Positions 1-64,000 of a DNA stretch of 64,000 bases are shown piece by piece (the stretch's first letter is position 1; each line of letters opens with the position of its first letter). The notes beneath the pieces were generated by a model. The model did not search any database, was not told where the DNA came from, and worked only from the letters and a program-made list of their open reading frames with translations. The DNA comes from Bradyrhizobium sp. CB2312 (GTDB lineage: Bacteria > Pseudomonadota > Alphaproteobacteria > Rhizobiales > Xanthobacteraceae): assembly GCF_029714425.1 (NCBI RefSeq), contig NZ_CP121668.1:8577501-8641500 (forward strand), given 5' to 3'. The position numbers were made by a program, and so were the translations under genes.

Positions 1-87
1 AGCCAATTCGGCTCCGAAGAATTTTATGAGCAGATTGTGCAGGCTCAAGCGCGAGAGCGATTGATCCTGATTGAATTCGCACTCTAG
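1..87 (+). CDS. 3' end of an unidentified gene (partial)
   Basis: Frame 1 is open from the window edge to a TAG at 85-87 and encodes 28 residues ending in LILIEFAL. Only the C-terminus is present, so no family can be named. The stop overlaps the stop codon of the convergent hydrolase gene on the other strand. It could also be a chance open frame. Confidence 0.35.
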   Translation, partial: SQFGSEEFYEQIVQAQARERLILIEFAL

Positions 88-1295
88 GCGCTCGACGCAG
101 TGCGAGTATCATTGACCGCCAGCTGCGGAGCGTTCTTTATGCAATTCTTTCGCGTTGGAATGGTAGGCGCCTGGTCCTTTCGATCGAGGCGCAGCTTGTC
201 CCTTAGCCAATCGAAGATAAACTGCCGCCCAATGCTCGGATTGTCGAGTTGCCGGTGCGATGAACCGGTCTCCTCGCCGCTGAAGATCTTGAGATCCATG
301 GGTACGCCCGCGGCGCGGCAGTGCTCATGCAAGGCAGTGATATCCTCCAGCCTGACGTAGTCGTGCTCTCCCACAACGACCAGGGATGGACATTTGATCT
401 GACGGGCAAGCTTACGGGATGGGGATCGTTTTATACCTGCACCGAAGAGGCTGGCGGTGACATATCTTTGCTCGAGATCTTCCCAAAACCCGCCGTCGCA
501 AACGGCGGCAGCCCACCTCATTTCAGTTGCCGCCACGCGCGTGGCGAGGGCTCCTCCAAGACCATCGCCTATCAACGCGATTCGCCTCGGATCGACGTCA
601 TCGCGGCTAAGTAGATAGTCCAACCAGCGGCGTAGAGCCGTGCCTTGATAATGGTGAACCGGGGAATCCTGAAAGCACTCGATCTCTTTCGGCAGATCGA
701 TAGCGAGCAATGACAGGCCGCTCGCAATGGCATGAGATTGAAATCTCACCAATAGGTCTTCTTTGGTATCTCTTTCCTCTCCGAACGCCACGACCACCGG
801 GGATTTGCGTGGCGCGGCGGATGAACGAATGAGATAGCCTTGGAGCCAATCGGTGCCGAAGCGAATGTCCAGCACCTCTCCGCGCGGAGACAGCAGCTCC
901 AGGAACGCTTCAGCACATGACCGGGCGATGCGAGACAGTTCGGCGATTCTCGGATCGCTGCGAACAAGAAAGGCGGAAGCTGTGCGATAGTAGTTCAAGG
1001 CGCGCAGCCATTCGTTCCTTGCCGTTGTAAAGTGGCCCTCTGCGCTTGACAGGCGCGCGCGCTTTGCGATCCGGTCGGCTAAGCCACGCCACTCACCGAG
1101 CCAGCTCTCATCGTCGCCCACAACGATCTTGCCCGCAATCATGAGGCACTCGGACACGAAGCTTGCGCCCTCTTGGGCATCTCCCAGCAGGCGTCTCAGC
1201 TGCGTGCTCTCGACCTCATGATCCGGCCAGTGGGTCCAGCCGTCAGCGTCATATCTGGGCGAGCAGTGGACACTTTTCGCCTGTTCTTGCATCAT
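84..1295 (-). CDS. FrsA/DUF1100-like alpha/beta hydrolase lacking the nucleophilic Ser
   Basis: A 403-residue alpha/beta-hydrolase-fold protein with a long helical N-terminal cap, matching the size and layout of the FrsA / 2,6-dihydropseudooxynicotine hydrolase group. The nucleophile elbow reads IALIGDGLGGALATR, so the central residue of the usual GxSxG is Gly. The acid (VVVGEHDYVR) and the His (SSHRQLDN) of a triad are still recognisable. FrsA proteins are known to lack the serine, so this may be a family trait and not decay. It is last in the minus-strand catabolic block, about 420 bp from its upstream neighbour. A hydrolytic or lyase role on a small carbonyl compound is inference. Two adjacent ATGs (1295, 1292) could serve as start. 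Confidence 0.75.
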   Translation of the reverse strand: MMQEQAKSVHCSPRYDADGWTHWPDHEVESTQLRRLLGDAQEGASFVSECLMIAGKIVVGDDESWLGEWRGLADRIAKRARLSSAEGHFTTARNEWLRALNYYRTASAFLVRSDPRIAELSRIARSCAEAFLELLSPRGEVLDIRFGTDWLQGYLIRSSAAPRKSPVVVAFGEERDTKEDLLVRFQSHAIASGLSLLAIDLPKEIECFQDSPVHHYQGTALRRWLDYLLSRDDVDPRRIALIGDGLGGALATRVAATEMRWAAAVCDGGFWEDLEQRYVTASLFGAGIKRSPSRKLARQIKCPSLVVVGEHDYVRLEDITALHEHCRAAGVPMDLKIFSGEETGSSHRQLDNPSIGRQFIFDWLRDKLRLDRKDQAPTIPTRKNCIKNAPQLAVNDTRTASSA

Positions 1296-1713
1296 CCTGC
1301 CCTCCCTGTTAGGCCGCGTAGAACGCCTTGTTCTTGGCGGTCGATCTTTTTTTCATCCGAGCGCTGAATTGAGCACGTGGCGACATGTCATATGGTACGG
1401 CGCGCGCTTGCGATGCTATTTGAACTCATGCTCGAATCAGAAGACCTGACGATGTATGCCGGTTGGTCAGATTGGATCGCCGTGGGCTCGGCGCGTGCGA
1501 CGTGAGACCATTTCGTGTTCGACTACGCTCGGCGGAATCTAGCTGATGACGCCGCAGGCGCTTACTGCAGAGAGCCAGGCGCAATTCACAGCGATATCGC
1601 TACACCGAGCTCTCCGGTCGTCGCCTCCGGGCGCTGATCGGGAGCCGCCGGCGGGTGTCGTCAGAGCTGGCGCCGGTCTCATTGGCCCAAAGGGCGCCAC
1701 ACAGATCGGACGG
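1296..1713. other. Intergenic spacer without a recognisable gene
   Basis: No frame of convincing length or similarity was seen on either strand. It probably carries the promoter of the FrsA-like gene and the 3' end of the BKACE transcript. No clear terminator hairpin was found. Confidence 0.5.
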
Positions 1714-2637
1714 TCAGAAGCCGACATCGCTCGTCCCTTTCAGCTTCAGCATGGCCCGAGCCTCGTCCGGCGTTGCCGCCTCTAAGCCGATTCCTTTCAG
1801 GATCGAGCGGACTAGCCTTACTTGCTCCGCGCTGGAGGTGGCGAGCTTGCCGGGCCCTGCCCAAAGACTGTCCTCGAGTCCCACGCGGATATGGCCGCCC
1901 ATCGCTATGGCCATCGCGCCTATGCGCATCTGCGCGGCGCCAGCGCCGAGTACCGACCAGACATAGTCATTGCCGAACAGCCGCTCGGCCGTGCGGCGCA
2001 TGGTGGCGATGTCCTCATGATGCGCGCCGATCCCGCCGAGCAACCCGAAGACGGACTGGATGAAGAACGGCGGCCGTACAAATCCGCGGTCGACAAAGTG
2101 CTTAAGATTATAGAGGTGGCCAACATCGTAGCACTCAAATTCAAATCGCGTACCACCGGGCGCGCATAGTGTGAGGACCTGCTCGATATCGGCGAAGGTG
2201 TTGCGGAAAACGAGGTTGCGTGAGGACTCCAGATGCTCGCGTTCCCACTGGTGGGTGAACTCGTGATAACGCTTGAGCATGGGAAATAGGCCGAAATTGA
2301 AGGAGCCCATGTTGAGGGAGGCCAGCTCGGGCCTGAAATGTCGGGCGGGCTCCACGCGTTCGGCAACTGTCATGAATGGGCTGCCGCCGGTCGTAATGTT
2401 GATCACGGCCCCCGACCTGCGGCTCAACTCCGGCAGAATCTTCGCAAATCCTTCGACCGATTGGTCCGGCTGACCGGTTTTCGGGTTGCGTGCATGCACA
2501 TGCAGAATCGCAGCTCCCGCTTCCGCAGCTCGCACGCCCTCTTCGATGATCTCCTCCGGTGTCACCGGGAGGTGCGGGGACATTGAGGGCGTGTGGATCG
2601 CGCCGGTCAGGGCAGAAGTGAGAATAACCTTGGCCAT
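1714..2637 (-). CDS. Beta-keto acid cleavage enzyme (BKACE, DUF849)
   Basis: A 307-residue protein of the BKACE family, the group of 3-keto-5-aminohexanoate cleavage enzyme. These zinc enzymes condense a beta-keto acid with acetyl-CoA and release acetoacetate plus a new CoA ester. The N-terminus MAKVILTSALTGAIHTPS and the metal-binding HVH in AILHVHARNPKTG are typical. A longer frame to 2730 exists, but the ATG at 2637 has GGAGG just upstream and matches the family N-terminus. It lies downstream of a lactonase, a dehydrogenase and a GntR regulator, which fits a late step in degrading a keto acid. The true substrate cannot be read from the sequence. Confidence 0.9.
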   Translation of the reverse strand: MAKVILTSALTGAIHTPSMSPHLPVTPEEIIEEGVRAAEAGAAILHVHARNPKTGQPDQSVEGFAKILPELSRRSGAVINITTGGSPFMTVAERVEPARHFRPELASLNMGSFNFGLFPMLKRYHEFTHQWEREHLESSRNLVFRNTFADIEQVLTLCAPGGTRFEFECYDVGHLYNLKHFVDRGFVRPPFFIQSVFGLLGGIGAHHEDIATMRRTAERLFGNDYVWSVLGAGAAQMRIGAMAIAMGGHIRVGLEDSLWAGPGKLATSSAEQVRLVRSILKGIGLEAATPDEARAMLKLKGTSDVGF

Positions 2638-2787
2638 GTGAAACCTCCAGAGCAAATCGGTGATGGTAAGCGGCGGCCGCGGAATTTTCGGCTTTGACGG
2701 CAGGACGGCCGCCAGGACCAGGAGTGACACCGCGCTTGCGCACGATGGATCTCCTCGCCGCTGATTGATGAAGCAGCTTTTCGCGGG

Positions 2788-3678
2788 TCAGCTGGCGAAC
2801 CGCGGCTCCGGAATGCCCTGGACACCAAGCCTTTTGATTGCAAATAGGGCCCCGCGCTGCTGTCCGTCATCGGGAAATCGCGGCAAGGGTGGCTTCGCCA
2901 TGGAGGTCACGTACAGAATGTCGAGGTCGGGACCACCGAACATCACGCTCGTGACCTTGCGCACCGGCATCTCGATAACGCGCTCAACGCTGCCGTCGGG
3001 CGCGTAGCGCACGAGCTTTCCATCATAGACGAGCGCGTGCCAAAGAAATCCTTCTGCATCGACCGTGGCGCCATCGGCAGCACCGCCGTTTGAGCGATCA
3101 ACAGGCGCGAAACGGCGCCGCTTGGTGGCAGCGCCGGTCTCGATGTCATAGTCATAGGCCCAGATTTCCCCAGTCCAGGTGTCGGCGAAATAGAAGGTCC
3201 GGTCGTCCGGGCTCCAGCACGGGCCATTGGACACGATGATCTTCTCGTCCAGGACGTGCAGCGAGAGATCGGGATCGAGCCGATAGAGGCGGCCGGAGGC
3301 CTCATCCTCCAGCGTATCCATGGAACCGAAGACGAAACGCCCGCGGCGATCGACTTTGCCGTCATTCAACCGATTGCGCGGCAAATGCGCCTCGGGTGCC
3401 GCGATGAGCTTCAGCTCCCCGCTCTCCAGATCGAGATCATGTACGCCGGATTGCAGCGCGACGAGCGCATGCGTACCGTCACGACGAAGGGCCATCGAGC
3501 CGATTTTCGCCCCTACATCCCAGGCGCGAAGCTCACGTCCATCTGCGGTCGCACGAAAAATGCGGCCATCGATACTGTCTATCCAGTACAGACGCTGCTG
3601 CTCGGTATCCCAAAGTGGGCCTTCGCCAAGCGTCGTCTTCAGATCCGCTATGATCTCGATCTGCAAGCCATCCCCCAA
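2788..3678 (-). CDS. SMP-30/gluconolactonase-like lactonase
   Basis: A 296-residue six-bladed beta-propeller of the SMP-30/gluconolaconase/LRE family, which are metal-dependent lactonases. Family landmarks are GEGPLWD near residue 18 (metal-binding Glu), NRLNDGKVDRRGRFVFGSM, SNGPCWSPDDRTFYFADT and a C-terminal half with repeated propeller strands. It sits 9 bp downstream of the SDR gene, so a dehydrogenase-then-lactonase pair (sugar or hydroxy acid to lactone to open acid) is likely. It is cytosolic as no signal peptide is seen. The natural lactone is unknown. Confidence 0.9.
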   Translation of the reverse strand: MGDGLQIEIIADLKTTLGEGPLWDTEQQRLYWIDSIDGRIFRATADGRELRAWDVGAKIGSMALRRDGTHALVALQSGVHDLDLESGELKLIAAPEAHLPRNRLNDGKVDRRGRFVFGSMDTLEDEASGRLYRLDPDLSLHVLDEKIIVSNGPCWSPDDRTFYFADTWTGEIWAYDYDIETGAATKRRRFAPVDRSNGGAADGATVDAEGFLWHALVYDGKLVRYAPDGSVERVIEMPVRKVTSVMFGGPDLDILYVTSMAKPPLPRFPDDGQQRGALFAIKRLGVQGIPEPRFAS

Positions 3679-3687
3679 TCTTGCGGT

Positions 3688-4476
3688 TCACAGGTATTCC
3701 ACATTCCCGTCGATGCTGATCGCCTGGCCAGTCACGTTGCGTCCACCTGGCGAGCAAAGGAATAAAGCCATGGCTGCAACGTCCTCGGCCGTCACCATGC
3801 GACGCAGCGAGATCTTCTTGAGGTATTCCTGGCGCATCGCCTCGTAGCTGGTCTGGAGCTGCTCCGCGCGCGCGCGGATCACGCCCTCAATGCGCGGGCC
3901 CTCGACGATACCAGGCAAGAGCGCGTTGACGCGGATGTCATCGGGGCCGAGCTCGGCGGCAAGCGATTTGACGAGCCCAATGATGGCCCATTTCGTTACG
4001 GCGTATGGGGTACGCCAGGCATAACCGAGGCGGCCGGCAACGGAGGCCATGCAGAGGATTTGCCCATAGCGAGATTGACGAAGCATCGGGATAGCATGAT
4101 GGGCGAAGCGGTACTGTGCATTGAGATTGATATCGATCGTTTGCCGCCAGTCGGACTCTGAAATGGCATCGATTCCGCCGGTCGGTCCGGCAATACCTGC
4201 ATTGTTGATGAGCACGTCGAGCCCACGCCAACGCGCAGCCTGCGCGCGAAAGACGTCGGCGACCGCGTCGCGGTCCGATACGTCGGCCTTGGTGGCAAGC
4301 ACCTGCGGATGTTGATTGCGGAAGGTTGCAAGGGCATCGTCGTTGATGTCGCAGATATGCACATGCGCACCAGCCTCAACGAAGGCACCGGCAAGTGCGG
4401 CGCCAATACCCGACGCGCCGGCCGAGATCAGGACGCGCAGCTCGGGATGAGGCACAAGACGCTGCAGCACGCTCAT
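3688..4476 (-). CDS. SDR family NAD(P)-dependent oxidoreductase
   Basis: A 262-residue classical short-chain dehydrogenase. The cofactor-binding motif is SAGASGIG near residue 19. NNAGIAG follows mid-protein, and the catalytic Ser and Tyr/Lys are in CMASVAGR and YAVTK. The Asp after the second strand (HICDIND) suggests NAD rather than NADP. The start overlaps the stop of the upstream GntR gene by 4 bp, so the two are translationally coupled. It probably oxidises the hydroxyl substrate whose lactone product is opened by the following SMP-30 protein; that link is inference from gene order. Confidence 0.92.
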   Translation of the reverse strand: MSVLQRLVPHPELRVLISAGASGIGAALAGAFVEAGAHVHICDINDDALATFRNQHPQVLATKADVSDRDAVADVFRAQAARWRGLDVLINNAGIAGPTGGIDAISESDWRQTIDINLNAQYRFAHHAIPMLRQSRYGQILCMASVAGRLGYAWRTPYAVTKWAIIGLVKSLAAELGPDDIRVNALLPGIVEGPRIEGVIRARAEQLQTSYEAMRQEYLKKISLRRMVTAEDVAAMALFLCSPGGRNVTGQAISIDGNVEYL

Positions 4477-5198
4477 GCCGGTCGCCCCCGTCTCGGAACG
4501 GCCGCGGCGCGCTCGTTGCCCCCATTATCAAGAATGCGGGACAGACAATTGGCGGCCTGCATGATGTCGTCTATCACTGCAGCGCGTGCGGCGGGCGCAT
4601 CGCGGTTCAAGAGCGCATCGAGTATCTGGCGGTGCGCGTCCATGGAACGCTGCAGGTGGGCAGCATCGGGAGCAACGAGCACGAAGCACGGACCAACGAG
4701 CAGCCAAAAATGCTCGACGGCGCCGAGAATCGCCGACGCCTGCGCGATTTGGTAGATCCGCCGGTGGAAGGCGAAATTGGTCCAGAGATAAGTGCGGCCA
4801 TCGACTGCATCAGCGGCGCTCTGCAGCCGGCCGTAGAGTTGGGTCACCTCGGCATCATCGGCGCGCGTCATACGCGAAGCTGCGCGCTCGGCCAGCAGCC
4901 CCTCGAGGGCTACGCGCGCATCGCGCACATCGCGCAGCTGTGCCTCGGACAGCCTCCCAACGCTCAGTCGCGCCGAACCGCTGAATTCGAAGGCGCCCTC
5001 TGCTTGCAGACGGCGCAGGGCCTCGCGTACGGGCGTCGGGCTTGAACCCAGCGCCTCGGCAAGACCCCGGACCGTCAGCCTCTGACCCGGCGCAAAGCGT
5101 CCGGCCATCAGACCATGTCGCAAATGCCGATAGACCTGATCCTCCATCGAGTCCCGGACAAGGGCCGGCAATGGCAGCAAGGCGATGAGATTGCGCAA
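4473..5198 (-). CDS. GntR family (FCD) transcriptional regulator
   Basis: A 241-residue regulator. The N-terminal winged helix has DQVYRHLRHGLMAGRFAPGQ and VRGLAEALGSSPTPVREALRRL, the GntR signature. The all-helical C-terminal half is of the FCD ligand-binding type (FadR C-terminal domain). The start is either the ATG at 5198 or the internal ATG at 5147, which begins MEDQVYRHL. A palindromic site lies 25-40 bp upstream, and its twin precedes the operon's first gene, so autoregulation and control of the whole left block are likely. It is cotranscribed with the SDR gene. Confidence 0.9.
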   Translation of the reverse strand: MRNLIALLPLPALVRDSMEDQVYRHLRHGLMAGRFAPGQRLTVRGLAEALGSSPTPVREALRRLQAEGAFEFSGSARLSVGRLSEAQLRDVRDARVALEGLLAERAASRMTRADDAEVTQLYGRLQSAADAVDGRTYLWTNFAFHRRIYQIAQASAILGAVEHFWLLVGPCFVLVAPDAAHLQRSMDAHRQILDALLNRDAPAARAAVIDDIMQAANCLSRILDNGGNERAAAVPRRGRPA

Positions 5199-5222
5199 TT
5201 CCGACGGCCCCCTCTACGTTTG

Positions 5223-5238
5223 AGATATGTGATCACAT
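5223..5238. promoter_or_regulatory. Candidate GntR operator, copy 1
   Basis: AGATATGTGATCACAT contains the perfect palindrome TGTGATCACA (5228-5237). The first 15 bases recur identically at 8181-8195. It sits just upstream of the GntR start, as expected for autoregulation. CRP-type sites look similar, so the owner is inferred from position only. Confidence 0.6.
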
Positions 5239-5366
5239 CGTAAAAAGTCCGTCAAGTATCGATCGGCGAGCCTGTCGGGTATTCCGAATGGCGCGGTGAG
5301 GCAGTCGCGGCCCGGCTCCAGCGCCAGTAAAACGCCTCGTAGAGGAGGCAAAGAGGGTTGAGCTTT

Positions 5367-6281
5367 TCACGCACCGAGGAGTTCGTTCGATGACAGCTGA
5401 AGGATGCCGACTGCGTAGAGCCCATCCACGAAGGTCCGGTACTGCGGTCGCGCCGCGGCGATGGCGGCAACGAGTCTCCTCCCCGAGGCAATTTCGCCGG
5501 CGCGGATCAGCAGCACGCCCTTCCAGAAGGTTGGCTCTGGGTCAGCGCCGATCAATGCCTGGGCCTCCGTGAGCATGCGCAGTGTCTCTGCAAGCTGCGG
5601 ACCTGTCGCTGCCGCCTCGCCCGAGAGCAACCCAGGTGTGAAGACAGATGCGCCGAAGATCGTGTGTGCCTGAGAGAGCTTGGCGAGCCTGCGCAATTCG
5701 GCAAGTGGCTCGGGATGGTCGTCAACTCGCACATCGATGAGCCGGTTAGCCCAGGGCGTTGGAGCGATGGCGGCGGGCACCAAAAGGAGCGCGGCCGACA
5801 TCCGGCCACGGGCGTCACCTCCAGCGGCTTCACCTGCATCCATTGCCGCGAGCATTCGGTCGAGAAGTGCGCCGCCAGTACCCTCGTACGCTGCCAGCAT
5901 GGCGGGAACCACGGCGTCGCTGGCGAGCATATTTCCCAGCACGATAACGTTGCTGGCTTCGAGCTGAGCGCGGTGGGGAACACAGCGATCGCCAGTGAAC
6001 ATTGCTTTGCCGCCGCCGACATCGAGAAAGGCGACTTGGCGCAACTGTCGGTCTTCGTCCTTTGCAAGTAGGCTCGTGAGCGCCGTCGCCGCCGATGCGC
6101 CGGAGGCCATGAGATCCAGCCCGTTCGGCCCGTAAGCTGGATTAACGAACGACTGGGTCGCAACAACGCCAACACCGGCTCGCGCAAACGTCACAACGCG
6201 CCCGAGCGCGAAATAATGCGATTGGCTGGCAACACCCAATTCACCGGTGATCGGGTCTCGGGCGATGATCGAGTATGTCAT
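5367..6281 (-). CDS. DUF1028 family protein
   Basis: A 304-residue DUF1028 protein, predicted to have an Ntn-hydrolase-like fold. The N-terminus MTYSIIARDPITGELGVASQ and VVATQSFVNPAYGPNGLDLM are the family landmarks. The frame stays open to 6521, but the ATG at 6281 gives the family N-terminus and a 4-bp overlap with the upstream hydrolase gene. DUF1028 genes often sit in amino acid, peptide or lactam degradation loci, and an amidohydrolase-like role fits the context. No function is proven for the family. Confidence 0.88.
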   Translation of the reverse strand: MTYSIIARDPITGELGVASQSHYFALGRVVTFARAGVGVVATQSFVNPAYGPNGLDLMASGASAATALTSLLAKDEDRQLRQVAFLDVGGGKAMFTGDRCVPHRAQLEASNVIVLGNMLASDAVVPAMLAAYEGTGGALLDRMLAAMDAGEAAGGDARGRMSAALLLVPAAIAPTPWANRLIDVRVDDHPEPLAELRRLAKLSQAHTIFGASVFTPGLLSGEAAATGPQLAETLRMLTEAQALIGADPEPTFWKGVLLIRAGEIASGRRLVAAIAAARPQYRTFVDGLYAVGILQLSSNELLGA

Positions 6282-7069
6282 CTTCTGGACTCCGCATGCG
6301 CAAGGTGTGCCTTGATTGCGGCGATCAAAGCCGGCGGATCCTCCAGCATCGGCAAGTGACCAATGCCTGGCAGGAGAACGTGCGGAGCACGCAGCGCGGC
6401 TGCCATTTCTGCGCCGGCTGCGAGAGGGCAGGTCAGGTCGAACTCGCCGGTCAGAACCGTCACAGGACAACTGACGCTGGCCACATGGGCACGGATATCG
6501 GCCGCGCAGGCGGCTCTCCACACGCGACGGATGTCGTCCTTTTCGTTTGGATTGCGCAGCGCAATGGTCTTGGCCACCACTTCGGCAGACGCGTTTGGAC
6601 CGAGTGCATATTTCGGCAGGATGAGCTCAAACATCTCGTCGACGGTGTGATGCTCGAGGGTGGCTAGAACAGCCGCATTGTCAGGATCTTGCGAGTAGAG
6701 CTGACTGCCTACCGCGACAACCGAGAGAACCCGTTTGGGCTCGGCAGCGGCGAGATAGACCGAAATCGCTCCACCAAGCGAACCGCCGATGGCGTGGAAG
6801 CGATCGATGCCCGCCCGGTCGACGGCATCGATGCAGTCCTGCGCCCACCGGGCAAGGTCGTATTGTTCGGCCGGCGGCGAGTCACCGAATCCACGCATGT
6901 CGGGGACAATCGTGAACCGGTCGGCGAATGCCGGCACGATCTCCGCCCAGGCCCCGCCCTTGAGATTGATGGGATGCACGAACAGAATTGGCGGCCTGCT
7001 CGCGTCGGCTTCCCCATGGTAAGAAACCGCAATCGGACCGACCGGTCGCTTGATAGTGAGCCGCCTCAT
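6278..7069 (-). CDS. Alpha/beta fold hydrolase
   Basis: A 263-residue alpha/beta hydrolase with an intact nucleophile elbow GGSLGG near residue 97, an oxyanion-type region LFVHPINLKGG near the N-terminus, the acid in VLTGEFDLTCP and the catalytic His in LPGIGHLPMLEDP. It resembles 3-oxoadipate enol-lactonase and other meta-cleavage-type hydrolases. It overlaps the DUF1028 gene by 4 bp and lies downstream of the NTF2-like gene. A lactone or C-C bond hydrolase role in the left catabolic block is plausible but unproven. Confidence 0.9.
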   Translation of the reverse strand: MRRLTIKRPVGPIAVSYHGEADASRPPILFVHPINLKGGAWAEIVPAFADRFTIVPDMRGFGDSPPAEQYDLARWAQDCIDAVDRAGIDRFHAIGGSLGGAISVYLAAAEPKRVLSVVAVGSQLYSQDPDNAAVLATLEHHTVDEMFELILPKYALGPNASAEVVAKTIALRNPNEKDDIRRVWRAACAADIRAHVASVSCPVTVLTGEFDLTCPLAAGAEMAAALRAPHVLLPGIGHLPMLEDPPALIAAIKAHLAHAESRR

Positions 7070-7294
7070 GAGTCCTCCACGGTCACGACGCTCCGAACGG
7101 CCGAAAGGACGCTCGATTGCGTGTCGCTTTTCCTTTCCAGTGAGGCTCGCGCACTACGGTCCATCCGCTTCTCGGAGGCCACATCGGGCGGCAACTTCAG
7201 CTGGAAAATCTTCTCTGGATGTTCTTCGCCCCGGCGGTCAGTCCGTTCGCCGGGTGCAGGATGCGCGGCCAGCCCGGCAGGGCGCTCGCTTTGA

Positions 7295-7804
7295 TTACGG
7301 CCCTTGGTCGTCCGTAACCGAAAAGCTCTTGCCGAAGCGGGGCGGCAGATAGCCCACGCCGCGGCTGGCATAGCTATCGCCGAACGGCTGCCGGATCTTG
7401 TCTTTGGGCGCCATCTCCGAGCAGTGGAAGTGCCAGATCTTCCACTCCGGCTGCCCCTCTCCGTCGTTGCGCACGTAGATTTCGGTGCTGCGCAGGTACT
7501 GGTCCGGTTTGTCGGCTTCTTCGAAATTGCCCTCGCAAAGCAGGTAGGCCATATCGCCATGGACATCCAGACGCCAGATGTGCATCACCGCAGGCTTCGA
7601 TCGCGGCCTGTCCTTGAACGACTCCCAAAAGGCGGTCAGCTCCTCCCGCCCGAAGTACGGATCGCCGCTAAGGTTGAAATTTAAGAACGCGGTGCCACTC
7701 GGGAAGCAGGTTCGCATCAAGGGGATATCCCACTTGTGATTGGCAATCCACCAGTCGCGGTGCACTTTCAAAATGGCTGCTCGGTCCTCATCTAAAGTCG
7801 GCAT
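7295..7804 (-). CDS. NTF2-like / SnoaL-like family protein
   Basis: A 169-residue protein with the NTF2-like cone fold signature: an N-terminal helix AAILKVHRDWWIANHKWD, then TAFLNFNLSGDPYFGREEL, then a strand-rich half ending in EWKIWHFHCSEM. The ATG at 7804 has AGGAG upstream and fits the family start; the open frame reaches 7978. Relatives are isomerases, dehydratases or binding proteins. It is the first gene of the left block, about 225 bp ahead of the hydrolase, and is preceded by the second operator copy. The exact reaction is unknown. Confidence 0.8.
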   Translation of the reverse strand: MPTLDEDRAAILKVHRDWWIANHKWDIPLMRTCFPSGTAFLNFNLSGDPYFGREELTAFWESFKDRPRSKPAVMHIWRLDVHGDMAYLLCEGNFEEADKPDQYLRSTEIYVRNDGEGQPEWKIWHFHCSEMAPKDKIRQPFGDSYASRGVGYLPPRFGKSFSVTDDQGP

Positions 7805-8267
7805 GGATGCTCCTGGGTGGTGTGATCGTAAAATTGGCCGCCGGGGAAATCCCCCTTTTATCGGCGGCCTCATCGGCCTCGGGTGCAAAGACCGAGGCAG
7901 ATTCTCGTGCTTGATCCTCGGCCGCCGGCAGTCGCTTCGGGACAGCAGTTCTGAGCGGTTCAGCTGAGGGCGCGCCAAGAAGACGCAAAATCGCGAGAGC
8001 TAAAGCGGGACGACGCTGCTGTTCCTCGTGATCGACTAATGTCGCCGGCGGTTAGAATGCACTGGGACCGCTCACCAGTGCGCCAAACGCTGGCAGACTG
8101 AAGCTTGCTGGGCAATCAATGCCCAGCCGAAAGCGTGCGCTGGCATGATAATGTGGCTCACTCCAAGGCCCCTCCATTTCAGATATGTGATCACAAATCA
8201 AATTACACGTCAAGGCCAGCCCCGCACGCACCGGCATCGTCTGAGGCTCGCGCGCGACGCGCTCCGG
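7805..8267. other. Promoter-bearing spacer between left block and F420 genes
   Basis: It separates the FO synthase stop from the NTF2-like start. No convincing gene was found. It carries the second operator copy at 8181-8195 and probably the promoter of the left operon. Confidence 0.55.
8181..8195. promoter_or_regulatory. Candidate GntR operator, copy 2
   Basis: AGATATGTGATCACA is identical over 15 bases to the site at 5223-5237 and includes the palindrome TGTGATCACA (8186-8195). It lies about 380 bp before the NTF2-like start, ahead of the whole left block. Confidence 0.6.
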
Positions 8268-10724
8268 CTAAGTCATTTCAAGAGCGCGGGGCGGAGGGAT
8301 GTCTCCTCCATCCCGATGGTCGTCCAGTCCCGTAACAATCGGAGTGAGCGGCGGAGGGTTCAGCGAGGCGAGATAACGATCATCAGCAACTTCGCCATAG
8401 AGCGTCGTACGTTGGCGCGGCAGGCGTGCCATGGCCCGGATGAGCTCTTCCATTTGTTTTGGAGCCATCTCGTGGCCATGCTGGGCGCCGGCTGAACGCG
8501 AGATCGTTTCGTCCATCAGCGTGCCGCCGAGATCGTTCACACCAGCCTCAAGGCAGGCGCGAACGCCTTTTTCGCCGAGCTTCACCCAAGAGGTCTGGAT
8601 GTTGGAGATTTTCGTGTGGAAGACGAGCCGTCCGATCGCATGCATGAGAACGACCTCGCGGAAGGTCGGCCCCTTGCGCGAGCGCCCCTTCAAGTAGATC
8701 GGGGCTTCCATGTGCACGAACGGCAATGGGACAAATTCAGTGAAGCCACCGGTCTCGGTCTGAAGATCCCGGATGCGCAACAGATGCTTTGCCCAATGCT
8801 CGTAACGGTCAATATGACCGAACATGATTGTTGCGGTGCTGCGCAATCCCGCTCTATGGGCCGCTGTCATGAACTGCAGCCATTGCGCGGTGTTGATCTT
8901 ATCGGGACACAGAATCGCGCGGACCTCGTCGTCCAGGATTTCTGCAGCCGTCCCTGGCAATGTACTAAGACCAGCGTCCTTCAATTCGCGCAGAAACTCC
9001 TCGATCGAAATTCCGAGCGTTTTGGCCCCCTGGAACACCTCGAGGGGCGAGAAAGCATGGATATGCATTTCGGGCGTGAACTGCTTTACGGTCCGACAAA
9101 TCTCAACATACTTTGCGCCGGTGTAGGCGGGATGGATGCCGCCTTGCATGCAGACTTCGGTCGCGCCGCGCTCCCAGGCTTCGCGGGCGCGCCGTCCGAT
9201 CTCATCCATGGAGATATCGTACGGCCTCCCGCGCAAGTTCTCGGCGAGCTTTCCTTTCGAGAACGCGCAGAACTGGCACCTGAAGTAGCAGATATTGGTG
9301 TAGTTGATGTTGCGGTTGACGACATAACTAACGCAATCGCCATTGACGGAGCGGCGCAGCTCGTCAGCAGCACGGCACACGGCCGTGAAATCGCGCCCCT
9401 CGGCCTCGAACAGCGACACGATCTCTGCCTCGTCGAGTCGTGCCCCAGAATGAGCCTTTGCGACAATTCCCCGAAAACTGCCGGTTAAGACGGCGGGCGA
9501 GCTGGCATCTTCACGCAGCATCGCGAGGTCGCCGGCAGGCGGATCGCACTTCGCTCCAGGGCACCATTCGTCCAAACGCGGCCAGCCATTTCCGTCGACA
9601 AGACCGAGCAGGTTTTTCTGCAGGGACGCGTCAGTCCAGCGAGCATATTGACGCGCATAGGCCGGGTAAACTGCGAGGCGTTCGACGAGCGCCTTGCCGC
9701 ATTCAGCGGTGGCCTCGGACAGGCGTGTCACATGCGGCCAAGGCGCCTCCGGATTGACGTGGTCCGGTGTAACCGGGGATACGCCGCCCCAATCATTAAT
9801 GCCAGCGGCCAGGATCATGTGCAGTAGGCCCGGACTGAGATTGGGGGGCGCCTGGATGTTCATGTCGGGCCGGAACAGCAATCGCGTGAGCGCAAGGGTC
9901 CACAGATGCTCTTCCATAGTCGGCGCCAGCGCGTCCCTCATGCGGGTTTCCGGCTTCGGCCTGAAGTTCTGGATAATGACTTCCTGAATGTGCCCGTAGC
10001 GATCGTCCAGATTGCGCAATGCAAGCAGCGAGGAGATGCGCTCAAGCGGCGTCTCGCCGATGCCGATCAGCAATCCGCTGGTGAACGGGACCGAGAGCTG
10101 GCCTGCGAGTTCGATTGTTCGCAGCCGACTTGCGGGCTCCTTGTCAGGAGAGCCGAAATGTGGCCCCCCGGGCTCGCACAGCCGTGCCGATGCGCTCTCG
10201 AGCATGATCCCTTGCGAGATGGAGACCTTGCGCAAGGCTGCGATATCGTCGGCCTCCATCAAACCTGGATTGAGGTGCGGCAACAAGCCAGTCTCGCGGA
10301 AAACCACGCGCGCGGCTTCCTGGAGGTACGCGAGCGTCGATGCAAAGCCCATCTCGTGCAGCTCTCGCTCGGCCTGGCGGTAGCGCAGCTCAGGCTTGTC
10401 GCCCAGCGTAAATAGCGCCTCCTTGCAGCCGGCCTCACGACCGGCACGCGCAATCGCCAGCACCTCATCGATGGTGAGGTAGGCACGCTGCCCTTTTTGG
10501 GACGGATGGGCGAATGTGCAGTAGTGGCAGACATCACGGCATAACTGGGTCAGCGGAATGAAGACTTTTCGCGAGTAGGAGATCTTTCTGCCGTGAGCCT
10601 CATCCCGCTTTGACGCCGCCATCCGCATGAGATCGGGAAGGGACACGTCGCTGACGAGAGACAGGGCCTCGGAAGCGGAAATGTCGCTTCGCCTTAACGA
10701 TTCCAGAAGCATCCGATCCACCAT
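8268..10724 (-). CDS. fbiC: FO synthase, fused CofG/CofH (FbiC type)
   Basis: An 818-residue fused radical-SAM enzyme that makes FO, the deazaflavin chromophore of F420, from tyrosine and 5-amino-6-ribitylamino-uracil. The N-terminal CofG half has the 4Fe-4S cysteines C62, C66 and C69 in LCRDVCHYCTFAHP. The CofH half has a second set near 478-485 in NICYFRCQFCAF. The CofG-then-CofH fused order and the length match actinobacterial FbiC, whereas many archaea have two separate genes. The start lies 12 bp after the cofC stop, so it is last in the cofE-cofD-cofC-fbiC operon. F420 synthesis is rare among alphaproteobacteria, which suggests horizontal acquisition. Confidence 0.96.
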   Translation of the reverse strand: MVDRMLLESLRRSDISASEALSLVSDVSLPDLMRMAASKRDEAHGRKISYSRKVFIPLTQLCRDVCHYCTFAHPSQKGQRAYLTIDEVLAIARAGREAGCKEALFTLGDKPELRYRQAERELHEMGFASTLAYLQEAARVVFRETGLLPHLNPGLMEADDIAALRKVSISQGIMLESASARLCEPGGPHFGSPDKEPASRLRTIELAGQLSVPFTSGLLIGIGETPLERISSLLALRNLDDRYGHIQEVIIQNFRPKPETRMRDALAPTMEEHLWTLALTRLLFRPDMNIQAPPNLSPGLLHMILAAGINDWGGVSPVTPDHVNPEAPWPHVTRLSEATAECGKALVERLAVYPAYARQYARWTDASLQKNLLGLVDGNGWPRLDEWCPGAKCDPPAGDLAMLREDASSPAVLTGSFRGIVAKAHSGARLDEAEIVSLFEAEGRDFTAVCRAADELRRSVNGDCVSYVVNRNINYTNICYFRCQFCAFSKGKLAENLRGRPYDISMDEIGRRAREAWERGATEVCMQGGIHPAYTGAKYVEICRTVKQFTPEMHIHAFSPLEVFQGAKTLGISIEEFLRELKDAGLSTLPGTAAEILDDEVRAILCPDKINTAQWLQFMTAAHRAGLRSTATIMFGHIDRYEHWAKHLLRIRDLQTETGGFTEFVPLPFVHMEAPIYLKGRSRKGPTFREVVLMHAIGRLVFHTKISNIQTSWVKLGEKGVRACLEAGVNDLGGTLMDETISRSAGAQHGHEMAPKQMEELIRAMARLPRQRTTLYGEVADDRYLASLNPPPLTPIVTGLDDHRDGGDIPPPRALEMT

Positions 10725-10736
10725 TCCCAGAACTCC

Positions 10737-11504
10737 TCACGCGCCGCGAAAAACGGCGGAGGTCTCTCCATTTTGAGCAACCAACCCCGAGCTCAGTTCG
10801 GCCGCCGCATCGACGCTTGCGCGCCCCGTCTTATTGGCTCCCATGCCCAGCCGCCTTTGGCCCAGATCAATCGAACGCAAATAACGATCGGTGGCTGTGG
10901 ACGTGTTCAGGTCAAGAAAATCAAAGAGATCGGCGGGAGCATCGAGATCCAGCCCAATTCTTGCATTCCGCCACACGATAGGCTCAATGCCGAGCCGATC
11001 GGCTGCGGCGATGTGGCGGGCGAAGCTATCGGGGCCGAAACATGGCTGCAAGGCTCGCGCTAAGGTGAATGCAACCGCGTTGGTGCCGCCATCGCGCGGC
11101 GCTGGGACGATCACTACGGCGTTGGCTTCCGCGGCTTGGAGAAGCGTCGAAACGTCCTCGCTCAAGATTGCCGGGACGTCACTCGGCAGAACAAGGACGA
11201 GTTCGTCCCCATGACTTTCGACGGCGGCGAGCCCGGCTGCCACTGCGGCGTTGGTTCCGTCCGCACCGCCGTCATCAATCACGACAGTCCCCAGACGAGC
11301 CGCCTCTTGAGCGACATCCTCAGCATTTGTTACCACAACGATATGATTCAATTTTATCACGCCGCATGCCGAGCTCAGAACATCGGCCAGCATCGACCGG
11401 GCCAACAGGGCGCGCTCGGATGGCGTCAGCAATGGAGAGAGCCGCTGCTTCGCGCACGAGAACGATTTTGCCGGGATGACTAACCATGCATCACGTGTCG
11501 TCAT
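10737..11504 (-). CDS. cofC: CofC/FbiD-type guanylyltransferase
   Basis: A 255-residue nucleotidyltransferase of the CofC family, which activates 2-phospho-L-lactate, phosphoenolpyruvate or 3-phosphoglycerate with GTP in F420 synthesis. The N-terminal motif WLVIPAKSFSCAKQRLSPLL is the GTP-binding signature, and DELVLVLPSDVPAI and GTNAVAF are typical. The ATG at 11504 fits the family N-terminus and has a G-rich Shine-Dalgarno; the frame reaches 11579. The gene overlaps the cofD end by 14 bp. Which C3 acid it uses decides the F420 variant and cannot be read reliably by eye. Confidence 0.93.
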   Translation of the reverse strand: MTTRDAWLVIPAKSFSCAKQRLSPLLTPSERALLARSMLADVLSSACGVIKLNHIVVVTNAEDVAQEAARLGTVVIDDGGADGTNAAVAAGLAAVESHGDELVLVLPSDVPAILSEDVSTLLQAAEANAVVIVPAPRDGGTNAVAFTLARALQPCFGPDSFARHIAAADRLGIEPIVWRNARIGLDLDAPADLFDFLDLNTSTATDRYLRSIDLGQRRLGMGANKTGRASVDAAAELSSGLVAQNGETSAVFRGA

Positions 11505-12510
11505 GATGCGCCCCCTTCGAAGGAGGTCTGCTCCGCCGTTCGTGCTTTGCGCGAAGGCTCTCACCGAACGCCAGCGCATGCTCGGCGAGCGTGATCTTCG
11601 ACTGCAAGTCTGTCATGAGCGTAGGTGCCGGGTGTACGTCGACGCCAAGGTCGGCCGAACCTGCGGCGTCCGCCGAGTCTATGACGAGACCGTCGAGCAG
11701 CCCCGCATAATGTCTGGCAATCTCGGCGTTTGACGGCTCGAGGCCGAGTTCGTCCATGATCTTGCGCGTCGGCCCTTTGATTGCCTGACCGTCGATAATC
11801 GGGGAAATGGCCACAACGGGAACGCTGGTCGCACGCAGTTTTTCAGCCATCCCTGGAACAGCCAGGATTGGATCGATGCTGAGATAGGGATTGGAAGGAC
11901 ATAGGATGATGAGGCGGAGATCCTCGGCATCGAATGACGCAAGCACCTCCTCACTCAGGCGAGCGTTTCGCGCCCCGTTGAACCAGATCTGCTTGACGAC
12001 GGGTTCGCAGCGACGTCCCACGAAATAGCGCTGGAATTCGAGCTCGCCTTCCGAGCTGTCGACCATGGTGGAGAGCTTGTCGTTGGTGACGGGCAGCACG
12101 ACCGAACGAACACCGAGCCGGCGCGCAATGTCGCTGGCAATCGCTGTGAGACTTTCGCCGCTTGAGCGTCGGCGGGTCCGCTCGACATGCATCGCCACAT
12201 CGCGATCGCCGAGCAAGAACCAGGTCTCGCCCCCGATCTGCTTCAAAGCCTCCATGAAGTTCCAGGTTTCATCGGATCGACCCCAACCGCGCACCGGGTC
12301 GCTGAGACCTGCGAGCGTATAAAGAACTGTGTCCAGGTCCGGCGAGATATGAAGTCCGAGATGTTCGAAATCGTCGGCCACATTGACGACAACGCTCAAT
12401 CGTTCTCCGAGAACGTGCTGCAATCCGACAGCGAGCTTTGCTCCTCCGACGCCACCGCAGAGCGCCACAACACGCCCTTCTCCCGGCAAATACTGTGACC
12501 GCCCGTTCAT
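11491..12510 (-). CDS. cofD: CofD/FbiA 2-phospho-L-lactate transferase
   Basis: A 339-residue transferase that joins the activated C3 phospho-acid to FO, giving F420-0 or its dehydro or 3PG analogue. Landmarks are VVALCGGVGGAKLAVGLQ near residue 15, VVNVADDFEHLGLHISPDLDT (metal and substrate site), and ILCPSNPYLSIDPIL. The start overlaps the cofE stop by 4 bp. The protein is of normal family length with no visible lesion. Confidence 0.95.
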   Translation of the reverse strand: MNGRSQYLPGEGRVVALCGGVGGAKLAVGLQHVLGERLSVVVNVADDFEHLGLHISPDLDTVLYTLAGLSDPVRGWGRSDETWNFMEALKQIGGETWFLLGDRDVAMHVERTRRRSSGESLTAIASDIARRLGVRSVVLPVTNDKLSTMVDSSEGELEFQRYFVGRRCEPVVKQIWFNGARNARLSEEVLASFDAEDLRLIILCPSNPYLSIDPILAVPGMAEKLRATSVPVVAISPIIDGQAIKGPTRKIMDELGLEPSNAEIARHYAGLLDGLVIDSADAAGSADLGVDVHPAPTLMTDLQSKITLAEHALAFGESLRAKHERRSRPPSKGAHHDDT

Positions 12511-13271
12511 CTGAACATATCCCGTTCTTTCGCACGCATGAGCGCGGACGCCGAATTGATTGGCGCGCGAGAGGAGAATCCACGGACATGGATGACGGGC
12601 TGGCCTTCGGCTGCCTGTCCCATCAAGAGCGAGGCGGCAGCTGCCAGCTCATCCGCTAGCGCGATCTCTGTCACCTGCATGGGCCGCCCGAACAGATCGG
12701 GCTTGCCGATCATGCTCTGAAGGGCAGGAATTCCAGCACTTCCGAGCGCCACGCCAACGACGCCGTTGCGCCACGGGCGGCCGAAGCTGTCGTTTATAAT
12801 GACACCGACATCGACACCGAATTGTTGATCGAGGCCAGTCTTGAGGCGTTGGCAACTGGTATCTGGATTTTCGGGCAGCAACAACACGCGATGGCCTCGA
12901 TCCTGCTCGATATTGGATTCATCTATGCCGGCGTTCGCCATCACGAAGCCGAGGCGGTGAGCAACGATGATTATATTCTGTCTTGCGCGAAGAACCTCGG
13001 TCGATTCTGAGAGCACCACCTCGATGTGCCGGGGATCCTTGCCGACCGTTTTTGCAAGCTCCAGAGCGCGGTCGGAAGGGCTCACATCATCGAGATAGAC
13101 GTACCTGTTTTCCGCCTTCGACACGATCTTTTGCGCAATGACAAAAATATCGCCGGATGCGACGACGATCCCTCCGGCCCTCACGCCATCCACGATGACG
13201 TCAACCAGATCGTCGCCCGGTCCCACCAGAGGAATCCCGGGGAGCGCGCTGTAAGTGATGCTCCTCGTCAT
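12507..13271 (-). CDS. cofE: Coenzyme F420-0:L-glutamate ligase, stand-alone
   Basis: A 254-residue F420-0 gamma-glutamyl ligase that adds glutamates to F420-0 with GTP. Family motifs are [17 protein letters not shown] at the N-terminus, [10 protein letters not shown] (metal and GTP site), and [19 protein letters not shown]. The ATG at 13271 matches the family start and has AAGGAGG upstream; the open frame continues to 13331. It lacks the C-terminal FMN domain of mycobacterial FbiB, which reduces dehydro-F420-0. First gene of the F420 operon, with about 245 bp of promoter space upstream. Confidence 0.95.
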
Positions 13272-13517
13272 CGCGACTTCTTCCTCCTTCGCCGCTGCCC
13301 ACATGTCTTGTTGTCTCTGGCGCGTGGGCATCTCTCCTCGAATACAATCTCTAAGAGCCGTACCCGAAATCAGTTTGGTATCCTAACGCTTCTCCTTAAG
13401 CAGACCTAGCTGGGACACCTCCCGGATAAGTCTTCGTTCCGATCCTGCAGGCGTGCTGACGAGCGTTTCCGCGCCACCTCCCGCCTTATTCCGGACTCCG
13501 CTTCGCAACCGGCAACG

Positions 13518-14027
13518 CTAGCCATGAAGCGCTGCCGGAGAAATTGACCGCTTTACGACAGTGCGCATTGCGAAGCTCGATTGCAGTCTTGCCACGCCTG
13601 GCAGGCGTGAGAGGTGCTGCTTATGAATGCGTTCGTAATCCTCCATGTCGCGCGCCAACACCGAAAGCCGATAATCGTCCGTACCGGACATCAAATGGCA
13701 GGCGATAACGTCGGGGCATTTCTGAATTTCGGCCTCGAAAACCCTAAGCGCGTCCTCGCTTTGGCGGTCGAGCGTGATGTGGACGATCACGGTCAGGGGA
13801 AAGCCAAGCGAGTTTGCATCGATCTCGGCTGAATAGCCTTTAATGACCCCGGCCTTCTCCATTTGCAGCACGCGCCTTGCGCAAGACGTTGCCGAGAGGC
13901 CGACCCGTTCGGCCAACGCCAGCTGGCTTATTCGGGCATCCCGAATGAGCTCGCTTAGGATTTTACGGTCCAGAGGATCGAGGGCTGTGAGCATCGTTGC
14001 GAACGCCCGTTGAGGTTTTCCATTCAC
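13518..14027 (-). CDS. Lrp/AsnC family transcriptional regulator
   Basis: A 169-residue Lrp/AsnC regulator. The N-terminal winged helix reads LDPLDRKILSELIRDARISQ and LAERVGLSATSCARRVLQME. The RAM ligand domain includes VIACHLMSGTDDYRLSVLA. The ATG at 14027 overlaps the stop of the upstream F420 reductase gene by 4 bp; an in-frame ATG at 13994 is the alternative. Its place between the reductase and cofE suggests it senses an amino acid or pathway intermediate and controls the F420 operon, which is inference from position. Confidence 0.92.
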   Translation of the reverse strand: MNGKPQRAFATMLTALDPLDRKILSELIRDARISQLALAERVGLSATSCARRVLQMEKAGVIKGYSAEIDANSLGFPLTVIVHITLDRQSEDALRVFEAEIQKCPDVIACHLMSGTDDYRLSVLARDMEDYERIHKQHLSRLPGVARLQSSFAMRTVVKRSISPAALHG

Positions 14028-14686
14028 GTCAGGCCGGAAATCGTGATGCCGGCACCTTTCACTTTGTATTTGCGGTTGATCGCGATCAGGACGGAGGTAA
14101 GAGCCTCGGCTGCGGCCGAGTTCGCGAGCGCACCGCCATCGATCCCGCGATTGCTCACCGCATCCGCCAGCAGCATCACCTCCTTGCGGGCCTCAGGATC
14201 ATCGCTGAACACGAGGACGTCGCAGTCCGCCTTGCCTCCGGCATGGAGCTTCTGTGAGCCAACATTGTGAAACGCCCCGACCACCCGCGAGCTCGGATCA
14301 AGCTGCGACTGCGCGATCAGCGCAGCCGACCCGGCGCTCGGGAGTTGAACAACAGAGACCTTCGGCGGCACGAGCGGCACGACCGCGGTGACAACGATCT
14401 TGCCCTTGGCCGCGTCCCTGATCTCGGCCAAGCTTGTCTCATAGCTCGCAAAAGGCACGGCAACGACGACAATATCGCTCTTTGCTGCGGCGGCAACGTT
14501 GGTGTCGCCACTCACATTGGCGAACCCGTCGGATTTTAAGAGCGCTACTGCATCTTGAGCACGCTCAATCGAGCGCGATCCAAGAATGACGGAGTATCCG
14601 GCGCGACTCCAGCTGCGGGCAAGGCCGGATCCGAGATCTCCAGTGCCGCCGACGATTGACAAAGTCGGAAGGGGCGCGTTCGACAT
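14024..14686 (-). CDS. npdG: NADPH-dependent F420 reductase-like protein
   Basis: A 220-residue protein matching F420:NADP oxidoreductases (Fno/NpdG), which shuttle hydride between NADPH and F420. The Rossmann motif LSIVGGTGDLGSGLARSW is at the N-terminus, followed by ILGSRSIERAQ (NADP site). Later landmarks are VVAVPFASYE, VGAFHNVGSQKLHAG and CDVLVFSDDPEA. The ATG at 14686 has AAAGGAG upstream. Lying beside a full F420 synthesis set, it most likely supplies or drains reduced F420 for the LLM oxidoreductase encoded upstream. An NADP oxidoreductase of another coenzyme is less likely. Confidence 0.9.
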   Translation of the reverse strand: MSNAPLPTLSIVGGTGDLGSGLARSWSRAGYSVILGSRSIERAQDAVALLKSDGFANVSGDTNVAAAAKSDIVVVAVPFASYETSLAEIRDAAKGKIVVTAVVPLVPPKVSVVQLPSAGSAALIAQSQLDPSSRVVGAFHNVGSQKLHAGGKADCDVLVFSDDPEARKEVMLLADAVSNRGIDGGALANSAAAEALTSVLIAINRKYKVKGAGITISGLT

Positions 14687-14889
14687 TTGGCTTACACTCC
14701 TTTGCTTGCGGCATGACGTCTTGACGGTGAACACTCTGCATTGCTTGAGCATGTCGGACGGTATTCACACCAGGCCGAACACTCAACAGGTCAGTCGGAC
14801 ACCGCCACGTCACGTGAATGAACTATTTCAAGGACGGCTCGGTGAGAGGTCAACAATTCTCGGTTCCTCCCCAACCAAAGGAGTTCATG

Positions 14890-15123
14890 CTAGCCGCCTT
14901 CAAGATAGGGAAAGAAATTAAGTTCGGCTCCGTCTTTGACTTCAGCCGACAACGGCACAACCATGTCACCTATCGAGGCCAGCCAGACCTCATGCTCGGC
15001 ACTCAAGGAGCCGACCACGTTGAGAATCGTCGCTCCCTCGGGGAGGTCAAGCTGAATGGATCCAACTCCGCCGGGCAAGAACCGGCGGAGATTTCCATGC
15101 ATATTGACCTCGACGCGGATCAT
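14890..15123 (-). CDS. MoaD/ThiS-like sulfur carrier protein
   Basis: A 77-residue ubiquitin-like protein ending in Gly-Gly (NFFPYLEGG), the C-terminus thiocarboxylated in MoaD/ThiS proteins. LPEGATILNVVGSL and DMVVPLSAEVKDGAELNFF match the MoaD fold. Its start overlaps the stop of the molybdenum subunit gene by 4 bp. MoaD makes the dithiolene of molybdopterin, so it may serve cofactor assembly for this hydroxylase, or donate sulfur in a pathway of its own. No moaE partner is in the window. Confidence 0.85.
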   Translation of the reverse strand: MIRVEVNMHGNLRRFLPGGVGSIQLDLPEGATILNVVGSLSAEHEVWLASIGDMVVPLSAEVKDGAELNFFPYLEGG

Positions 15124-17393
15124 GGGTGCCGGGCTCGCATTGTGGCGGCAATTTTTTCAGCGGTCATCGGCAGCGAATTCGGCCAGCAACCGGTCGCCGC
15201 CGCGATCGCATTGCCGATAGCAGCCGGTGGCTCGATGCACGGTGGCTCCCCGACGCCCTTGGCACCGTAAGGACCGGCAGCGGAGCGGCATTCGACGATA
15301 ATGCTCTCGATCTCCGGGACATCCATCGCTGTCGGCATCTTGTAATCGGTCAGGTTCGCATTCATGACGCGGCCATCCTGATAGACGATCTCTTCCGACA
15401 GCGCCTGGCCTATACCTTGCGCCACGCCGCCCTCGATCTGGCCCTCGATATAGGTCGGATTGATCGCATATCCGACGTCCTGGGCCACGACATAACGATT
15501 GATCGTAACCTTGCCCGTGGCTTGATCGACCGAAAGATCGACGGCGTGGGCATGGTAGCTCGGCGTATTCCAGACAGGGAGCGGATGGTTCTTGACGCGT
15601 GCCGGATCATAGGCTGGCGCTGGCGAAATGGCCGTGCCATGCGCGATGAGTCCGCCGCCGGCCAGACGCGAGATGCGCGCCAGCTCCGCGATCGAAATCG
15701 ACTTGTTGCCTGCGACCACGTGCTTGTCCTGCAGCTTCATGTTCTCAATCGGTGCTTCTAGCTGCTTGGCTGCGAGCTCGAACATCTGCCGTCGCAGCTC
15801 TTTAGCTGCCGCAATGCACGCATTGCCGACAGAGAAGGTCGTGCGGCTGCCCTGAGCGCCGTAGTCGAACGGCGCGGCCTGAGTGTCCACCCCGGTGACG
15901 TTGATGTCCGTCAAGTCGAGAGACAGCTCCTCGGCCAGCACTTGAGCAGCTCCCGTGATCGCGCCGGTGCCGATTTCGACGGCGCCGCTGACGAGCGTCG
16001 CACTCCCATCGGGGTTGATCTTGACGTAGACCCCAGACGAGCCGCCCGTCGTCATCCACCAGCTGCAGGCGATCCCCTTGCCGCGTCCTGGCTCGGGATT
16101 ACGATCGTGCCAGCCGATCGCATCGGCTGCCTTGCGCAGACATTCCTCGATGCTCACGGAGGTGTGCGTCTCGCCCGAAGGACCAGGATCCCCCTCCTTG
16201 ACGACGTTGCGCAGGCGCATTTCGAGAGGATCCAGGCCGAGATCCTTTGCGATCATGTCGATCTGGCTTTCCATCGCGAAATTCGCCATCGGCCCCGCCG
16301 GAGCACGGAAGGAGCCCGAATGGACCTTGTTCGTGTAGACAGCGATGCTTTCAAACGCGAGCGCTCCGGTCTTATAGGGGCCGGCCATGACCTGAAGTGC
16401 GATTGCAGCCGTGCCGGGACCTGAGCCTGCATAAGCGCCACAATCCACGATGACCCGGCCGCTTCGGGCAAGAAGATGCCCTTCCTTGTCGACGGCAGTT
16501 TTGAGCAGAACGACGGAGGCCTGACGCGGAAGCGCGGCTGTGAGCTCCTCTTCGCTCGTCGACATCACCTTGACCGGGCGGGCGGTCTTGCGCGCTAAGA
16601 GAGCTGCGAAGTGCTCGACACCAATCCTCAGCTTGCCGCCGAAGCCACCACCAATTCCTGGCACGGTCACGCGCACCCTCGCGGCGGGCAAATCGAGAAT
16701 TTCGGCCAGTGTCGTTTGCGTGTCGAACGGCAATTGGGTGTTGCACCAGACCGTCACGATTCCGTTCGCGTCCCAATCCGCGGTCGCAACGCGCGGCTCG
16801 GTGTAGCCTGGATGCTGTAGCGAGGTCGTGAAACGATGCTCGTAGACCTTATGAGCTTTTGCGAAGACTGCCTCGACATCGCCGACGTGAATACGGGCTT
16901 GACCTGCGATGTTGTTGTTGCGCGAAATGATCGGAAGCGCCTTGTAGGTTTCCCAATCGGGATGGATACGGATATCGCTTGTGAGCGCCTCCTCCGGATC
17001 GTAAAGTGCCGGCAGATCCTGGTATTCAACCTCGATGGCTTCAATCGCGCGCTCGGCGATCTCGGAGGAGGTGGCAGCGACCGCGGCGACTGCATGTCCC
17101 ATGAACAGGACACGATCGGTTGCGAACACGGTCGTGTCGCGCACCGCAGTTCCATAGCGGACCTGCGGGATATCAGCGGCGGTGATGATCCCGCGCACGC
17201 CGTCGATCGCAGCCGCGCGAGAGACGTCGATGTTCTTGATCAGAGCGTGCGCGCGAGCACTGCGCAGGATCTTGCCGTAGAGCATACCGGGCAGCTTGAA
17301 ATCCGCAGCATAAACGTGCTTTCCGGTAACTTTGCCGACGCCATCCCGCCGGGGCAGGCGGTGACCGGCAACGCGATGGGTTTGAGCGTTCAT
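15120..17393 (-). CDS. Xanthine dehydrogenase family molybdopterin subunit
   Basis: A 757-residue large subunit of a molybdenum hydroxylase (xanthine dehydrogenase / CO dehydrogenase large-chain family). The N-terminal a/b hammerhead region includes GKVTGKHVYAADFKLPGML. GIGGGFGGKLRIGVEH and FRAPAGPMANFAMESQ line the cofactor pocket, and AKGVGEPP near the C-terminus carries the catalytic Glu. The ATG at 17393 fits the family start and overlaps the [2Fe-2S] gene by 4 bp; the frame runs upstream to 17672. The enzyme probably hydroxylates a carbon next to a ring nitrogen or an aldehyde, but the substrate is unknown. Confidence 0.94.
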   Translation of the reverse strand: MNAQTHRVAGHRLPRRDGVGKVTGKHVYAADFKLPGMLYGKILRSARAHALIKNIDVSRAAAIDGVRGIITAADIPQVRYGTAVRDTTVFATDRVLFMGHAVAAVAATSSEIAERAIEAIEVEYQDLPALYDPEEALTSDIRIHPDWETYKALPIISRNNNIAGQARIHVGDVEAVFAKAHKVYEHRFTTSLQHPGYTEPRVATADWDANGIVTVWCNTQLPFDTQTTLAEILDLPAARVRVTVPGIGGGFGGKLRIGVEHFAALLARKTARPVKVMSTSEEELTAALPRQASVVLLKTAVDKEGHLLARSGRVIVDCGAYAGSGPGTAAIALQVMAGPYKTGALAFESIAVYTNKVHSGSFRAPAGPMANFAMESQIDMIAKDLGLDPLEMRLRNVVKEGDPGPSGETHTSVSIEECLRKAADAIGWHDRNPEPGRGKGIACSWWMTTGGSSGVYVKINPDGSATLVSGAVEIGTGAITGAAQVLAEELSLDLTDINVTGVDTQAAPFDYGAQGSRTTFSVGNACIAAAKELRRQMFELAAKQLEAPIENMKLQDKHVVAGNKSISIAELARISRLAGGGLIAHGTAISPAPAYDPARVKNHPLPVWNTPSYHAHAVDLSVDQATGKVTINRYVVAQDVGYAINPTYIEGQIEGGVAQGIGQALSEEIVYQDGRVMNANLTDYKMPTAMDVPEIESIIVECRSAAGPYGAKGVGEPPCIEPPAAIGNAIAAATGCWPNSLPMTAEKIAATMRARHP

Positions 17394-17884
17394 TGCTTGG
17401 CTCCCGAAAGTGCGATGCGGTCCGCCGCGGTTTCCACCGCATCGATGATCTTGCGATAGCCGGTGCAGCGGCACAGGGTTCCTGCGATGGCTTCCCTGAT
17501 CTCCTCGCGCGAGGGGCGGCAGCCCGGATGTTCGTCCAGGAATGACTTTGCCGTCAGGATCATTCCCGGGATGCAGTAGCCGCACTGAACGGCGCCGCAT
17601 TCGATGAACGCTTCCTGAAGGGGATGCAGATGCTCGGGATCGCCGATCCCCTCGATCGTGGTGATCGAGCATCCCTCAGCCTGGCCCGCAAGCAGGATGC
17701 AGGAATTGACGGCCCTTCCATCAAGCAGCACCGTGCAGACGCCGCACTCTGCTTCCAGGCAGTTCTCCTTGGTGCCCATCATGCCGATCTCGTTGCGCAG
17801 GACCTGCAGCAGCGTCCAATGGGGCTCGATAAGCAGCTGGTGGCTCTCGCCATTGACAACGATATTGAGAATTTTCCGGTTCAT
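17390..17884 (-). CDS. [2Fe-2S] subunit of the molybdenum hydroxylase
   Basis: A 164-residue small subunit carrying two [2Fe-2S] clusters. The plant-ferredoxin-type cysteines are in NCLEAECGVCTVLLDG and NSC. The second set is in CGYC and CRCTGYRK. The ATG at 17884 matches the family N-terminus (MNRKILNIVVNGE); the frame stays open to 17914. It overlaps both neighbours by 4 bp, giving the order FAD subunit, Fe-S subunit, Mo subunit. It passes electrons from molybdenum to the FAD subunit. Confidence 0.95.
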   Translation of the reverse strand: MNRKILNIVVNGESHQLLIEPHWTLLQVLRNEIGMMGTKENCLEAECGVCTVLLDGRAVNSCILLAGQAEGCSITTIEGIGDPEHLHPLQEAFIECGAVQCGYCIPGMILTAKSFLDEHPGCRPSREEIREAIAGTLCRCTGYRKIIDAVETAADRIALSGAKQ

Positions 17885-18756
17885 TGATCCTGTTCCCGAA
17901 TTCGTTGCAAACACGTCTCAAGCGCGCGCTCGACCATCACCGCGACAAGGCCACGGCGGTAGCCGGCCGAGGCGCGGACATCGGAGATCGGACTGGACGC
18001 CTCCGCAGCGAGCCTGCCTGCCTCCGCAAAATTTTCCTTGCTGGCGGACTGGCCAAGGAGATAGCTCTCCGCCTGTTCGGGACGGAATGCCTTTGGGCTT
18101 GCGGCCCCGATGGCGAGGCGCACGGAAGCGCAGCGCGAGGTGGAAGCCTCCAGCGTCAAACAAGCAGCAACACAAACCACCGATATTTCCATGGCGCGCC
18201 GGCGACCTTCCTTCAGGAAGGCGGTTGCGGATCTGGCTGGAAGCTTGGCAAACCGGATGTTCGTCACGATCTCGGCGGGCAAGAGAGCTGTCTTTCCCGG
18301 ACCGACGATGAAGTTGCGCAACGGGGAAGAGCGCTGTCCATTGGGACCTGCCATGTCGACACTGGCATCGAGCGCGAGCAGCGGCGGCACAAAATCGGCG
18401 GCAGGCGACGCATTGACGATGTTGCCGCCGATGGTCGCGATGTTTCGTACCTGATGGCCACCGACCACGCTGGCGGCCTCTTGCAGCGCCCGCAGGTTAA
18501 CCCGAAACGCAGGATGCGTTTCGATCGCGCGGTACCTCGTCAGCGCCCCAAGAGTGAACGCGCCGGCAGCCTCGGTGATTTCGTTCATGCCGGGCAGGCA
18601 CGCGACATCGATCAGATGGACCGGATCGATCTTCTTCCGATGGATCTGGATGACTGTATCGGTTCCGCCGGCAACATAGCGTGCGGTGGGCGCAAACCGT
18701 TGAGCAAAGTCGATAGCTTCGGTGACGCTGGCTGGACGATGCAGATCAAAGCTCAT
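17881..18756 (-). CDS. FAD-binding subunit of the molybdenum hydroxylase
   Basis: A 291-residue medium subunit of the xanthine dehydrogenase / CoxM type. The FAD motifs are ARYVAGGTDTVIQIHRKKI near residue 28 and TIGGNIVNASPAADFVPPLLAL near residue 108. The C-terminal CO_deh_flav_C-like domain is present. It overlaps the Fe-S subunit gene by 4 bp and follows the LLM oxidoreductase gene by only 6 bp, so LLM enzyme and hydroxylase are almost certainly cotranscribed. Confidence 0.93.
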   Translation of the reverse strand: MSFDLHRPASVTEAIDFAQRFAPTARYVAGGTDTVIQIHRKKIDPVHLIDVACLPGMNEITEAAGAFTLGALTRYRAIETHPAFRVNLRALQEAASVVGGHQVRNIATIGGNIVNASPAADFVPPLLALDASVDMAGPNGQRSSPLRNFIVGPGKTALLPAEIVTNIRFAKLPARSATAFLKEGRRRAMEISVVCVAACLTLEASTSRCASVRLAIGAASPKAFRPEQAESYLLGQSASKENFAEAGRLAAEASSPISDVRASAGYRRGLVAVMVERALETCLQRIREQDQ

Positions 18757-18762
18757 GACTTG

Positions 18763-19797
18763 CTACCTTCCCTTCGCCTGGGCAACAGCAGGCCACACTT
18801 GGGAGCCCATCATCGCGATCGTCTCCTCGATCGTACCTCCTTCAGGCGCAAAGGGCATGATGATGATCCCGTCGACGCCGGCCTGGCGCAGCTCGATCAC
18901 ACGCGCGGTCACCTCCTCGACATTGCCGGCCAGAGTGAAGGCATTGATATGGCGATCGGTCACATATGGCAGCAGAGGAAGATAAGGCGTCACGCCAGCG
19001 GCGTAATGGGCGCCCTGAACCGAGGCGAGTATATCCTCCGGCAAGGTCAGCCCCTGCTCTTCGGCCGTTTCGAATTTGAGACGCCCTGCACCGAGCAATC
19101 TTGCAACCGTCGGCCGCAGCGCGTCGCGGGCGGCCTGACCGTCTGGGGCAACACAGGCGTTGAGCCGGACGATAAGCCTGACGGACTTGGGATCGCGACC
19201 TGCCTTCTTCGCTCCATCATCCAGTCTCGCACGGAACGCCTTGACTTCCGGAGCATTGCCGCCTGCTTCCATGAACGCAGCGTCGGCGCAAGCGCCTGCC
19301 GTCCGTTGGCCGAGCGGACCGTTGCTGGCCACATAGATTGGGATATCAGCGCGAACAGGAGTGAAGTTCAGCTTGCCCTCCTTGAACTGAATGACCTCTC
19401 CGTCGTAGGTGACGGTCTCGCCACGCAGGAGCATCCGGATCACCTCGATCGCTTCGCTGATAGCGCGCGCCGGCTTCTTCCGATCGATGCCAAGCTCAGC
19501 GAAGCCGGAAATACCGGCGCCGAGGCCGAGAATTGCGCGCTTGTTGGAAATCTCGTCGAGTGTCGCAATCGCCATGGCTGTCAGTGCAGGATGTCTGGCG
19601 TAGGGATCTGTCACGCAAGGTCCGAGCCTGACCCGAGACGTATTTTGCGCGAAATATCCCAGACACGAATAGACCTCCCGATAGAACCGTTCATCGGCAA
19701 GCCAGACCGTGTCGTATCCGCTCGCTTCGGCGAGCTTGACGCGATCAAGCATCTTGACCATGGGCGCGTTGCCGAGAATCAGCAGGTCGAGGGTCAT
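18763..19797 (-). CDS. LLM class (F420/flavin-dependent) oxidoreductase
   Basis: A 344-residue TIM-barrel oxidoreductase of the luciferase-like monooxygenase / methylene-H4MPT reductase (Mer) type. Landmarks are VKLAEASGYDTVWLADERFYREVY, RVRLGPCVTDPYARHPALTA and AILGLGAGISGFAELGI. This superfamily includes both FMNH2-dependent monooxygenases and F420-dependent reductases. The F420 synthesis and reductase genes in the same locus favour F420. The ATG at 19797 has AGGA upstream and looks better than the ATG at 19821, which has no Shine-Dalgarno. Substrate unknown; position suggests it acts before or after the molybdenum hydroxylase. Confidence 0.92.
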   Translation of the reverse strand: MTLDLLILGNAPMVKMLDRVKLAEASGYDTVWLADERFYREVYSCLGYFAQNTSRVRLGPCVTDPYARHPALTAMAIATLDEISNKRAILGLGAGISGFAELGIDRKKPARAISEAIEVIRMLLRGETVTYDGEVIQFKEGKLNFTPVRADIPIYVASNGPLGQRTAGACADAAFMEAGGNAPEVKAFRARLDDGAKKAGRDPKSVRLIVRLNACVAPDGQAARDALRPTVARLLGAGRLKFETAEEQGLTLPEDILASVQGAHYAAGVTPYLPLLPYVTDRHINAFTLAGNVEEVTARVIELRQAGVDGIIIMPFAPEGGTIEETIAMMGSQVWPAVAQAKGR

Positions 19798-19859
19798 CTT
19801 GTCGGTATCCTGTTTGCGCATACGTCTTGGATCAGGCAGAGCTCAACGCGAAGGAGGGA

Positions 19860-20180
19860 TCATTCTATCTCGTCGCTGACGAAATAGATGTTCTTCGAGC
19901 GATCGAGATACTTGCCATAAAGCTCTTCTCGCAGTGCAACACCAGCCGGTGAGGCAAGGTCCTTGTCGTGTTGCTCCAGGCTCTTGACTTCGATCCTTTC
20001 GATATATTGCCACGTTGAGTTTTCGGCGCCCTGGATGGGGCGGCGAATGCGATGAACCTTATAGCTCACGTAATTGTCGAGGCTACGCACGAGAACGTAG
20101 TCGCGCTCGCGCACCCAAGCCTCATATTCCGCCGGGTCGACCCCTTCCTTGAGCGTGCTGATCAGGAAACGGACTGGCAT
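19860..20180 (-). CDS. RedY/HapK-like small protein
   Basis: A 106-residue protein resembling the RedY/HapK group (dimeric alpha-beta barrel proteins first named from prodiginine gene clusters). The segment LKEGVDPAEYEAWVRERDY is the most telling, followed by YVSYKVHRIRRPI and the acidic C-terminus. It overlaps the hydantoinase gene by 19 bp. Stress-responsive or cyclase-like dimeric barrel proteins are alternatives. Function in the locus unknown. Confidence 0.65.
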   Translation of the reverse strand: MPVRFLISTLKEGVDPAEYEAWVRERDYVLVRSLDNYVSYKVHRIRRPIQGAENSTWQYIERIEVKSLEQHDKDLASPAGVALREELYGKYLDRSKNIYFVSDEIE

Positions 20181-21745
20181 GTGACTTTCTCCTTGGCTGT
20201 TTGCCCCATTCGGGTTGATCGAATATTGCCGACCACTTTGACACGCACGCGCATGGCATTTCCGGGCAGATAGGCGATCGGCGTATCCTCCGCCTCGACC
20301 AGCGCGAGCGATTCTGAGTCCGCGCCGGCCTCCACTGCCCGGGATTCGGCAAGCTTGCGTGCTGAAGCAACCGCCTCGTCTCGCGTCAGTCCCTGAAACA
20401 CCTGGTCGACTTCACCACTGACCTGGGCAATGGCTGCGCCAACCGCATTCGCGCAACCACCGTGCTGAACCCGGACGACACGCCCGACGCCCTGCAATTC
20501 TTCCGGAACAAGAAACGCGCCGCCACCGACCGCAATCAGCGTGATGTCTGAAGCGTTTGTCTTCATCCGGTCGACGTTCTCTTCCAGCATCTCCTTGCAG
20601 CGGCGCAGAATCCTTTTCACGTCATCGGCAGCGATGTGTGCCACACGCTTGCGATCGCCGAGATCGATCAGTCCCGCGGCAACGCCGATGTCCGTCGCCG
20701 TCACGCGATTGCCGCCAAACACCAGCGCTTCCGTGGACAGGCGATACCCAACGCTAAGCGGCCCGATGGTTGCCGCTTCAAGGTCGATATGGCTGCCGCC
20801 ACCTAGTCCGATCGAAACGAGATCCGGCATACGGAACAGGGTCCTGACGCCTCCAATATGAACAACCGCGTTGGCTTCACGGGGAAAGCCATTTCTCAAG
20901 TAGCCAAAGTCCGCCGTCGTGCCGCCGACGTCGACCACCACCGCATCTTTGAGCCCCGAAAGATAGGCCGCACCACGCATTGAGTTGGTCGCACCGGAGG
21001 CAAAGCTGAACACCGGGTAGGTAGCGGCACGCGAGGCCTCCGCGACCGTGCCGTCGTTTTGCGTGACAAAAAGCGGCGCGTTCAGCCCGACTTTTGACTT
21101 GGCATGCTCAAAAGCCGTGATGGTCTCCCGCGCAAGCGCAATGAGAGAAGCATTGAGAATGGCCGCGTTCTCACGTTCGAGCAATCCTATCCCGCCGAGC
21201 AAATGTGCGCAGGTCACCGACACATCGGGGATTTCTTCGCGCAGGATGGCGGCGACCGCTTCTTCATCGGACGGATCAAGCGGAGAGAACAGTGCGTTGA
21301 CCACGACGTATTTGAGGCCGAGATTGCGTATTTCGCGCGCAATTCTTCTGGCTGCGGTAGTATCCAGAGGGGCGAACCTGCGCCCGTCGTAATCGTGGCC
21401 GCCTTCAATTTGAAAGACCCCGCCATTGGCGAGCTCAGCGAGGCCAGCCGGCCAATCGGTGAAGGGCGGCAAGGAGCTCGTGGCGGGGAGCGCGACCCGG
21501 ATCACCGCCACTTTCGTCAGATGACGGCGCTGAACGACCGCATTGATGAAGTGGGTCGTGCCGATCATCAGCGCGTCGAGACCACTGTCATGCTCGGCGC
21601 TCAGATCGAGTGCCTCGATGGCCGCAGCCACACCACTGGTGACGTCGGCCGTGGTCGCGACCTTCACGCCCTGCACGACCTTTCCGCCGTCGATCAGCAC
21701 GGCATCCGTATTGGTGCCACCTACGTCAATCCCAATGCGTCTCAT
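20162..21745 (-). CDS. Hydantoinase/oxoprolinase family protein
   Basis: A 527-residue protein of the HyuA / Hydantoinase_A family, ATP-dependent ring-opening or carboxylating enzymes. The N-terminus MRRIGIDVGGTNTDAVLIDG is the ASKHA phosphate-binding motif. MIGTTHFINAVVQRR, a second ATPase motif VVVDVGGTTADFGYL and LVSIGLGGGSHID follow. It overlaps the DUF917 gene by 4 bp. HyuA/DUF917 pairs are known to act together on hydantoin-like or thiohydantoin-like rings. ATP-driven opening of a cyclic amide or imide is therefore the likeliest role. Confidence 0.93.
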   Translation of the reverse strand: MRRIGIDVGGTNTDAVLIDGGKVVQGVKVATTADVTSGVAAAIEALDLSAEHDSGLDALMIGTTHFINAVVQRRHLTKVAVIRVALPATSSLPPFTDWPAGLAELANGGVFQIEGGHDYDGRRFAPLDTTAARRIAREIRNLGLKYVVVNALFSPLDPSDEEAVAAILREEIPDVSVTCAHLLGGIGLLERENAAILNASLIALARETITAFEHAKSKVGLNAPLFVTQNDGTVAEASRAATYPVFSFASGATNSMRGAAYLSGLKDAVVVDVGGTTADFGYLRNGFPREANAVVHIGGVRTLFRMPDLVSIGLGGGSHIDLEAATIGPLSVGYRLSTEALVFGGNRVTATDIGVAAGLIDLGDRKRVAHIAADDVKRILRRCKEMLEENVDRMKTNASDITLIAVGGGAFLVPEELQGVGRVVRVQHGGCANAVGAAIAQVSGEVDQVFQGLTRDEAVASARKLAESRAVEAGADSESLALVEAEDTPIAYLPGNAMRVRVKVVGNIRSTRMGQTAKEKVTCQSVS

Positions 21746-22818
21746 GAGCAGAATACCGACTTGAAATCGATGTCATAACCAAAGGCGCGGGGGCCGACAT
21801 GGTCGAGTCCGCGCGGCGAGAGGAAGACCGGAGCCGCCGGCAGCGCGATCACCGTCGTCCGCTGCCCGTAGCGAATGGTTTCCGTTCCGATCGCCTCGCC
21901 GGATTCGCTGTCGAGAACGCAAATAAGGTCCGGCGTCGAGACGAGCGCCTGCCCATCACGCCACACGACGATCCACTCATTCTGGAAGTCGATCCGGATC
22001 TGGCTGCCGTGGTCATCGCCAAGCCCCTCCACGACCGTGCGGCCGCGCAGGAAGCCCTCCGTTGTCCGCCGCTCGACTTCAACGATCTTGCCGGAGAACA
22101 GGAACTTGCCGGATTCCGCCTTCAGAATGGCCGCAATCGGGTCGGCGTGTTCCCGGTTGGCCTCAGCAACCGCCCGTCCGAGATTAATGGCCTTGGATGT
22201 GGTATGGGGAATGGCCCACTTTTTCACCTCAGCACCGGTGCGCGGCGCCTTGCAGGTCGCAACGATGGACCCGAACTCAGTGCAAAGCTTTCGGCTCACG
22301 CGCTCCATCCATTTCCAGGACGAGGTTTTGCCAACGATGGCCTCATTACCGCGCGGGTCTACTGAGGTCAGCGGATAAGGAGCGAGATTGCCCACTGCAA
22401 AGCTTGTCATTTGCGCTTCGGGATAGGCCCGGCCCATCGCATCGGCGTCGACAACTGGAATTTTCAGGTGAACGGCAGCAAGCAAGGACTGCATGCCGTT
22501 GCCGCCGCCGATCTCGACCGCCATCACCGCCCTGAACTTGCGGCCAAGATGCTCCTCCATAGCCGAAACGGCGCGAGCGATCAGCCTGCTGTCAACCAGA
22601 CGTTCCTGGAAGACAAGCGGCGCGCCCATGATGGAGACAACCGCGATCGCATCATCATCGTCCAGCTCATCAGGATCGATCAGATCGACGCGAACGCCCG
22701 CATCGTAGAAACGTCGCAAATTCAAGAGCGCGTGATACGGACTCCCGCCCCCGCCTGTTCCGAGAATCCAGGCACCGACCGAGAGCGCCTCGATATCCTC
22801 TGGACTCAATTGCCTCAT
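21742..22818 (-). CDS. DUF917 family protein (hydantoinase partner)
   Basis: A 358-residue DUF917 protein, the usual partner of short hydantoinase/oxoprolinase subunits. Recognisable stretches are GAWILGTGGGGSPYHALL, VDLIDPDELDDDD, VAVEIGGGNGMQSLLAA and PVVDADAMGRAYPEAQM. One family branch includes S-methyl-thiohydantoin desulfurase. It is the first enzyme gene after IclR, with 43 bp between them, and is coupled to the hydantoinase gene. Confidence 0.92.
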   Translation of the reverse strand: MRQLSPEDIEALSVGAWILGTGGGGSPYHALLNLRRFYDAGVRVDLIDPDELDDDDAIAVVSIMGAPLVFQERLVDSRLIARAVSAMEEHLGRKFRAVMAVEIGGGNGMQSLLAAVHLKIPVVDADAMGRAYPEAQMTSFAVGNLAPYPLTSVDPRGNEAIVGKTSSWKWMERVSRKLCTEFGSIVATCKAPRTGAEVKKWAIPHTTSKAINLGRAVAEANREHADPIAAILKAESGKFLFSGKIVEVERRTTEGFLRGRTVVEGLGDDHGSQIRIDFQNEWIVVWRDGQALVSTPDLICVLDSESGEAIGTETIRYGQRTTVIALPAAPVFLSPRGLDHVGPRAFGYDIDFKSVFCS

Positions 22819-22861
22819 CTATATCCTCCAAGCCGCATCGATTGCGGCGATAAAAAACCGA

Positions 22862-23662
22862 TCAAGCAGCAACCGGGCCGCCGCCTCTGCCAAGCGCGCG
22901 CTGCGCCCGCTGCAGCAGAAACTGATCGCCGAAGCGGTGCGCTATGCGCTGAGCGGCAGTTGTAAGCAGCGTGATCGCGCGATTCCTCTCCTCATCGCTC
23001 ATGTGCGAGGCTGGATACGAAATACAGAACCCCACGGTCTCGCGGATTTCTGGATCGGAGACGCTCACTGAGATTGAGCCGACCCCGGGGATCGCCTCAT
23101 CGAGGGCCTCGGCCCAGCCGAACCGGCGCGGCTGATCCAGCGCCGCCACCAGCTCGTCGACATTTTGAGGCGCGCGCGGCGAAGGCGGAGTGACACCTTC
23201 AACATGAAGCGAGCGCACCACGCCATCCGGAAAGCGCGAGAGCAGACTGCGCCCAATCGCAGTCGCAAAGGCAGGAGCACGCTGACCCAGCGGCGTGAAG
23301 ACACGCAAGGCGTGGGAGCCCTGATGCATCCGGATGACCAGAACATCCGCACCATCAAGGATCGAGACATAACCGGTGTGCCCGGTCTCTCGAGTGATCT
23401 CCTTTACGGCCTCATCGACGGCGTCAATCAGGGAAGAGTTCAGCTTGTAGAGGCGCGAAATCTCGAAAAGCAGATTTCCGACCTTATAGCGCGGCGGATT
23501 CTCCGAGCGCGACAGCAGCCCCTCAAGCAGCATCGTCTTCAGCAACCGAGATGCTGAACTTTTAGGCATATTCAACAGTTGCGAGACATCTGTCACCGAG
23601 ACCTCAAGCCTGCCTGGCCCGAAAAGTCTAAGGATTTGCGCTGCGTTTTCTATTGAGCCCAC
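22862..23662 (-). CDS. IclR family transcriptional regulator
   Basis: A 266-residue IclR regulator. The N-terminal winged helix is VGSIENAAQILRLFG with VTDVSQLLNMPKSSASRLLKTM. The ligand domain carries RETGHTGYVSILDGADV and AFATAIGRSLLSR. A frame upstream to 23755 exists, but the GTG at 23662 has AGGTGA 6-8 nt upstream and matches the family N-terminus. It is divergent from the ABC importer, with an inverted repeat between them, so it probably controls both the importer and the minus-strand catabolic operon in response to the imported compound. Confidence 0.92.
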   Translation of the reverse strand: MGSIENAAQILRLFGPGRLEVSVTDVSQLLNMPKSSASRLLKTMLLEGLLSRSENPPRYKVGNLLFEISRLYKLNSSLIDAVDEAVKEITRETGHTGYVSILDGADVLVIRMHQGSHALRVFTPLGQRAPAFATAIGRSLLSRFPDGVVRSLHVEGVTPPSPRAPQNVDELVAALDQPRRFGWAEALDEAIPGVGSISVSVSDPEIRETVGFCISYPASHMSDEERNRAITLLTTAAQRIAHRFGDQFLLQRAQRALGRGGGPVAA

Positions 23663-23675
23663 TTTTTCATCACCT

Positions 23676-23694
23676 AGTTTCGTATGTTGAAACT
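23676..23694. promoter_or_regulatory. Candidate IclR operator
   Basis: AGTTTC-N7-GAAACT is a perfect 6-bp inverted repeat. It lies 14 bp upstream of the IclR GTG and 4 bp upstream of the -35 box of the divergent importer promoter. That position fits repression of iclR and control of the importer; binding by this IclR is inferred. Confidence 0.55.
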
Positions 23695-23697
23695 GAG

Positions 23698-23725
23698 TTG
23701 ACAATAACAGAACGATGACAATAAT
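23698..23725 (+). promoter_or_regulatory. Sigma70-type promoter of the ABC importer
   Basis: A perfect -35 TTGACA (23698-23703) is followed after 16 bp by AATAAT (23720-23725), a 5/6 match to the -10 box. It lies about 60 bp before the binding-protein ATG and next to the candidate IclR operator. Confidence 0.6.
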
Positions 23726-23786
23726 GCAAGCCATCGCGCACCGGATGACCGGCAAATCTTTCGCGCAGAGTCAGGAGGGGAATGAG

Positions 23787-25412
23787 ATGACCAGCGACAC
23801 GCGCCGTCGGGACTTTTTGAAGTTTGCCGCAACCAGCGTCGCGGCCCTCACATTCACCGGCACAGCTCGTTTGGCTGCCGCACAGGAAAAGCGAACGCTG
23901 ACAGTCGCCTGGGATGCCGACATCGACACGCTCGATCCGGCCTCCTTCAAGACGTCGGCCGGCTACACGGTGCAGGCCAACGTTTACGACAGCCCGCTGA
24001 TGTGGAAGGTGCAGCCGGTCGAGGGGAAGCCGGGGGTGTCGCAAGCAAAGCCTGGCGAGATCGAGAGCGGCATCGCCCAGTCCTGGTCCTTCGAAAATGG
24101 CAACGCCACGCTGGTGCTGAACATCCGCAAAGGCTTGAAATTACCGAGCGGCCGCGATGTCAACGCCACGACCGTGAAGTATCTCCTCGACCGCGGGCTG
24201 CAGTCACCGGGTTATATGCGCCTCCTGTTTCCGCGCCTTCTTGGGATAACCAAGCCCGAGCAGTTCAAGGTGCGCGACGACTTCACGATCGAGATCAACA
24301 TGCCCTCGCCCAGCCCGATGGCGCTGGACATGATGGCGCTTATGAATAACGCGCTGCTTGATCCGGAAGAGGTCAAGGCGAATGCGACCGCGGACGATCC
24401 CTGGGCCGCCAACTGGTTGAAGCGAAGCACAGCCGGCCTCGGGCCGTATCAGCTAGTCAAGAACCAGCCGGGCGTCGAGGTCGTCCTGGAAGCGCAGGCC
24501 GATCACTGGCGTGGTCGTCCCTATTTCGATCGGATCGTCCTCAAATATGTACCGAACGAAGCCGACCGCTTGCTGCTGCTCAAGCGCAAGGCCATCGACA
24601 TGGTGGTTGGCAGATCAACGCTGTCTCCGCGCAATGTGAAGAGTCTCGAGGCGGAGCCAGGTTTGAAGACCGTCTCCGTGCCGGACACCCTGTGTCACTG
24701 GCTTTGCATGAACACGCAGAAGGCGCCGCTTAACAATGTCAAAGTGAGGCAGGCCATCAACTACGCGATCCCGGTCCAGGCCATCATCCCGAGCGTGCTG
24801 TATGGTTTTGGCACCGAGATGAAGAGCCCTGTGCCTAGTTTGACGCCCGGTTACGACAACACGATCAGTCCCTACAAGTACGACATCGCAAAGGCCAAGG
24901 AGTTGATGCGCGAGGCGGGCTTCGGCAAGGAGCCGGTTCCGATCGACCTTGCGGTACGCGCTGGATGGCAGCCGCACGAGCAGGCCTCGGTCTGGCTCCA
25001 GACCGAGCTGGAGAAGATCGGCTTCAAGGTGAGCATCGTCAAGGAAACCGAAGCCACCTTCCGCCAGATCGCAACCAAAGGCGATCACCAGCTTTCGATC
25101 GAGTCTTGGCAGTCCTGGATCAACGATCCCTTCTATCACCTGTTCTTCAACTTCCACAGCACAGCGAAAGGCACGAACACCTCATTCTATTCCAATCCGG
25201 AAGTCGACAAGCTGATCGATGAGAACATGCATGAAACCGACACCAGCAAGCGTCTGGCGGCGGCAAAACGCCTGCAGGAGATCATCATCGGCGACGCCGT
25301 CTGGGGGCACCTCTGGTACGAGAACTGGACCCGCGTCATGCGATCCGACCTCGTTGGCATTGAGAAGCGTTGGGATAGTTATGAGCGCTTTTTCAGCATG
25401 AAGCTCGCCTGA
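23787..25412 (+). CDS. ABC importer substrate-binding protein (SBP family 5, Tat signal)
   Basis: A 541-residue family 5 extracellular binding protein (peptide/nickel/opine type). The N-terminus carries a twin-arginine signal (TRRRDFLKFAATS) with a cleavage-like ARLAAAQ, so export folded through Tat to the periplasm is expected. The mature part has TVAWDADIDTLDPASFKT and GLGPYQLVKNQPG, typical of the family. The ATG at 23787 has AGGAGGGG upstream; the frame opens earlier at 23715. First gene of a five-gene importer operon, divergent from IclR. The ligand is probably the substrate of the adjacent catabolic genes rather than a peptide. Confidence 0.93.
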   Translation: MTSDTRRRDFLKFAATSVAALTFTGTARLAAAQEKRTLTVAWDADIDTLDPASFKTSAGYTVQANVYDSPLMWKVQPVEGKPGVSQAKPGEIESGIAQSWSFENGNATLVLNIRKGLKLPSGRDVNATTVKYLLDRGLQSPGYMRLLFPRLLGITKPEQFKVRDDFTIEINMPSPSPMALDMMALMNNALLDPEEVKANATADDPWAANWLKRSTAGLGPYQLVKNQPGVEVVLEAQADHWRGRPYFDRIVLKYVPNEADRLLLLKRKAIDMVVGRSTLSPRNVKSLEAEPGLKTVSVPDTLCHWLCMNTQKAPLNNVKVRQAINYAIPVQAIIPSVLYGFGTEMKSPVPSLTPGYDNTISPYKYDIAKAKELMREAGFGKEPVPIDLAVRAGWQPHEQASVWLQTELEKIGFKVSIVKETEATFRQIATKGDHQLSIESWQSWINDPFYHLFFNFHSTAKGTNTSFYSNPEVDKLIDENMHETDTSKRLAAAKRLQEIIIGDAVWGHLWYENWTRVMRSDLVGIEKRWDSYERFFSMKLA

Positions 25413-25447
25413 GCACGTCGTCTTCGTACAAACGAGAGAGCGCTCCA

Positions 25448-26464
25448 ATGGGTTTCTTCAATTATGTCATGCGACGGTTTGCGCTGGCTCTGCCGACCTT
25501 GTTCGGGGTCAGCGTGATCTGCTTTACCCTCACCTACCTGCTTCCGGGCAATCCGGCCATGGTCAAGGCGGGCCCGTTTGCCACGCCCGAACATCTCGCT
25601 GAAATGGAGCACCAAATGGGCCTGGATCGCCCGTTCCCGGAGCAATACTACCGCTACGTCGCCGGCATCTTTCAAGGCGATCTTGGCGAGAGTGCCTCGA
25701 CGGGACGGCCGGTGTCTCAGGACTTTCTGCAGCGCCTGCCCGCCACTCTCGAGCTCAATCTGGCGAGCCTTCTCATCGCGATTGTGATCGGACTGCCTCT
25801 TGGGGTCTTGTCAGCGGTGCATCGCGACACATTGATCGACCATATCGGACGAGTGGTCGGCATCATGGGTGTCGCCATGCCGAGCTTTCTGACCGGACTC
25901 GTGTTCGTTTACGTCTTCTTTTACATGTTCAACTTGGCCCCCTCACCGCTTGGACGCTTGGGATCGGGCATAGAACCTCCGGCACACATAACCGGACTTT
26001 ATGTGATCGACTCCCTGCTTACCGGAAACTGGATCACCTTACGATCAAGTCTGCATCAGCTCATGCTGCCTGCAGCGACCCTCGGGCTCAGCGCGATCGC
26101 GCCAGTCGCACGCATGGTGCGGTCCACCATGCTTGAGATCCTCGAGTCCGACTACATCAAGGCGGCCTGGGCGGCCGGATTGCCGCGAAGAACGGTGATC
26201 TATCGGGATGCGCTGCGAAATGCGCTGATACCTGTGATCACGATTTCCGGAATCGTTTTTGGATTCTTGATGGCCGGAAATGCGGTGGTCGAAAGCGTGT
26301 TCTCATGGCCTGGTATTGGAAATTACGCGGTGACTGCATTGCTTACGAAGGACTCGGCTCCGATCCAGTCTTTCATCCTCTTCGTCGCAGTGACGTGTGT
26401 CATGGTCAATTTGGCGGTCGATATTGCGTACGGCCTCGTTGATCCCCGGATTAGGTTCAGCTGA
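25448..26464 (+). CDS. ABC importer permease (DppB-like)
   Basis: A 338-residue inner-membrane permease of the DppB/OppB type. The N-terminal helix RRFALALPTLFGVSVICFTLTYLLPGNPA is followed by a loop and five further helices. The ATP-binding-protein contact loop (EAA) is at DYIKAAWAAGLPRRTVIYRDALRNAL. It ends in DIAYGLVDPRIRFS, the usual family C-terminus. Its stop overlaps the start of the next permease gene. Confidence 0.93.
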   Translation: MGFFNYVMRRFALALPTLFGVSVICFTLTYLLPGNPAMVKAGPFATPEHLAEMEHQMGLDRPFPEQYYRYVAGIFQGDLGESASTGRPVSQDFLQRLPATLELNLASLLIAIVIGLPLGVLSAVHRDTLIDHIGRVVGIMGVAMPSFLTGLVFVYVFFYMFNLAPSPLGRLGSGIEPPAHITGLYVIDSLLTGNWITLRSSLHQLMLPAATLGLSAIAPVARMVRSTMLEILESDYIKAAWAAGLPRRTVIYRDALRNALIPVITISGIVFGFLMAGNAVVESVFSWPGIGNYAVTALLTKDSAPIQSFILFVAVTCVMVNLAVDIAYGLVDPRIRFS

Positions 26465-27351
26465 TGTCCTCATCATTGTCTGTCTCCTCTTCGATTTCGC
26501 AACCAGCGGCTTCATCTCTGGTGTGGCAGCGGCTTCAGCGCAATCCCGTCTCCTTTGCGGCACTGTGCGTGATCATGCTGATCGCGGCGGCCGCGATATT
26601 GGCGCCGATCGTGGCGCCCTACGCGCCCGATGCCACCGACCCTGCAGCTTCTTTGCAGCCGCCTTCCTGGCACCATGCGCTTGGTACTGACGAGTTCGGA
26701 CGCGATCAACTCTCGCGAATCATTTTTGCGGCCCGAGTCGACCTGCTGGTTGCCTTTGCGGCAACGTTTGTTGCCGTTTCAATCGGAGGGTTGCTTGGAG
26801 CGGTCGTCGGATACAGCCGGGGGTGGGCTGATGCGATCGCGATGCGCGTCGTCGACGCTCTGATGGCCTTCCCGGCCTTCGTACTGGCCATGGGCATCAC
26901 GGCGGGGCTTGGCAATTCCACCACCAATGTCGCAATTGCCATCTCGATCACACAAATCCCGGCCTACCTGCGGCTGACCCGTGGAGAGATGCTTCGGCTT
27001 CGCGAGATGGAATATGCCGATGCTGCTCGCACGCTCGGCAATCCGACCTGGAGGATTGTGCTGATTCACCTGCTGCCGAACTGTCTTCCGCCGCTGATTG
27101 TGCAAGCGACGCTCTCGACGGGCTTTGCCCTTCTGACGATGGCCTCGCTCTCCTTCATTGGACTTGGAATTCAGCCGCCACAGAGCGAATGGGGCGTGAT
27201 GACCGCAGAAGGTGCCTCACAGATCGTTACCGGAGAATGGTGGCTGTTCCTGTTTCCCGGCCTTGCGATCATGACCTCCGTTCTCGCATTCAACCTTATC
27301 GGTGACGGATTGCGTGATTTGCTGGACCCGCGCATGAGGGGTTTGAGATGA
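26464..27351 (+). CDS. ABC importer permease (DppC-like)
   Basis: A 295-residue second permease of the DppC/OppC type. The family landmark HALGTDEFGRDQLSRIIFAAR lies near residue 76. The EAA loop is at LREMEYADAARTLGNPTWRIVLIHLLPN, and the C-terminus reads LIGDGLRDLLDPRMRGL. The ATG shares one base with the previous stop, and its own stop overlaps the next gene by 4 bp, so the operon is tightly coupled. Confidence 0.93.
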   Translation: MSSSLSVSSSISQPAASSLVWQRLQRNPVSFAALCVIMLIAAAAILAPIVAPYAPDATDPAASLQPPSWHHALGTDEFGRDQLSRIIFAARVDLLVAFAATFVAVSIGGLLGAVVGYSRGWADAIAMRVVDALMAFPAFVLAMGITAGLGNSTTNVAIAISITQIPAYLRLTRGEMLRLREMEYADAARTLGNPTWRIVLIHLLPNCLPPLIVQATLSTGFALLTMASLSFIGLGIQPPQSEWGVMTAEGASQIVTGEWWLFLFPGLAIMTSVLAFNLIGDGLRDLLDPRMRGLR

Positions 27352-28322
27352 CCGAGCTGCTTGAGATCTCTGATTTGACCGTCCATTTTGAGATCAACCA
27401 GGGCGCCATCGAAGCAGTCGACCACATCAACCTGACCATCCGCCGGGGGGAGGTTCTCGGGCTGGTCGGCGAGTCCGGGTCGGGAAAGTCGGTCACGTCT
27501 TTTGCCATTCTGCGCCTGATCCGTCCGCCAGGGCGTGTCTCCGGAAGGGTTCACTTTGACGGCGTAGACCTTGGCACGCTTTCTGAGGAAGAGATGCGGC
27601 GCATGCGCGGCGGAAAGATCGCGATGGTATCGCAGACGCCGCGAACCGCGCTCAACCCGCTCCTGACCGTTGGAAAGCAGATTTCACGCTTGCTGATGGT
27701 GCACGCCGGCTTGTCGCCACGAGAGGCCGACAAGAAGATGCTCGAGATGCTGCGCCTTGTCCGCATTCCGGCGCCCGAAAAGCGAGCCAAGCAATACCCG
27801 CATCAGCTCTCGGGAGGAATGTGTCAGCGGATCATGATCGCTATGGCGCTTGCAACCTCCCCTCAGCTCCTGCTCGCGGACGAGCCAACGACCGGGCTCG
27901 ACGTTTCGATCGCGGCCAAGATTCTTGATCTGCTGCGCGAATTGAGCGCGAAAACAGGTGCGGCGATCATGCTCGTCACGCACGATCTTGGCGTCGTTGC
28001 CGAGATCTGCGACCGCGTCGCCGTTATGCATGCCGGCCAGGTTGTTGAATGCGCGCCCGTGCGGGAGCTGTTCCATAATCCGGCCCATCCCTACACGAAG
28101 GCGCTCGTCCGATCGATACCGAGGGTCGATCGCGACGTCGTTCTAGAGCCCATACCAGGGTCGGTTCCTTCCCTGGTCAACCCGCCGAGCGGGTGCCGTT
28201 ACGCAGGGCGCTGTGAGTGGGTGATGGATCGCTGTCGCGCCGCACGCCCTACGATGATCGAGGCCGGTCCCGGCCATGTTGTAGCATGTTATGGATTCGA
28301 GGAACGCCGTGGCACTTGTTGA
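27348..28322 (+). CDS. ABC importer ATP-binding protein (DppD-like)
   Basis: A 324-residue ATPase of the peptide importer type. Walker A is GESGSGKS near residue 40, the signature is LSGGMCQRIMIAMAL (Met-Cys where Gln-Arg is usual), and Walker B is LLLADEPTTGLD. The C-terminal oligopeptide extension contains PSGCRYAGRCEWVMDRC, a cysteine pattern that in relatives can hold an Fe-S cluster. It pairs with the next ATPase. Confidence 0.93.
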   Translation: MTELLEISDLTVHFEINQGAIEAVDHINLTIRRGEVLGLVGESGSGKSVTSFAILRLIRPPGRVSGRVHFDGVDLGTLSEEEMRRMRGGKIAMVSQTPRTALNPLLTVGKQISRLLMVHAGLSPREADKKMLEMLRLVRIPAPEKRAKQYPHQLSGGMCQRIMIAMALATSPQLLLADEPTTGLDVSIAAKILDLLRELSAKTGAAIMLVTHDLGVVAEICDRVAVMHAGQVVECAPVRELFHNPAHPYTKALVRSIPRVDRDVVLEPIPGSVPSLVNPPSGCRYAGRCEWVMDRCRAARPTMIEAGPGHVVACYGFEERRGTC

Positions 28323-29283
28323 GATACGTGATCTGCAGATGCATTTTCCGCTCGGCGGGGTGGCCGGCACTCTCGCGCGCCTACGCGGTCAGGAACAGCC
28401 CGTCGTGCGGGCGGTCGATTCAGTCTCCTTCGATATAGAAGCCGGCGAGACGGTTGGATTGGTTGGCGAATCCGGCTGTGGAAAATCGACCGTCGCGCGT
28501 TGCTTGGTTCGGCTAGTCGAGCCGACGGCGGGATCCGTCCGCTATGATGGCACGGACATAGCGAGGCTTGATGCCCATGCCATGAAGCCGTTGCGCCGCG
28601 ATATCCAGATGGTGTTTCAGGATCCTACTGCCTCGCTCAATCCTAGACTAACGGTGAGACGGATGGTCGAGGAGGCCCTCACGCTCCATACCAAGCTTCC
28701 GGCGAAGGAGCGGCGCGAGCTCGTCGAGGAGCTCATGCAGGAGGTGGGGCTCGGCCGCGATCTGTTGGACCGGTATCCGCACGAGCTTTCGGGCGGTCAA
28801 CGCCAGCGGGTCAATATCGCCAGGGCGATTGCAACGAATCCCCGCTTCGTTGTTCTTGACGAGCCAACCTCCGCACTCGACGTATCGCTACGCTCGCGAG
28901 CAATTCTCCTGCTGGAGAAACTGCGCGAGCAACTCGGGTTGTCTTACCTGTTCATTTCACACGATCTGGCCACTGTGAAGTACCTGGCGAGCCGCGTTGC
29001 CGTGATGTATCTCGGCAGCATAGTGGAGATGTCGGGCACCAAGGATCTGTTTGCAAAGCCCTTGCATCCCTACTCGCGCGCTTTGCTAGCGGCCGTTCCA
29101 GTTCCGGATCCTGACGCAAAGCGCGACGATTTCGCTTTGTCGGGCGAAATTCCAAGCCCTATCGATATCGCGCCTGGATGCAGGCTGAGAGGTCGCTGTC
29201 CGTTGGCCAAACCTGTATGCGCGGAAAGACCGCCTTTGAAGGAGGTTGCGCCCGGCCGGTTCGTGGCCTGTCACCTGGTCTGA
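28291..29283 (+). CDS. ABC importer ATP-binding protein (DppF-like)
   Basis: A 330-residue second ATPase. Walker A is GESGCGKS, the signature [15 protein letters not shown], Walker [13 protein letters not shown], and the C-terminal extension includes [15 protein letters not shown]. The ATG at 28291 overlaps the previous gene by 32 bp. A GTG at 28309 with GAGG just upstream, giving a 14-bp overlap, is an equally good start. Last gene of the importer operon. Confidence 0.92.
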
Positions 29284-29860
29284 TAAGGACGTCTATAAAT
29301 GTTAGAGCCGCGGTGCTGAGGAGCTCGAGTTCAAGATGGCTGTTGTCCGGTTTGTTTTTGCGGCATTGAAGCCTTGAGGTCAGCGCAGTTGACTATGAAC
29401 GAGTCGAACGCGACGTGGATTGTGTGTTTCCTTCGAAGTTGAAGTTGATCGTGAGCTATCGCACGCATCGAATCACCGAAACGACCTCTCCTGTGGCCCG
29501 CGGGACTATTGAGCGTAGACCCATCGTGCGGTCTGCGAGGCTGAACTCGCTGTCGCAGGCAAGCGAACTGATCGACGACCTTTACGAGAAGCATTTGGTT
29601 GGATAAATCGAAGACGGTATCGGTCTGGTCGGAACGTATCGAGCCGTGACACCCGCGACGAGGCGCTTGGTCTGGATGCGTCTGCTTCGGATCTACTCGT
29701 TCTGATGCACCTACGCCCTGATCATCCGCGCCGGTTCTGAGGAAGAGCCCGGGGGATGCTTCACGTAGATTCAATCACCCTATAAAAGGGGCCAAGCCAA
29801 CAAACACGAATTCTCGGCTTCGGCTGGGCAAGATTGCAGGCCGGATGCCCTTCGCGTCCT
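29284..29860. other. Spacer after the importer operon, no recognisable gene
   Basis: Only short frames with no family resemblance occur on either strand (for example 29331-29774 minus and 29415-29606 plus). Probably degraded DNA between two convergent units. Confidence 0.5.
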
Positions 29861-29892
29861 TAAAAAAAGGGCCACTCCAAGGAGCGGCCCTT
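29861..29892 (-). terminator. Rho-independent terminator of ald
   Basis: On the minus strand AAGGGCC and GGCCCTT flank a GC-rich inner stem (GGAG/CTCC) and are followed by seven T residues. It sits about 40 bp after the alanine dehydrogenase stop. Confidence 0.75.
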
Positions 29893-29929
29893 AAGTGAGG
29901 GAGGAAACGTCCCATAGGGACTTCTGGGA

Positions 29930-31042
29930 TCAGGCCGCAGCCTGTTCGATCGGGGAGAATGGCAGGCCTAGGCTCTCGGCTACAGTCCTGTAAGTGAGCC
30001 GGCCGCGATAGATATTGAGGCCAGCGCGCAGATGCGGATTTTCGAGGACCGCCGCGAAACCCTTGTTGGCGAGCGCCAACCCGAACGGCAGTGTGGCATT
30101 GTTCAGTGCTTGGCTTGACGTGAGCGGGACGGCTCCGGGCATATTGGCGACGCAATAGTGAATTACGCCATCGACCTCGTAAGTTGGATCCGCGTGCGTG
30201 GTCGGGCGCGATGTTTCGAAGCAGCCCCCTTGATCGATGGCGACGTCAACGATGACGGAGCCCTTGCGCATTGATGCCAGCATGCTGCGGCTGACGAGTT
30301 TCGGCGCGCTTGCACCGGGAACGAGGACCGCGCCGATGACAACGTCTGCTGCAAAGACTTCCTCTTCGACGGCGTCTATGGTCGAGAATCTGGTACGAAC
30401 GCGGCCTTCGAACAGTTCATCCAGCTCGCGAAGGCGCGGGATCGAGCGGTCGAGGATCGTGACCTCGGCACCCAGGCCGGCGGCTATTCGGGCCGCATGA
30501 CTCCCAACGACGCCGCCTCCGATCACGACGATGCGAGCCGGCTGCACGCCAGGAACGCCGCCAATCAACAGCCCCCGCCCGCCGGTATAGCGCGTCAGGG
30601 CGCGGCCTGCCGCTTCGACCGCAAGCCTTCCCGCAACTTCGCTCATCGGCGCGAGCAGCGGAAGCCCGCCATGCGCATCCGTCACCGTCTCATAGGCGAT
30701 GGCGGTGCATCCAGATTCGAGGAGTCCCTTCGCCTGTTCCGGGTCTGGCGCCAGATGCAGGTAGGTGAAAAGGATCTGCCCCTCTCGCAGCTCAGTCCAT
30801 TCGGAGGGTTGGGGCTCCTTCACCTTTACGATCATCTCGCTCGATGCGAAGACCTCACGAGCTGAGCCGACAATCGATGCGCCGGCGTTGCGATAATTGT
30901 CATCGCTCGCGCCAATGCCGGCACCCGCATTGGTCTCGACCAGTACACTGTGACCGGCAGCTACATATTCTCGGACGGCGCCAGGGGTTAGACCCACGCG
31001 GTATTCGTGCGTCTTGATTTCCTTAGGCACCCCGACCTTCAT
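29930..31042 (-). CDS. ald: Alanine dehydrogenase
   Basis: A 370-residue NAD-dependent L-alanine dehydrogenase (alanine to pyruvate plus ammonia, reversible). The N-terminus MKVGVPKEIKTHEYRVGLTP and GAGIGASDDNYRNAGA are diagnostic. The NAD motif is VVIGGGVVGSHAARIAAGLG, and HYCVANMPGAVPLTSS is conserved near the C-terminus. The ATG at 31042 has GAGGAG upstream. It stands alone with its own terminator. In rhizobia this enzyme takes part in alanine metabolism of bacteroids and free-living cells. Confidence 0.97.
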   Translation of the reverse strand: MKVGVPKEIKTHEYRVGLTPGAVREYVAAGHSVLVETNAGAGIGASDDNYRNAGASIVGSAREVFASSEMIVKVKEPQPSEWTELREGQILFTYLHLAPDPEQAKGLLESGCTAIAYETVTDAHGGLPLLAPMSEVAGRLAVEAAGRALTRYTGGRGLLIGGVPGVQPARIVVIGGGVVGSHAARIAAGLGAEVTILDRSIPRLRELDELFEGRVRTRFSTIDAVEEEVFAADVVIGAVLVPGASAPKLVSRSMLASMRKGSVIVDVAIDQGGCFETSRPTTHADPTYEVDGVIHYCVANMPGAVPLTSSQALNNATLPFGLALANKGFAAVLENPHLRAGLNIYRGRLTYRTVAESLGLPFSPIEQAAA

Positions 31043-31434
31043 ATGCAATCTCCTCGTTGGACGCCCCCCTTCTAGTCGAAAGGCCAAGTTGTTTCTCTGC
31101 AAAATCGGGGAGAACGGGCGGCATAACGGCGAGAATCTCCGCTCTCCGAGGGCATCTTGCAGAATTCCAAGCAGTCGCTGTCCTGTCCTTTCTCAGGGGG
31201 CGCGGCGCGCGGCCAGAATCCGATTGCGGCGAGTGGCCGCTCGGGGCTCAGTTCTTGAGGCATGCGCCACAAGCGTCCGATTGCTGCTGATGATGCAGCC
31301 AAAGGCGAAGGTGCGCCTGCCCGTGGCGTTTTCCCGCCCAGAGCCGGCTCAAGGGCAGCAGCGCCAGCGCAGCGACGCCAGCTGTTCCTGCACGACGGGC
31401 TCGTTGCAATCGTGCAGTGGTACCGAGCGCGCGC

Positions 31435-31527
31435 ATGACGGACGGCAAGGGCTTCAACGTCGATCTGATCGGCCTACCCGGCGGCGGACGGCGCGCCATC
31501 CGCGTGCGTAAGGAAGCCAGTGGCTGA
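31435..31527 (+). pseudogene. Relic of a small conserved ICE protein
   Basis: A 30-codon frame, beginning MTDGKGFNVDLIGLP and ending in stop, resembles the C-terminal half of the small protein at 34865 (NGKGFNIHLSSLPL there). The N-terminal half is missing. Such proteins are frequent next to methylase and partition genes of rhizobial integrative elements. Confidence 0.45.
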
Positions 31528-31683
31528 TCATATCATCAGGAGCCTGAGGACACCGACGTGGCTCTGTGCGAATCTTCCCGGAGCAGCGGCGAGGCCCGCT
31601 GGCGTGGCAAGGGAGACCATCCTCAAGCCTTGGAATGGTTGAAGTCCGTTGAGAGCTGATGACCCGCAAGGTCCAGAGCTACT

Positions 31684-31716
31684 TGCCCCGCATTGGAAAC
31701 GATGCGGGGCACTTTT
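31684..31716 (+). terminator. Hairpin with short T-run
   Basis: TGCCCCGCAT and ATGCGGGGCA form a perfect 10-bp stem around an 8-base loop, followed by CTTTTGTTG. It would stop plus-strand transcription, but no intact plus-strand gene precedes it, so it may survive from a lost gene. Confidence 0.5.
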
Positions 31717-31734
31717 GTTGAACTAATTTCGGGC

Positions 31735-32436
31735 TCAGCCTTTAGGTTCGCTGCATTTCAGAGATGCATCAGAAGTGGTCGCCTTTGCTGGTGAAGCACC
31801 TCCGACGGAGTTTTTGAGCAGATCGCCAAATCTTTGTTTCTCCTCGGCAGGGCCGATTACCGCCCAGTACGAGACGATCGTGCAGTGCCCATCCTTGTCG
31901 TGGCCCCACCCGGTAAGGTTTCCAATGAAGATGTCGTCGTTATCCGTTTCGAGCCGCTGCCCAACAAATGCGCCCATCCCTAGCTTGTCAGTGCTCGAAA
32001 TGTACGTGAACATCAAAAGATCTCCGGAACGGGAGCCCTTCACTTTGAAGTTGCGGGGATTCCCTTTTCTGTTGGTACGCTCGGCAACGTCTCGATCCTG
32101 GATCATCCTTCCAGAGGCCAGAACGTGCCGGGACACTAGGAATTCGTATTGATCGGCAGGACCATCAGAAGGATCAGTGTAGATGTACAGCGCCTGCTCA
32201 AGACTCATCAGCCGTATGAGCCAAGGGATGACGTTTTGCTCGAACGGGTCACGAATAAAGCCGACGACAACGGCTGCCACGACAAAACCTAGCGCTGCTT
32301 TCAGGCCCTGACGCGCCAGATCAGGCGCCAGCGGCCGCACCGCGTCGCGAGCCCGCTTCCAATACCTTTTTGCGAGCAGAAATCTCGGAGGTAATACGAG
32401 CTCTTTGCCAGCTCGTGTCTTGCGCGAATTGCCCAT
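31735..32436 (-). CDS. Hypothetical membrane-anchored protein
   Basis: A 233-residue protein of no family I recognise. A basic N-terminus is followed by one hydrophobic segment (LKAALGFVVAAVVVGFI, residues about 49-65) and a soluble part with an Asp/Gly-rich stretch (FIGNLTGWGHDKDGH). Most of it probably faces the periplasm. The ATG at 32436 has GGGAG upstream; the frame runs back to 32490. It is downstream of three other unknown minus-strand genes. Confidence 0.65.
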   Translation of the reverse strand: MGNSRKTRAGKELVLPPRFLLAKRYWKRARDAVRPLAPDLARQGLKAALGFVVAAVVVGFIRDPFEQNVIPWLIRLMSLEQALYIYTDPSDGPADQYEFLVSRHVLASGRMIQDRDVAERTNRKGNPRNFKVKGSRSGDLLMFTYISSTDKLGMGAFVGQRLETDNDDIFIGNLTGWGHDKDGHCTIVSYWAVIGPAEEKQRFGDLLKNSVGGASPAKATTSDASLKCSEPKG

Positions 32437-32709
32437 GCTCCCACCCCAAAGAACTTCTCGGGCGCAAAACGCCCGAGAAGCCTTTTGCATCCTTAACCGC
32501 CGCAGAGCGTCGAGTTTGCCCTGACGATGACCGGTGCCGACGGACGAGAGCTGCGCATCAGATCCTCCATGCGAGCAGTAGAGTTGCTCGCTCTCATCAT
32601 GTTGGAAGGCGAAAGGAGCGGTTCAAGAGAGTCGATAAAAAAACCAGAGCTTTCCGGTAAGTGCCGGATATTATTTGCTTCCCATCACCTACCGCATCGC
32701 AAACAGCTA

Positions 32710-33093
32710 CTATAGTCCTATGCTTACCGCGACATTACAGGCGCGCCCCACGCCATCTGCCATTCGAAAACAGCGAATACTCGGGCAACTCGAGTCGGAG
32801 AATTTCAGGCGTTTCGCCACGACGTCCGCGCTCCTACAGTCCAAAAATACAACAACCGTCTGACAAAGAGCCGAAGCACCAGCTGCGCTAGCGGCCAAGG
32901 CATTGAAGGTGCTCTGCAGGTTATAGGCAGCTCCCAGGGCGTTGAGCTTTTCAGCCTCTTCCCTCATCCCAATCGTCCCTTTGACTCCGGCAAACTTGTT
33001 TCCTGAATTCACCTTCGCAGACAAGAACCACAAACTGGCGGCCAGGATCGCTAGAGCGGCCGTCGCCAAATTGAAGAAGTGCTTCGCTGTCAA
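32710..33093 (-). CDS. Hypothetical small membrane protein
   Basis: About 127 residues beginning LTAKHFFNLATAALAILAA with a clear N-terminal membrane helix, then a Lys/Glu segment and a second weakly hydrophobic part. No family recognised. The start is inferred as a TTG at 33093 behind GGGGGAAAG; the frame is open to 33198. The C-terminal part reads less like protein, so the gene may be shortened or frameshifted. Confidence 0.4.
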   Translation of the reverse strand: MTAKHFFNLATAALAILAASLWFLSAKVNSGNKFAGVKGTIGMREEAEKLNALGAAYNLQSTFNALAASAAGASALCQTVVVFLDCRSADVVAKRLKFSDSSCPSIRCFRMADGVGRACNVAVSIGL

Positions 33094-33128
33094 TCTTTCC
33101 CCCGTATGTTTGCGAGCCGCGGGGCCAT

Positions 33129-33401
33129 CTAACGGCAGCGCACCTTCGCATAGATGGTGCAGCCCTGCGTCCCGTCGCAGAACAAGACCTCTTTCCATCC
33201 GGAGGGGTCACAGTCGCCCTCCCAGCATTTATGGTTCGGAGGAAGGGTGCTGCAATCCCGGTGCGGGCCGTCGCGCAGAATACCGGCGATAGCTCCCGCC
33301 CTCATTATTGCTTGCGCCTCTTCAGGCGTCTTCCGCTCCGTTGCGTAGCCCAGCTGATGCGCTTCCTCGACCGACTGCGGAATCCTTACGGCGCCTGCCA
33401 T
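33129..33401 (-). CDS. Hypothetical six-cysteine protein
   Basis: A 90-residue protein, not recognised. The first half is Ala/Glu-rich and helical (VEEAHQLGYATERKTPEEAQ), the second half holds six Cys spaced through CSTLPPNHKCWEGDCD, VLFCDGTQGC and VRC. No signal peptide is visible. Its ATG directly follows the stop of the lipoprotein gene, so the two are cotranscribed. Confidence 0.6.
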   Translation of the reverse strand: MAGAVRIPQSVEEAHQLGYATERKTPEEAQAIMRAGAIAGILRDGPHRDCSTLPPNHKCWEGDCDPSGWKEVLFCDGTQGCTIYAKVRCR

Positions 33402-34199
33402 TTACGGCCCTCCTTTGCGAATGGCTGCCGCGACGGCTTGTCCGATCAGTGCGGCGTTGTGGATTGCGGCGGCTTCGGCGGCGGCGGCGTCCCCAGGCGG
33501 TGCGATGGTGATGGTCACATCGTGGGTACGTGTGCGCGTAGCGTTCACGAATGGAGAGTCCGGGTTGGCCGTAAACTCCACCAGCTTCCACGTTGGCGTA
33601 ACCGAACCACCATAAACAACCACGAAGGTCACCTCGTAGCTGAATGCGCTGTAAGGACCAATGATTGTTCCTGGCACGGTCGACAAGAAGATCTTCTTAT
33701 CCAGGAACTGGCCGATCTTGAGATCTCCCTCGATCAGTATCTCTCCTGGCCTCTCGCACGGATTTACAATCGGCCGAGCTGAGCGCAGCTCCCTGAGCGG
33801 GTAAGTGAAGGAGATCGTTTCAATTCTTGTCGCTTCTGAAGAGGCATTCACTCCAGCGCCGAGCGTGAATGACCTCGTATCGGAAAGAGTTCGCACCCAC
33901 GACAGGCCTGGGTTCGCGCTGCCCTTCTCATCAACGGTCAACTTTAGAGTAACTGTTGCCAACCAGTCTTTGATCCAATCAGCCTTGTTGCCGCTCCGTT
34001 GACCCGCCCCATAGTATTTCCGGATCGCATCATCCGCTCCCTTGTGCAGCTCGCACTTGATGTGGTTGATGATACGATTTTCTGTAATTTTCTGGCTTTC
34101 AGGAGGCTCGTGCCACTCCTGCATCTCCGGGACGTAAGCCCCGCAGCCCCCAAAAAGGGCAATAGCTGCCGCGCAAAGCAGAAGCCCACAAATCCGCAT
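33402..34199 (-). CDS. Putative outer-membrane lipoprotein
   Basis: A 265-residue protein with a type II signal peptide: MRICGLLLCAAAIALFGGC has the lipobox LFGGC with Cys19 as the lipidated residue. The mature part has beta-rich segments (SFTLGAGVNASSEATRIETI; FSYEVTFVVVYGG) and an Ala-rich end. No named family, but the layout suggests an outer-membrane-anchored protein of unknown role. First of four minus-strand genes of unknown function. Confidence 0.75.
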   Translation of the reverse strand: MRICGLLLCAAAIALFGGCGAYVPEMQEWHEPPESQKITENRIINHIKCELHKGADDAIRKYYGAGQRSGNKADWIKDWLATVTLKLTVDEKGSANPGLSWVRTLSDTRSFTLGAGVNASSEATRIETISFTYPLRELRSARPIVNPCERPGEILIEGDLKIGQFLDKKIFLSTVPGTIIGPYSAFSYEVTFVVVYGGSVTPTWKLVEFTANPDSPFVNATRTRTHDVTITIAPPGDAAAAEAAAIHNAALIGQAVAAAIRKGGP

Positions 34200-34864
34200 G
34201 ATGAAAACCGCTCAACGAAAACTAAACTACTGCATGTCGACACACTCTCGGCTTGGTCGCAACGGCTCCCGATCGGGCGGCATCACAGAATCTTCAGTTG
34301 TATCAATTTCGCAACATTGGGTTGAGCCCTGCTCAGCTTGCAGTTGCGACGCCGCTAAAACGCGAAATCGCATCTGCCGGTAAGACAGAAGGCTCAGGCG
34401 ATCCTTTTATCGTGGCCTGCCCGCCAACCAGCATCCATCGCACGATCTGAGAAGCCACGCCTGATCGTGCCTTGAGGCCGATTCGATCACCCGCCTCCGC
34501 CTACGGTGCGAAACGTTCGGCGGTTTAACGATCAGGGTCCATTCGCAGCTGGGATTCAGCAAGCAGTATCCAGACGCCAGGGCGGCGAAGATGACCAGGT
34601 CGGCCTGTCTTCGCCCACGGACCAACAAACTCATTCTGGCTCGGTTCTGCGTCTCAGGCCCACTCCCGTGTGAAGGCTGCATCCACTCCGCTGCCTAGAG
34701 GACTGGGAATTTGGACCCGAAGCGCATCAGGGCAAGCCATCCGACTGTCTGCCGGAGGGTCCCTCGGTCGGAGCCTCCTTGCCCCGCCGCTCATCCTTTG
34801 TGTCCTATGACTTCCCGTCCGGCAACGAATGGCGCGGCCGGTTAAACCAGCGGGAGTACGAAAG
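34200..34864. other. Intergenic region, nothing recognised
   Basis: Only short frames without resemblance to known families. Probably promoter of the lipoprotein cluster on one side and mobile-element debris on the other. Confidence 0.45.
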
Positions 34865-35070
34865 ATGAAACGCGACGAAAATTACCAAGCGCCGCATGGG
34901 GTCTATATGGTCGAGGGTGAAGGCGAAGCCTTCTGGACCAGGATCGGCACAGCATGGCCTCACAAAAACGGCAAGGGATTCAACATCCACCTCAGCAGCT
35001 TGCCACTCACGGACGCCTCGTCATCCGTGAGCCGAAGGCAGCCAAGGGCGACGCGGAGGTGGGGCAATGA
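34865..35070 (+). pseudogene. Small conserved ICE protein, frameshifted
   Basis: Begins MKRDENYQAPHGVYMVEG, then FWTRIGTAWPHKNGKGFNIHL. After LPL the frame is lost; a shifted frame continues with DGRLVIREPKAAKGDAEVGQ. This is a small protein often found just ahead of the DNA methylase of rhizobial integrative elements. One indel separates the halves, so it is probably inactive. Confidence 0.6.
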
Positions 35071-35127
35071 GCCCCCGCCGCCACGCGGCGCTACCGCGTC
35101 CGTCTCAACGACAGGGATTTTCGCGAC

Positions 35128-35271
35128 ATGATTGTCCTCGCCATCAGCAAGGAAGCGGCAATCGTCAAGTCAATTGCCATCAACGACCTAACTGGCCTCG
35201 GTCAGTTGTCCACCAGCCCGAGCGATGTGGATTGGGATGCGAGCGTTGTCAGCCTGCAGGTGCTCTCATGA
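35128..35271 (+). pseudogene. Remnant of the small gene preceding the methylase
   Basis: A 47-codon frame ending VVSLQVLS overlaps the methylase ATG by 4 bp. A related stretch in the shifted frame upstream (YRVRLNDRDFRD) suggests the 5' end was lost to an indel. Family not recognised. Confidence 0.4.
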
Positions 35272-35970
35272 GCGACCTCTTTCGCAACACAGTCGTTCAC
35301 GGAAACTGCATCAATGTGATGCACGAGATGAAAGTCCGCCTGGGTGGACTTCATCCTCACCGCCCCGCCCTACCTGTGCCGCTACCAGTCCCGCGATGGG
35401 CGGACCATCGCCAACAACGACCGCGACGGCTGGCTGATGCCTTTGCCGAAATGCACCGCGTATTGAATTGTGCCTAGCTTGTACGGCTGGAATGCCGCCG
35501 ACAAGCTCATCGGCGCCTGCGTAGCGGGATGCCGAATGGTGGGCCATATCGTCTTCACCAAGCGCTACGCTTCCTCGTCGCGCTTCGTGCTGAGCAAGCA
35601 GGAGCGGCCCTACCCGCTCGCCAAGGGTGAGCCCGCGCGACCGTGAAAGCCAATCGACGACGCGCGCGACTGGCGCTACACCGGTAATCGGCTTCATCCA
35701 ATTCAGAAGCCAATCAAAGTCTTCCGTCCTCTTATTGAAGCGCTCTGTCCAGCGAGCGGGCTGGTGCTCGACCCGTTCTACGCGTCGGTCTTCACCCTGA
35801 TCGGCGCGCAAATGACGAGCCGTGATTATGCCGACATCGTATTGGATGCGCAGCATTGCGAAACTGTTCGTATGCGGGTGGCCTGCAATGAGTTGCGCAG
35901 TTTCGCGACCCTGCCCCGGCTCGCGAGCCGAGGCACATCCTTTGCGTTTCGGTCTAGGAGCGCTCCGAGC
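35268..35970 (+). pseudogene. DNA (N4/N6) methyltransferase pseudogene
   Basis: Translated pieces in several frames match the DNA methylase of rhizobial plasmids and ICEs: MSDLFRNTVVHGNCINVMHEM, VDFILTAPPYLCRY (DPPY-type motif with Asp changed to Ala), FAEMHRVL, GHIVFTKRYASSSRFV, NRLHPIQKPIKVFRPLIEAL and LVLDPFYASVFT (SAM motif, normally DPFAGSG). At least three frameshifts or stops interrupt it. Confidence 0.8.
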
Positions 35971-36457
35971 ACGTCTGCCCGGCAGGCTTCTTGGCAACGT
36001 CCGGACGCATCTCCTTAACTGCTTTCGCTAAACTCGCTAACTCCTTATACGCATCTGGGTTGTTTATTTGTCGCTCATCGATGATCGGCTTTATCCTATC
36101 AAACTGCTGACAGTACCAATTACCCGATATCTGCTTGAAAGTTGCCAGGTCATAGACGCCGGAATTTACGCCAACTGAAAACGCCTCTAGAGTTCTCAGT
36201 TGGGCGCGGAGTTCTTTCTCCGGGGTCTCTTTGTTGAGATGAGGTAAATCGAGCTCGCTTCTAACCTTCATCCAAGCATCTACCGTTGCTTGGATTTTGC
36301 GATTGAGGCTGTCTTCCCTAGCTGATTTAGAAAGAATATTTGTTGCTCTGACTAGCAAGGCGGTAGCGACAACCAGCAGCAACGTAGCCACCCCAGTTAA
36401 GAACTCTCCCGGATTTGCCTTTGCATGTTCCAGCAGCTTTTCGAAAAACTCCTGCAT
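35954..36457 (-). CDS. DUF4760-like membrane protein
   Basis: A 167-residue protein with one N-terminal membrane helix (FLTGVATLLLVVATALLV, residues 19-36) and a helical cytosolic part with LNRKIQATVDAWMKVRSELD, like DUF4760 proteins. No role is known for that family. It overlaps the 3' end of the methylase pseudogene on the other strand. Reads as an intact gene in a decayed neighbourhood. Confidence 0.65.
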   Translation of the reverse strand: MQEFFEKLLEHAKANPGEFLTGVATLLLVVATALLVRATNILSKSAREDSLNRKIQATVDAWMKVRSELDLPHLNKETPEKELRAQLRTLEAFSVGVNSGVYDLATFKQISGNWYCQQFDRIKPIIDERQINNPDAYKELASLAKAVKEMRPDVAKKPAGQTCSERS

Positions 36458-36921
36458 TGCGCCTCCTGTGTGAGTGCAGTTACAGAGCTAGGATGCCATT
36501 ATGCGGCTGCGATTTAGCTTGACGCTGTTCTATGGTGCGAGGAGCCGTCTCAACTTTAGCAAGGATCAACGAAGTAGCCAACACGATTAGCCCTCGGCGT
36601 GTCGCTGCTTCGGTTCGCCACTCGCCGCGCGAATTGCCTGCTGGCACCTTCGTTCCGCGGACCTGAAGGGCGTCCGGGGGCTTTGCCCTGCGAAAACATC
36701 GGACAATACATGTCCGCTGAAGGCCATGCGCCCGGGTCCGCTCTCGGCTTCTGACCAACACTCTCTTCTCTGATCCCTGTTGCAGGATTGCATGCCAGGA
36801 GGCGAGTAAGAGTGTGCAGCAAACGGAATGGCGCACTTATACATCGCTACGCGACATAGATGCACGGCCAGCGCAGGCGCATGGCCGTAAGGCGTCGCTC
36901 CGCAAACAGAAGCGGAGCGAC
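36458..36921. other. Spacer between DUF4760 gene and relaxase relic
   Basis: Short unrelated minus-strand frames only; nothing recognised. Probably the upstream region of the former traA. Confidence 0.45.
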
Positions 36922-37240
36922 ATGGCGTCTTATCATTTCTCTGTTCAGCCGGTTAAGCGCTCGGACGGGCGCTCCGTGCTGGCGATGACGACCTACCGGG
37001 CTGGCGAACGGCTGAGGGATGAGCGGCGCTGGATAGACGTTGACTTTTCAAGGCGGCGCGGTGTGGTGCATGCTGAAGTCCTGCACCCGAGGACGCAGCC
37101 GAATGGCTGCTTGATCGCGCGTCGCTTTGGAATGGCTTGGAGTGGAAAAGCGCCGTGATGCCCAGCTCGCACAGGAAATCAACATGGCATTGCCTCACGA
37201 ACTCAGTACGGATGAGCAGCTTCACATTAGCCGCTCGTCC
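36922..37240 (+). pseudogene. traA: TraA-type MobA/MobL relaxase, 5' fragment
   Basis: The fragment starts MASYHFSVQPVKRSDGRSV, with AMTTYRAGERLRDERR and VDFSRRRGVVHAEVLHP, the N-terminus of Ti-type TraA relaxases. After that the frame shifts: EWLLDRASLWNGLEWK and RRDAQLAQEINMALPHELS are read in other frames. The helicase part of the usual protein of more than 1000 residues is absent. Relic of a conjugation module. Confidence 0.85.
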
Positions 37241-37709
37241 TCTCCGCTATGACCTCATAGCAGGCGCGAGTGGAACATGCGTACCCTGCGCGCAACGTCA
37301 AGGCGTTCAGCAAGATGGTGACAACGACTGGGGCTCGCCGAACCACGATGAGGAAGCAACTGGAGAAGTACGAGCCTATCCTGCAGCTATAGACTCCTCC
37401 GCCTGCCGCTTCGCCAGGTCGCGTGCACGCCCTGTCCGGCTGGCAAGCGTCTTGTCCTCCGAAGCACCTTGTTATGAACCCGTCCGCAAGCCGCGTGACG
37501 AGGCATTGCGGATCATCGACCAGCTGGATCGCCTGTTTCTCGCCCTGCTCGGCGTCCGCGAGTCTCAGCTAATGCGCCACACCAAGTGGGCAAACCGGCT
37601 CCGGTGGCGCCGGTCGCATCTCATTGAGTCCCTGCCAGTGCTTGGGCGCTTTCGCAGCCGCTTGCCGTCTTCCTAGGCCAGCTGTCGTACTTGCCCCACT
37701 AGTGGACAT
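37241..37709. other. Decayed DNA between relaxase and coupling-protein relics
   Basis: Fragments such as VKAFSKMVTTTGARRTTMRK and ALRIIDQLDRLFLALLG read like pieces of genes but I cannot name them. No intact gene. Confidence 0.4.
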
Positions 37710-38270
37710 TGCGCCAGGAGCGGTAGTTGACCTTCCTGGCCAGCAATGCGAACCGCAGTATGTCGGAGCGGTACAGCACGATGGAGCGCTTGCCCGGAAG
37801 CCTCAGGACGTCCGATGGGTCGAGCAGGCCATCAGCTTCGCCAGAGCTTGGGCGTCATCCCGCTCATGCCAGGTGCCGGTTCGCACCATGTCGAGCGGAT
37901 TGAATTTGTCCGAGCAGACGGGTTTCAGGGTGTCGAGCGCACGCACCCTACCCATCTTCCGTCGCTGGCTTCCGTGAAAGCGCGGCTTTCGCCCTTGATG
38001 TCCGGGCAGACGACCGAGCCCTTATGGGACAGAGGTTGGATATGACGATGCCTGTTCCTTTGCCCGCGCCCATCGGCGTGAAGACCGGGGACCATGTCGT
38101 CCTTGTTGAACCGTAAAAATGAATGCTCGATCCGGCCGACTCTTGGTCCATTTTCCCTCCGTACGCCGGATAGCAACATTTCCCAGTTGGTGGCTGTGAC
38201 GAGAACACGGGCGCGGCTTCCGCTGCCCAACACCACAATAATGATTTTGCCGAAGAAACAATCCCATGCA
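37710..38270 (-). pseudogene. traG: TraG/VirD4 coupling-protein relic with internal deletion
   Basis: Minus-strand pieces in different frames: PMGAGKGTGIVISNL (Walker A region), GSVVCPDIKGESRAF, RALDTLKP, KFNPLDMVRTGTWHERDDAQ and ALAKLM match the N-terminal ATPase part of VirD4/TraG. They are followed directly by LRLPGKRSIVLYRSDILRF, which looks like the family C-terminus. Most of the protein is missing between them. With traA it marks a dead conjugation module. Confidence 0.7.
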
Positions 38271-38853
38271 CAAGCAGGAGAAGGGCCAGCAGGGTTTTGC
38301 GGAGGCACCCCCCCATGCCTCAGCTTGACCGTAACAGAATGATGTTGGCCAGGCCTGACCGCTTCCAGCCTGATCGTAACGTCCCAACAGTCTGTGGTAT
38401 TACGGGGGATACCCATCGCAAGGGGCTTAGCATTGGCGCCGATGGCCCCGCTTACAAGAACACGTCGGCGCTCATTTGGGTCTGCATTGCGGATCAGTTT
38501 GCGCAGCAAGGGCAATTTCATCCGGAACGCAATAAGTGATGCCATCGTAGAAAGACGCAATCTTGACCCAATGCTCTGACGCCACGGCTTTTTGAATCGC
38601 GTTTATGGCTTCCATATCCTCGCGGTGTCGTGGTCGTCCGATTTGAAAAGATAGCTGTACCGGTCCATTTTAACCTGAACGGCTATGCCGGCAAAGATCT
38701 GAACTGGTGTTCGCTTAGTTCGCACACGATCCAGGAGGCCCCCGCGAAGGCCGCAAGGCGTGCTAATTGAAGCGCAATACGGCAACTTGCCGCGTTTCTC
38801 GAGCAAAGTGTGGAGATCGGGCAGGCCCATTTGGCTCACCGAATTCTCTGGGT
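38271..38853. other. Upstream region of the effector gene
   Basis: No intact gene recognised. Minus-strand frames (for example MASLIAFRMKLPLLRKLI, and 38603-38947) have no clear family. The latter also covers the tts box on the other strand and is probably spurious. Confidence 0.4.
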
Positions 38854-38884
38854 GCGTCAGCTTGTCGACAGCTGGTCCTAATAG
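38854..38884 (+). promoter_or_regulatory. tts box (TtsI binding site)
   Basis: The core GTCAGCTTGTCGACAGCT (38856-38873) agrees closely with the rhizobial tts-box core GTCAGnTTnTCGnnAGCT, and the downstream half (GGTCCTAATAG) also fits. It lies about 70 bp before the ATG at 38925, the usual arrangement for TtsI-activated type III genes. Confidence 0.85.
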
Positions 38885-38924
38885 AGCGAGAACCAGAGAG
38901 CGACCCATTCGAACCGAGGGGGAC

Positions 38925-40043
38925 ATGGACCCATTTAACCGCATCAACCCATTCGACCCAGAGTTCTCTGCTTACAACCCCGCGGTGCCGCAAGCGCAAC
39001 AGCAGCAAGCGGAGTTTGAGCCGTACTTGGATGAAGTGCCTCAGCTTGGTACCTCTACCGTCGCAGAGAATCCGGTTTCTCCTGATCCCTACTATCCTCA
39101 TCTGTCTGAAGAAGGCCTCAGGCTCGCCGAGGCCTTGGGACTTGAGCACCAGAGGGCCGACGGTTCTCATTCCGAACACGCAGTCACCGGACGCGAGGAC
39201 GCCGCTGCCCTGATGGGCGAGGGCTACGCCTGCCAGTTGAGGCCTACGAAGAGGCAGAGGACACTAAGCCAGTCGGAAGGCGATGCCATTGAGCGCCAGC
39301 CCACCGAGCCTAGCAATTCAGCCGCTCGCGAGCTGATTGAAGACGCCGGCGCACCGTTTCGCGCCAGCGGTCCGTTGATCCTTCCTCCGGACGACTACGA
39401 TCAGGATCTGCTGTGGGCGATGCTGCGAAACGCCGGCTCATCGTCGTCTCTCGAGGCAACCGCCCCTCATGACCACGCCTTGGATTCAAGAGCGGCCGTT
39501 CGTTCCGTCAACTCGCGGCAAGACGACCGGCGCACGTCAGCTGCGCATGAGGGTAGCAGCGTCCCGCCAAGCCAGGACAGCCCACCCGCTCCTTTCATAG
39601 TTCATAACGACCGCTTCACGGCGCTGTTCGTACCCGCGACGGCGATGAGGGGCGGCTCTCCACTCAATCTATCAGGCGCAACCATTCATTTCGGATCTCG
39701 CCCGGAAAGCGTTTCGCAGCCGAGCGCACAGCCGGCGAATCGGCTCTCGCCAGCACTGCTTGCGCAGACGGTGGAGCAAGCCGCTCCGGCGTCCGCCAGA
39801 GCTGAGACGACGCCGCCCGCGGCCCGCGAGATTTACGCCGCATCATTCGCCGTTCCTGAGGGCTTTTCGCACGGGACCCAACCCGCCCCAATCACCATGA
39901 TCTCAAAGCTCGCCCGCTCGGGCCTCTTGCCGGACGCAGCGCAGCCGATGAAGCAGTACGACATTCGCGGCGAGCGTTACACGGCTCTCTTGGGGCCGGG
40001 CGGACCGAACGACGTTCGGCTCATCCACCATCCACAGATGTAG
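38925..40043 (+). CDS. Putative type III secretion effector
   Basis: A 372-residue protein behind a tts box. The box at 38854-38884 excludes the upstream start of the frame (38760) and supports the ATG at 38925, which has GAGGGGG before it. The N-terminus MDPFNRINPFDPEFSAYNP is Asn/Pro-rich and hydrophilic, as expected for a secretion signal. The protein is rich in Ala, Ser, Pro and Gln, with no membrane helix. Two related units occur near the end, NDRFTALFVPATAMRG and GERYTALLGPGGPNDVRL. They resemble repeats in large Bradyrhizobium effectors of the NopD/Ulp1 group, but no protease domain is present, so it may be a short relative or an effector of its own. A terminator follows. Confidence 0.75.
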   Translation: MDPFNRINPFDPEFSAYNPAVPQAQQQQAEFEPYLDEVPQLGTSTVAENPVSPDPYYPHLSEEGLRLAEALGLEHQRADGSHSEHAVTGREDAAALMGEGYACQLRPTKRQRTLSQSEGDAIERQPTEPSNSAARELIEDAGAPFRASGPLILPPDDYDQDLLWAMLRNAGSSSSLEATAPHDHALDSRAAVRSVNSRQDDRRTSAAHEGSSVPPSQDSPPAPFIVHNDRFTALFVPATAMRGGSPLNLSGATIHFGSRPESVSQPSAQPANRLSPALLAQTVEQAAPASARAETTPPAAREIYAASFAVPEGFSHGTQPAPITMISKLARSGLLPDAAQPMKQYDIRGERYTALLGPGGPNDVRLIHHPQM

Positions 40044-40196
40044 ACACCAGGGACAGTCGCTACGTGAGGGGCCAGTCCAGATAGATCAAGTAGCGGATTC
40101 GTTGATGGACGATAGCTTGCTTCAGCGACACTTGCGAGCTTAGTGAGGTTCTGCGCGGTGGGGATAAGCGCGGCAGGCCCCGATGAACTTGCGGGC

Positions 40197-40248
40197 GCCA
40201 TCGCTTAGCGGCTCCTTGTTGAGCCGAACAGCGATGGCTCCTTTTTGT
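40197..40248 (+). terminator. Rho-independent terminator after effector gene
   Basis: GCCATCGCT pairs with AGCGATGGC around an inner stem (CGGCTC/GAGCCG), followed by CTTTTTGTTT. It lies about 155 bp after the effector stop. Confidence 0.75.
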
Positions 40249-40486
40249 TTGCGAAGAGCGTGATCACGTTGCGGGCTGGTTGGGGCGAGGTGATAGTGCA
40301 GAAAAATCAGAGGTGACTGCCGCCCCCCAGGGGACCGCCGTCGCTATGATGTGTGCCCTGGTGTCTCCACCTTCTTTCTGGCAAGGCACGGAATGGGCAT
40401 TGACGCATTCGGCCGCTGCTCTTACCGCGAGAAAGTCCAGCGCCGCCGCGCTGAGAGTCCACAGGTCGCGATCGCTCGCCTCTTGA

Positions 40487-41740
40487 TCGGCGCGGATCTT
40501 TACTCGGAATCCCACCGACCTGCAGTATCGCAACGCCAGCCAGCGCGATATCCACAGGCTGACGGGGATCGATCGCAAGACGATCCGGCGTTACGGGGCG
40601 CTGCGGGCCGGTGCGGCCCCCGGGGAAGTGACCACCGGCCCGGTGAGCGTGGACGGCCAAATTCCTCCACCCCGACCACCGGCTTCTGAGGCATCGGGAG
40701 CGACGGTCACCAGCGGCCTGGCCCGCTCGGCTTGCGAACCATATCGGACGTGGATCGAAGAACAGGTCCGCCTGAAGCGGAATGCGCAGGCGATTTACCA
40801 GGACCTGGTCGACCAATTTGGCTTTCCGTCCAGCTACCAGAGCGTCAAGCGGTTTGTGCGCACGTTGCGACACAGCGATCCCGAGCAGTTTGATCGACTT
40901 GAGTTCCTGCCCGGCGAGGAGGCCCAGGTCGACTATGGCGAGGGCGCTCTGACGATTGATCCCAGGAGCGGCCGGTACCGCCGTCCCCGCCTGTTCGTGA
41001 TGACGCTGCGCTACTCGCGGCGCAGCTTCCGGCGGGTGGTCTGGCAGTCCAGCCAACACGTCTGGGCGCAGCTCCACGAAGAGGCGTTCCGGTATTTTGG
41101 CGGGGTCCCCAGCTATGTCGTGCTCGACAATCTGAAGGAAGGCGTCCTCAAGCCGGATTTGTACGAGCCCGAGCTCAACCCGATTTACAGCGCGATGCTG
41201 GCTCATTACGCCGTGGTCGCCGATCCCGCGCGGGTGGCCGATCCCAATCGGAAAGGCTGCGTCGAGAGTGCGATTCAACATACCCAGGGCACCGCGCTGG
41301 CCGGACGGCGCTTCGAGACACTGGAAGCCCAGAACGAGTTCTTGAGGCACTGGGAAGAGAATTGGGCCTCCAAGCGCATCCACGGCAGCACGCGTCGTCA
41401 GGTCGAGGCGATGTTCCAGGAGGAGAGGCCACACCTGCGGCCGTTGCCAGTGGCTGCCTTCCGCATCTTCACCGAGGTCGTTCGGACCGTCTGCGACGAT
41501 ACCACCGTGCGTGTTGATAGCAGCTATTACGCCGCGCGGCCTGCGCCCATCGGCAGTCAGGTCGTGGTGCGGATCTACGCCTCCACGATCGAGATCCGTG
41601 ATCGCCACACCCATGCGCTGCTGCGTGTTCATCCCCGGATGACGCACTCCGGTTCTGTCGTCCTGGGGGACATACCTGGGGGACAACACCATGAGCACGA
41701 CGATCCTCGATCGCCTGATGCATCATTGCCATCTGCTTGA
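40487..41740 (+). CDS. istA: IS21 family transposase IstA
   Basis: The frame is open from 40487 to 41740. The N-terminal helix-turn-helix is SQRDIHRLTGIDRKTIRRYG. The DDE catalytic core includes EEAQVDYGEGAL (first Asp), YVVLDNLKEGVLKPDLYEPE (second Asp) and GCVESAIQHTQGTALAGRRF (Glu). A Mu-type beta-barrel C-terminal part follows. No convincing ATG precedes the HTH; a GTG at 40628 would remove it, so the 5' end may be damaged. The last residues read through the deletion junction into istB sequence out of frame. Confidence 0.85.
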   Translation, partial: SARIFTRNPTDLQYRNASQRDIHRLTGIDRKTIRRYGALRAGAAPGEVTTGPVSVDGQIPPPRPPASEASGATVTSGLARSACEPYRTWIEEQVRLKRNAQAIYQDLVDQFGFPSSYQSVKRFVRTLRHSDPEQFDRLEFLPGEEAQVDYGEGALTIDPRSGRYRRPRLFVMTLRYSRRSFRRVVWQSSQHVWAQLHEEAFRYFGGVPSYVVLDNLKEGVLKPDLYEPELNPIYSAMLAHYAVVADPARVADPNRKGCVESAIQHTQGTALAGRRFETLEAQNEFLRHWEENWASKRIHGSTRRQVEAMFQEERPHLRPLPVAAFRIFTEVVRTVCDDTTVRVDSSYYAARPAPIGSQVVVRIYASTIEIRDRHTHALLRVHPRMTHSGSVVLGDIPGGQHHEHDDPRSPDASLPSA

Positions 41741-41810
41741 GTTCGACGGACGCAGCTATCGGCTCAAAGAGGCCGCTGAAACTCTTGCCCGGGAAACAAA
41801 GGCAAACTAA
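41691..41810 (+). pseudogene. istB: istB C-terminal tail
   Basis: A 39-codon frame starting MSTTILDRLMHHCHLLEF is the C-terminal end of an IstB helper ATPase. The Walker motifs and the rest of about 250 residues are absent. It joins the end of istA at about 41670-41690, so a deletion removed most of istB while sparing both ends of the element. Confidence 0.8.
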
Positions 41811-41900
41811 CAATCACCATGTCCTGCCTCGGGGTGGAGGAATTTGACTGACCATACCCGGAGGAATTTGAAGTGACCCGCGGGGGATTGTTGAAACTAT

Positions 41901-42518
41901 TTTGAAACCAGACAAGTTTAGCGGTGTTCGACTTTTCTCAGCGACTCGTTTGCCTAAAGGCGCGTTATTTCACAGCCCGTGACGTACAAGCTAGTGAAGA
42001 ACCTACTTGCGATTACTTGTCTTTCGATCGAGGGTGAATCGTGGAATAAGGAGCCATTGTCGACCTCCGACCCTGCTTTCGAAGCAGCGCGGAGCCGGCT
42101 CCGACAGGTTGAATCCTGCGCTGTACGCGTTGGTCTGTGATTCAGTGAGCAGCTCTCGACACCCTAAAAATCTCGCCGTCCAATCGCGCGGCGGGAGCAG
42201 TGTCGCTTTTGGAGCGTACTCGCGACGTTCAGGGCATTACACGCTGTAATCGAGTGCAAAAGCAGTTCATGAAGCCAAAATTCTGCACAGGGAAGTTGTT
42301 TTTTGAGTGATTTCACCGGGATGAGTGTGTGAAGGTGCTTTGCACCTAGGCAGCTTCGGCACCAGACGTGTCTGCCAAGAGAGTTGGCACGGAAGCGAGT
42401 TGGTGGGATTGCTTATTGCCACGAGATTCGACGCTTCGAACTCGGCGCATATGTTGTCGCCGGCAACTGCGCTCTGCTCGCCCGGAATAGTTTTAAGATA
42501 GAGGCGCCCTGAAATCTG
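41901..42518. other. Spacer upstream of the MarR gene
   Basis: Lower-GC sequence with no convincing gene; the only sizeable frame (42007-42249 plus) has no family resemblance. Probably holds the MarR promoter. Confidence 0.45.
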
Positions 42519-43070
42519 ATGCCGTCCAAGCTACCAGGATTGAAAAGACGACTCCAGAAGAGCCCTGTCGCGAGTCAGGATGTACTCAGGCGATTCACGT
42601 GGGAGATCAGAGCCATTAACCTGTGTCTGGACGACCTTCGCTATTTCCAGGCGCATGCGCTGGGCATTGCTGCACCACAAATGATGATCTTGATGGCGTT
42701 GATCGACTTGGAACAGGACGACGGAGTTCCGGTCAACGTGGTTGCAAAGTTGATGAAAGTTGAGTCCGCCTTCATTACGAGGCATTCGAAACAGCTTGAG
42801 GATAAGCGATTTGTGCGACGTAAGCGCTGCGCGAGCGATGCACGAATCGTCAATCTGTCGCTAACCGACAGCGCTCGCAGACAACTTGCGAGCATCGCGG
42901 CGCAGCAGGAAGAACTCGATGAGTTTGTTTCTGGTTATCTCGATATTACGAACTTTGCAAAGCTGGCTAGTTGCCTTATTGGAGTCAGGCAACGGCTGGA
43001 AAAGGCTCGCCTGCACGCAGCGTTAAAGATGCGAGAACCTTCAAGAGAGCAGCAGCTGCGGGACGCCTAG
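42519..43070 (+). CDS. MarR family transcriptional regulator
   Basis: A 183-residue winged-helix protein of the MarR type. After a basic N-terminus come a helix, the HTH in VPVNVVAKLMKVESAFITRHSKQLEDKRFV, and the wing RRKRCASDARIVNLSLTDSAR (the D-x-R of MarR proteins). A C-terminal dimer helix follows. It stands alone among decayed DNA, so its target cannot be guessed. Confidence 0.85.
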   Translation: MPSKLPGLKRRLQKSPVASQDVLRRFTWEIRAINLCLDDLRYFQAHALGIAAPQMMILMALIDLEQDDGVPVNVVAKLMKVESAFITRHSKQLEDKRFVRRKRCASDARIVNLSLTDSARRQLASIAAQQEELDEFVSGYLDITNFAKLASCLIGVRQRLEKARLHAALKMREPSREQQLRDA

Positions 43071-43753
43071 CCGGTCAGCAACTTGAGCCTACGAACCTAC
43101 TCGCCGCGGCGATCACAACGAGCACAACCCATCCTGGATCGCGAGCTGGATTTACTCTGCCGCCCTGCAACACAGCTCAAGCCGGACCCAAGTGATCAAA
43201 TTCGGTGCTCCAAGCTATAGCTGTGCGCATGCTGAAGGAGCCATGCGCCGACAGAAGCTGCAACGCAGCGATTTACGTCGACTCTAGCAATCGTTTCTGC
43301 ATCTTGTTCCGTGAGACGATGATAAGCGATAACTCTGCGGCATTTGGCCAATCCTTTGCTCGGAGGCGCAGTATTCTACTAGCGCCGCCTCAGAGCGGTA
43401 TGGGCTATCCCCGGGACAGCTCGTCGCGTCGTTCTCGGTTGCGCCGTTTGGACCAATCGTAAGAATGATTTCACCGTCCCGTGCGAGGACAACTGACCGA
43501 GATGCGTTCATTTTGCACGAGGCAGCACCCTACACCGTTGCTTGATACTTCTCTTCTGTTAAGAACGCATTATTTTGCAGCCACGACGCGCCATCGAATT
43601 GCGGCGAGCACCATCGTCGATGTCTTACAGCAGAGAAGCCGGGATTTCCTGGACAACGGCCCCTGGGGGCGCATCCTGTATTCTCGCGTTTGTTACATGA
43701 CTCCTATTGAAGCAATCAAACGTTGGTACGTGCCCCTGGACGACGGACTTCAA
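43071..43753. other. Region without a recognisable gene
   Basis: One plus-strand frame (43481-43870, with DFLDNGPWGRILYSRVCYM) shows no known family and may be a fragment. Otherwise nothing. Confidence 0.4.
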
Positions 43754-44143
43754 TCAGACATCGCGTATATGTTCGTATCTCTCACGCTCGGAGACCACCA
43801 GTTTTCGCCTGCTGCAGCGTTCGAAGACTGCTGCATGGTTCGAGCTGCGCAGCGCAGGCACGGAAAATGAGGATGTGCTAGCCGCAGTCGTGTTTCGCGT
43901 CTCGTTCGAGTACATGTTTGCCGACCGCTTCGCGGCCCGCCGATTCGGAATGAAATTGCGTGAGACCAGGCAGGCGATTAGAACGGCAACTGCCAAAGAG
44001 GGGTAGAAAAGCCACCCGAGAGCGCCCCAAAAGAGCACCGCCGCGACAGCGAAATACAGTGGTCCAAGCAATGCCATCCCAGTCGACATTGTCGGTCTGG
44101 GAAGTATTAACCTTGCAGAGACATAAAGAAGATGAGCTGGCAT
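43754..44143 (-). CDS. Hypothetical membrane protein
   Basis: About 129 residues with two hydrophobic segments (GPLYFAVAAVLFWGALGWLF and AVAVLIACLV) and a basic, then Ser/Thr-rich tail. The start is uncertain: ATG at 44143 or 44089, with the frame open to 44218. No family recognised. It lies downstream of the ArdC relic and may itself be a remnant. Confidence 0.35.
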   Translation of the reverse strand: MPAHLLYVSARLILPRPTMSTGMALLGPLYFAVAAVLFWGALGWLFYPSLAVAVLIACLVSRNFIPNRRAAKRSANMYSNETRNTTAASTSSFSVPALRSSNHAAVFERCSRRKLVVSERERYEHIRDV

Positions 44144-44529
44144 TAAACCAAGCAATGCCCGCTCAGCGCTGCGGCAAGTTCCTAGCCTGTTCGGTGCCTC
44201 CGCGCTCGGACGTGACACCGGCTGGCGGCTCCTCGCGGGTCATGAGCCGCGCGCGCTCATGTGCGTGCGGATCAATCGGCATGAGCATTTCCTTCTGTGG
44301 GCTCGATACCTTGCGGGGCTTCTTCACCGCTTTTGCGGGTCTGAGAAGATGATGACGTTGCGAGCCATGCTGCCCTCCCCGTTCGATGCGTGGCTGCAAC
44401 CCGTGCTTCCATGACTCACGAGCCGAGCAGAACCCACAACCCTGGCCGTGGATAAGGCGCACAACTACTTCGATATTCAAAGTCGCCCCTTATTCGCGAT
44501 GCCGGTTCTCAGGGAGAACAAGGCGCGCT

Positions 44530-44800
44530 GCGGTTCAGGCCGCGACGGAATTTTTGGCCTGAAACCGATACAGGAAGCCCGCCGCGTCTTGAAGATCGCG
44601 CGTTTGTCGTTCTTCAGCACCTTGATCCAAGAGGGGATATAGGAGGCGTGCCCCTCCCTCACCTCCGGTGTCAGGCCGAGATCGGCGGACAGGAAGGTCG
44701 CGCCAAGCTCTGCGACCAACTTTTCCAGCGTAGCCTTCATCGCCGAAGCGCTTGCGACCGAACTCGCGATTCAGGCGGCTCTCGTCGCGGTATGTAGTGT
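44530..44800 (-). pseudogene. ardC: ArdC-type antirestriction protein, C-terminal relic
   Basis: Minus-strand pieces in two frames read SRLNREFGRKRFGDEGYA, then LVAELGATFLSADLGLTPEV and IPSWIKVLKNDKRAIF. This is the zincin-like C-terminal half of ArdC proteins of rhizobial ICEs and plasmids. The N-terminal ssDNA-binding half and the HExxH motif are missing and a frameshift separates the pieces. Confidence 0.8.
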
Positions 44801-45664
44801 CCAACGCCACTCATCGCGCGCGTCGCGGCAGAAATGGAATACGTGGCCCTCGCCTTTTCAGGTGGTGTATCGACCTGCGCCAGAGTACCTGCGATGCTTG
44901 TCGAGATGGCCACCGCGATCAGTTGGAGCGAGATGTAAAACAGTGCGGGCGCGGCTCGGTGCTAACCGGGCCCGGGGGCTGAAACCAGGCCAACTAGTCC
45001 CTACCACATCCGCACTGCCGTTGAGACTAGCGGGAAGGTGACTCGGCGCCGATCGATCTGGAGCAATAGCGCTGTCCCTGCCACATCCCGTTAACCCCAA
45101 ACGGCTCTGTATCTGTGATAGCTTACCGCAAGCTGACAGGCCTTTTGCGCAGTCGGTCAATGGTACGTGTGGGCTATCATTACCCGCTCAATGTGCCACG
45201 GAAATTCCTGCAACCACTCAGACATGCTCTCAATGCAGTCGGCCGTCATGACTTCAGGATCACCCGGAAGGTTCAGGCTGCCAATCAGTGACACATTGTC
45301 GGTTGCGGACCGTACCATCGTAGATACTGCACCCGTTAGAGGCAGGTCTCGCTGTGGCGTCAGATCGCGAATTCGGTGCTTTGCGCCCGCCCATACCTCT
45401 GCCTGCATATTGTACTGCCATGTTCGTCGCAGTCTGTGTATCGGTCGACTGTCGCAGTACGTTTGTGGAATTCCAGCAAGCCTCAATCTGGGAGACTGCG
45501 GATTAACGAAAAGCGAGAGAGATAGGCGAGACTGAGGCGTAGCTGATCGCTCGGATTCATCCCCAGGCAGATTGCGGAGAATGAGCAAAGACTGGCTTGC
45601 CGACGCCCGGCCGATAACGTCGTCCGCCAAGCCTCATCATTGAAGGAGTTCTTAGTCCTCGACA
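44801..45664. other. Region with a tts-box-like site but no clear gene
   Basis: Holds the candidate tts box at 45110-45137. A minus-strand stretch near 44860-44950 (LFYISLQLIAVAISTSIAGTL in one frame) looks like a broken membrane helix. Frames at 45157-45630 minus and 45167-45535 plus have no family resemblance. Confidence 0.4.
45110..45137 (-). promoter_or_regulatory. tts-box-like site without an obvious gene
   Basis: On the minus strand GTCAGCTTGCGGTAAGCT (45137-45120) followed by ATCACAGATA agrees with the tts-box core at most positions. No open frame of effector size follows it; the sequence downstream is broken. It may have driven a lost effector, or be a chance match. Confidence 0.45.
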
Positions 45665-47788
45665 TCACTCATCGACAAGCCGCCGGGATGCATAGGTATA
45701 TTCTAAAGCGATCCGGCGTGCCTGTTCAATGAGGTTGGCGGCGGCGCTATGCCCCCCATCTGTATTCTCATAATAGAGGTACGGTTGGTCCAACGCAGCG
45801 AGCCTCGCCGCCGCCTTGCGGGCATGCGCCGGATGCACGCGGTCGTCCTTGGTGGACGTGAGAATGAAGGGGGCCGGGTAGATCTTTCCTGGCACCAACC
45901 TGTGATAGGGCGAGTAGGCCTCGAGCCACTTGCGCTGTTCGGGAATGGTGGGATCGCCATACTCGCCGATCCAGGAGGCTCCGGCGCCTAGCTTGGTGAA
46001 CCGAACCATGTCGAACAGCGGAACCTGTAAGATGGCCGCATTGAAGAGCTCGGGTCGTTGGGTCATTGCGGTCCCTACCAGGAGGCCTCCTTGGCTACCG
46101 CCGACGACGCCCAGCCGGCGGGGAGAAGTGATCTTGCGACGGATCAAGTCCTCCGCGACAGCGATAAAATCATCCCATGTGCGTTGCTTCGTTGCGCCTT
46201 GAGCAGTCTGGTGCCATTGAGGCCCGAACTCACCGCCACCGCGCAGGTTCGCGACAACATACGCGTTTCCCTGCTCGAGCCAAAGTCGTCCCGTGAGGCC
46301 CGCGTAAGAGGGGCAGAGCGGAATCTGAAACCCACCATAGCCATAGAGAAGGGTTGGAGTTGATCCGTCAAATCTTGCGCTCTTGGGTCGTAGCAGAAAG
46401 TAAGGAATGCGGGTGCCATCGCGCGAGATTGCCTCGAACTGTTCGACGACAAGTCTCGAGGCGTCGAACCTAGGAGGTGTCGCCTTCAGTGTCTCAAGGC
46501 GCTCGGTTGCAGCGTCGAAGTACCAGAGCATCGTCGGGCTAAGAAAGCTGGAGACGGTGAACATCGCCTCGTCCGTTTCATGCGATGCCGCAGCCAGACC
46601 GACAGTCGCATTCTCTGGAAGCGGGATCGGCGTGACCTGCCAGGCGCCCTGATGGTACTTGTAGACGAACGCCCTACTCTGAACATTGTCGAGAATCGCT
46701 AGGATTAACAAGTTTCTTGTGGCCGTGAATCCGCTGAGCGCTTGTCGAGGCCCAGGCTTGAAAACGAGCGTGGGTCTGGCGTGCAGCGGATCCTGCTTCC
46801 ATTCGGTCAGGTCATACGAGATGATCGATCCGGCTGAGAAGGGGGTGTCTCCGGACGGTGGCATCCAGTCTTCGTTTAGCGTCACCAGCAGGCGACCACT
46901 CGCGATGCCCCCAATGGTCGCCTTCTTTGGCAGATTGAGCTTAGTCGGCTTGGACCCAAAGAGAACATACTCATGCTCAAACGCACTGATGCTGCGGATG
47001 GCGCCGGTCGCATGGATCGTGCCTTCACTGTCGCGCAGCACGAATGGTGTGGCCTCGACATCGGTCGGCTCTCCACGGAAGACCTCGTGCGCTTCCACGA
47101 GTGACTGAGCGCGCTTGAGCTCCTTCACAACGAAAGGGTAACCAGCTTGCGTCATGGTCCCTTCGCCCCAATCTCGTGCAATTAGGAGCGTGTCACTGTT
47201 TACCCAAGTGACCTCCTGTTTTCCTTCAGGAAATTCGAAGCCGTTCGTGACGAAGGTTTTGGCGACTGCGTCGAACTCCCGGACGAACACAGCGTCTTTT
47301 CCGCCCTCGGACAGGTTGAGCAAGCATAGGCGCTCTTCAGGCGGAAGGCAGCTCACCCCTTTAAGAACCCAGTTCTTCTTGTCCGCGTCAGCGAGAGCAT
47401 CGACGTCGAGGATGGTCTCCCATCGAGGGCTCTGGGTGCGATAGCTTTCAAGCGTCGTACGCCGCAAGACGCCGCGCACCTGGTTCTCGTCCTGCCAGAA
47501 ATTATCGAGACCGCGCCGTCCCAATGACACGTACGGAATCCGGTCCTTGGCCTGAAGAACGTAGAGGGCTTCGCCGTAGAAGCGCTGGTAACGTAGATCG
47601 GATTGGAGCGCACTGAGTGTCTTGGCGTTCTCGGTGTGAGCCCAAGCCAGTACGCGCGGCCCTTCGATCTCCTCAAGCCAAAGAAAAGGATCCTCGGTGC
47701 CGGTCGCAGGCGCTAGCGTCTGGGACAATCCCGCGGCCATCAAACAGCTCATGGATAGCGACGCTGCGAGAAAAAGCGAACTTTTCAT
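45665..47788 (-). CDS. Secreted S9A prolyl oligopeptidase family serine peptidase
   Basis: A 707-residue S9 peptidase. Residues 1-25 form a Sec signal peptide (KSSLFLAASLSMSCLMAAGLSQT), so it acts in the periplasm or outside. An N-terminal beta-propeller (DPFLWLEEIEGPRVLAWAH at its start) is followed by the catalytic alpha/beta hydrolase domain. That domain has GYGGFQIPL, RGGGEFGPQWH, the nucleophile Ser565 in GGSQGG, Asp in KDDRVHP and His in DGGHSA. The length is typical. It would cleave short peptides after Pro or a related residue. It stands alone in the island. Confidence 0.95.
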   Translation of the reverse strand: MKSSLFLAASLSMSCLMAAGLSQTLAPATGTEDPFLWLEEIEGPRVLAWAHTENAKTLSALQSDLRYQRFYGEALYVLQAKDRIPYVSLGRRGLDNFWQDENQVRGVLRRTTLESYRTQSPRWETILDVDALADADKKNWVLKGVSCLPPEERLCLLNLSEGGKDAVFVREFDAVAKTFVTNGFEFPEGKQEVTWVNSDTLLIARDWGEGTMTQAGYPFVVKELKRAQSLVEAHEVFRGEPTDVEATPFVLRDSEGTIHATGAIRSISAFEHEYVLFGSKPTKLNLPKKATIGGIASGRLLVTLNEDWMPPSGDTPFSAGSIISYDLTEWKQDPLHARPTLVFKPGPRQALSGFTATRNLLILAILDNVQSRAFVYKYHQGAWQVTPIPLPENATVGLAAASHETDEAMFTVSSFLSPTMLWYFDAATERLETLKATPPRFDASRLVVEQFEAISRDGTRIPYFLLRPKSARFDGSTPTLLYGYGGFQIPLCPSYAGLTGRLWLEQGNAYVVANLRGGGEFGPQWHQTAQGATKQRTWDDFIAVAEDLIRRKITSPRRLGVVGGSQGGLLVGTAMTQRPELFNAAILQVPLFDMVRFTKLGAGASWIGEYGDPTIPEQRKWLEAYSPYHRLVPGKIYPAPFILTSTKDDRVHPAHARKAAARLAALDQPYLYYENTDGGHSAAANLIEQARRIALEYTYASRRLVDE

Positions 47789-49158
47789 GGGAGTCGTCCT
47801 GAAGTTAGCCAGCCGGACTTGAGTGTCTTGCTAGGTGAGGGGAAGAATTCGGAAGATGCATACTCGGCAAAGCGCGGGCATGCGGGAATTGCGTCCGCTG
47901 GCTGTTGATGGAGCAAGCAGCGTGCCGCTTGAATATTGAAGATTCTCCAGGCGTTTCCGCCCCATGTAAGTGTCGACTTTTGGACGTCCGTCTCAAACCT
48001 GACAGTCGGTTCTTAGTAAGGGCGGCATGTTGCGCAGCGGCCGCGTTGCTCATCGTCGCAGTGCGTAGATCCTCGAGGATCGCTTGCGCCGTCCGTTCGG
48101 CCACTCACAACTCTGCTAGGCGTGAATTGCCTTGAGCATGTGGCTCACCTCGCAAACGTTGGAAGGGGTATCGCTGGAAGCATTGCGGTAAAATTAAACC
48201 ATGTAGCGTTTTAGACGCGCATCGAGCAGGAATCGGCGAAGCTCTCGACAAGGCCTCTGTAGCCGTCCGAAATGACCGTTCCGGTTCCGGCAAAGATCGC
48301 GGTCGATTTTCTTGAGAGGTAGCGCTCCATGCGGAGCTGTTCGTTCTCCTGGCGCAGGCGGGCGATCTCCGAAGCCTGGTCCGCCGACATTAGCGGCGCA
48401 TGCGTTGTGGGGCGCCACGCCGCCAATTTCGGCTCCTGCCGGAGCTTATCCACGCAGCGTCGTAGCACCGAGTCGCGCAGACCTAGTTCCTTGCTCCTAC
48501 TGGCTGTAGTGCTAGAGCAAGTCTCTTCTCTCTGTATTGGCTTTCGCCCAGGGTTTGTACCCGGCGACGTCGCCCACGTTCACCTAGTGAATCAAGACAG
48601 AAACCGCCGTCCTCTCACCCCGGGAACGCGGGAAAGCTGCGTCGACCTCGATCTACGTGTCTCGGTCAAGCGCGAGCGTTCGCAATTTGGCGCAAATGAT
48701 GCGCAGCTGAGGAGTAATTTCACGGAGCTCTTCCGAGAACCATGCTGCTATGCACGCAGAACGCGAGAAGCGAACGGGCAAGCATTCTCGAGTAAACGTG
48801 GCGATTGGTGTCGCTTGCGCCCGGGCGCACTCCAACCTTGAGCGGCGGCAAGCGCCTTGGCGATGAAGGGCCTAGCCCATTGGCGCCTTAGGCAGCGGAC
48901 GCAACCTGGCCCGAGGCGGAATGGCTCGAGTCATCGTCAGTGGTGTGCGACGCCCGTCAATCTTGTCGCACACTCGCCACAGCAGCGCAAAAGTCTGCAG
49001 CCACCTGACGAATGCAGCAGGTTCGCATATTTGTCTTTGCCGTCCAGGCCAGCGATCAGATCACGGGCTAAATGGTGGCGGAGAGGCCGGCATTTTTATT
49101 GCAGACTTTACGGTGAGCTTCGTCGTGACACGCTTCAGCCTACATATTGCCTGGCGAA
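47789..49158. other. Region with an IS3 relic, otherwise no gene
   Basis: Apart from the IS3 orfA fragment at 48211-48468, frames on both strands are short or unlike any family. No convincing promoter or terminator was found. Confidence 0.4.
48211..48468 (-). pseudogene. IS3-family orfA fragment
   Basis: Reads RRCVDKLRQEPKLAAW, then ASEIARLRQENEQLRMERYL and KSTAIFAGT, the coiled-coil C-terminal half of an IS3-type orfA. The HTH half and orfB were not found nearby. A dead relic. Confidence 0.65.
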
Positions 49159-50619
49159 ATGGCCGTGAGGGACGGGAGCGGGCAGCGCAATGCAACGGGG
49201 CGTCCTGTCTGGCCAAAATCTTGGGTCGGAATCGCGCTTCAGATTAGGTCGAGGGTGTCGAGGCAATCTACTCGAGAGAGACTGGAGCCGGTCCTCAATC
49301 CCGCAGAGGAACGCTTGACGAGCCGCGCCGTGTTGGGCGCAACCATCGGCAATATTCTCGAATTCTACGACTTCGGGACCTACAGCTTTTTCGCGATACA
49401 GATCGGCCAAGCGTTCTTCCCGACAACCGACTCTTTCGCTAGCCTCATGCTTTCACTCGCAACCTTCGGCGCAGGTTTTGTAACCAGACCGATCGGGGCC
49501 ATCGTGCTCGGCTCGTATTCGGATCGGGCCGGCAGACGGCCCGCGATGACCACCAGCTTTACCATGATGAGTGCCGCGGTCCTATTGTTAGCTCTCACGC
49601 CATCGTATGAGACAATAGGGCTTGCCGCTCCGTCACTGGTCGTCTTCGCACGCTTGCTCCAAGGCTTTGCTCTCGGAGGTGAAGTGGGTCCGACGACCGC
49701 CTACTTGATGGAAGCGGCCCCCGCTGAGGCGCGCGGTCTTGCTGTCTCCTTTCAGCCCGCGAGCCAACAGATAGCTGCGACGGCCGGAGCGTTGGTTGGA
49801 GAAATACTCTCGCTCACCATGACAAGCGAAGCGCTCAATGCGTACGGATGGCGGATCGCGCTGTTGCTCGGCGCCGCTACGTTGCCGTTTGGACTTTGGC
49901 TGCGGAGCGGCTTACCCGAAACGTTGCACCGGCCCGAGGCGCACGTTCTGGTCAGCCGGCCCGGAGGCCAATCGCGTGCCGATCGCCGCATCATGAGCTT
50001 GGGATTTGTCATCTTGGCCAGCTGCACGATCACGACTTATGTGACGGGATTTATGACCACCTACGCGATGAACACCCTCCACGTTTCTGCGCCGCTTGCC
50101 TTTGCTACCACGCTCATCAGCAATGCGGTCGGAATTGCTGCAGCACTGCTGGGCGGCCTGCTCGCCGACCGCGCAGGCCGTCGTCGCATCATGATATGGC
50201 CGCAGGTCACCGCATTGCTGGTGACCTATCCGGTATTCTTGTGGATTGCAGAGAGCCGCAGTGCCTTCGCCCTTCTAGGAGGTCTCGGCGCCCTCACCCT
50301 GATCGGAACGATTCCGTATAGCGCCTTCTACGTGAGCATGGCCGAAGGTTTGCCCAGGAACATTCGTGGTGGCGCCTTCGCGACGATCTACGCTTTTGCG
50401 ATAGTGGTTTTCGGAGGCACAGCTCAACCAATCGTCGCTTGGCTGATCCACCTTACCGGGAGCGCACTCGTGCCCGCATGGTACATGCTTTTCGCTGCCG
50501 CGGCCGGGCTCTTTGCCATGCTCATGATGCCGGAGACGGCGCCACTCAATTTGACGCCCGACCATAAACGAACCTTCCTAATGCCACGACGGCTACCTCG
50601 GCATAGCCGGGAAGAATAG
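49159..50619 (+). CDS. MFS transporter, metabolite:H+ symporter (MHS) type
   Basis: About 486 residues with 12 predicted membrane helices. The start of helix 1 (GATIGNILEFYDFGTYSF) is typical of the MHS subgroup (ShiA, KgtP, ProP), which import small organic acids or osmolytes with protons. Motif A is GSYSDRAGRRPAM and its half-repeat is GLLADRAGRRRIM; RLLQGFALGGEVGPTTAYLMEA is also typical. The start is uncertain: the ATG at 49159 gives an unusually long polar N-terminus, so translation may begin closer to 49290. Substrate unknown. Confidence 0.9.
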   Translation: MAVRDGSGQRNATGRPVWPKSWVGIALQIRSRVSRQSTRERLEPVLNPAEERLTSRAVLGATIGNILEFYDFGTYSFFAIQIGQAFFPTTDSFASLMLSLATFGAGFVTRPIGAIVLGSYSDRAGRRPAMTTSFTMMSAAVLLLALTPSYETIGLAAPSLVVFARLLQGFALGGEVGPTTAYLMEAAPAEARGLAVSFQPASQQIAATAGALVGEILSLTMTSEALNAYGWRIALLLGAATLPFGLWLRSGLPETLHRPEAHVLVSRPGGQSRADRRIMSLGFVILASCTITTYVTGFMTTYAMNTLHVSAPLAFATTLISNAVGIAAALLGGLLADRAGRRRIMIWPQVTALLVTYPVFLWIAESRSAFALLGGLGALTLIGTIPYSAFYVSMAEGLPRNIRGGAFATIYAFAIVVFGGTAQPIVAWLIHLTGSALVPAWYMLFAAAAGLFAMLMMPETAPLNLTPDHKRTFLMPRRLPRHSREE

Positions 50620-50980
50620 ACATCCATGACGTCCGAAATGCGAACCATCGAACCGAAGGGCGGCACGGGCTTGACATGGAATAGCTATAGAAATTCGACT
50701 AGTTTTAGATCGAGCTGCGGCTCGCATCGGAACACAGCATCGGGATCTAAAACGACTTTTCCCGTTTACCCAACCTACGCCGATGCGGCGGCTGCGCGAT
50801 TGGCGGTGGTCAACGATTGGCTGAAAGTGAGCAATCGCTTTGATCAACTTAAGAGAATTAAGATGGCGCCACTTGCACCATCTGCCAGCGTAACCGTGCG
50901 GCACGAGGACGCGGCCGCAGTCGGAGCAAGCGGCCGCACGAGGCTCGATCCTCGTTCTCTGCTTGATTTGTTTTCCGTCC
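50620..50980. other. Spacer, nothing recognised
   Basis: A plus-strand frame from 50626 has no convincing family; the stretch YPTYADAAAARLAVVN hints at an IS3 orfB remnant but is too short to call. Confidence 0.35.
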
Positions 50981-51187
50981 TCAGTGTCGCACGCACGAGG
51001 GATCGGTCAAACAAAAGAACAGGTCGCAGATACCTTCCAACGGGTCGTCCGCGCACTGAGGATATGATGTATCGGCTACCCCCACCCTGCCGGCAACCGG
51101 TTGCGCGGCAACTTTTGCAGCAAAAGGAGGCACCGCCGCCGTTGCAAGCGCGAGGGCGCTCGCCGTCACTAACACAGACTTTTTCAT
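50981..51187 (-). CDS. Small secreted peptide with four Cys
   Basis: A 68-residue precursor with a clear Sec signal peptide (MKKSVLVTASALALATAAV, cleavage likely after KVAAQ or near it). The mature part of roughly 40 residues holds four Cys, all in its last half, within YPQCADDPLEGIC, FFCL and PSC. AGGGAAG lies about 10 bases before the ATG. I know no named family; export and disulfide bonding are inferred. Confidence 0.55.
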   Translation of the reverse strand: MKKSVLVTASALALATAAVPPFAAKVAAQPVAGRVGVADTSYPQCADDPLEGICDLFFCLTDPSCVRH

Positions 51188-52518
51188 TCGAGAAATCGCT
51201 TCCCTAGGTTAGCCCCAACCGTCCTCAAGGGTCTATATGACGACCCTGTAAGCAGTAAAATTGATTTTCTTGATCAGATCTATCTACGGAATGGATAAGC
51301 TCGGACATCACCGTATGGCTCAATCTTAACCCGCTCGGAACCTGCAAATCTGCTTCGTGATCGAACGCTCGACGAGCCTCGGAGCCGTCGATGTATGTCT
51401 CGTGGTGCTCGAGCAGAGCGTTTTCTTGGATCATTCTTTTCAACGTCCGAGCGAGACCATAGCCGTTTTTCATGGTTGCGAACATGCGCTTCCCCAAACT
51501 CACTTGCGTCACGGTTGGACGCACGATTGCTCCTCAGCGCGTGGGAGGAGTGCGAAGATCGTCGAGGCGATGGGCGACGAGTTTCACACGCGGCTTAACC
51601 AACGGCTCGCCGAAGCAGGCCTAACGGGGCGATACCGATGCCGAGCGAACGTTAGGACCTCAAGTCGTTAGCGAGATCGCCCGCGAGATCAAAGGCGCGG
51701 TGCTGCACCGGGTGCTTAGGGCGCATGGCATCGAGCTGTAAAAGACGGTCAGACCTATGTCGCTGTCGTGAGCTCGGGCCCTGACTCAATGGACAGTCTC
51801 CGCCAAGCTGATCGGGCGGTGGAGGCCCTCTTCGGGCGATGCCGCCGGTCGGTCGCTCGTGACGGCGACTGAACAAGCAGCGACATGACTGACCATGCGC
51901 TCATGTATTGGGATTGTCGGAGCGGCTCGGCGCGCCATTGCAGTTGAAGCAAAGCACCTTTGACGTCACTCGGCTCGAGACGCTCAAGGAAGAACGACGA
52001 GCCCCAGCATCTTTTGGGGGCCAAGGAGGCGTGATGCTGGGGCCGTCGTAGCCCTTTGCAAGAGTAGCAAACAGGCAGCGTTGTTGTGCACCGCCCGGTT
52101 TGATTCGTCAAAGCGGCCCGGATAGTCAGCTCCCCTGCACCCGGACCATCCGCGATCTGTTGAAGCTCTGCCGATGGTTTGCGCGCCAGTTTGCCGCGGC
52201 CAGGCAGGTGAAAGCACTGTTACATCCGGCGGGCCGCCGGCATCAGGTACATGTTCTCCATCTGCAATACTCGGCGGCCTAACTGCCCGCATCGGCGCCG
52301 ATGTTCGCCACTGCCCGGAATGGCAGCTTGCTTCCGGAACAACCAACAATCCTCCGGGCCGCCGGTTGGTAACCGTGCCGTGAGGTGTGCTCTCTCCCAG
52401 GCTCCGTTCTTCTCCAAGATGGAGCTGAAGGACCAAGGCGCTGCTCAGGCAATGCGCCGAGCCGATTCTAAGGCATGAACGCTGCCACCGAACGGCTCAC
52501 CGCCGCAAGACAACCAGC
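51188..52518. other. Long region without a recognisable gene
   Basis: Frames of 99-150 codons exist (for example 51225-51524 minus) without family resemblance. A strong inverted repeat, GCCCCAGCATC with GATGCTGGGGC around 52000-52045, is present but has no T-run. Probably decayed mobile DNA plus the 3' flank of the effector gene. Confidence 0.4.
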
Positions 52519-54684
52519 TCACTCGATCCGCAGTTGAGCCAGCTGCGTTGAAACGTGCTGCGGATCGGCAAACGGCTGCCACCGCTGGCCAGCGGCGGTG
52601 CTCAACAAGGACCTACAGAACGCAGGGGTGAGCTTGCCGCGGTGGATCACGACATTCTCGTGACCCTCGGCGGCTCGCGCGTTCTGCCAATGCTGATTGG
52701 ATCCGCGCTGTTCGTCGGACTTCACGTGGCAGGCGGCGAATTCGCGATCGCTAAGCGTTGCCAATTGCCAGGCATGAGGCGGCCGCTCGGTATGTATGTG
52801 CCCCCACATCGGCCTTGGCATCGCGCCGCTGCGCAGCGCCCTGGGCTGCAGCTTGATCTCGAATAGCTTCCCTGGCTCTCCCTTCAAGGCGCGCGGCGGA
52901 TCCACTGACTCCAGTTCCCCCGCCGCGCGCAGCTGTTCGAGGTACTTTTGCGATGGAAACGGGTAGGTCTTCATGCAATCACTCGTGATCACTGCCCTCT
53001 GCGCTTTCAATGATCTTGCCTGTCCCTGCAGCTCGGACAACATCCCATTGAGCCGGACTATTTTGTCGTGCACTTCGGGAACTTGCGAAGGCGTGAGCAG
53101 GCCGCGTCGGCGAGGCTCCTGCAGCGCGGTAACACAGGCCCCACTTTCGTCGGCCTGCGTCTGCAAGCGCGTAATAACCCGACCCAAGACGTGTTCGGCA
53201 TCCTCGGGCTTCATCTGGCGCACCTGCGAGACCGCGCTCTGCTGAGCCGGCAGATCGAACTGCAGCAGCTTGTCCAATCGCTCAAGTAATCCCGCCAGGG
53301 CTTCCTTGGACGGCGGCGCCTGCCACATCTGGAGGTGCTCGGTTGCAGCGGATGAGGCGCGTGCTTCCTCCATGGTGGCGAGCTTCTTGGTACCGAGATC
53401 TGAGCGCACGATAACCTTGCGCGTCGGAGCCGTAGCGGTATCGGGCCTGGCGAGTTGCGGCTCGGATGAGCTGGCCGTTGAACTCCCCTCGCCTGCAGCC
53501 GCCGCGCGCCTTCCTTTTGCTTTTCCTTTTCCTTTTCTGCCTGAATTGCCTTGGCTCACCCCGGCAGTATTTTCCGGCAGCGCAGCCCAAGCCGGCGGTT
53601 CAATCGTGGCTGGCGTAGTTGGCTGCAATGCAAGCAGCCGCATGACCTCGTTCGCGGTCACCCACGCCCCTTCCTCGATCTCGTCCAGCAACTGCAGGGG
53701 AACTTCAGCTCCCGTTCCGACCTGCCTCAGGCTGGCAACCATGCCGCTCAGCCCAGATGCAAATTCCGAAAGCCGCTCCATGACTCCTTCCAGAACGGCG
53801 CGATGCTCCGCGTCGAGCACTGCTCCATCGCGGTGCAGAACGGCGTCGCACGTGGAGACGAATGCTGGAAAAACATCCCCGACGAAGGTCTCGAGCAGAC
53901 GCACCCGCCCGCTCTCGTCCATCAGGGCATCGCGCACGTCTGGGTCGAGCGTGCTCGCTGGCGAGTCAATCAAGAGCTTCGCGAGAGCAATCCGCGTTTG
54001 CAGATACACGCACCTCGTGTTGAGAGCCCAGCCAGTATGCAGTCTCAGTGCAGCCTCTTCGGCCTTGCGCATCTCGGGCGTGCTGCTTGGCAAGTGGGCA
54101 GTAGCCGCACAGACAGACTGTATCCGCTCAAGGCGCAACACCTTCTTTCCCCACCATTCCATGTGGGCTGCATAGTGGTTCGCCACGCTTTTATACGAGC
54201 CGCTCACCTGGACGGGCGTACCGGCGCCTTTGATCCTCTCGAGCCAGCCTAATGCTTCCTTTCTTTTCTTCTCCAGCTCGTAGACAATCTGGGTGGCGAC
54301 TGCGTTACATTCTTCGGCCGCGTCCAGTGTGTCGTCGCGTAGGCGGCGAGCCCGGTCGTCGGGCAGAATGCGACGCGCCAAATTGGCAGGCAGATCCGCG
54401 TAGTACTCCAGAACTGTTGAGCCTGCTTCGACGACTTGATCGATCAGCTCTTGCGCCTCTTGCAAGTTCTGGGCGCGCGTGGCCGCTCGACGACTAGCTT
54501 CAAGCTCCTCAAGCAGGCTGCCCATTTTTTGCCTTGCTGCCTTGATCTCGTCCCGCGTTGGCGCCGCCACATCCGAAGTTGAGTTGCCAAGCGCCGCGAT
54601 TCTGTCTTGAGGTCCAGAGCGCATCCGCTCCAAGACGGCATCGAAAGATTGACTGCGTGCTCCCGGGAAGAGGCTGGGCTCCAT
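52519..54684 (-). CDS. Large putative type III secretion effector
   Basis: A 721-residue protein behind a tts box. The frame runs on to 55083, but the box at 54806-54836 lies inside that extension, so the ATG at 54684 (MEPSLFPGARSQSFDAVLERM) is the better start. It is mostly alpha-helical with coiled-coil-like stretches (ARQKMGSLLEELEASRRAAT; RLDKLLQFDLPAQQSAVS). It has no membrane helix. A basic tract near residue 380 (GRKGKGKAKGRRAAAA) resembles a nuclear localisation signal. I cannot name an enzymatic domain. Other explanations for the helical, Ala/Glu-rich sequence exist, but a TtsI-controlled effector is the most likely. Confidence 0.7.
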   Translation of the reverse strand: MEPSLFPGARSQSFDAVLERMRSGPQDRIAALGNSTSDVAAPTRDEIKAARQKMGSLLEELEASRRAATRAQNLQEAQELIDQVVEAGSTVLEYYADLPANLARRILPDDRARRLRDDTLDAAEECNAVATQIVYELEKKRKEALGWLERIKGAGTPVQVSGSYKSVANHYAAHMEWWGKKVLRLERIQSVCAATAHLPSSTPEMRKAEEAALRLHTGWALNTRCVYLQTRIALAKLLIDSPASTLDPDVRDALMDESGRVRLLETFVGDVFPAFVSTCDAVLHRDGAVLDAEHRAVLEGVMERLSEFASGLSGMVASLRQVGTGAEVPLQLLDEIEEGAWVTANEVMRLLALQPTTPATIEPPAWAALPENTAGVSQGNSGRKGKGKAKGRRAAAAGEGSSTASSSEPQLARPDTATAPTRKVIVRSDLGTKKLATMEEARASSAATEHLQMWQAPPSKEALAGLLERLDKLLQFDLPAQQSAVSQVRQMKPEDAEHVLGRVITRLQTQADESGACVTALQEPRRRGLLTPSQVPEVHDKIVRLNGMLSELQGQARSLKAQRAVITSDCMKTYPFPSQKYLEQLRAAGELESVDPPRALKGEPGKLFEIKLQPRALRSGAMPRPMWGHIHTERPPHAWQLATLSDREFAACHVKSDEQRGSNQHWQNARAAEGHENVVIHRGKLTPAFCRSLLSTAAGQRWQPFADPQHVSTQLAQLRIE

Positions 54685-55357
54685 GCTCGAACCGCTCACG
54701 TCTTCGGTGTTGCCGGCTCCTACGCCCCAACTTCCGATGCGCCGGGTCGGCCAATGCCTGTCATGCTTCGTCTTCAATAAAAGTCGCGAATGTGCAGCCT
54801 GTCTGGATAGACCGCCTGACTGACGACTAGCTGACCAAAAGCGGTCTTGCGCATGCACAAGAAAGCCGATGTCACCTGAAGTTCCAATTCCGCCGGAGCT
54901 CTGATGTTGCTGAACAGAGCGATGCGGGTAACCGCGTCGGTGTAAGCAGCCGAGACGTGACCGCGGCTGAGGCTTCCCTGGCCGTGACGCGATCCGGTAC
55001 GAATCCTGCCCCTTTGCCGGCGGCTCCGTCCACGCCAACTGGGTCAACTCGTCCCACAAGTTCGCAGGTAGCCGGGAGAACACTCGCAGCCCAATCGGCT
55101 AATGATGGTCAAGCAGAAATGGCCAGCTTATATAGATTGGCAGACCTACGTTCGGCGCGCGCGTGCTGCTAACGGCAAGGCGACTTTGACAGAAGAGCTT
55201 AACAACCTAGCGGCCGTACACCGATGACGACGAGATGCAGAAGGTCGATCCAGAAGCGATATTTTCCTCGTTCGAACCGGCTGAATCGATCTTTCGCAGA
55301 TCCTCACGCTGCATTTCGCAAAAGTGCGGCGCCCATCCGGGTCCGGTGAGATCACCT
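54685..55357. other. Leader of the large effector and spacer
   Basis: Contains the tts box and the 5' leader. The open frame here (part of the extension to 55083) is not expected to be translated. Nothing else recognised. Confidence 0.45.
54806..54836 (-). promoter_or_regulatory. tts box (TtsI binding site)
   Basis: On the minus strand GTCAGCTAGTCGTCAGTC (54835-54818), then AGGCGGTCTATCC, matches the tts-box core at most positions. It lies about 150 bp before the ATG at 54684 in the right orientation. Confidence 0.7.
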
Positions 55358-55711
55358 TCATAGAAACATTGCAGCGAGCACACCAAACGCACCGAGAACC
55401 AGCCCAATCAGCGAACCGGCGGTCGGCACGTCTCTGAAGAGCAGAACCGTGAGTATCGGTTCCACGACCAGGATCGCTCCCACCGATATCGCTACAATGA
55501 TCCAAATATTCTTCAGATGCATGTAGCCTAGCGCGTATCCGAGAACGAGCAGGATGCCACCCAAGCATACAAGGAGAAACATCGGCCAAAGCATCGCCAG
55601 ATCGCCACCGGCCTTTCCGAATTGCCTTGAGGCAATTAACTCGGCGAATATCGAAAGAGCTTCTCCAAGGAAAATCGCTGCCACAGCTACAATTTTCAAC
55701 ATCAAGGTCAT
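55358..55711 (-). CDS. Small four-helix transporter (SMR/EamA-like)
   Basis: A 117-residue membrane protein with four hydrophobic helices. It carries a Glu in helix 1 (IFLGEALSIFAELI), the position of the proton-coupling Glu of small multidrug resistance proteins, and GAILVVEPILTVLLF later. It may export a compound made by the P450 and PanC-like genes upstream on the same strand, 280 bp away. Half-size EamA-type exporters are an alternative. Confidence 0.7.
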   Translation of the reverse strand: MTLMLKIVAVAAIFLGEALSIFAELIASRQFGKAGGDLAMLWPMFLLVCLGGILLVLGYALGYMHLKNIWIIVAISVGAILVVEPILTVLLFRDVPTAGSLIGLVLGAFGVLAAMFL

Positions 55712-55991
55712 TGGCCTCTATGCTTTCGGCTATTCGAGGTGGCCCGGGACCTGCATCGGAGTGGCCGTTGAGGTTCAATTATCGGCATGCCAAGCGTTTG
55801 CGAGTCGAGACGCGCGCCTCACCTGTCGCTTCCCGCAGTCCTTCCAAGCGTCTGCCGGGCCGGTAATTGCTTCCGCCATGCAGCATTGTTTCCCGTCGAT
55901 CATCCCATCTGCATTGCTTGCAGAAACCAAAGATGGTTCAGGACAAGCCCGCCCCGCCGCCTGCCCTCTGCGTGAGCAGAGCAATTTGGGC

Positions 55992-57239
55992 CTAAGCTGC
56001 AATCCGCACGGGGAGAGCGGAATAGCCGTGCACGAAGTTAGATGCAATCCGCTCGGGTTCGCCGACAACCTCGCACCCCAATTGCGCAGACAAAATCTCT
56101 TCCCAGAGGACTCTCAACTGAAGTTCCGCAAGATGTCGACCAAGACAGCGATGGATGCCGAATCCGAACGAGAGATGCTGCCTCACATTTTTGCGGTCGA
56201 TCATGAAATTGTCGGCGCCGTCAATAATCTCTTCGTCCCTGTTACCGGAGATGTACCACATGACGACCTTGTCGCCTTTCCTGATCTGTTTTCCGCCTAT
56301 GATGCTGTCGATCGCGGCGGTACGGCGCATATGTGCGATTGGCGTCTGGTACCGAATAATCTCGGACACGGCGCTTGAGATTAGCTTGGGATTGTCAATT
56401 AGCTTTTGCAGCTCGGAGGGATATTGACTCATGAACAGGAGGCCTCCGGTAATTGAGTTGCGCGTGGTGTCGTTTCCCCCAACGATCAGCAGAATCAGAT
56501 TTCCGAGAAACTCGCTCGGCTCCATCTGGCGTGTGACGGGCGAATGCGCCATCAGGGAAATCAAATCGAGGCGCGGCTCGGCATTGATGCGCTCGTTCCA
56601 AAGCCGGGTGAAATACTCCAGGCACTCGGACAAGATGGTGCTTCGCCTGTCCCAGCTGTCGATTGCATGGCCTGCTTTCGGAGCTGTAACAGCAACGTCT
56701 GACCAATAGGTCAGCAGTCGCCGATCCTCAAATGGAAAGTCGAACAGCGTGGCGAGCATTTGCGTCGTCAACTCTATGGACACCATGTCCACCCAGTTAA
56801 AGGCCTCATTGCGCGGCAAGCCCGCGAGAATCGCCCTGACCCGAGACCGGATCAAGCTTTCGAGCTTCGTCAAGCTTTCCGGTCCGACGATCGGGCTCAC
56901 GGTATTGCGCTGCTCGGCGTGCTTGGGAGGCCCCATCTTGATGAAGCTCGGGGTCCAGTGCTCGCCAGGCACGTCGACAATAGTGACACCTTGTTCGGAC
57001 GAGAACGCTTTGTGGTTTGTGTCGACGGCTACGATATCCCGGTATTTCGTCACGGACCAATATGGACCATGAGCACTGTCTTGACAGTAGTGAACGGGAT
57101 CTTCCTTTCGCAACCGCTCAAAGCAAGCCCACATGCTGTCGTCTTGAAAGCGCTTGCCGTCGCTTACATCCAGCTTACTGAGCGGGATAACACACGAATC
57201 CTCAGCCCTATAATCTTCCGATCGCCTTGTCATGATCAT
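55992..57239 (-). CDS. Cytochrome P450
   Basis: A 415-residue soluble class I P450. The I-helix reads LIVGGNDTTRNSI, the ExxR of helix K is EIIRYQTP, and the heme motif is FGFGIHRCLGRHLAE with the Cys ligand. Bacterial length, no membrane anchor. The start is the ATG at 57239 or 57233; the frame continues to 57389. It resembles P450s known on rhizobial symbiosis islands and plasmids. No ferredoxin gene is adjacent. Likely an oxidation step in a small-molecule pathway with the PanC-like ligase; substrate unknown. Confidence 0.94.
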   Translation of the reverse strand: MIMTRRSEDYRAEDSCVIPLSKLDVSDGKRFQDDSMWACFERLRKEDPVHYCQDSAHGPYWSVTKYRDIVAVDTNHKAFSSEQGVTIVDVPGEHWTPSFIKMGPPKHAEQRNTVSPIVGPESLTKLESLIRSRVRAILAGLPRNEAFNWVDMVSIELTTQMLATLFDFPFEDRRLLTYWSDVAVTAPKAGHAIDSWDRRSTILSECLEYFTRLWNERINAEPRLDLISLMAHSPVTRQMEPSEFLGNLILLIVGGNDTTRNSITGGLLFMSQYPSELQKLIDNPKLISSAVSEIIRYQTPIAHMRRTAAIDSIIGGKQIRKGDKVVMWYISGNRDEEIIDGADNFMIDRKNVRQHLSFGFGIHRCLGRHLAELQLRVLWEEILSAQLGCEVVGEPERIASNFVHGYSALPVRIAA

Positions 57240-57563
57240 CTCTGCAGATTCTGCTCTCGAGAGTTTACGGCGTGGTGCGATTCGTCGCCTTCGAGCTGCC
57301 GCAGCGCTCGGCTGCGACGGGCCGCTCGACCAGGCTACCTCACAGTGCAACCAGCCTCGCCCTACCATGTCGGGCAGTAAGGATCGCATTGACTTTCCAA
57401 GTCGATGTACTCAATGGATCAATGAGTGCTCTCAGCGCTGGTTAGAGATGGCTATGCGTTCGAGGCAACATCAAGCCGAGTACACCTTCATAAGGTGACG
57501 CTCGCTTTGGGATACGGCCGGAACGGATAGCTTTCTCAAGGTCATGGATGAATAATCGTCTGG
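57240..57563. other. Spacer between PanC-like and P450 genes
   Basis: About 320 bp with no gene. No terminator hairpin was seen, so cotranscription of the two genes is possible. Confidence 0.45.
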
Positions 57564-58445
57564 CTAGGACTGTTCAGGCAGATCGATCCAGATATCCGAA
57601 GGACCCTTCACGAGAGTATCTTGATCTGGAACGTAGATATTATCGAAGATCCTGAGACCATGAGCCGTTGCCGCTCCAAAAATGATGAAAGGGAGCTCGA
57701 CTTGCTCCAGGTCTTCGAAGTTGTCGGCGCCGACGATTCGAACAAAATCGAGATTAAACTGCCGGAACTTGGTCTGAGATGTGGCCGACGCGACCAAATC
57801 CTTCACACTAGATACCCCTCGGGCGATCTCTTTCCTCGAATGGTTGAGTGCCGTGAAAAGGCACGACAGTTCATCAAGCTCGGAACGGCTAAATCGCCTC
57901 AAACGCGACGAAATGGGCACTCCGTTCTTGTATCTCACGGTCGGCACAAACCTTATCTCGCAATCCAGAAGGAGGTCTGCCACGGCGCGCTTCACCAGGA
58001 TCGCCTGACCGATATCTTTCAGGCCGAAGTAGCTGCGAGTTGGCCTCGCATAGCAGATCCAGCGGACTGCCCCGGTAACGGCTTCCTTCAAATAGGCGTC
58101 AGGCCCCCCTAGACGCAAATGACAGTCGCCTTGCGATACAAAGGTTCGATAGCCAGGCGGGAACATTTCGGTGTCGTTCGAGGAAATTACGGCAGTTGCT
58201 CCCGAGCGCAATGCAAGTCCAATATCCTCGTCCAAATTGAAGTCGTAGCTCCCACCCGGTCTAAGCTGGATCTTGTTCGGGTAGACTGTGACGATCGCGA
58301 CGTCATTTTCCGATGCCGCCCTTTTGATCAGTTCTGCATGCCCAAGATGCAGGGCTCCGAGAGTATGTACCGTCCCGATAGTCTGCCCTGTTCTCGCCAC
58401 CTCCCGGATGAACGCTTTACCTGCGGAAAGACATGCCAGATGCAT
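57564..58445 (-). CDS. Divergent pantoate--beta-alanine ligase-like protein
   Basis: A 293-residue member of the PanC nucleotidyltransferase fold. ATP-site motifs survive: GALHLGH (HxGH), SYFGLKD and ISSR. Pantoate-site motifs are changed: the family FVNPxQF is VYPNKIQL, RGVxT is EAVTGAVRW, and YxxDGLAxSSRN is YKNGVPISSRLRR. GGAG lies six bases before the ATG. It follows the pentapeptide gene by 40 bp. It probably still adenylates a carboxylate and joins it to an amine, but with different substrates than pantothenate synthesis. A decayed panC is less likely because the frame is intact. Confidence 0.8.
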   Translation of the reverse strand: MHLACLSAGKAFIREVARTGQTIGTVHTLGALHLGHAELIKRAASENDVAIVTVYPNKIQLRPGGSYDFNLDEDIGLALRSGATAVISSNDTEMFPPGYRTFVSQGDCHLRLGGPDAYLKEAVTGAVRWICYARPTRSYFGLKDIGQAILVKRAVADLLLDCEIRFVPTVRYKNGVPISSRLRRFSRSELDELSCLFTALNHSRKEIARGVSSVKDLVASATSQTKFRQFNLDFVRIVGADNFEDLEQVELPFIIFGAATAHGLRIFDNIYVPDQDTLVKGPSDIWIDLPEQS

Positions 58446-58485
58446 TTTCTACTCCAGTCTCTTTGAATGCCAGTCCCTGAATCCG

Positions 58486-59967
58486 TCAGGTAGACCCTTC
58501 TCGACCCCGTCTGATCAAGGATGAGAATTCAGTCAGATAGCTTAATGGCTCGCGTGGCTGATCCCCCTTCAGAGCGGCCTGTAGGCCCGGACATCGGTCT
58601 GCAAAGAACGGTGGCTCGAATGTGGTTATCTTAGCGCCCGAAAAGTCCACCTTTACGAAGCTGGCCTGGAACGGCGACATCCCACTCAGGTTCGCCTCGC
58701 GCAAGGACGATTGGTTCATGCGAACGTACGCGGCCCGCGTTGCCTCCAGATTGGTTCTCGTCATTCCTGCGGCGAGATATGCCTGAACGAGATTCGATCC
58801 TTCGAGATTTGCCTCATCCAGTGCCATTGATTGCGGGGGATCACCGGTGATCATCGACCTGTAAAGGTAAGCATTGGATAGGTCTGCACGTTCGAGATCG
58901 CAGTCGCGCACAAAGCTAGAGCGGCCACGAAAGCCCGATAATTTGGCGGCTCGCATTGTGCTCTCTGTTATAGAAATGCATTCGCCTGATGCCAGAGACA
59001 GGTCCGCTCCGTCGAGCTCGCAGGAATGAATGGATGCACCGTTAAGCACGGCACCGACGAGGTTTGCGTTGGACAAGCTTACAGACAGAAGCCGTGCCTC
59101 GGTCAGGTCCGTCTGCTCAAGCTCCGCATTTGGAAGATTTGACAAGTGAATATCAGCAAATGGTGCGCACATGCCTCTCGCTGCGATGCGGCCGCTTACC
59201 TTTGAGAGTCTCAGATACGGAAGATGAGCGCCTTCCAGGACAAGACCATCGACCGAGGTGGGACGCACAATCGATAAACAGTTCCCCTTTGACTGGAAGA
59301 ACGAGCAAGACGCCAGATGTGATTTCGTGATCGTGAGTTGGCTCAGCTTGGCAAAGCGGAAGGAAGCGGAAGGAAGGAAACATTCATTAATGGTCGAACC
59401 CTGTAGCTCCGCGCCATCGAATACAGCATCACTCGCGTCGCATTGGTAAGCGAGAAGCCCGCTGAGCATGGCGTTATCGAAGCGTGTCCTTTTCATGCTG
59501 CAACCGTGAAACAGGCTGCCTGTTGCATCAATTACATTGCGCAGACTGGCATCGTCGAAGTTGCACACCTGCGCTGCAATCGCATGCATATACGCATAAT
59601 CGAGCTTGGCCCCACGGAAACTTGCCCTCTCTAGCCCCGGACAGATAAGATTCGCCCCAGAAAGGTCTGCCCGATCCAACATTGCTCCGTAGAGCTGCGC
59701 ACGATTGAGGGTACAGCGTCGCAACGGGAAGTCTGACAGGTCGTGACCGTTAAAGTTCTCGGACGATAGCTGCAAGCCAATCCCGGTCCTTCCGATCGCC
59801 TCTTCGGTTCGCCTCCCAACCGCAGCCACCGCGCGCAGCCGATCGGCAGCTCGGCTCCAGTACCGAACAAAGTCGCCATCTGATGATAGATTGTGCTTCG
59901 GATCTGACCAGTGCTCTGCCCCTTCATTCGCGGTGCACTCACTATCAGGGCCGATCGTTTGCGACAT
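58486..59967 (-). CDS. Pentapeptide repeat protein
   Basis: A 493-residue protein built mostly of A(D/N)LxX pentapeptide repeats from about residue 75 to 440, for example LYGAMLDRADLSGANLICPG and LSNANLVGAVLNGASI. The first 70 residues are a helical non-repeat domain (FVRYWSRAADRLRAVAAVG). The right-handed quadrilateral helix of such proteins can bind DNA gyrase and protect it, but many have other roles. First of a minus-strand run with PanC-like, P450 and transporter genes, so self-protection or scaffolding for the product is possible. Confidence 0.9.
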   Translation of the reverse strand: MSQTIGPDSECTANEGAEHWSDPKHNLSSDGDFVRYWSRAADRLRAVAAVGRRTEEAIGRTGIGLQLSSENFNGHDLSDFPLRRCTLNRAQLYGAMLDRADLSGANLICPGLERASFRGAKLDYAYMHAIAAQVCNFDDASLRNVIDATGSLFHGCSMKRTRFDNAMLSGLLAYQCDASDAVFDGAELQGSTINECFLPSASFRFAKLSQLTITKSHLASCSFFQSKGNCLSIVRPTSVDGLVLEGAHLPYLRLSKVSGRIAARGMCAPFADIHLSNLPNAELEQTDLTEARLLSVSLSNANLVGAVLNGASIHSCELDGADLSLASGECISITESTMRAAKLSGFRGRSSFVRDCDLERADLSNAYLYRSMITGDPPQSMALDEANLEGSNLVQAYLAAGMTRTNLEATRAAYVRMNQSSLREANLSGMSPFQASFVKVDFSGAKITTFEPPFFADRCPGLQAALKGDQPREPLSYLTEFSSLIRRGREGST

Positions 59968-60845
59968 GACGATTCCGTATTGCCCGGATTGCGGGGGGCC
60001 TGTTATCGACCTCTCTTGCTCCGCCTTGAAGGTAAGCTATGCGACCTGTGGCGAACTCATCGGCGAAATGACGACACGATGCCTCGATGAGGCGCCTATT
60101 GTGTCGGTGACCTCCGCAGCCGGCACGCTTGAGCACGTCATCCGAATTCTAGTCATGCGCCCCCGCTGCAGCGCGCTGACGTTGTTCACCGAGTCCGGCA
60201 ACGTTGACAACGCAACCGTCTTTTGACATTGCCGTCCAGTCGTTGCGATTTGTCTCGTCGGCTCTTCTAGGCAAATCCAATTCGCTCTCCATCAAACCGA
60301 ATGCGAAAACTTCAGGGCCTTGCTTGTTTTTCAGAATGAACCCACGGCTTCCGGGGGAAAAGTGATCGTTCACAGGGCTGAAGTGGGCCCCTACTCGGCG
60401 TTACCTCATTTCTGATAGCAATGACCGTGCCAGCCGCATCAGTCGCAATTAACGGCTGAATAGGCGTCTTGAAATCATTATTGACGCCGAATGTTTTGAA
60501 CCTGACAAACACACTCTCGTTGTCAGGGACCGCACCATGATGGCAAGGCTATCGTGAAAGCGAAGATTGCGAGCTCGTTTGCAGGGGCGCAAGAGCCGCC
60601 TGTCCTTTGCGAGCACGCAATCGGTGACTTGCAATCCGACATTTGCGGATCGCCGAGCTCAGGGTTAGAACTCGACTCGCCCTGCTCCGCGCGCCGACCG
60701 GTCCATCTAGTGGGAACCCGTGCCACGGACTGTCCTGTTCGAGCGGTGAATGAGCGCGTAATCGTGACCAACTCGGCGCGCAAAGGCGAATGCCCCGCGA
60801 TCGGAGATAGACAATTTTATGATAAAGAATCGGATTCGAAGGCGT
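59968..60845. other. Promoter side of the pentapeptide run; gene debris
   Basis: A plus-strand frame begins at 59966 with a CPDCGG zinc-ribbon-like start but no family follows. Minus-strand frames at 60312-60512 and 60149-60373 (KTFGVNNDFKTPIQPL; GFILKNKQGPEVFAFGLM) may be two halves of one frameshifted unknown gene. Confidence 0.4.
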
Positions 60846-62570
60846 TCATGCGATGCCTTCTTCGAGGATCGTAGCTGAACGACCTATCTGGTGGTCGCGC
60901 ACAAGACGCGGCATGGCGGCGATAAGGCTCTTGGTATATTCAGAGTCTGGATTGCGAAATATCTCTTCAGTGGCGCCACTATCGACGATTCTCCCCCGGC
61001 GCATAACTATGACGCGATCGCTGATGTGACGAACAACACTGAGATCATGCGAGATGAAGAGATAACTTACGCCGACGCGGTCCTTCAGATAGCCGAGCAG
61101 GTCCAAGACCTGGGCCTGGATCGAGACGTCGAGCGCCGAGACCGGCTCATCGCAGACGATGACGGCAGGATTTGGCGCGATCGCGCGGGCGATCGCAACG
61201 CGCTGGCGCTGACCGCCCGAGAGCTCGAGCGGTCGTCGGTCCAGCAAGGCCTGGGATAGCCCGACCAGATCGAGCAGCTCGATAACGCGCTCCTGCCGCT
61301 TGCGCCGCGTCTCAACGTCGCTCGAAAGGCTGTCGGATATGATGCGTCCGACCGTCCAACGTGGATCAAACGAGCCAAGAGGATCCTGGTAAATGGTCGA
61401 TAGTGACCGCCGCCGAGCCCGCCGTTCGCGCTCGGCGAGCGCGGTCCAAGGCCGGCCTGCAAACTGAACGGCTCCCTCGTCAGGCTCCTCGAGCGCCAGG
61501 ACCATGCGCGCCATCGTTGACTTTCCTGATCCGGACTCACCTACGATGCCCAAAGTCTCGCCGGATCGCAGTTCGAAGGAGACGCCGTCCACAGCCGTCC
61601 GTAAAGTGCCATCCGGGCCCTTGAAGCGCTTCACCAGACTTGTCGCTTCGAGCAGGATGGGACGAGATGTCGGTGGGGATTGCACTTCTGGCTGCGTTTG
61701 CCGGGCAGGCGCACGCACAATAGCGGATGGTGAGAGGCGTGAGCCGCGCGGCCGGCCTGATGGCACGGCGTCCAGCAGCTGCTTAGTATAGGGGTGCTCC
61801 GGATCTTTGAATATTTGGCCGGCGTTACCGCGTTCGACGACCTCGCCTTCTCGCATGACGAGGATCTCATCCGCCACGCGGGAGACCACTGCCAGATCGT
61901 GACTGATCAGAATCAGAGCCTTGCCCCTCGTTTTGGTCTCCTCAAGGAGCGACAGCACATGAGCTTGCGCCGTCACATCGAGAGCGGTCGTCGGCTCGTC
62001 GGCAATCAGGATGCGGGGATCGAGCGCAAGTGCCGAAGCGATGAGAGCCCGTTGACGCTGGCCGCCGGATAACTGATGCGGCAGCTGCTTGGCCTTGGTC
62101 TCGGGGTCGGGGACACCGACGAGCTTAAGAAGAGCAATGACGCGCTGCGCGAGTTCCTTGCGCGATGATACCGCGCCGTGGAGGAGCAAGCCTTCACCGA
62201 TCTCTTTGCCGATCCGGCGAAGCGGATCAAGTGAGACGAGTGCATCTTGTAATACAAAGCCAATCTCGTTGCCGCGGATGCGCCGCCAGGCACGATCGCT
62301 AAGACCCATCAGGCTCGTTCCGTCGAAGCTTAGCTGGCGTGCATGAACATTGGCGTAGCGACCAGCGAGGCCTATGAGAGCCCGCGCAGTCACGCTCTTG
62401 CCCGAGCCGGATTCACCGACAATCGCGAGACACCGTCCCGGTCGGAGGGAGAAGGATATGCTGCGCACAACCGCTTTCTCGTCGGTGGCGCGACCGAAGG
62501 AAACACGCAGCGAATCGACCGTGAGGAGGTCTGGCTGCTGCGGGACAGGCTGTAGCCGACCCTGTGACAT
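60846..62570 (-). CDS. ABC importer ATP-binding protein, double ATPase (DppD-DppF fusion)
   Basis: A 574-residue protein with two full ATPase domains of the peptide importer type. Domain 1 has Walker A GESGSGKS near residue 55, signature [13 protein letters not shown] and Walker B ILIADEPTTALD. Domain 2 has Walker A GESGSGKS near residue 345, [13 protein letters not shown] and IVCDEPVSALD. Fused ATPases (YejF/GsiA layout) replace separate DppD and DppF. The start directly follows the stop of the upstream permease. Confidence 0.94.
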   Translation of the reverse strand: MSQGRLQPVPQQPDLLTVDSLRVSFGRATDEKAVVRSISFSLRPGRCLAIVGESGSGKSVTARALIGLAGRYANVHARQLSFDGTSLMGLSDRAWRRIRGNEIGFVLQDALVSLDPLRRIGKEIGEGLLLHGAVSSRKELAQRVIALLKLVGVPDPETKAKQLPHQLSGGQRQRALIASALALDPRILIADEPTTALDVTAQAHVLSLLEETKTRGKALILISHDLAVVSRVADEILVMREGEVVERGNAGQIFKDPEHPYTKQLLDAVPSGRPRGSRLSPSAIVRAPARQTQPEVQSPPTSRPILLEATSLVKRFKGPDGTLRTAVDGVSFELRSGETLGIVGESGSGKSTMARMVLALEEPDEGAVQFAGRPWTALAERERRARRRSLSTIYQDPLGSFDPRWTVGRIISDSLSSDVETRRKRQERVIELLDLVGLSQALLDRRPLELSGGQRQRVAIARAIAPNPAVIVCDEPVSALDVSIQAQVLDLLGYLKDRVGVSYLFISHDLSVVRHISDRVIVMRRGRIVDSGATEEIFRNPDSEYTKSLIAAMPRLVRDHQIGRSATILEEGIA

Positions 62571-63428
62571 TCACGTTTTTCCTTCCAGACGGTCCTGTAG
62601 ATGGCGCCCGATGATGGTGAGGCTGAGGGCAAACGTCGTAACTGCCAAACCGGGTATGATCTCCAGCCACCAGGCGTAGATTACATAATTGCGCCCGGCA
62701 TTGAGCAGCGCGCCCCATTCAGGCGCCGGGGGAGCGACGCCGAGTCCAAGAAAAGCAAGACCGGAGGCCCATATAATCGCCTGACCTACGCCGATCGTCA
62801 TCATTGCCGTCAGAGGGTTCATGGCGTTGGGAAGTATATGCCTCCAGACAATACGGGGAAATGGATGGCCCAGCACCTTGGCGGCCTCCACATACCCTGT
62901 CCCCTTGATGGCAAGCACCTGGCCCCTGATCATGCGCGCATAGCCTGGCGCTGTGCTGATTCCGACAGCTATGACCTCAGTCAATACCGACGGCCCAAAA
63001 ACGGTCACGAACACAAGGGCGAGCAGGAGCGTGGGAATTGCGAAGAGCATATCGACAATCCGGCTCAGGATGCTGTCGCATACGCCACCAGAAATTGCGG
63101 CGGCGACGCCGAAAACGATCGCAATGGACATGCTCAGCGCCGTCGCACCTAGTCCAAGAGCCAGCGATTGGCCTGCCCCCTCGACTACTCGAGAGTAAAG
63201 ATCTCGACCCAATTGATCAGTTCCCAACCAATGGGCGATCGACGGAGACTGTAATGACGATCTCAAATCAATAGCGAGCGGATCGTGCGTCTGCAGCACC
63301 TTTGGCGCCACAGCCGCGAGGGCAAAGAGGCCAATGATGATAAGACAGGCGGCAACTCGGAACGGAACATGGCCGACGATTGCCAGGATCCCTTTGAGCG
63401 AACGAGACACGGTGGCTTCGGCGAACAT
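62571..63428 (-). CDS. ABC importer permease (DppC-like)
   Basis: A 285-residue permease with the DppC landmark IAHWLGTDQLGRDLYSRV. The coupling loop is at GTGYVEAAKVLGHPFPRIVWRHILPNAMN, and the C-terminus LTIIGRHLQDRLE is typical. Six membrane helices are expected. Adjacent to the fused ATPase and 2 bp after the other permease gene. Confidence 0.93.
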   Translation of the reverse strand: MFAEATVSRSLKGILAIVGHVPFRVAACLIIIGLFALAAVAPKVLQTHDPLAIDLRSSLQSPSIAHWLGTDQLGRDLYSRVVEGAGQSLALGLGATALSMSIAIVFGVAAAISGGVCDSILSRIVDMLFAIPTLLLALVFVTVFGPSVLTEVIAVGISTAPGYARMIRGQVLAIKGTGYVEAAKVLGHPFPRIVWRHILPNAMNPLTAMMTIGVGQAIIWASGLAFLGLGVAPPAPEWGALLNAGRNYVIYAWWLEIIPGLAVTTFALSLTIIGRHLQDRLEGKT

Positions 63429-63430
63429 GC

Positions 63431-64000
63431 TTATGTCAACCTGATCCTCGGATCGACCACCCGGTAAGTCAGATCGACAATCAAACTAACAAGAACGAAC
63501 AGGCCCGCAGAGACCAGAACAGCTCCCGAGACAATCGGAACGTCTCGCGAGGACGTTGCAGCAACAAGGACTCCACCTAGGCCTTGACGGGCGAAAACCA
63601 CCTCGATCAAAATCGCGCCCGAAAGCAGTTTGCCGAGCGCCCAACCTGATAAACTAATGCCAGGCAATGCGGCATGGCGGAGGACGTGGCGAAGCCTGAC
63701 GCCGAAATCACTCATGCCTCGGGCCCGCGCGGACGTAACGAACGGCTGCTCGAGCACGCGCGTGAACTCGTTCTGAACGACTTGTCCGAAAAAGCCCGAT
63801 AGTTCAAGAGCCAACGCAAGTGTCGGCAGAATGAGCCCGGCCGGAGAACTTCCACCGATGACCGGAAAAATGCGCAGCTTTACCGCAAAAACAACCAGCA
63901 GAATTGTGGCCAGCCAATAGGGCGGCGCGGTCGCAAAAAAGACCTGCGTGTCATTGAGCAACTTCGCCCACATGTTGTCTCTGCCGGCGATGAACAAGGT
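63431..64000 (-). CDS. ABC importer permease (DppB-like), partial
   Basis: The C-terminal 188 residues or more of a DppB-type permease; the 5' end is beyond the window. SGFFGQVVQNEFTRVLEQPF and ARARGMSDFGVRLRHVLRHAALP form the coupling-loop region, and the end VDLTYRVVDPRIRLT is the usual C-terminus. The full protein is normally 310-330 residues. The binding protein gene probably lies further upstream, outside the window. Confidence 0.9.
   Translation of the reverse strand, partial: TLFIAGRDNMWAKLLNDTQVFFATAPPYWLATILLVVFAVKLRIFPVIGGSSPAGLILPTLALALELSGFFGQVVQNEFTRVLEQPFVTSARARGMSDFGVRLRHVLRHAALPGISLSGWALGKLLSGAILIEVVFARQGLGGVLVAATSSRDVPIVSGAVLVSAGLFVLVSLIVDLTYRVVDPRIRLT

Follow-up and report, generated by a model that had tools for sequence, protein, structure and literature searches.

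What does a Bradyrhizobium do with a cofactor F420 supply encoded beside a molybdenum hydroxylase and a luciferase-like monooxygenase-family (LLM) oxidoreductase? The locus that raises this question lies in a 64,000-nucleotide stretch of the Bradyrhizobium sp. CB2312 genome, hereafter the window (Table 1). The original prediction described a possible F420-dependent catabolic system in a rhizobial island, and its gene assignments held: the F420 synthesis set and F420:NADP reductase, on one strand between 8268 and 23662, passed curated cut-offs, the LLM, the three Mo hydroxylase subunits, HyuA, DUF917 and IclR gave Pfam matches, and the divergent importer is of the Dpp/Opp type. The numerous 4-bp overlaps comprise six gene pairs (CofE/CofD, Lrp/FNO, MoaD/MoL, MoL/MoS, MoS/MoM and HyuA/DUF917). 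Beyond that reading lie a REDY/HapK-like gene, an Lrp/AsnC gene and three downstream genes (SnoaL-like, alpha/beta hydrolase and DUF1028). The term "island" fits only in the sense of patchy occurrence, the locus being carried by 9 of 265 Bradyrhizobium genomes, and a tRNA search within the window returned none.

Table 1. Features of the locus and its surroundings, in window positions.
Feature	Position	Strand	Matches and remarks
GntR-SDR-SGL-BKACE operon	1714..5198	-	syntenic in G769 and G875
DUF1028	5367-6281	-	Pfam; start inferred from translation
Alpha/beta hydrolase	6278-7069	-	Pfam
SnoaL-like	7295-7804	-	Pfam; start inferred from translation
FbiC (fused CofG-CofH), FO synthase	8268..10724	-	NF006687, 1162 bits vs cut-off 1018
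CofC, guanylyltransferase	10737..11504	-	TIGR03552, 149.8 vs 105; start 11504 probable, longest ORF reaches 11579
CofD, 2-phospho-L-lactate transferase	11491..12510	-	TIGR01819, 275.1 vs 257.45
CofE, F420-0 gamma-glutamyl ligase	12507..13271	-	TIGR01916, 271.5 vs 180.65; longest ORF to 13331
Lrp/AsnC-type regulator	13518..14027	-	PF01037, PF13412
NpdG/FNO, NADPH:F420 reductase	14024..14686	-	TIGR01915, 174 vs 149.8; longest ORF to 14752
MoaD/ThiS-like protein, 77 aa	14890-15123	-	sequence; ends in Gly-Gly; overlaps MoL by 4 bp
Mo hydroxylase large (Mo-binding) subunit, MoL	15120..17393	-	PF01315, PF02738, PF20256
Mo hydroxylase small [2Fe-2S] subunit, MoS	17390..17884	-	PF01799, PF00111; invariant cysteines
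Mo hydroxylase medium (FAD) subunit, MoM	17881..18756	-	PF00941, PF03450
LLM oxidoreductase, Mer-like, predicted F420H2-dependent reductase	18763-19821	-	Pfam match
REDY/HapK-like dimeric alpha-beta barrel protein	19860..20180	-	PF11639
HyuA-type hydantoinase/oxoprolinase protein, 527 aa	20162..21745	-	PF05378, PF01968
DUF917 / S-Me-THD-like partner of HyuA	21742..22818	-	PF06032, PF20906
IclR regulator	22862..23662	-	PF01614, PF09339; GTG start 23662 likely, longest ORF to 23755
Dpp/Opp-type importer, divergent	23715..29283	+	PF00496, PF00528, PF00005
Importer SBP	23715-25412	+	
Importer permeases	25448-26464, 26464-27351	+	
Importer ATPases	27348-28322, 28291-29283	+	

The F420 biosynthesis set is complete, with FbiC, CofC, CofD and CofE each above an NCBIfam equivalog cut-off. 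CofE consists of a single Pfam domain without a second domain and misses the PRK13293 cut-off by 11 bits (263.3 vs 274). The genome's only matches to CofC (E 1e-3) and CofD (E 1e-60) are the operon copies. NpdG, the reductase family encoded here, is the partner in actinobacterial picrate reduction. The Mycetohabitans cofactor type, 3PG-F420, was rejected: CofC position 162, where serine is diagnostic for that type in the excerpted text of PMC8764529, is a glycine, which alignment to 7p97 and 6bwg places in an FGPDS stretch like that of Mtb FbiD.

The LLM exceeded none of the 25 cut-offs listed among the 30 NCBIfam families it matched. Its best solved match, by sequence and by predicted fold, is methylene-H4MPT reductase (Mer). 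The predicted fold is nearest to F420-dependent members, with the F420-dependent alcohol dehydrogenase Adf second, while the highest-ranked FMN enzyme had the same Z as the FGD rows. Val70, present in 31/31 sequences, aligns with jMer Val62, the small hydrophobic residue at a putative non-prolyl cis-peptide site. Identity as Mer proper was rejected: the LLM scored 205.9 bits against the TIGR03555 cut-off of 348.7, and the catalytic Glu6 and Asp96 are replaced, by Leu in all 28 ungapped rows and by Ile or Val in 31/31 sequences, respectively. Glu44, Arg45, Arg48 and His77 of the LLM are invariant. It is highly probable that the LLM depends on F420. For the LLM tree, the program warns of long branches meeting. 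The paralogue LLM2 was considered as a pseudogene in seven relatives and this was rejected, as the frames are open from Met once aligned to the LLM2 of the window genome; only in B. vignae (L060) is LLM2 interrupted by an internal stop and in two pieces.

The Mo hydroxylase fits the broad xanthine dehydrogenase family in having Mo-binding, FAD and 2x[2Fe-2S] subunits plus a conserved glutamate. This residue, E716 in the GEPP motif at residue 715 of MoL, is invariant across 26 sequences including that of the window, and we take it to be the catalytic Glu of the family. The closest solved chain to MoL is 1rm6 (E 1.4e-115); 4-hydroxybenzoyl-CoA reductase was nevertheless rejected for the large and medium subunits, which scored far below its cut-offs (552.7 vs 994.55 for TIGR03194; 118.8 vs 404.55 for TIGR03195). 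The MoaD-like protein of the original prediction is small but real: homologues were called in 19 other loci, and that of B. vignae (L007) is barely over the Pfam ThiS threshold (22.6 vs 22.5 bits), while no NCBIfam family matches the window protein.

Operon genes occur together in other genera and phyla, the cluster being common to Alphaproteobacteria, Rokubacteria and MAGs labelled Actinobacteria and Armatimonadota. Among 30 related LLM loci of other genomes, with genes called by codon-model ORF choice and carriers found by a non-exhaustive scan with short peptide patterns, 26 retain the Mo hydroxylase together with the LLM, a count that omits L036 and L038-L041 (LLM 32-42%), L042 (a 42-residue match), L003-L005 (37-38%) and a 56% LLM paralogue in L043. 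In the remaining four the contig ends no more than 0.75 kb past the LLM. Such recurrence is not due to chance. The importer is conserved alongside the core genes, though L017 and L024 lack both IclR and the Dpp importer upstream of the LLM, which counts against our overall explanation of the locus. So do the distant LLMs of L003-L005, whose neighbors are importer genes and around which the 4 kb examined contain no Mo gene. Across the 15 operon genes, dN/dS was 0.03-0.26 in comparison with two other Bradyrhizobium; comparison with Ferrovibrio gave values as high as 0.41, with one undefined. Computation shows both purifying selection and conserved linkage.

Co-occurrence with F420 synthesis was near complete. 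CofD was present in 19/19 proteobacterial carriers of the close LLM group, compared with 43/289 sampled alphaproteobacteria, and in 9/9 LLM-carrying Bradyrhizobium, compared with 41/265 genomes of the genus, although the two tests overlap in that some Bradyrhizobium genomes are in both. Against this, an Armatimonadota MAG (G425) and a fragmentary Chloroflexi MAG (G426) had no CofD over the cut-off, and both are perhaps incomplete. Genomics thus supports F420 dependence and, with the sole CofC and CofD and the Mer-like fold, the dedicated system originally proposed. A lack of these genes' co-occurrence elsewhere, named in the original prediction as grounds for its refutation, was not observed. 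The proteobacterial carriers of the close group also hold an F420-charging enzyme, either FNO or FGD, which charges F420 using glucose-6-phosphate; the 13 non-Bradyrhizobium carriers have FGD and no NpdG at E 1e-20. Since carriers have such an enzyme, the LLM probably spends F420H2, but this fixes its direction only weakly because every F420 producer needs an F420-reducing enzyme.

The HyuA-DUF917 pair had been counted as a core part of the system and is better viewed as an addition: it is present in 9 of the 30 related loci and missing from 21, some on short contigs, which also weighs against our overall explanation. No HyuB gene lies beside HyuA. DNA similar to the pair was found in 52 plasmid records, and the LLM had no match on plasmids at E 1e-50. 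Of the two records examined, a Salipiger plasmid carries DUF917-HyuA-AroM with a peptide-type importer and a Ketogulonicigenium plasmid has a HyuA/HyuB neighbourhood. Because neither context shows an LLM or Mo hydroxylase in its gene table (the tables being themselves incomplete), the pair fits a general cyclic-amide cassette recruited to the operon.

The best explanation of the locus as a whole, for which we see evenly balanced prospects, is an F420-making operon that catabolizes an imported ring compound by Mo hydroxylation, F420H2-dependent reduction and ring opening. That it is a catabolic operon including the Mo hydroxylase is very likely; that the LLM works reductively is likely to a lesser degree, and the full order of steps is proposed tentatively. 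The importer would take up a compound that is probably a nitrogen-containing aromatic ring, under the probable control of the operon's own IclR regulator. The operon would supply its own F420, which FNO would charge with NADPH. The Mo hydroxylase may then place oxygen adjacent to the ring nitrogen, and the Mer-like LLM may use F420H2 to reduce, and hence dearomatize, the activated ring. The cyclic amide so formed could be opened by HyuA-DUF917 in Bradyrhizobium and a few relatives, whereas lineages without the pair would need other hydrolases. We infer roles in this scheme for the REDY, MoaD-like and SnoaL-like proteins, and the SnoaL-like, alpha/beta hydrolase and DUF1028 genes (5367..7804) are probable accessory genes. 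Two related loci (L020 and L037) have SnoaL (41-42%) and hydrolase (26-27%) homologues between LLM and MoM.

The ring itself could instead be an oxygen ring, polyketide-like or of the phloroglucinol type, with LLM or LLM2 reducing a cyclic diketone tautomer, 3,5-dioxohexanoate then yielding acetoacetate, and HyuA-DUF917 serving a separate branch. We consider this unlikely, but several observations point away from a nitrogen ring and towards polyketide-like substrates: the REDY model (pLDDT 95.6) is closest in fold to olivetolic acid cyclase and HapK, a SnoaL domain is present, and the neighboring BKACE exceeds the cut-off for 3,5-dioxohexanoate:acetyl-CoA acetone transferase (NF053538, 512.9 vs 430 bits). 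A GntR gene at 77% identity adjoins LLM2, and 4-hydroxybenzoyl-CoA reductase, the closest solved relative of MoL, works on a carbocycle. The anaerobic phloroglucinol pathway combines reductase, cyclohydrolase and dehydrogenase steps with a BKACE-type lyase (PMC10470551). However, this BKACE family is not tied to the core: it occurs in 7/7 Bradyrhizobium carriers searched but in 4/13 other proteobacterial carriers and 0/13 carriers of other phyla, as well as in 2/14 LLM-free Bradyrhizobium. Nor is a dihydrophloroglucinol cyclohydrolase among the genes identified here, where the SDR and SGL have no assigned role. The GntR-SDR-SGL-BKACE operon is a possible lower pathway in Bradyrhizobium.

Nor need the LLM be a reductase: it might use F420 to oxidize an intermediate of the alcohol, hemiaminal or N-alkyl type, with FNO handing the hydride to NADP, which would make the operon oxidative throughout. 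FNO is reversible, Adf is the second-nearest fold and the operon's other redox enzyme is expected to be oxidative, yet the 13 FGD carriers without NpdG would then hold two enzymes that reduce F420 and, from this system, none that consumes F420H2, and we regard oxidation as improbable. Far less probable still is an ordinary FMNH2-dependent monooxygenase with F420 genes serving some other purpose; the LLM superfamily has many FMN enzymes, and the tie in Z is compatible with one, but the Mer match, the co-occurrence with CofD and the lack of a flavin reductase domain among the scanned operon proteins argue against it. We give similarly little credence to a thiohydantoin- or ergothioneine-type route in which DUF917 desulfurates a thiohydantoin and the MoaD-like protein carries sulfur: the only NCBIfam matches of DUF917 are two thiohydantoin desulfurases, but its scores are so far below their cut-offs (117 vs 450 for NF058532; 113 vs 440 for NF058529) that this assignment was rejected, and most related loci lack DUF917.

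Searches of open-licence PMC papers listed no description of this operon. The scanned operon proteins include no PF01546 (YgeY), PF00291 (YgeX) or PF01979 (an amidohydrolase domain, presumably that of SsnA), so the reductive uric acid pathway was rejected. Ten proteins of L035, L036 and L038 (L036 and L038 being Chloroflexi) were scanned for its cluster; in L036 an Amidohydro_3 protein is present, as is, on the opposite strand, a MoL at 33-34%. Still, in the published excerpts of that pathway, a xanthine dehydrogenase-family Mo enzyme adjoins a ring-dearomatizing reductase, predicted in one phylum to be an LLM (an F420 variant), followed by hydrolytic opening. The setting reported there is anaerobic, and the E. 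coli and C. difficile enzymes are said to draw their reducing power from NADH or likely ferredoxin, whereas the window locus pairs a PF01968-type HyuA with DUF917, makes its own F420 and includes REDY, a MoaD-like protein and a Dpp importer. By analogy, we would class the locus as a new, cofactor-carrying variant of uric acid pathway logic rather than a wholly new kind. Actinobacterial picrate reduction similarly uses an F420H2-dependent LLM (LLHT) for hydride transfer to an electron-poor ring, but in another phylum and on another substrate, and the excerpted text of PMC8498797 does not mention a Mo hydroxylase, importer or HyuA-DUF917.

A further parallel is the F420 region of Sinorhizobium meliloti pSymA (L069), where FNO, CofD and FbiC are 64%, 56% and 69% identical to those of the window. 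The region also encodes an LLM, the three subunits of a Mo hydroxylase, an importer and a cyclic amidohydrolase of the dihydroorotase type. However, its MoL is just 29% identical, its importer is of the branched-chain-amino-acid type, and its LLM belongs to the TIGR03619 subfamily with no match above 60 bits to the window LLM; it is a separate assembly. A similar region is discussed in PMC8407117, the excerpted text of which links F420 genes of the S. meliloti symbiotic megaplasmid to nodule competitiveness by GWAS. A like region of another strain likewise encodes an LLM plus a Mo hydroxylase, so catabolism linked to F420 may be of importance to fitness in the rhizosphere. The locus is a concrete candidate for an F420 role in named Bradyrhizobium (e.g., B. 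retamae, B. jicamae and B. valentinum), and the presence of similar blocks in further groups of bacteria points to a genuine but unstudied pathway. We tentatively propose F420H2-dependent reductive ring degradation in aerobic soil bacteria, by a cluster able to carry its own cofactor supply; if true, F420 would thereby gain its first assigned physiological role within the Alphaproteobacteria.

The window covers positions 8,577,501-8,641,500 of a 9.78-Mb one-contig genome, and Bradyrhizobium vignae is the closest named relative found at the locus (LLM 99% identical) when genome contigs are scanned with the protein of LLM, a Mer-like oxidoreductase. The original prediction described the gene set correctly: a complete F420 synthesis set shares one locus with LLM, a Mo hydroxylase of medium, small and large subunits (MoM, MoS, MoL), HyuA and DUF917. 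Its interpretation, an F420-dependent catabolic system with ATP-driven ring opening, is supported in part.

Features of the window and of two related loci
Feature	Position	Strand	Genes or remark
Operon, first half	from 23662 downward	-	IclR, DUF917, HyuA, REDY, LLM, MoM, MoS, MoL
Operon, second half	to 8268	-	MoaD-like, FNO, Lrp, CofE, CofD, CofC, FbiC
REDY	19860-20180		REDY/HapK-like
LLM	18763-19821	-	
MoaD-like	14890-15123		
Past FbiC		-	SnoaL-like, alpha/beta hydrolase, DUF1028, then BKACE operon
BKACE operon	1714-5198	-	GntR-SDR-SGL-BKACE
Importer		+	Dpp type, five genes, divergent from IclR
Second REDY-like gene	29394-29646	+	past importer; apparently split over two frames
Cytochrome P450	55992-57389	-	distant from operon
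Pantoate-beta-alanine ligase	57564-58445	-	distant from operon
Second LLM set	L043:12206-16804		left of window; LLM2 (56% to LLM), SBP2 (61%), REDY2, SDR2, GntR, short permease fragment
S. meliloti R28 pSymA (L069)	CP130049.1 32826-75024		

Scanning the genome_contigs collection once with the LLM protein yielded 36 loci; the 30 in which LLM identity is at least 45% come from Proteobacteria (Bradyrhizobium, Ferrovibrio, Caldovatus, Vineibacter, Reyranella and others), Rokubacteria, and MAGs labelled Actinobacteria and Armatimonadota. The predicted co-occurrence elsewhere holds for MoL, which lies in the same gene run as LLM in 26 of the 30 loci, across several phyla; the other four contigs stop 0-0.73 kb past LLM, two of them (L017 and L024) having no IclR and no Dpp importer upstream of LLM. 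HyuA-DUF917 is not the regular partner it was taken for, occurring in just nine loci (L007-L013, L016 and L018). By our own gene calls, REDY is found anywhere in the stretch at 25/30 loci, the Dpp solute-binding protein (at least 50% identity) at 22/30 and the MoaD-like gene at 19/30, and IclR is present in both large locus groups. The usual alphaproteobacterial order is IclR-(DUF917-HyuA)-REDY-LLM-MoM-MoS-MoL-MoaD and that of several Rokubacteria IclR-MoM-MoS-MoL-LLM-MoaD-REDY-importer; retention of the set despite rearrangement argues for a shared function. Homologues of the window SnoaL (41-42%) and hydrolase (26-27%) lie between LLM and MoM in L020 and L037, so the window copies may also belong to the system. 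The MoaD-like family (window and 19 loci) comprises 76-77-residue proteins linked to the Mo hydroxylase; they end in GG or AG, share a conserved LRR(F/L) motif close to the N-terminus, and may be dedicated sulfur carriers.

Within Bradyrhizobium, nine of 265 genomes carry the locus, and in the LLM tree Bradyrhizobium and Ferrovibrio form a group (99/97) nested among the proteobacterial sequences, which together suggest acquisition by transfer. Two further Bradyrhizobium genomes keep synteny over a block of ~40 kb, except that neither yielded PntAB or the porin and the gene at 84-1295 is absent or partial. One of them (G769) has a full-length match at the position of the split REDY-like gene. 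Against two Bradyrhizobium, operon genes show dN/dS of 0.03-0.26.

All five F420 proteins of the operon pass an equivalog cut-off in profile searches, and the operon holds the genome's single CofC (E 1e-3) and CofD (E 1e-60) matches. Since the position diagnostic for the 3PG variant is a glycine in the window CofC, the cofactor made is predicted to be classical F420. CofD exceeds the cut-off in 33 of the 36 carrier genomes and CofH passes in 29; CofD falls short in one MAG each of Armatimonadota and Chloroflexi, the latter with a fragment, and in an Alteribacillus genome whose LLM match spans just 42 residues. CofD is present in 19/19 carriers of L007-L024 and L037 (L021 labelled Proteobacteria only, L037 Enhydrobacter) versus 43/289 sampled alphaproteobacteria, CB2312 included, and in 9/9 Bradyrhizobium carriers, each time ~6-7 kb from LLM, versus 41/265 genomes of the genus; the P values take no account of relatedness. 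The AlphaFold model of LLM (pLDDT 90.3, built with 26 sequences) has Mer as its nearest fold by both Foldseek and VIA-align. The catalytic Glu6 and Asp96 of Mer are replaced by hydrophobic residues in the LLM family, and Glu44, Arg48 and His77 of LLM are invariant in 31 sequences; LLM therefore probably uses the same cofactor for different chemistry.

Carriers differ in how F420 would be charged. The NADPH:F420 reductase NpdG/FNO is present in 6/6 Bradyrhizobium carriers and in CB2312, and the glucose-6-phosphate-driven FGD in 0/7 (E 1e-30); the 13 non-Bradyrhizobium proteobacterial carriers all have FGD over the cut-off and none has NpdG (E 1e-20). An NpdG match occurs in all ten carriers of L025-L034, which are Rokubacteria apart from one actinobacterial MAG; it exceeds the cut-off in nine, and FGD does so in none. 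The Chloroflexi MAG has FGD, the Armatimonadota MAG NpdG, and G428 has CofD with neither charging enzyme over the cut-off. As the main carrier groups can charge F420 by other means, LLM is, by parsimony, most simply read as an F420H2 consumer.

Uric acid breakdown is an established case of Mo enzyme, reductive dearomatisation and ring hydrolysis in turn, with reductants other than F420H2, a logic that the operon appears to share. In actinobacteria, LLM enzymes reduce the ring of picrate with F420H2 (PMC8498797). By this analogy we prefer a route in which the substrate would be imported, hydroxylated by the Mo hydroxylase, reduced at the ring with F420H2 and then opened. We infer the step order and substrate class, as well as the pathway roles of REDY (whose fold resembles olivetolic acid cyclase and HapK), MoaD-like and SnoaL. 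The neighbouring BKACE hints instead at an oxygen-ring substrate: the window protein passes the 3,5-dioxohexanoate model, matching the lyase step in anaerobic phloroglucinol breakdown (PMC10470551), and the GntR of its operon is 77% identical to that adjoining LLM2. However, while the BKACE family occurs in 7/7 Bradyrhizobium carriers searched, it is found in just 4/13 other proteobacterial carriers, 0/13 carriers of other phyla and 2/14 LLM-free Bradyrhizobium, and so looks like a Bradyrhizobium extension outside the core; the substrate may still be an oxygen ring. PntAB follows the second LLM set in CB2312; in a B. vignae genome an internal stop interrupts LLM2, which lies in two pieces.

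Other assemblies with F420 genes lie on plasmids. On pSymA, F420 genes, NpdG, a TIGR03619 LLM, an ArgE/DapE deacylase and PntAB are grouped with a three-subunit Mo hydroxylase, a branched-chain-type importer and a PyrC-type dihydroorotase, the LLM and Mo hydroxylase both differing from those of the window. PMC8407117 links a 26-kb pSymA region with F420 genes, in other strains, to nodule competitiveness and lists a diaminopropionate ammonia-lyase; the set of enzymes would resemble the reductive uric acid pathway in an F420-using form. An Agrobacterium rubi plasmid (NZ_CP049208.1) has F420 genes and an LLM beside the 5-oxoprolinase PxpA and carboxyltransferase-type subunits, an F420-LLM-lactam hydrolase grouping. 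Two further plasmids (L071 and L072) have F420 genes and no cyclic-amide hydrolase among annotated neighbours; in L072, from the root-nodule isolate Paraburkholderia sprentiae (NZ_CP017565.2), the F420 genes and LLM adjoin a PQQ-binding-like protein and pqqABCDE. Given the dihydroorotase and 5-oxoprolinase-type genes, the combination of F420, LLM and cyclic-amide hydrolase thus recurs in Rhizobiaceae, built from unrelated parts. We rate the CB2312 locus as a variant of known reductive ring catabolism that would use F420 and that carries the genes to make this cofactor.
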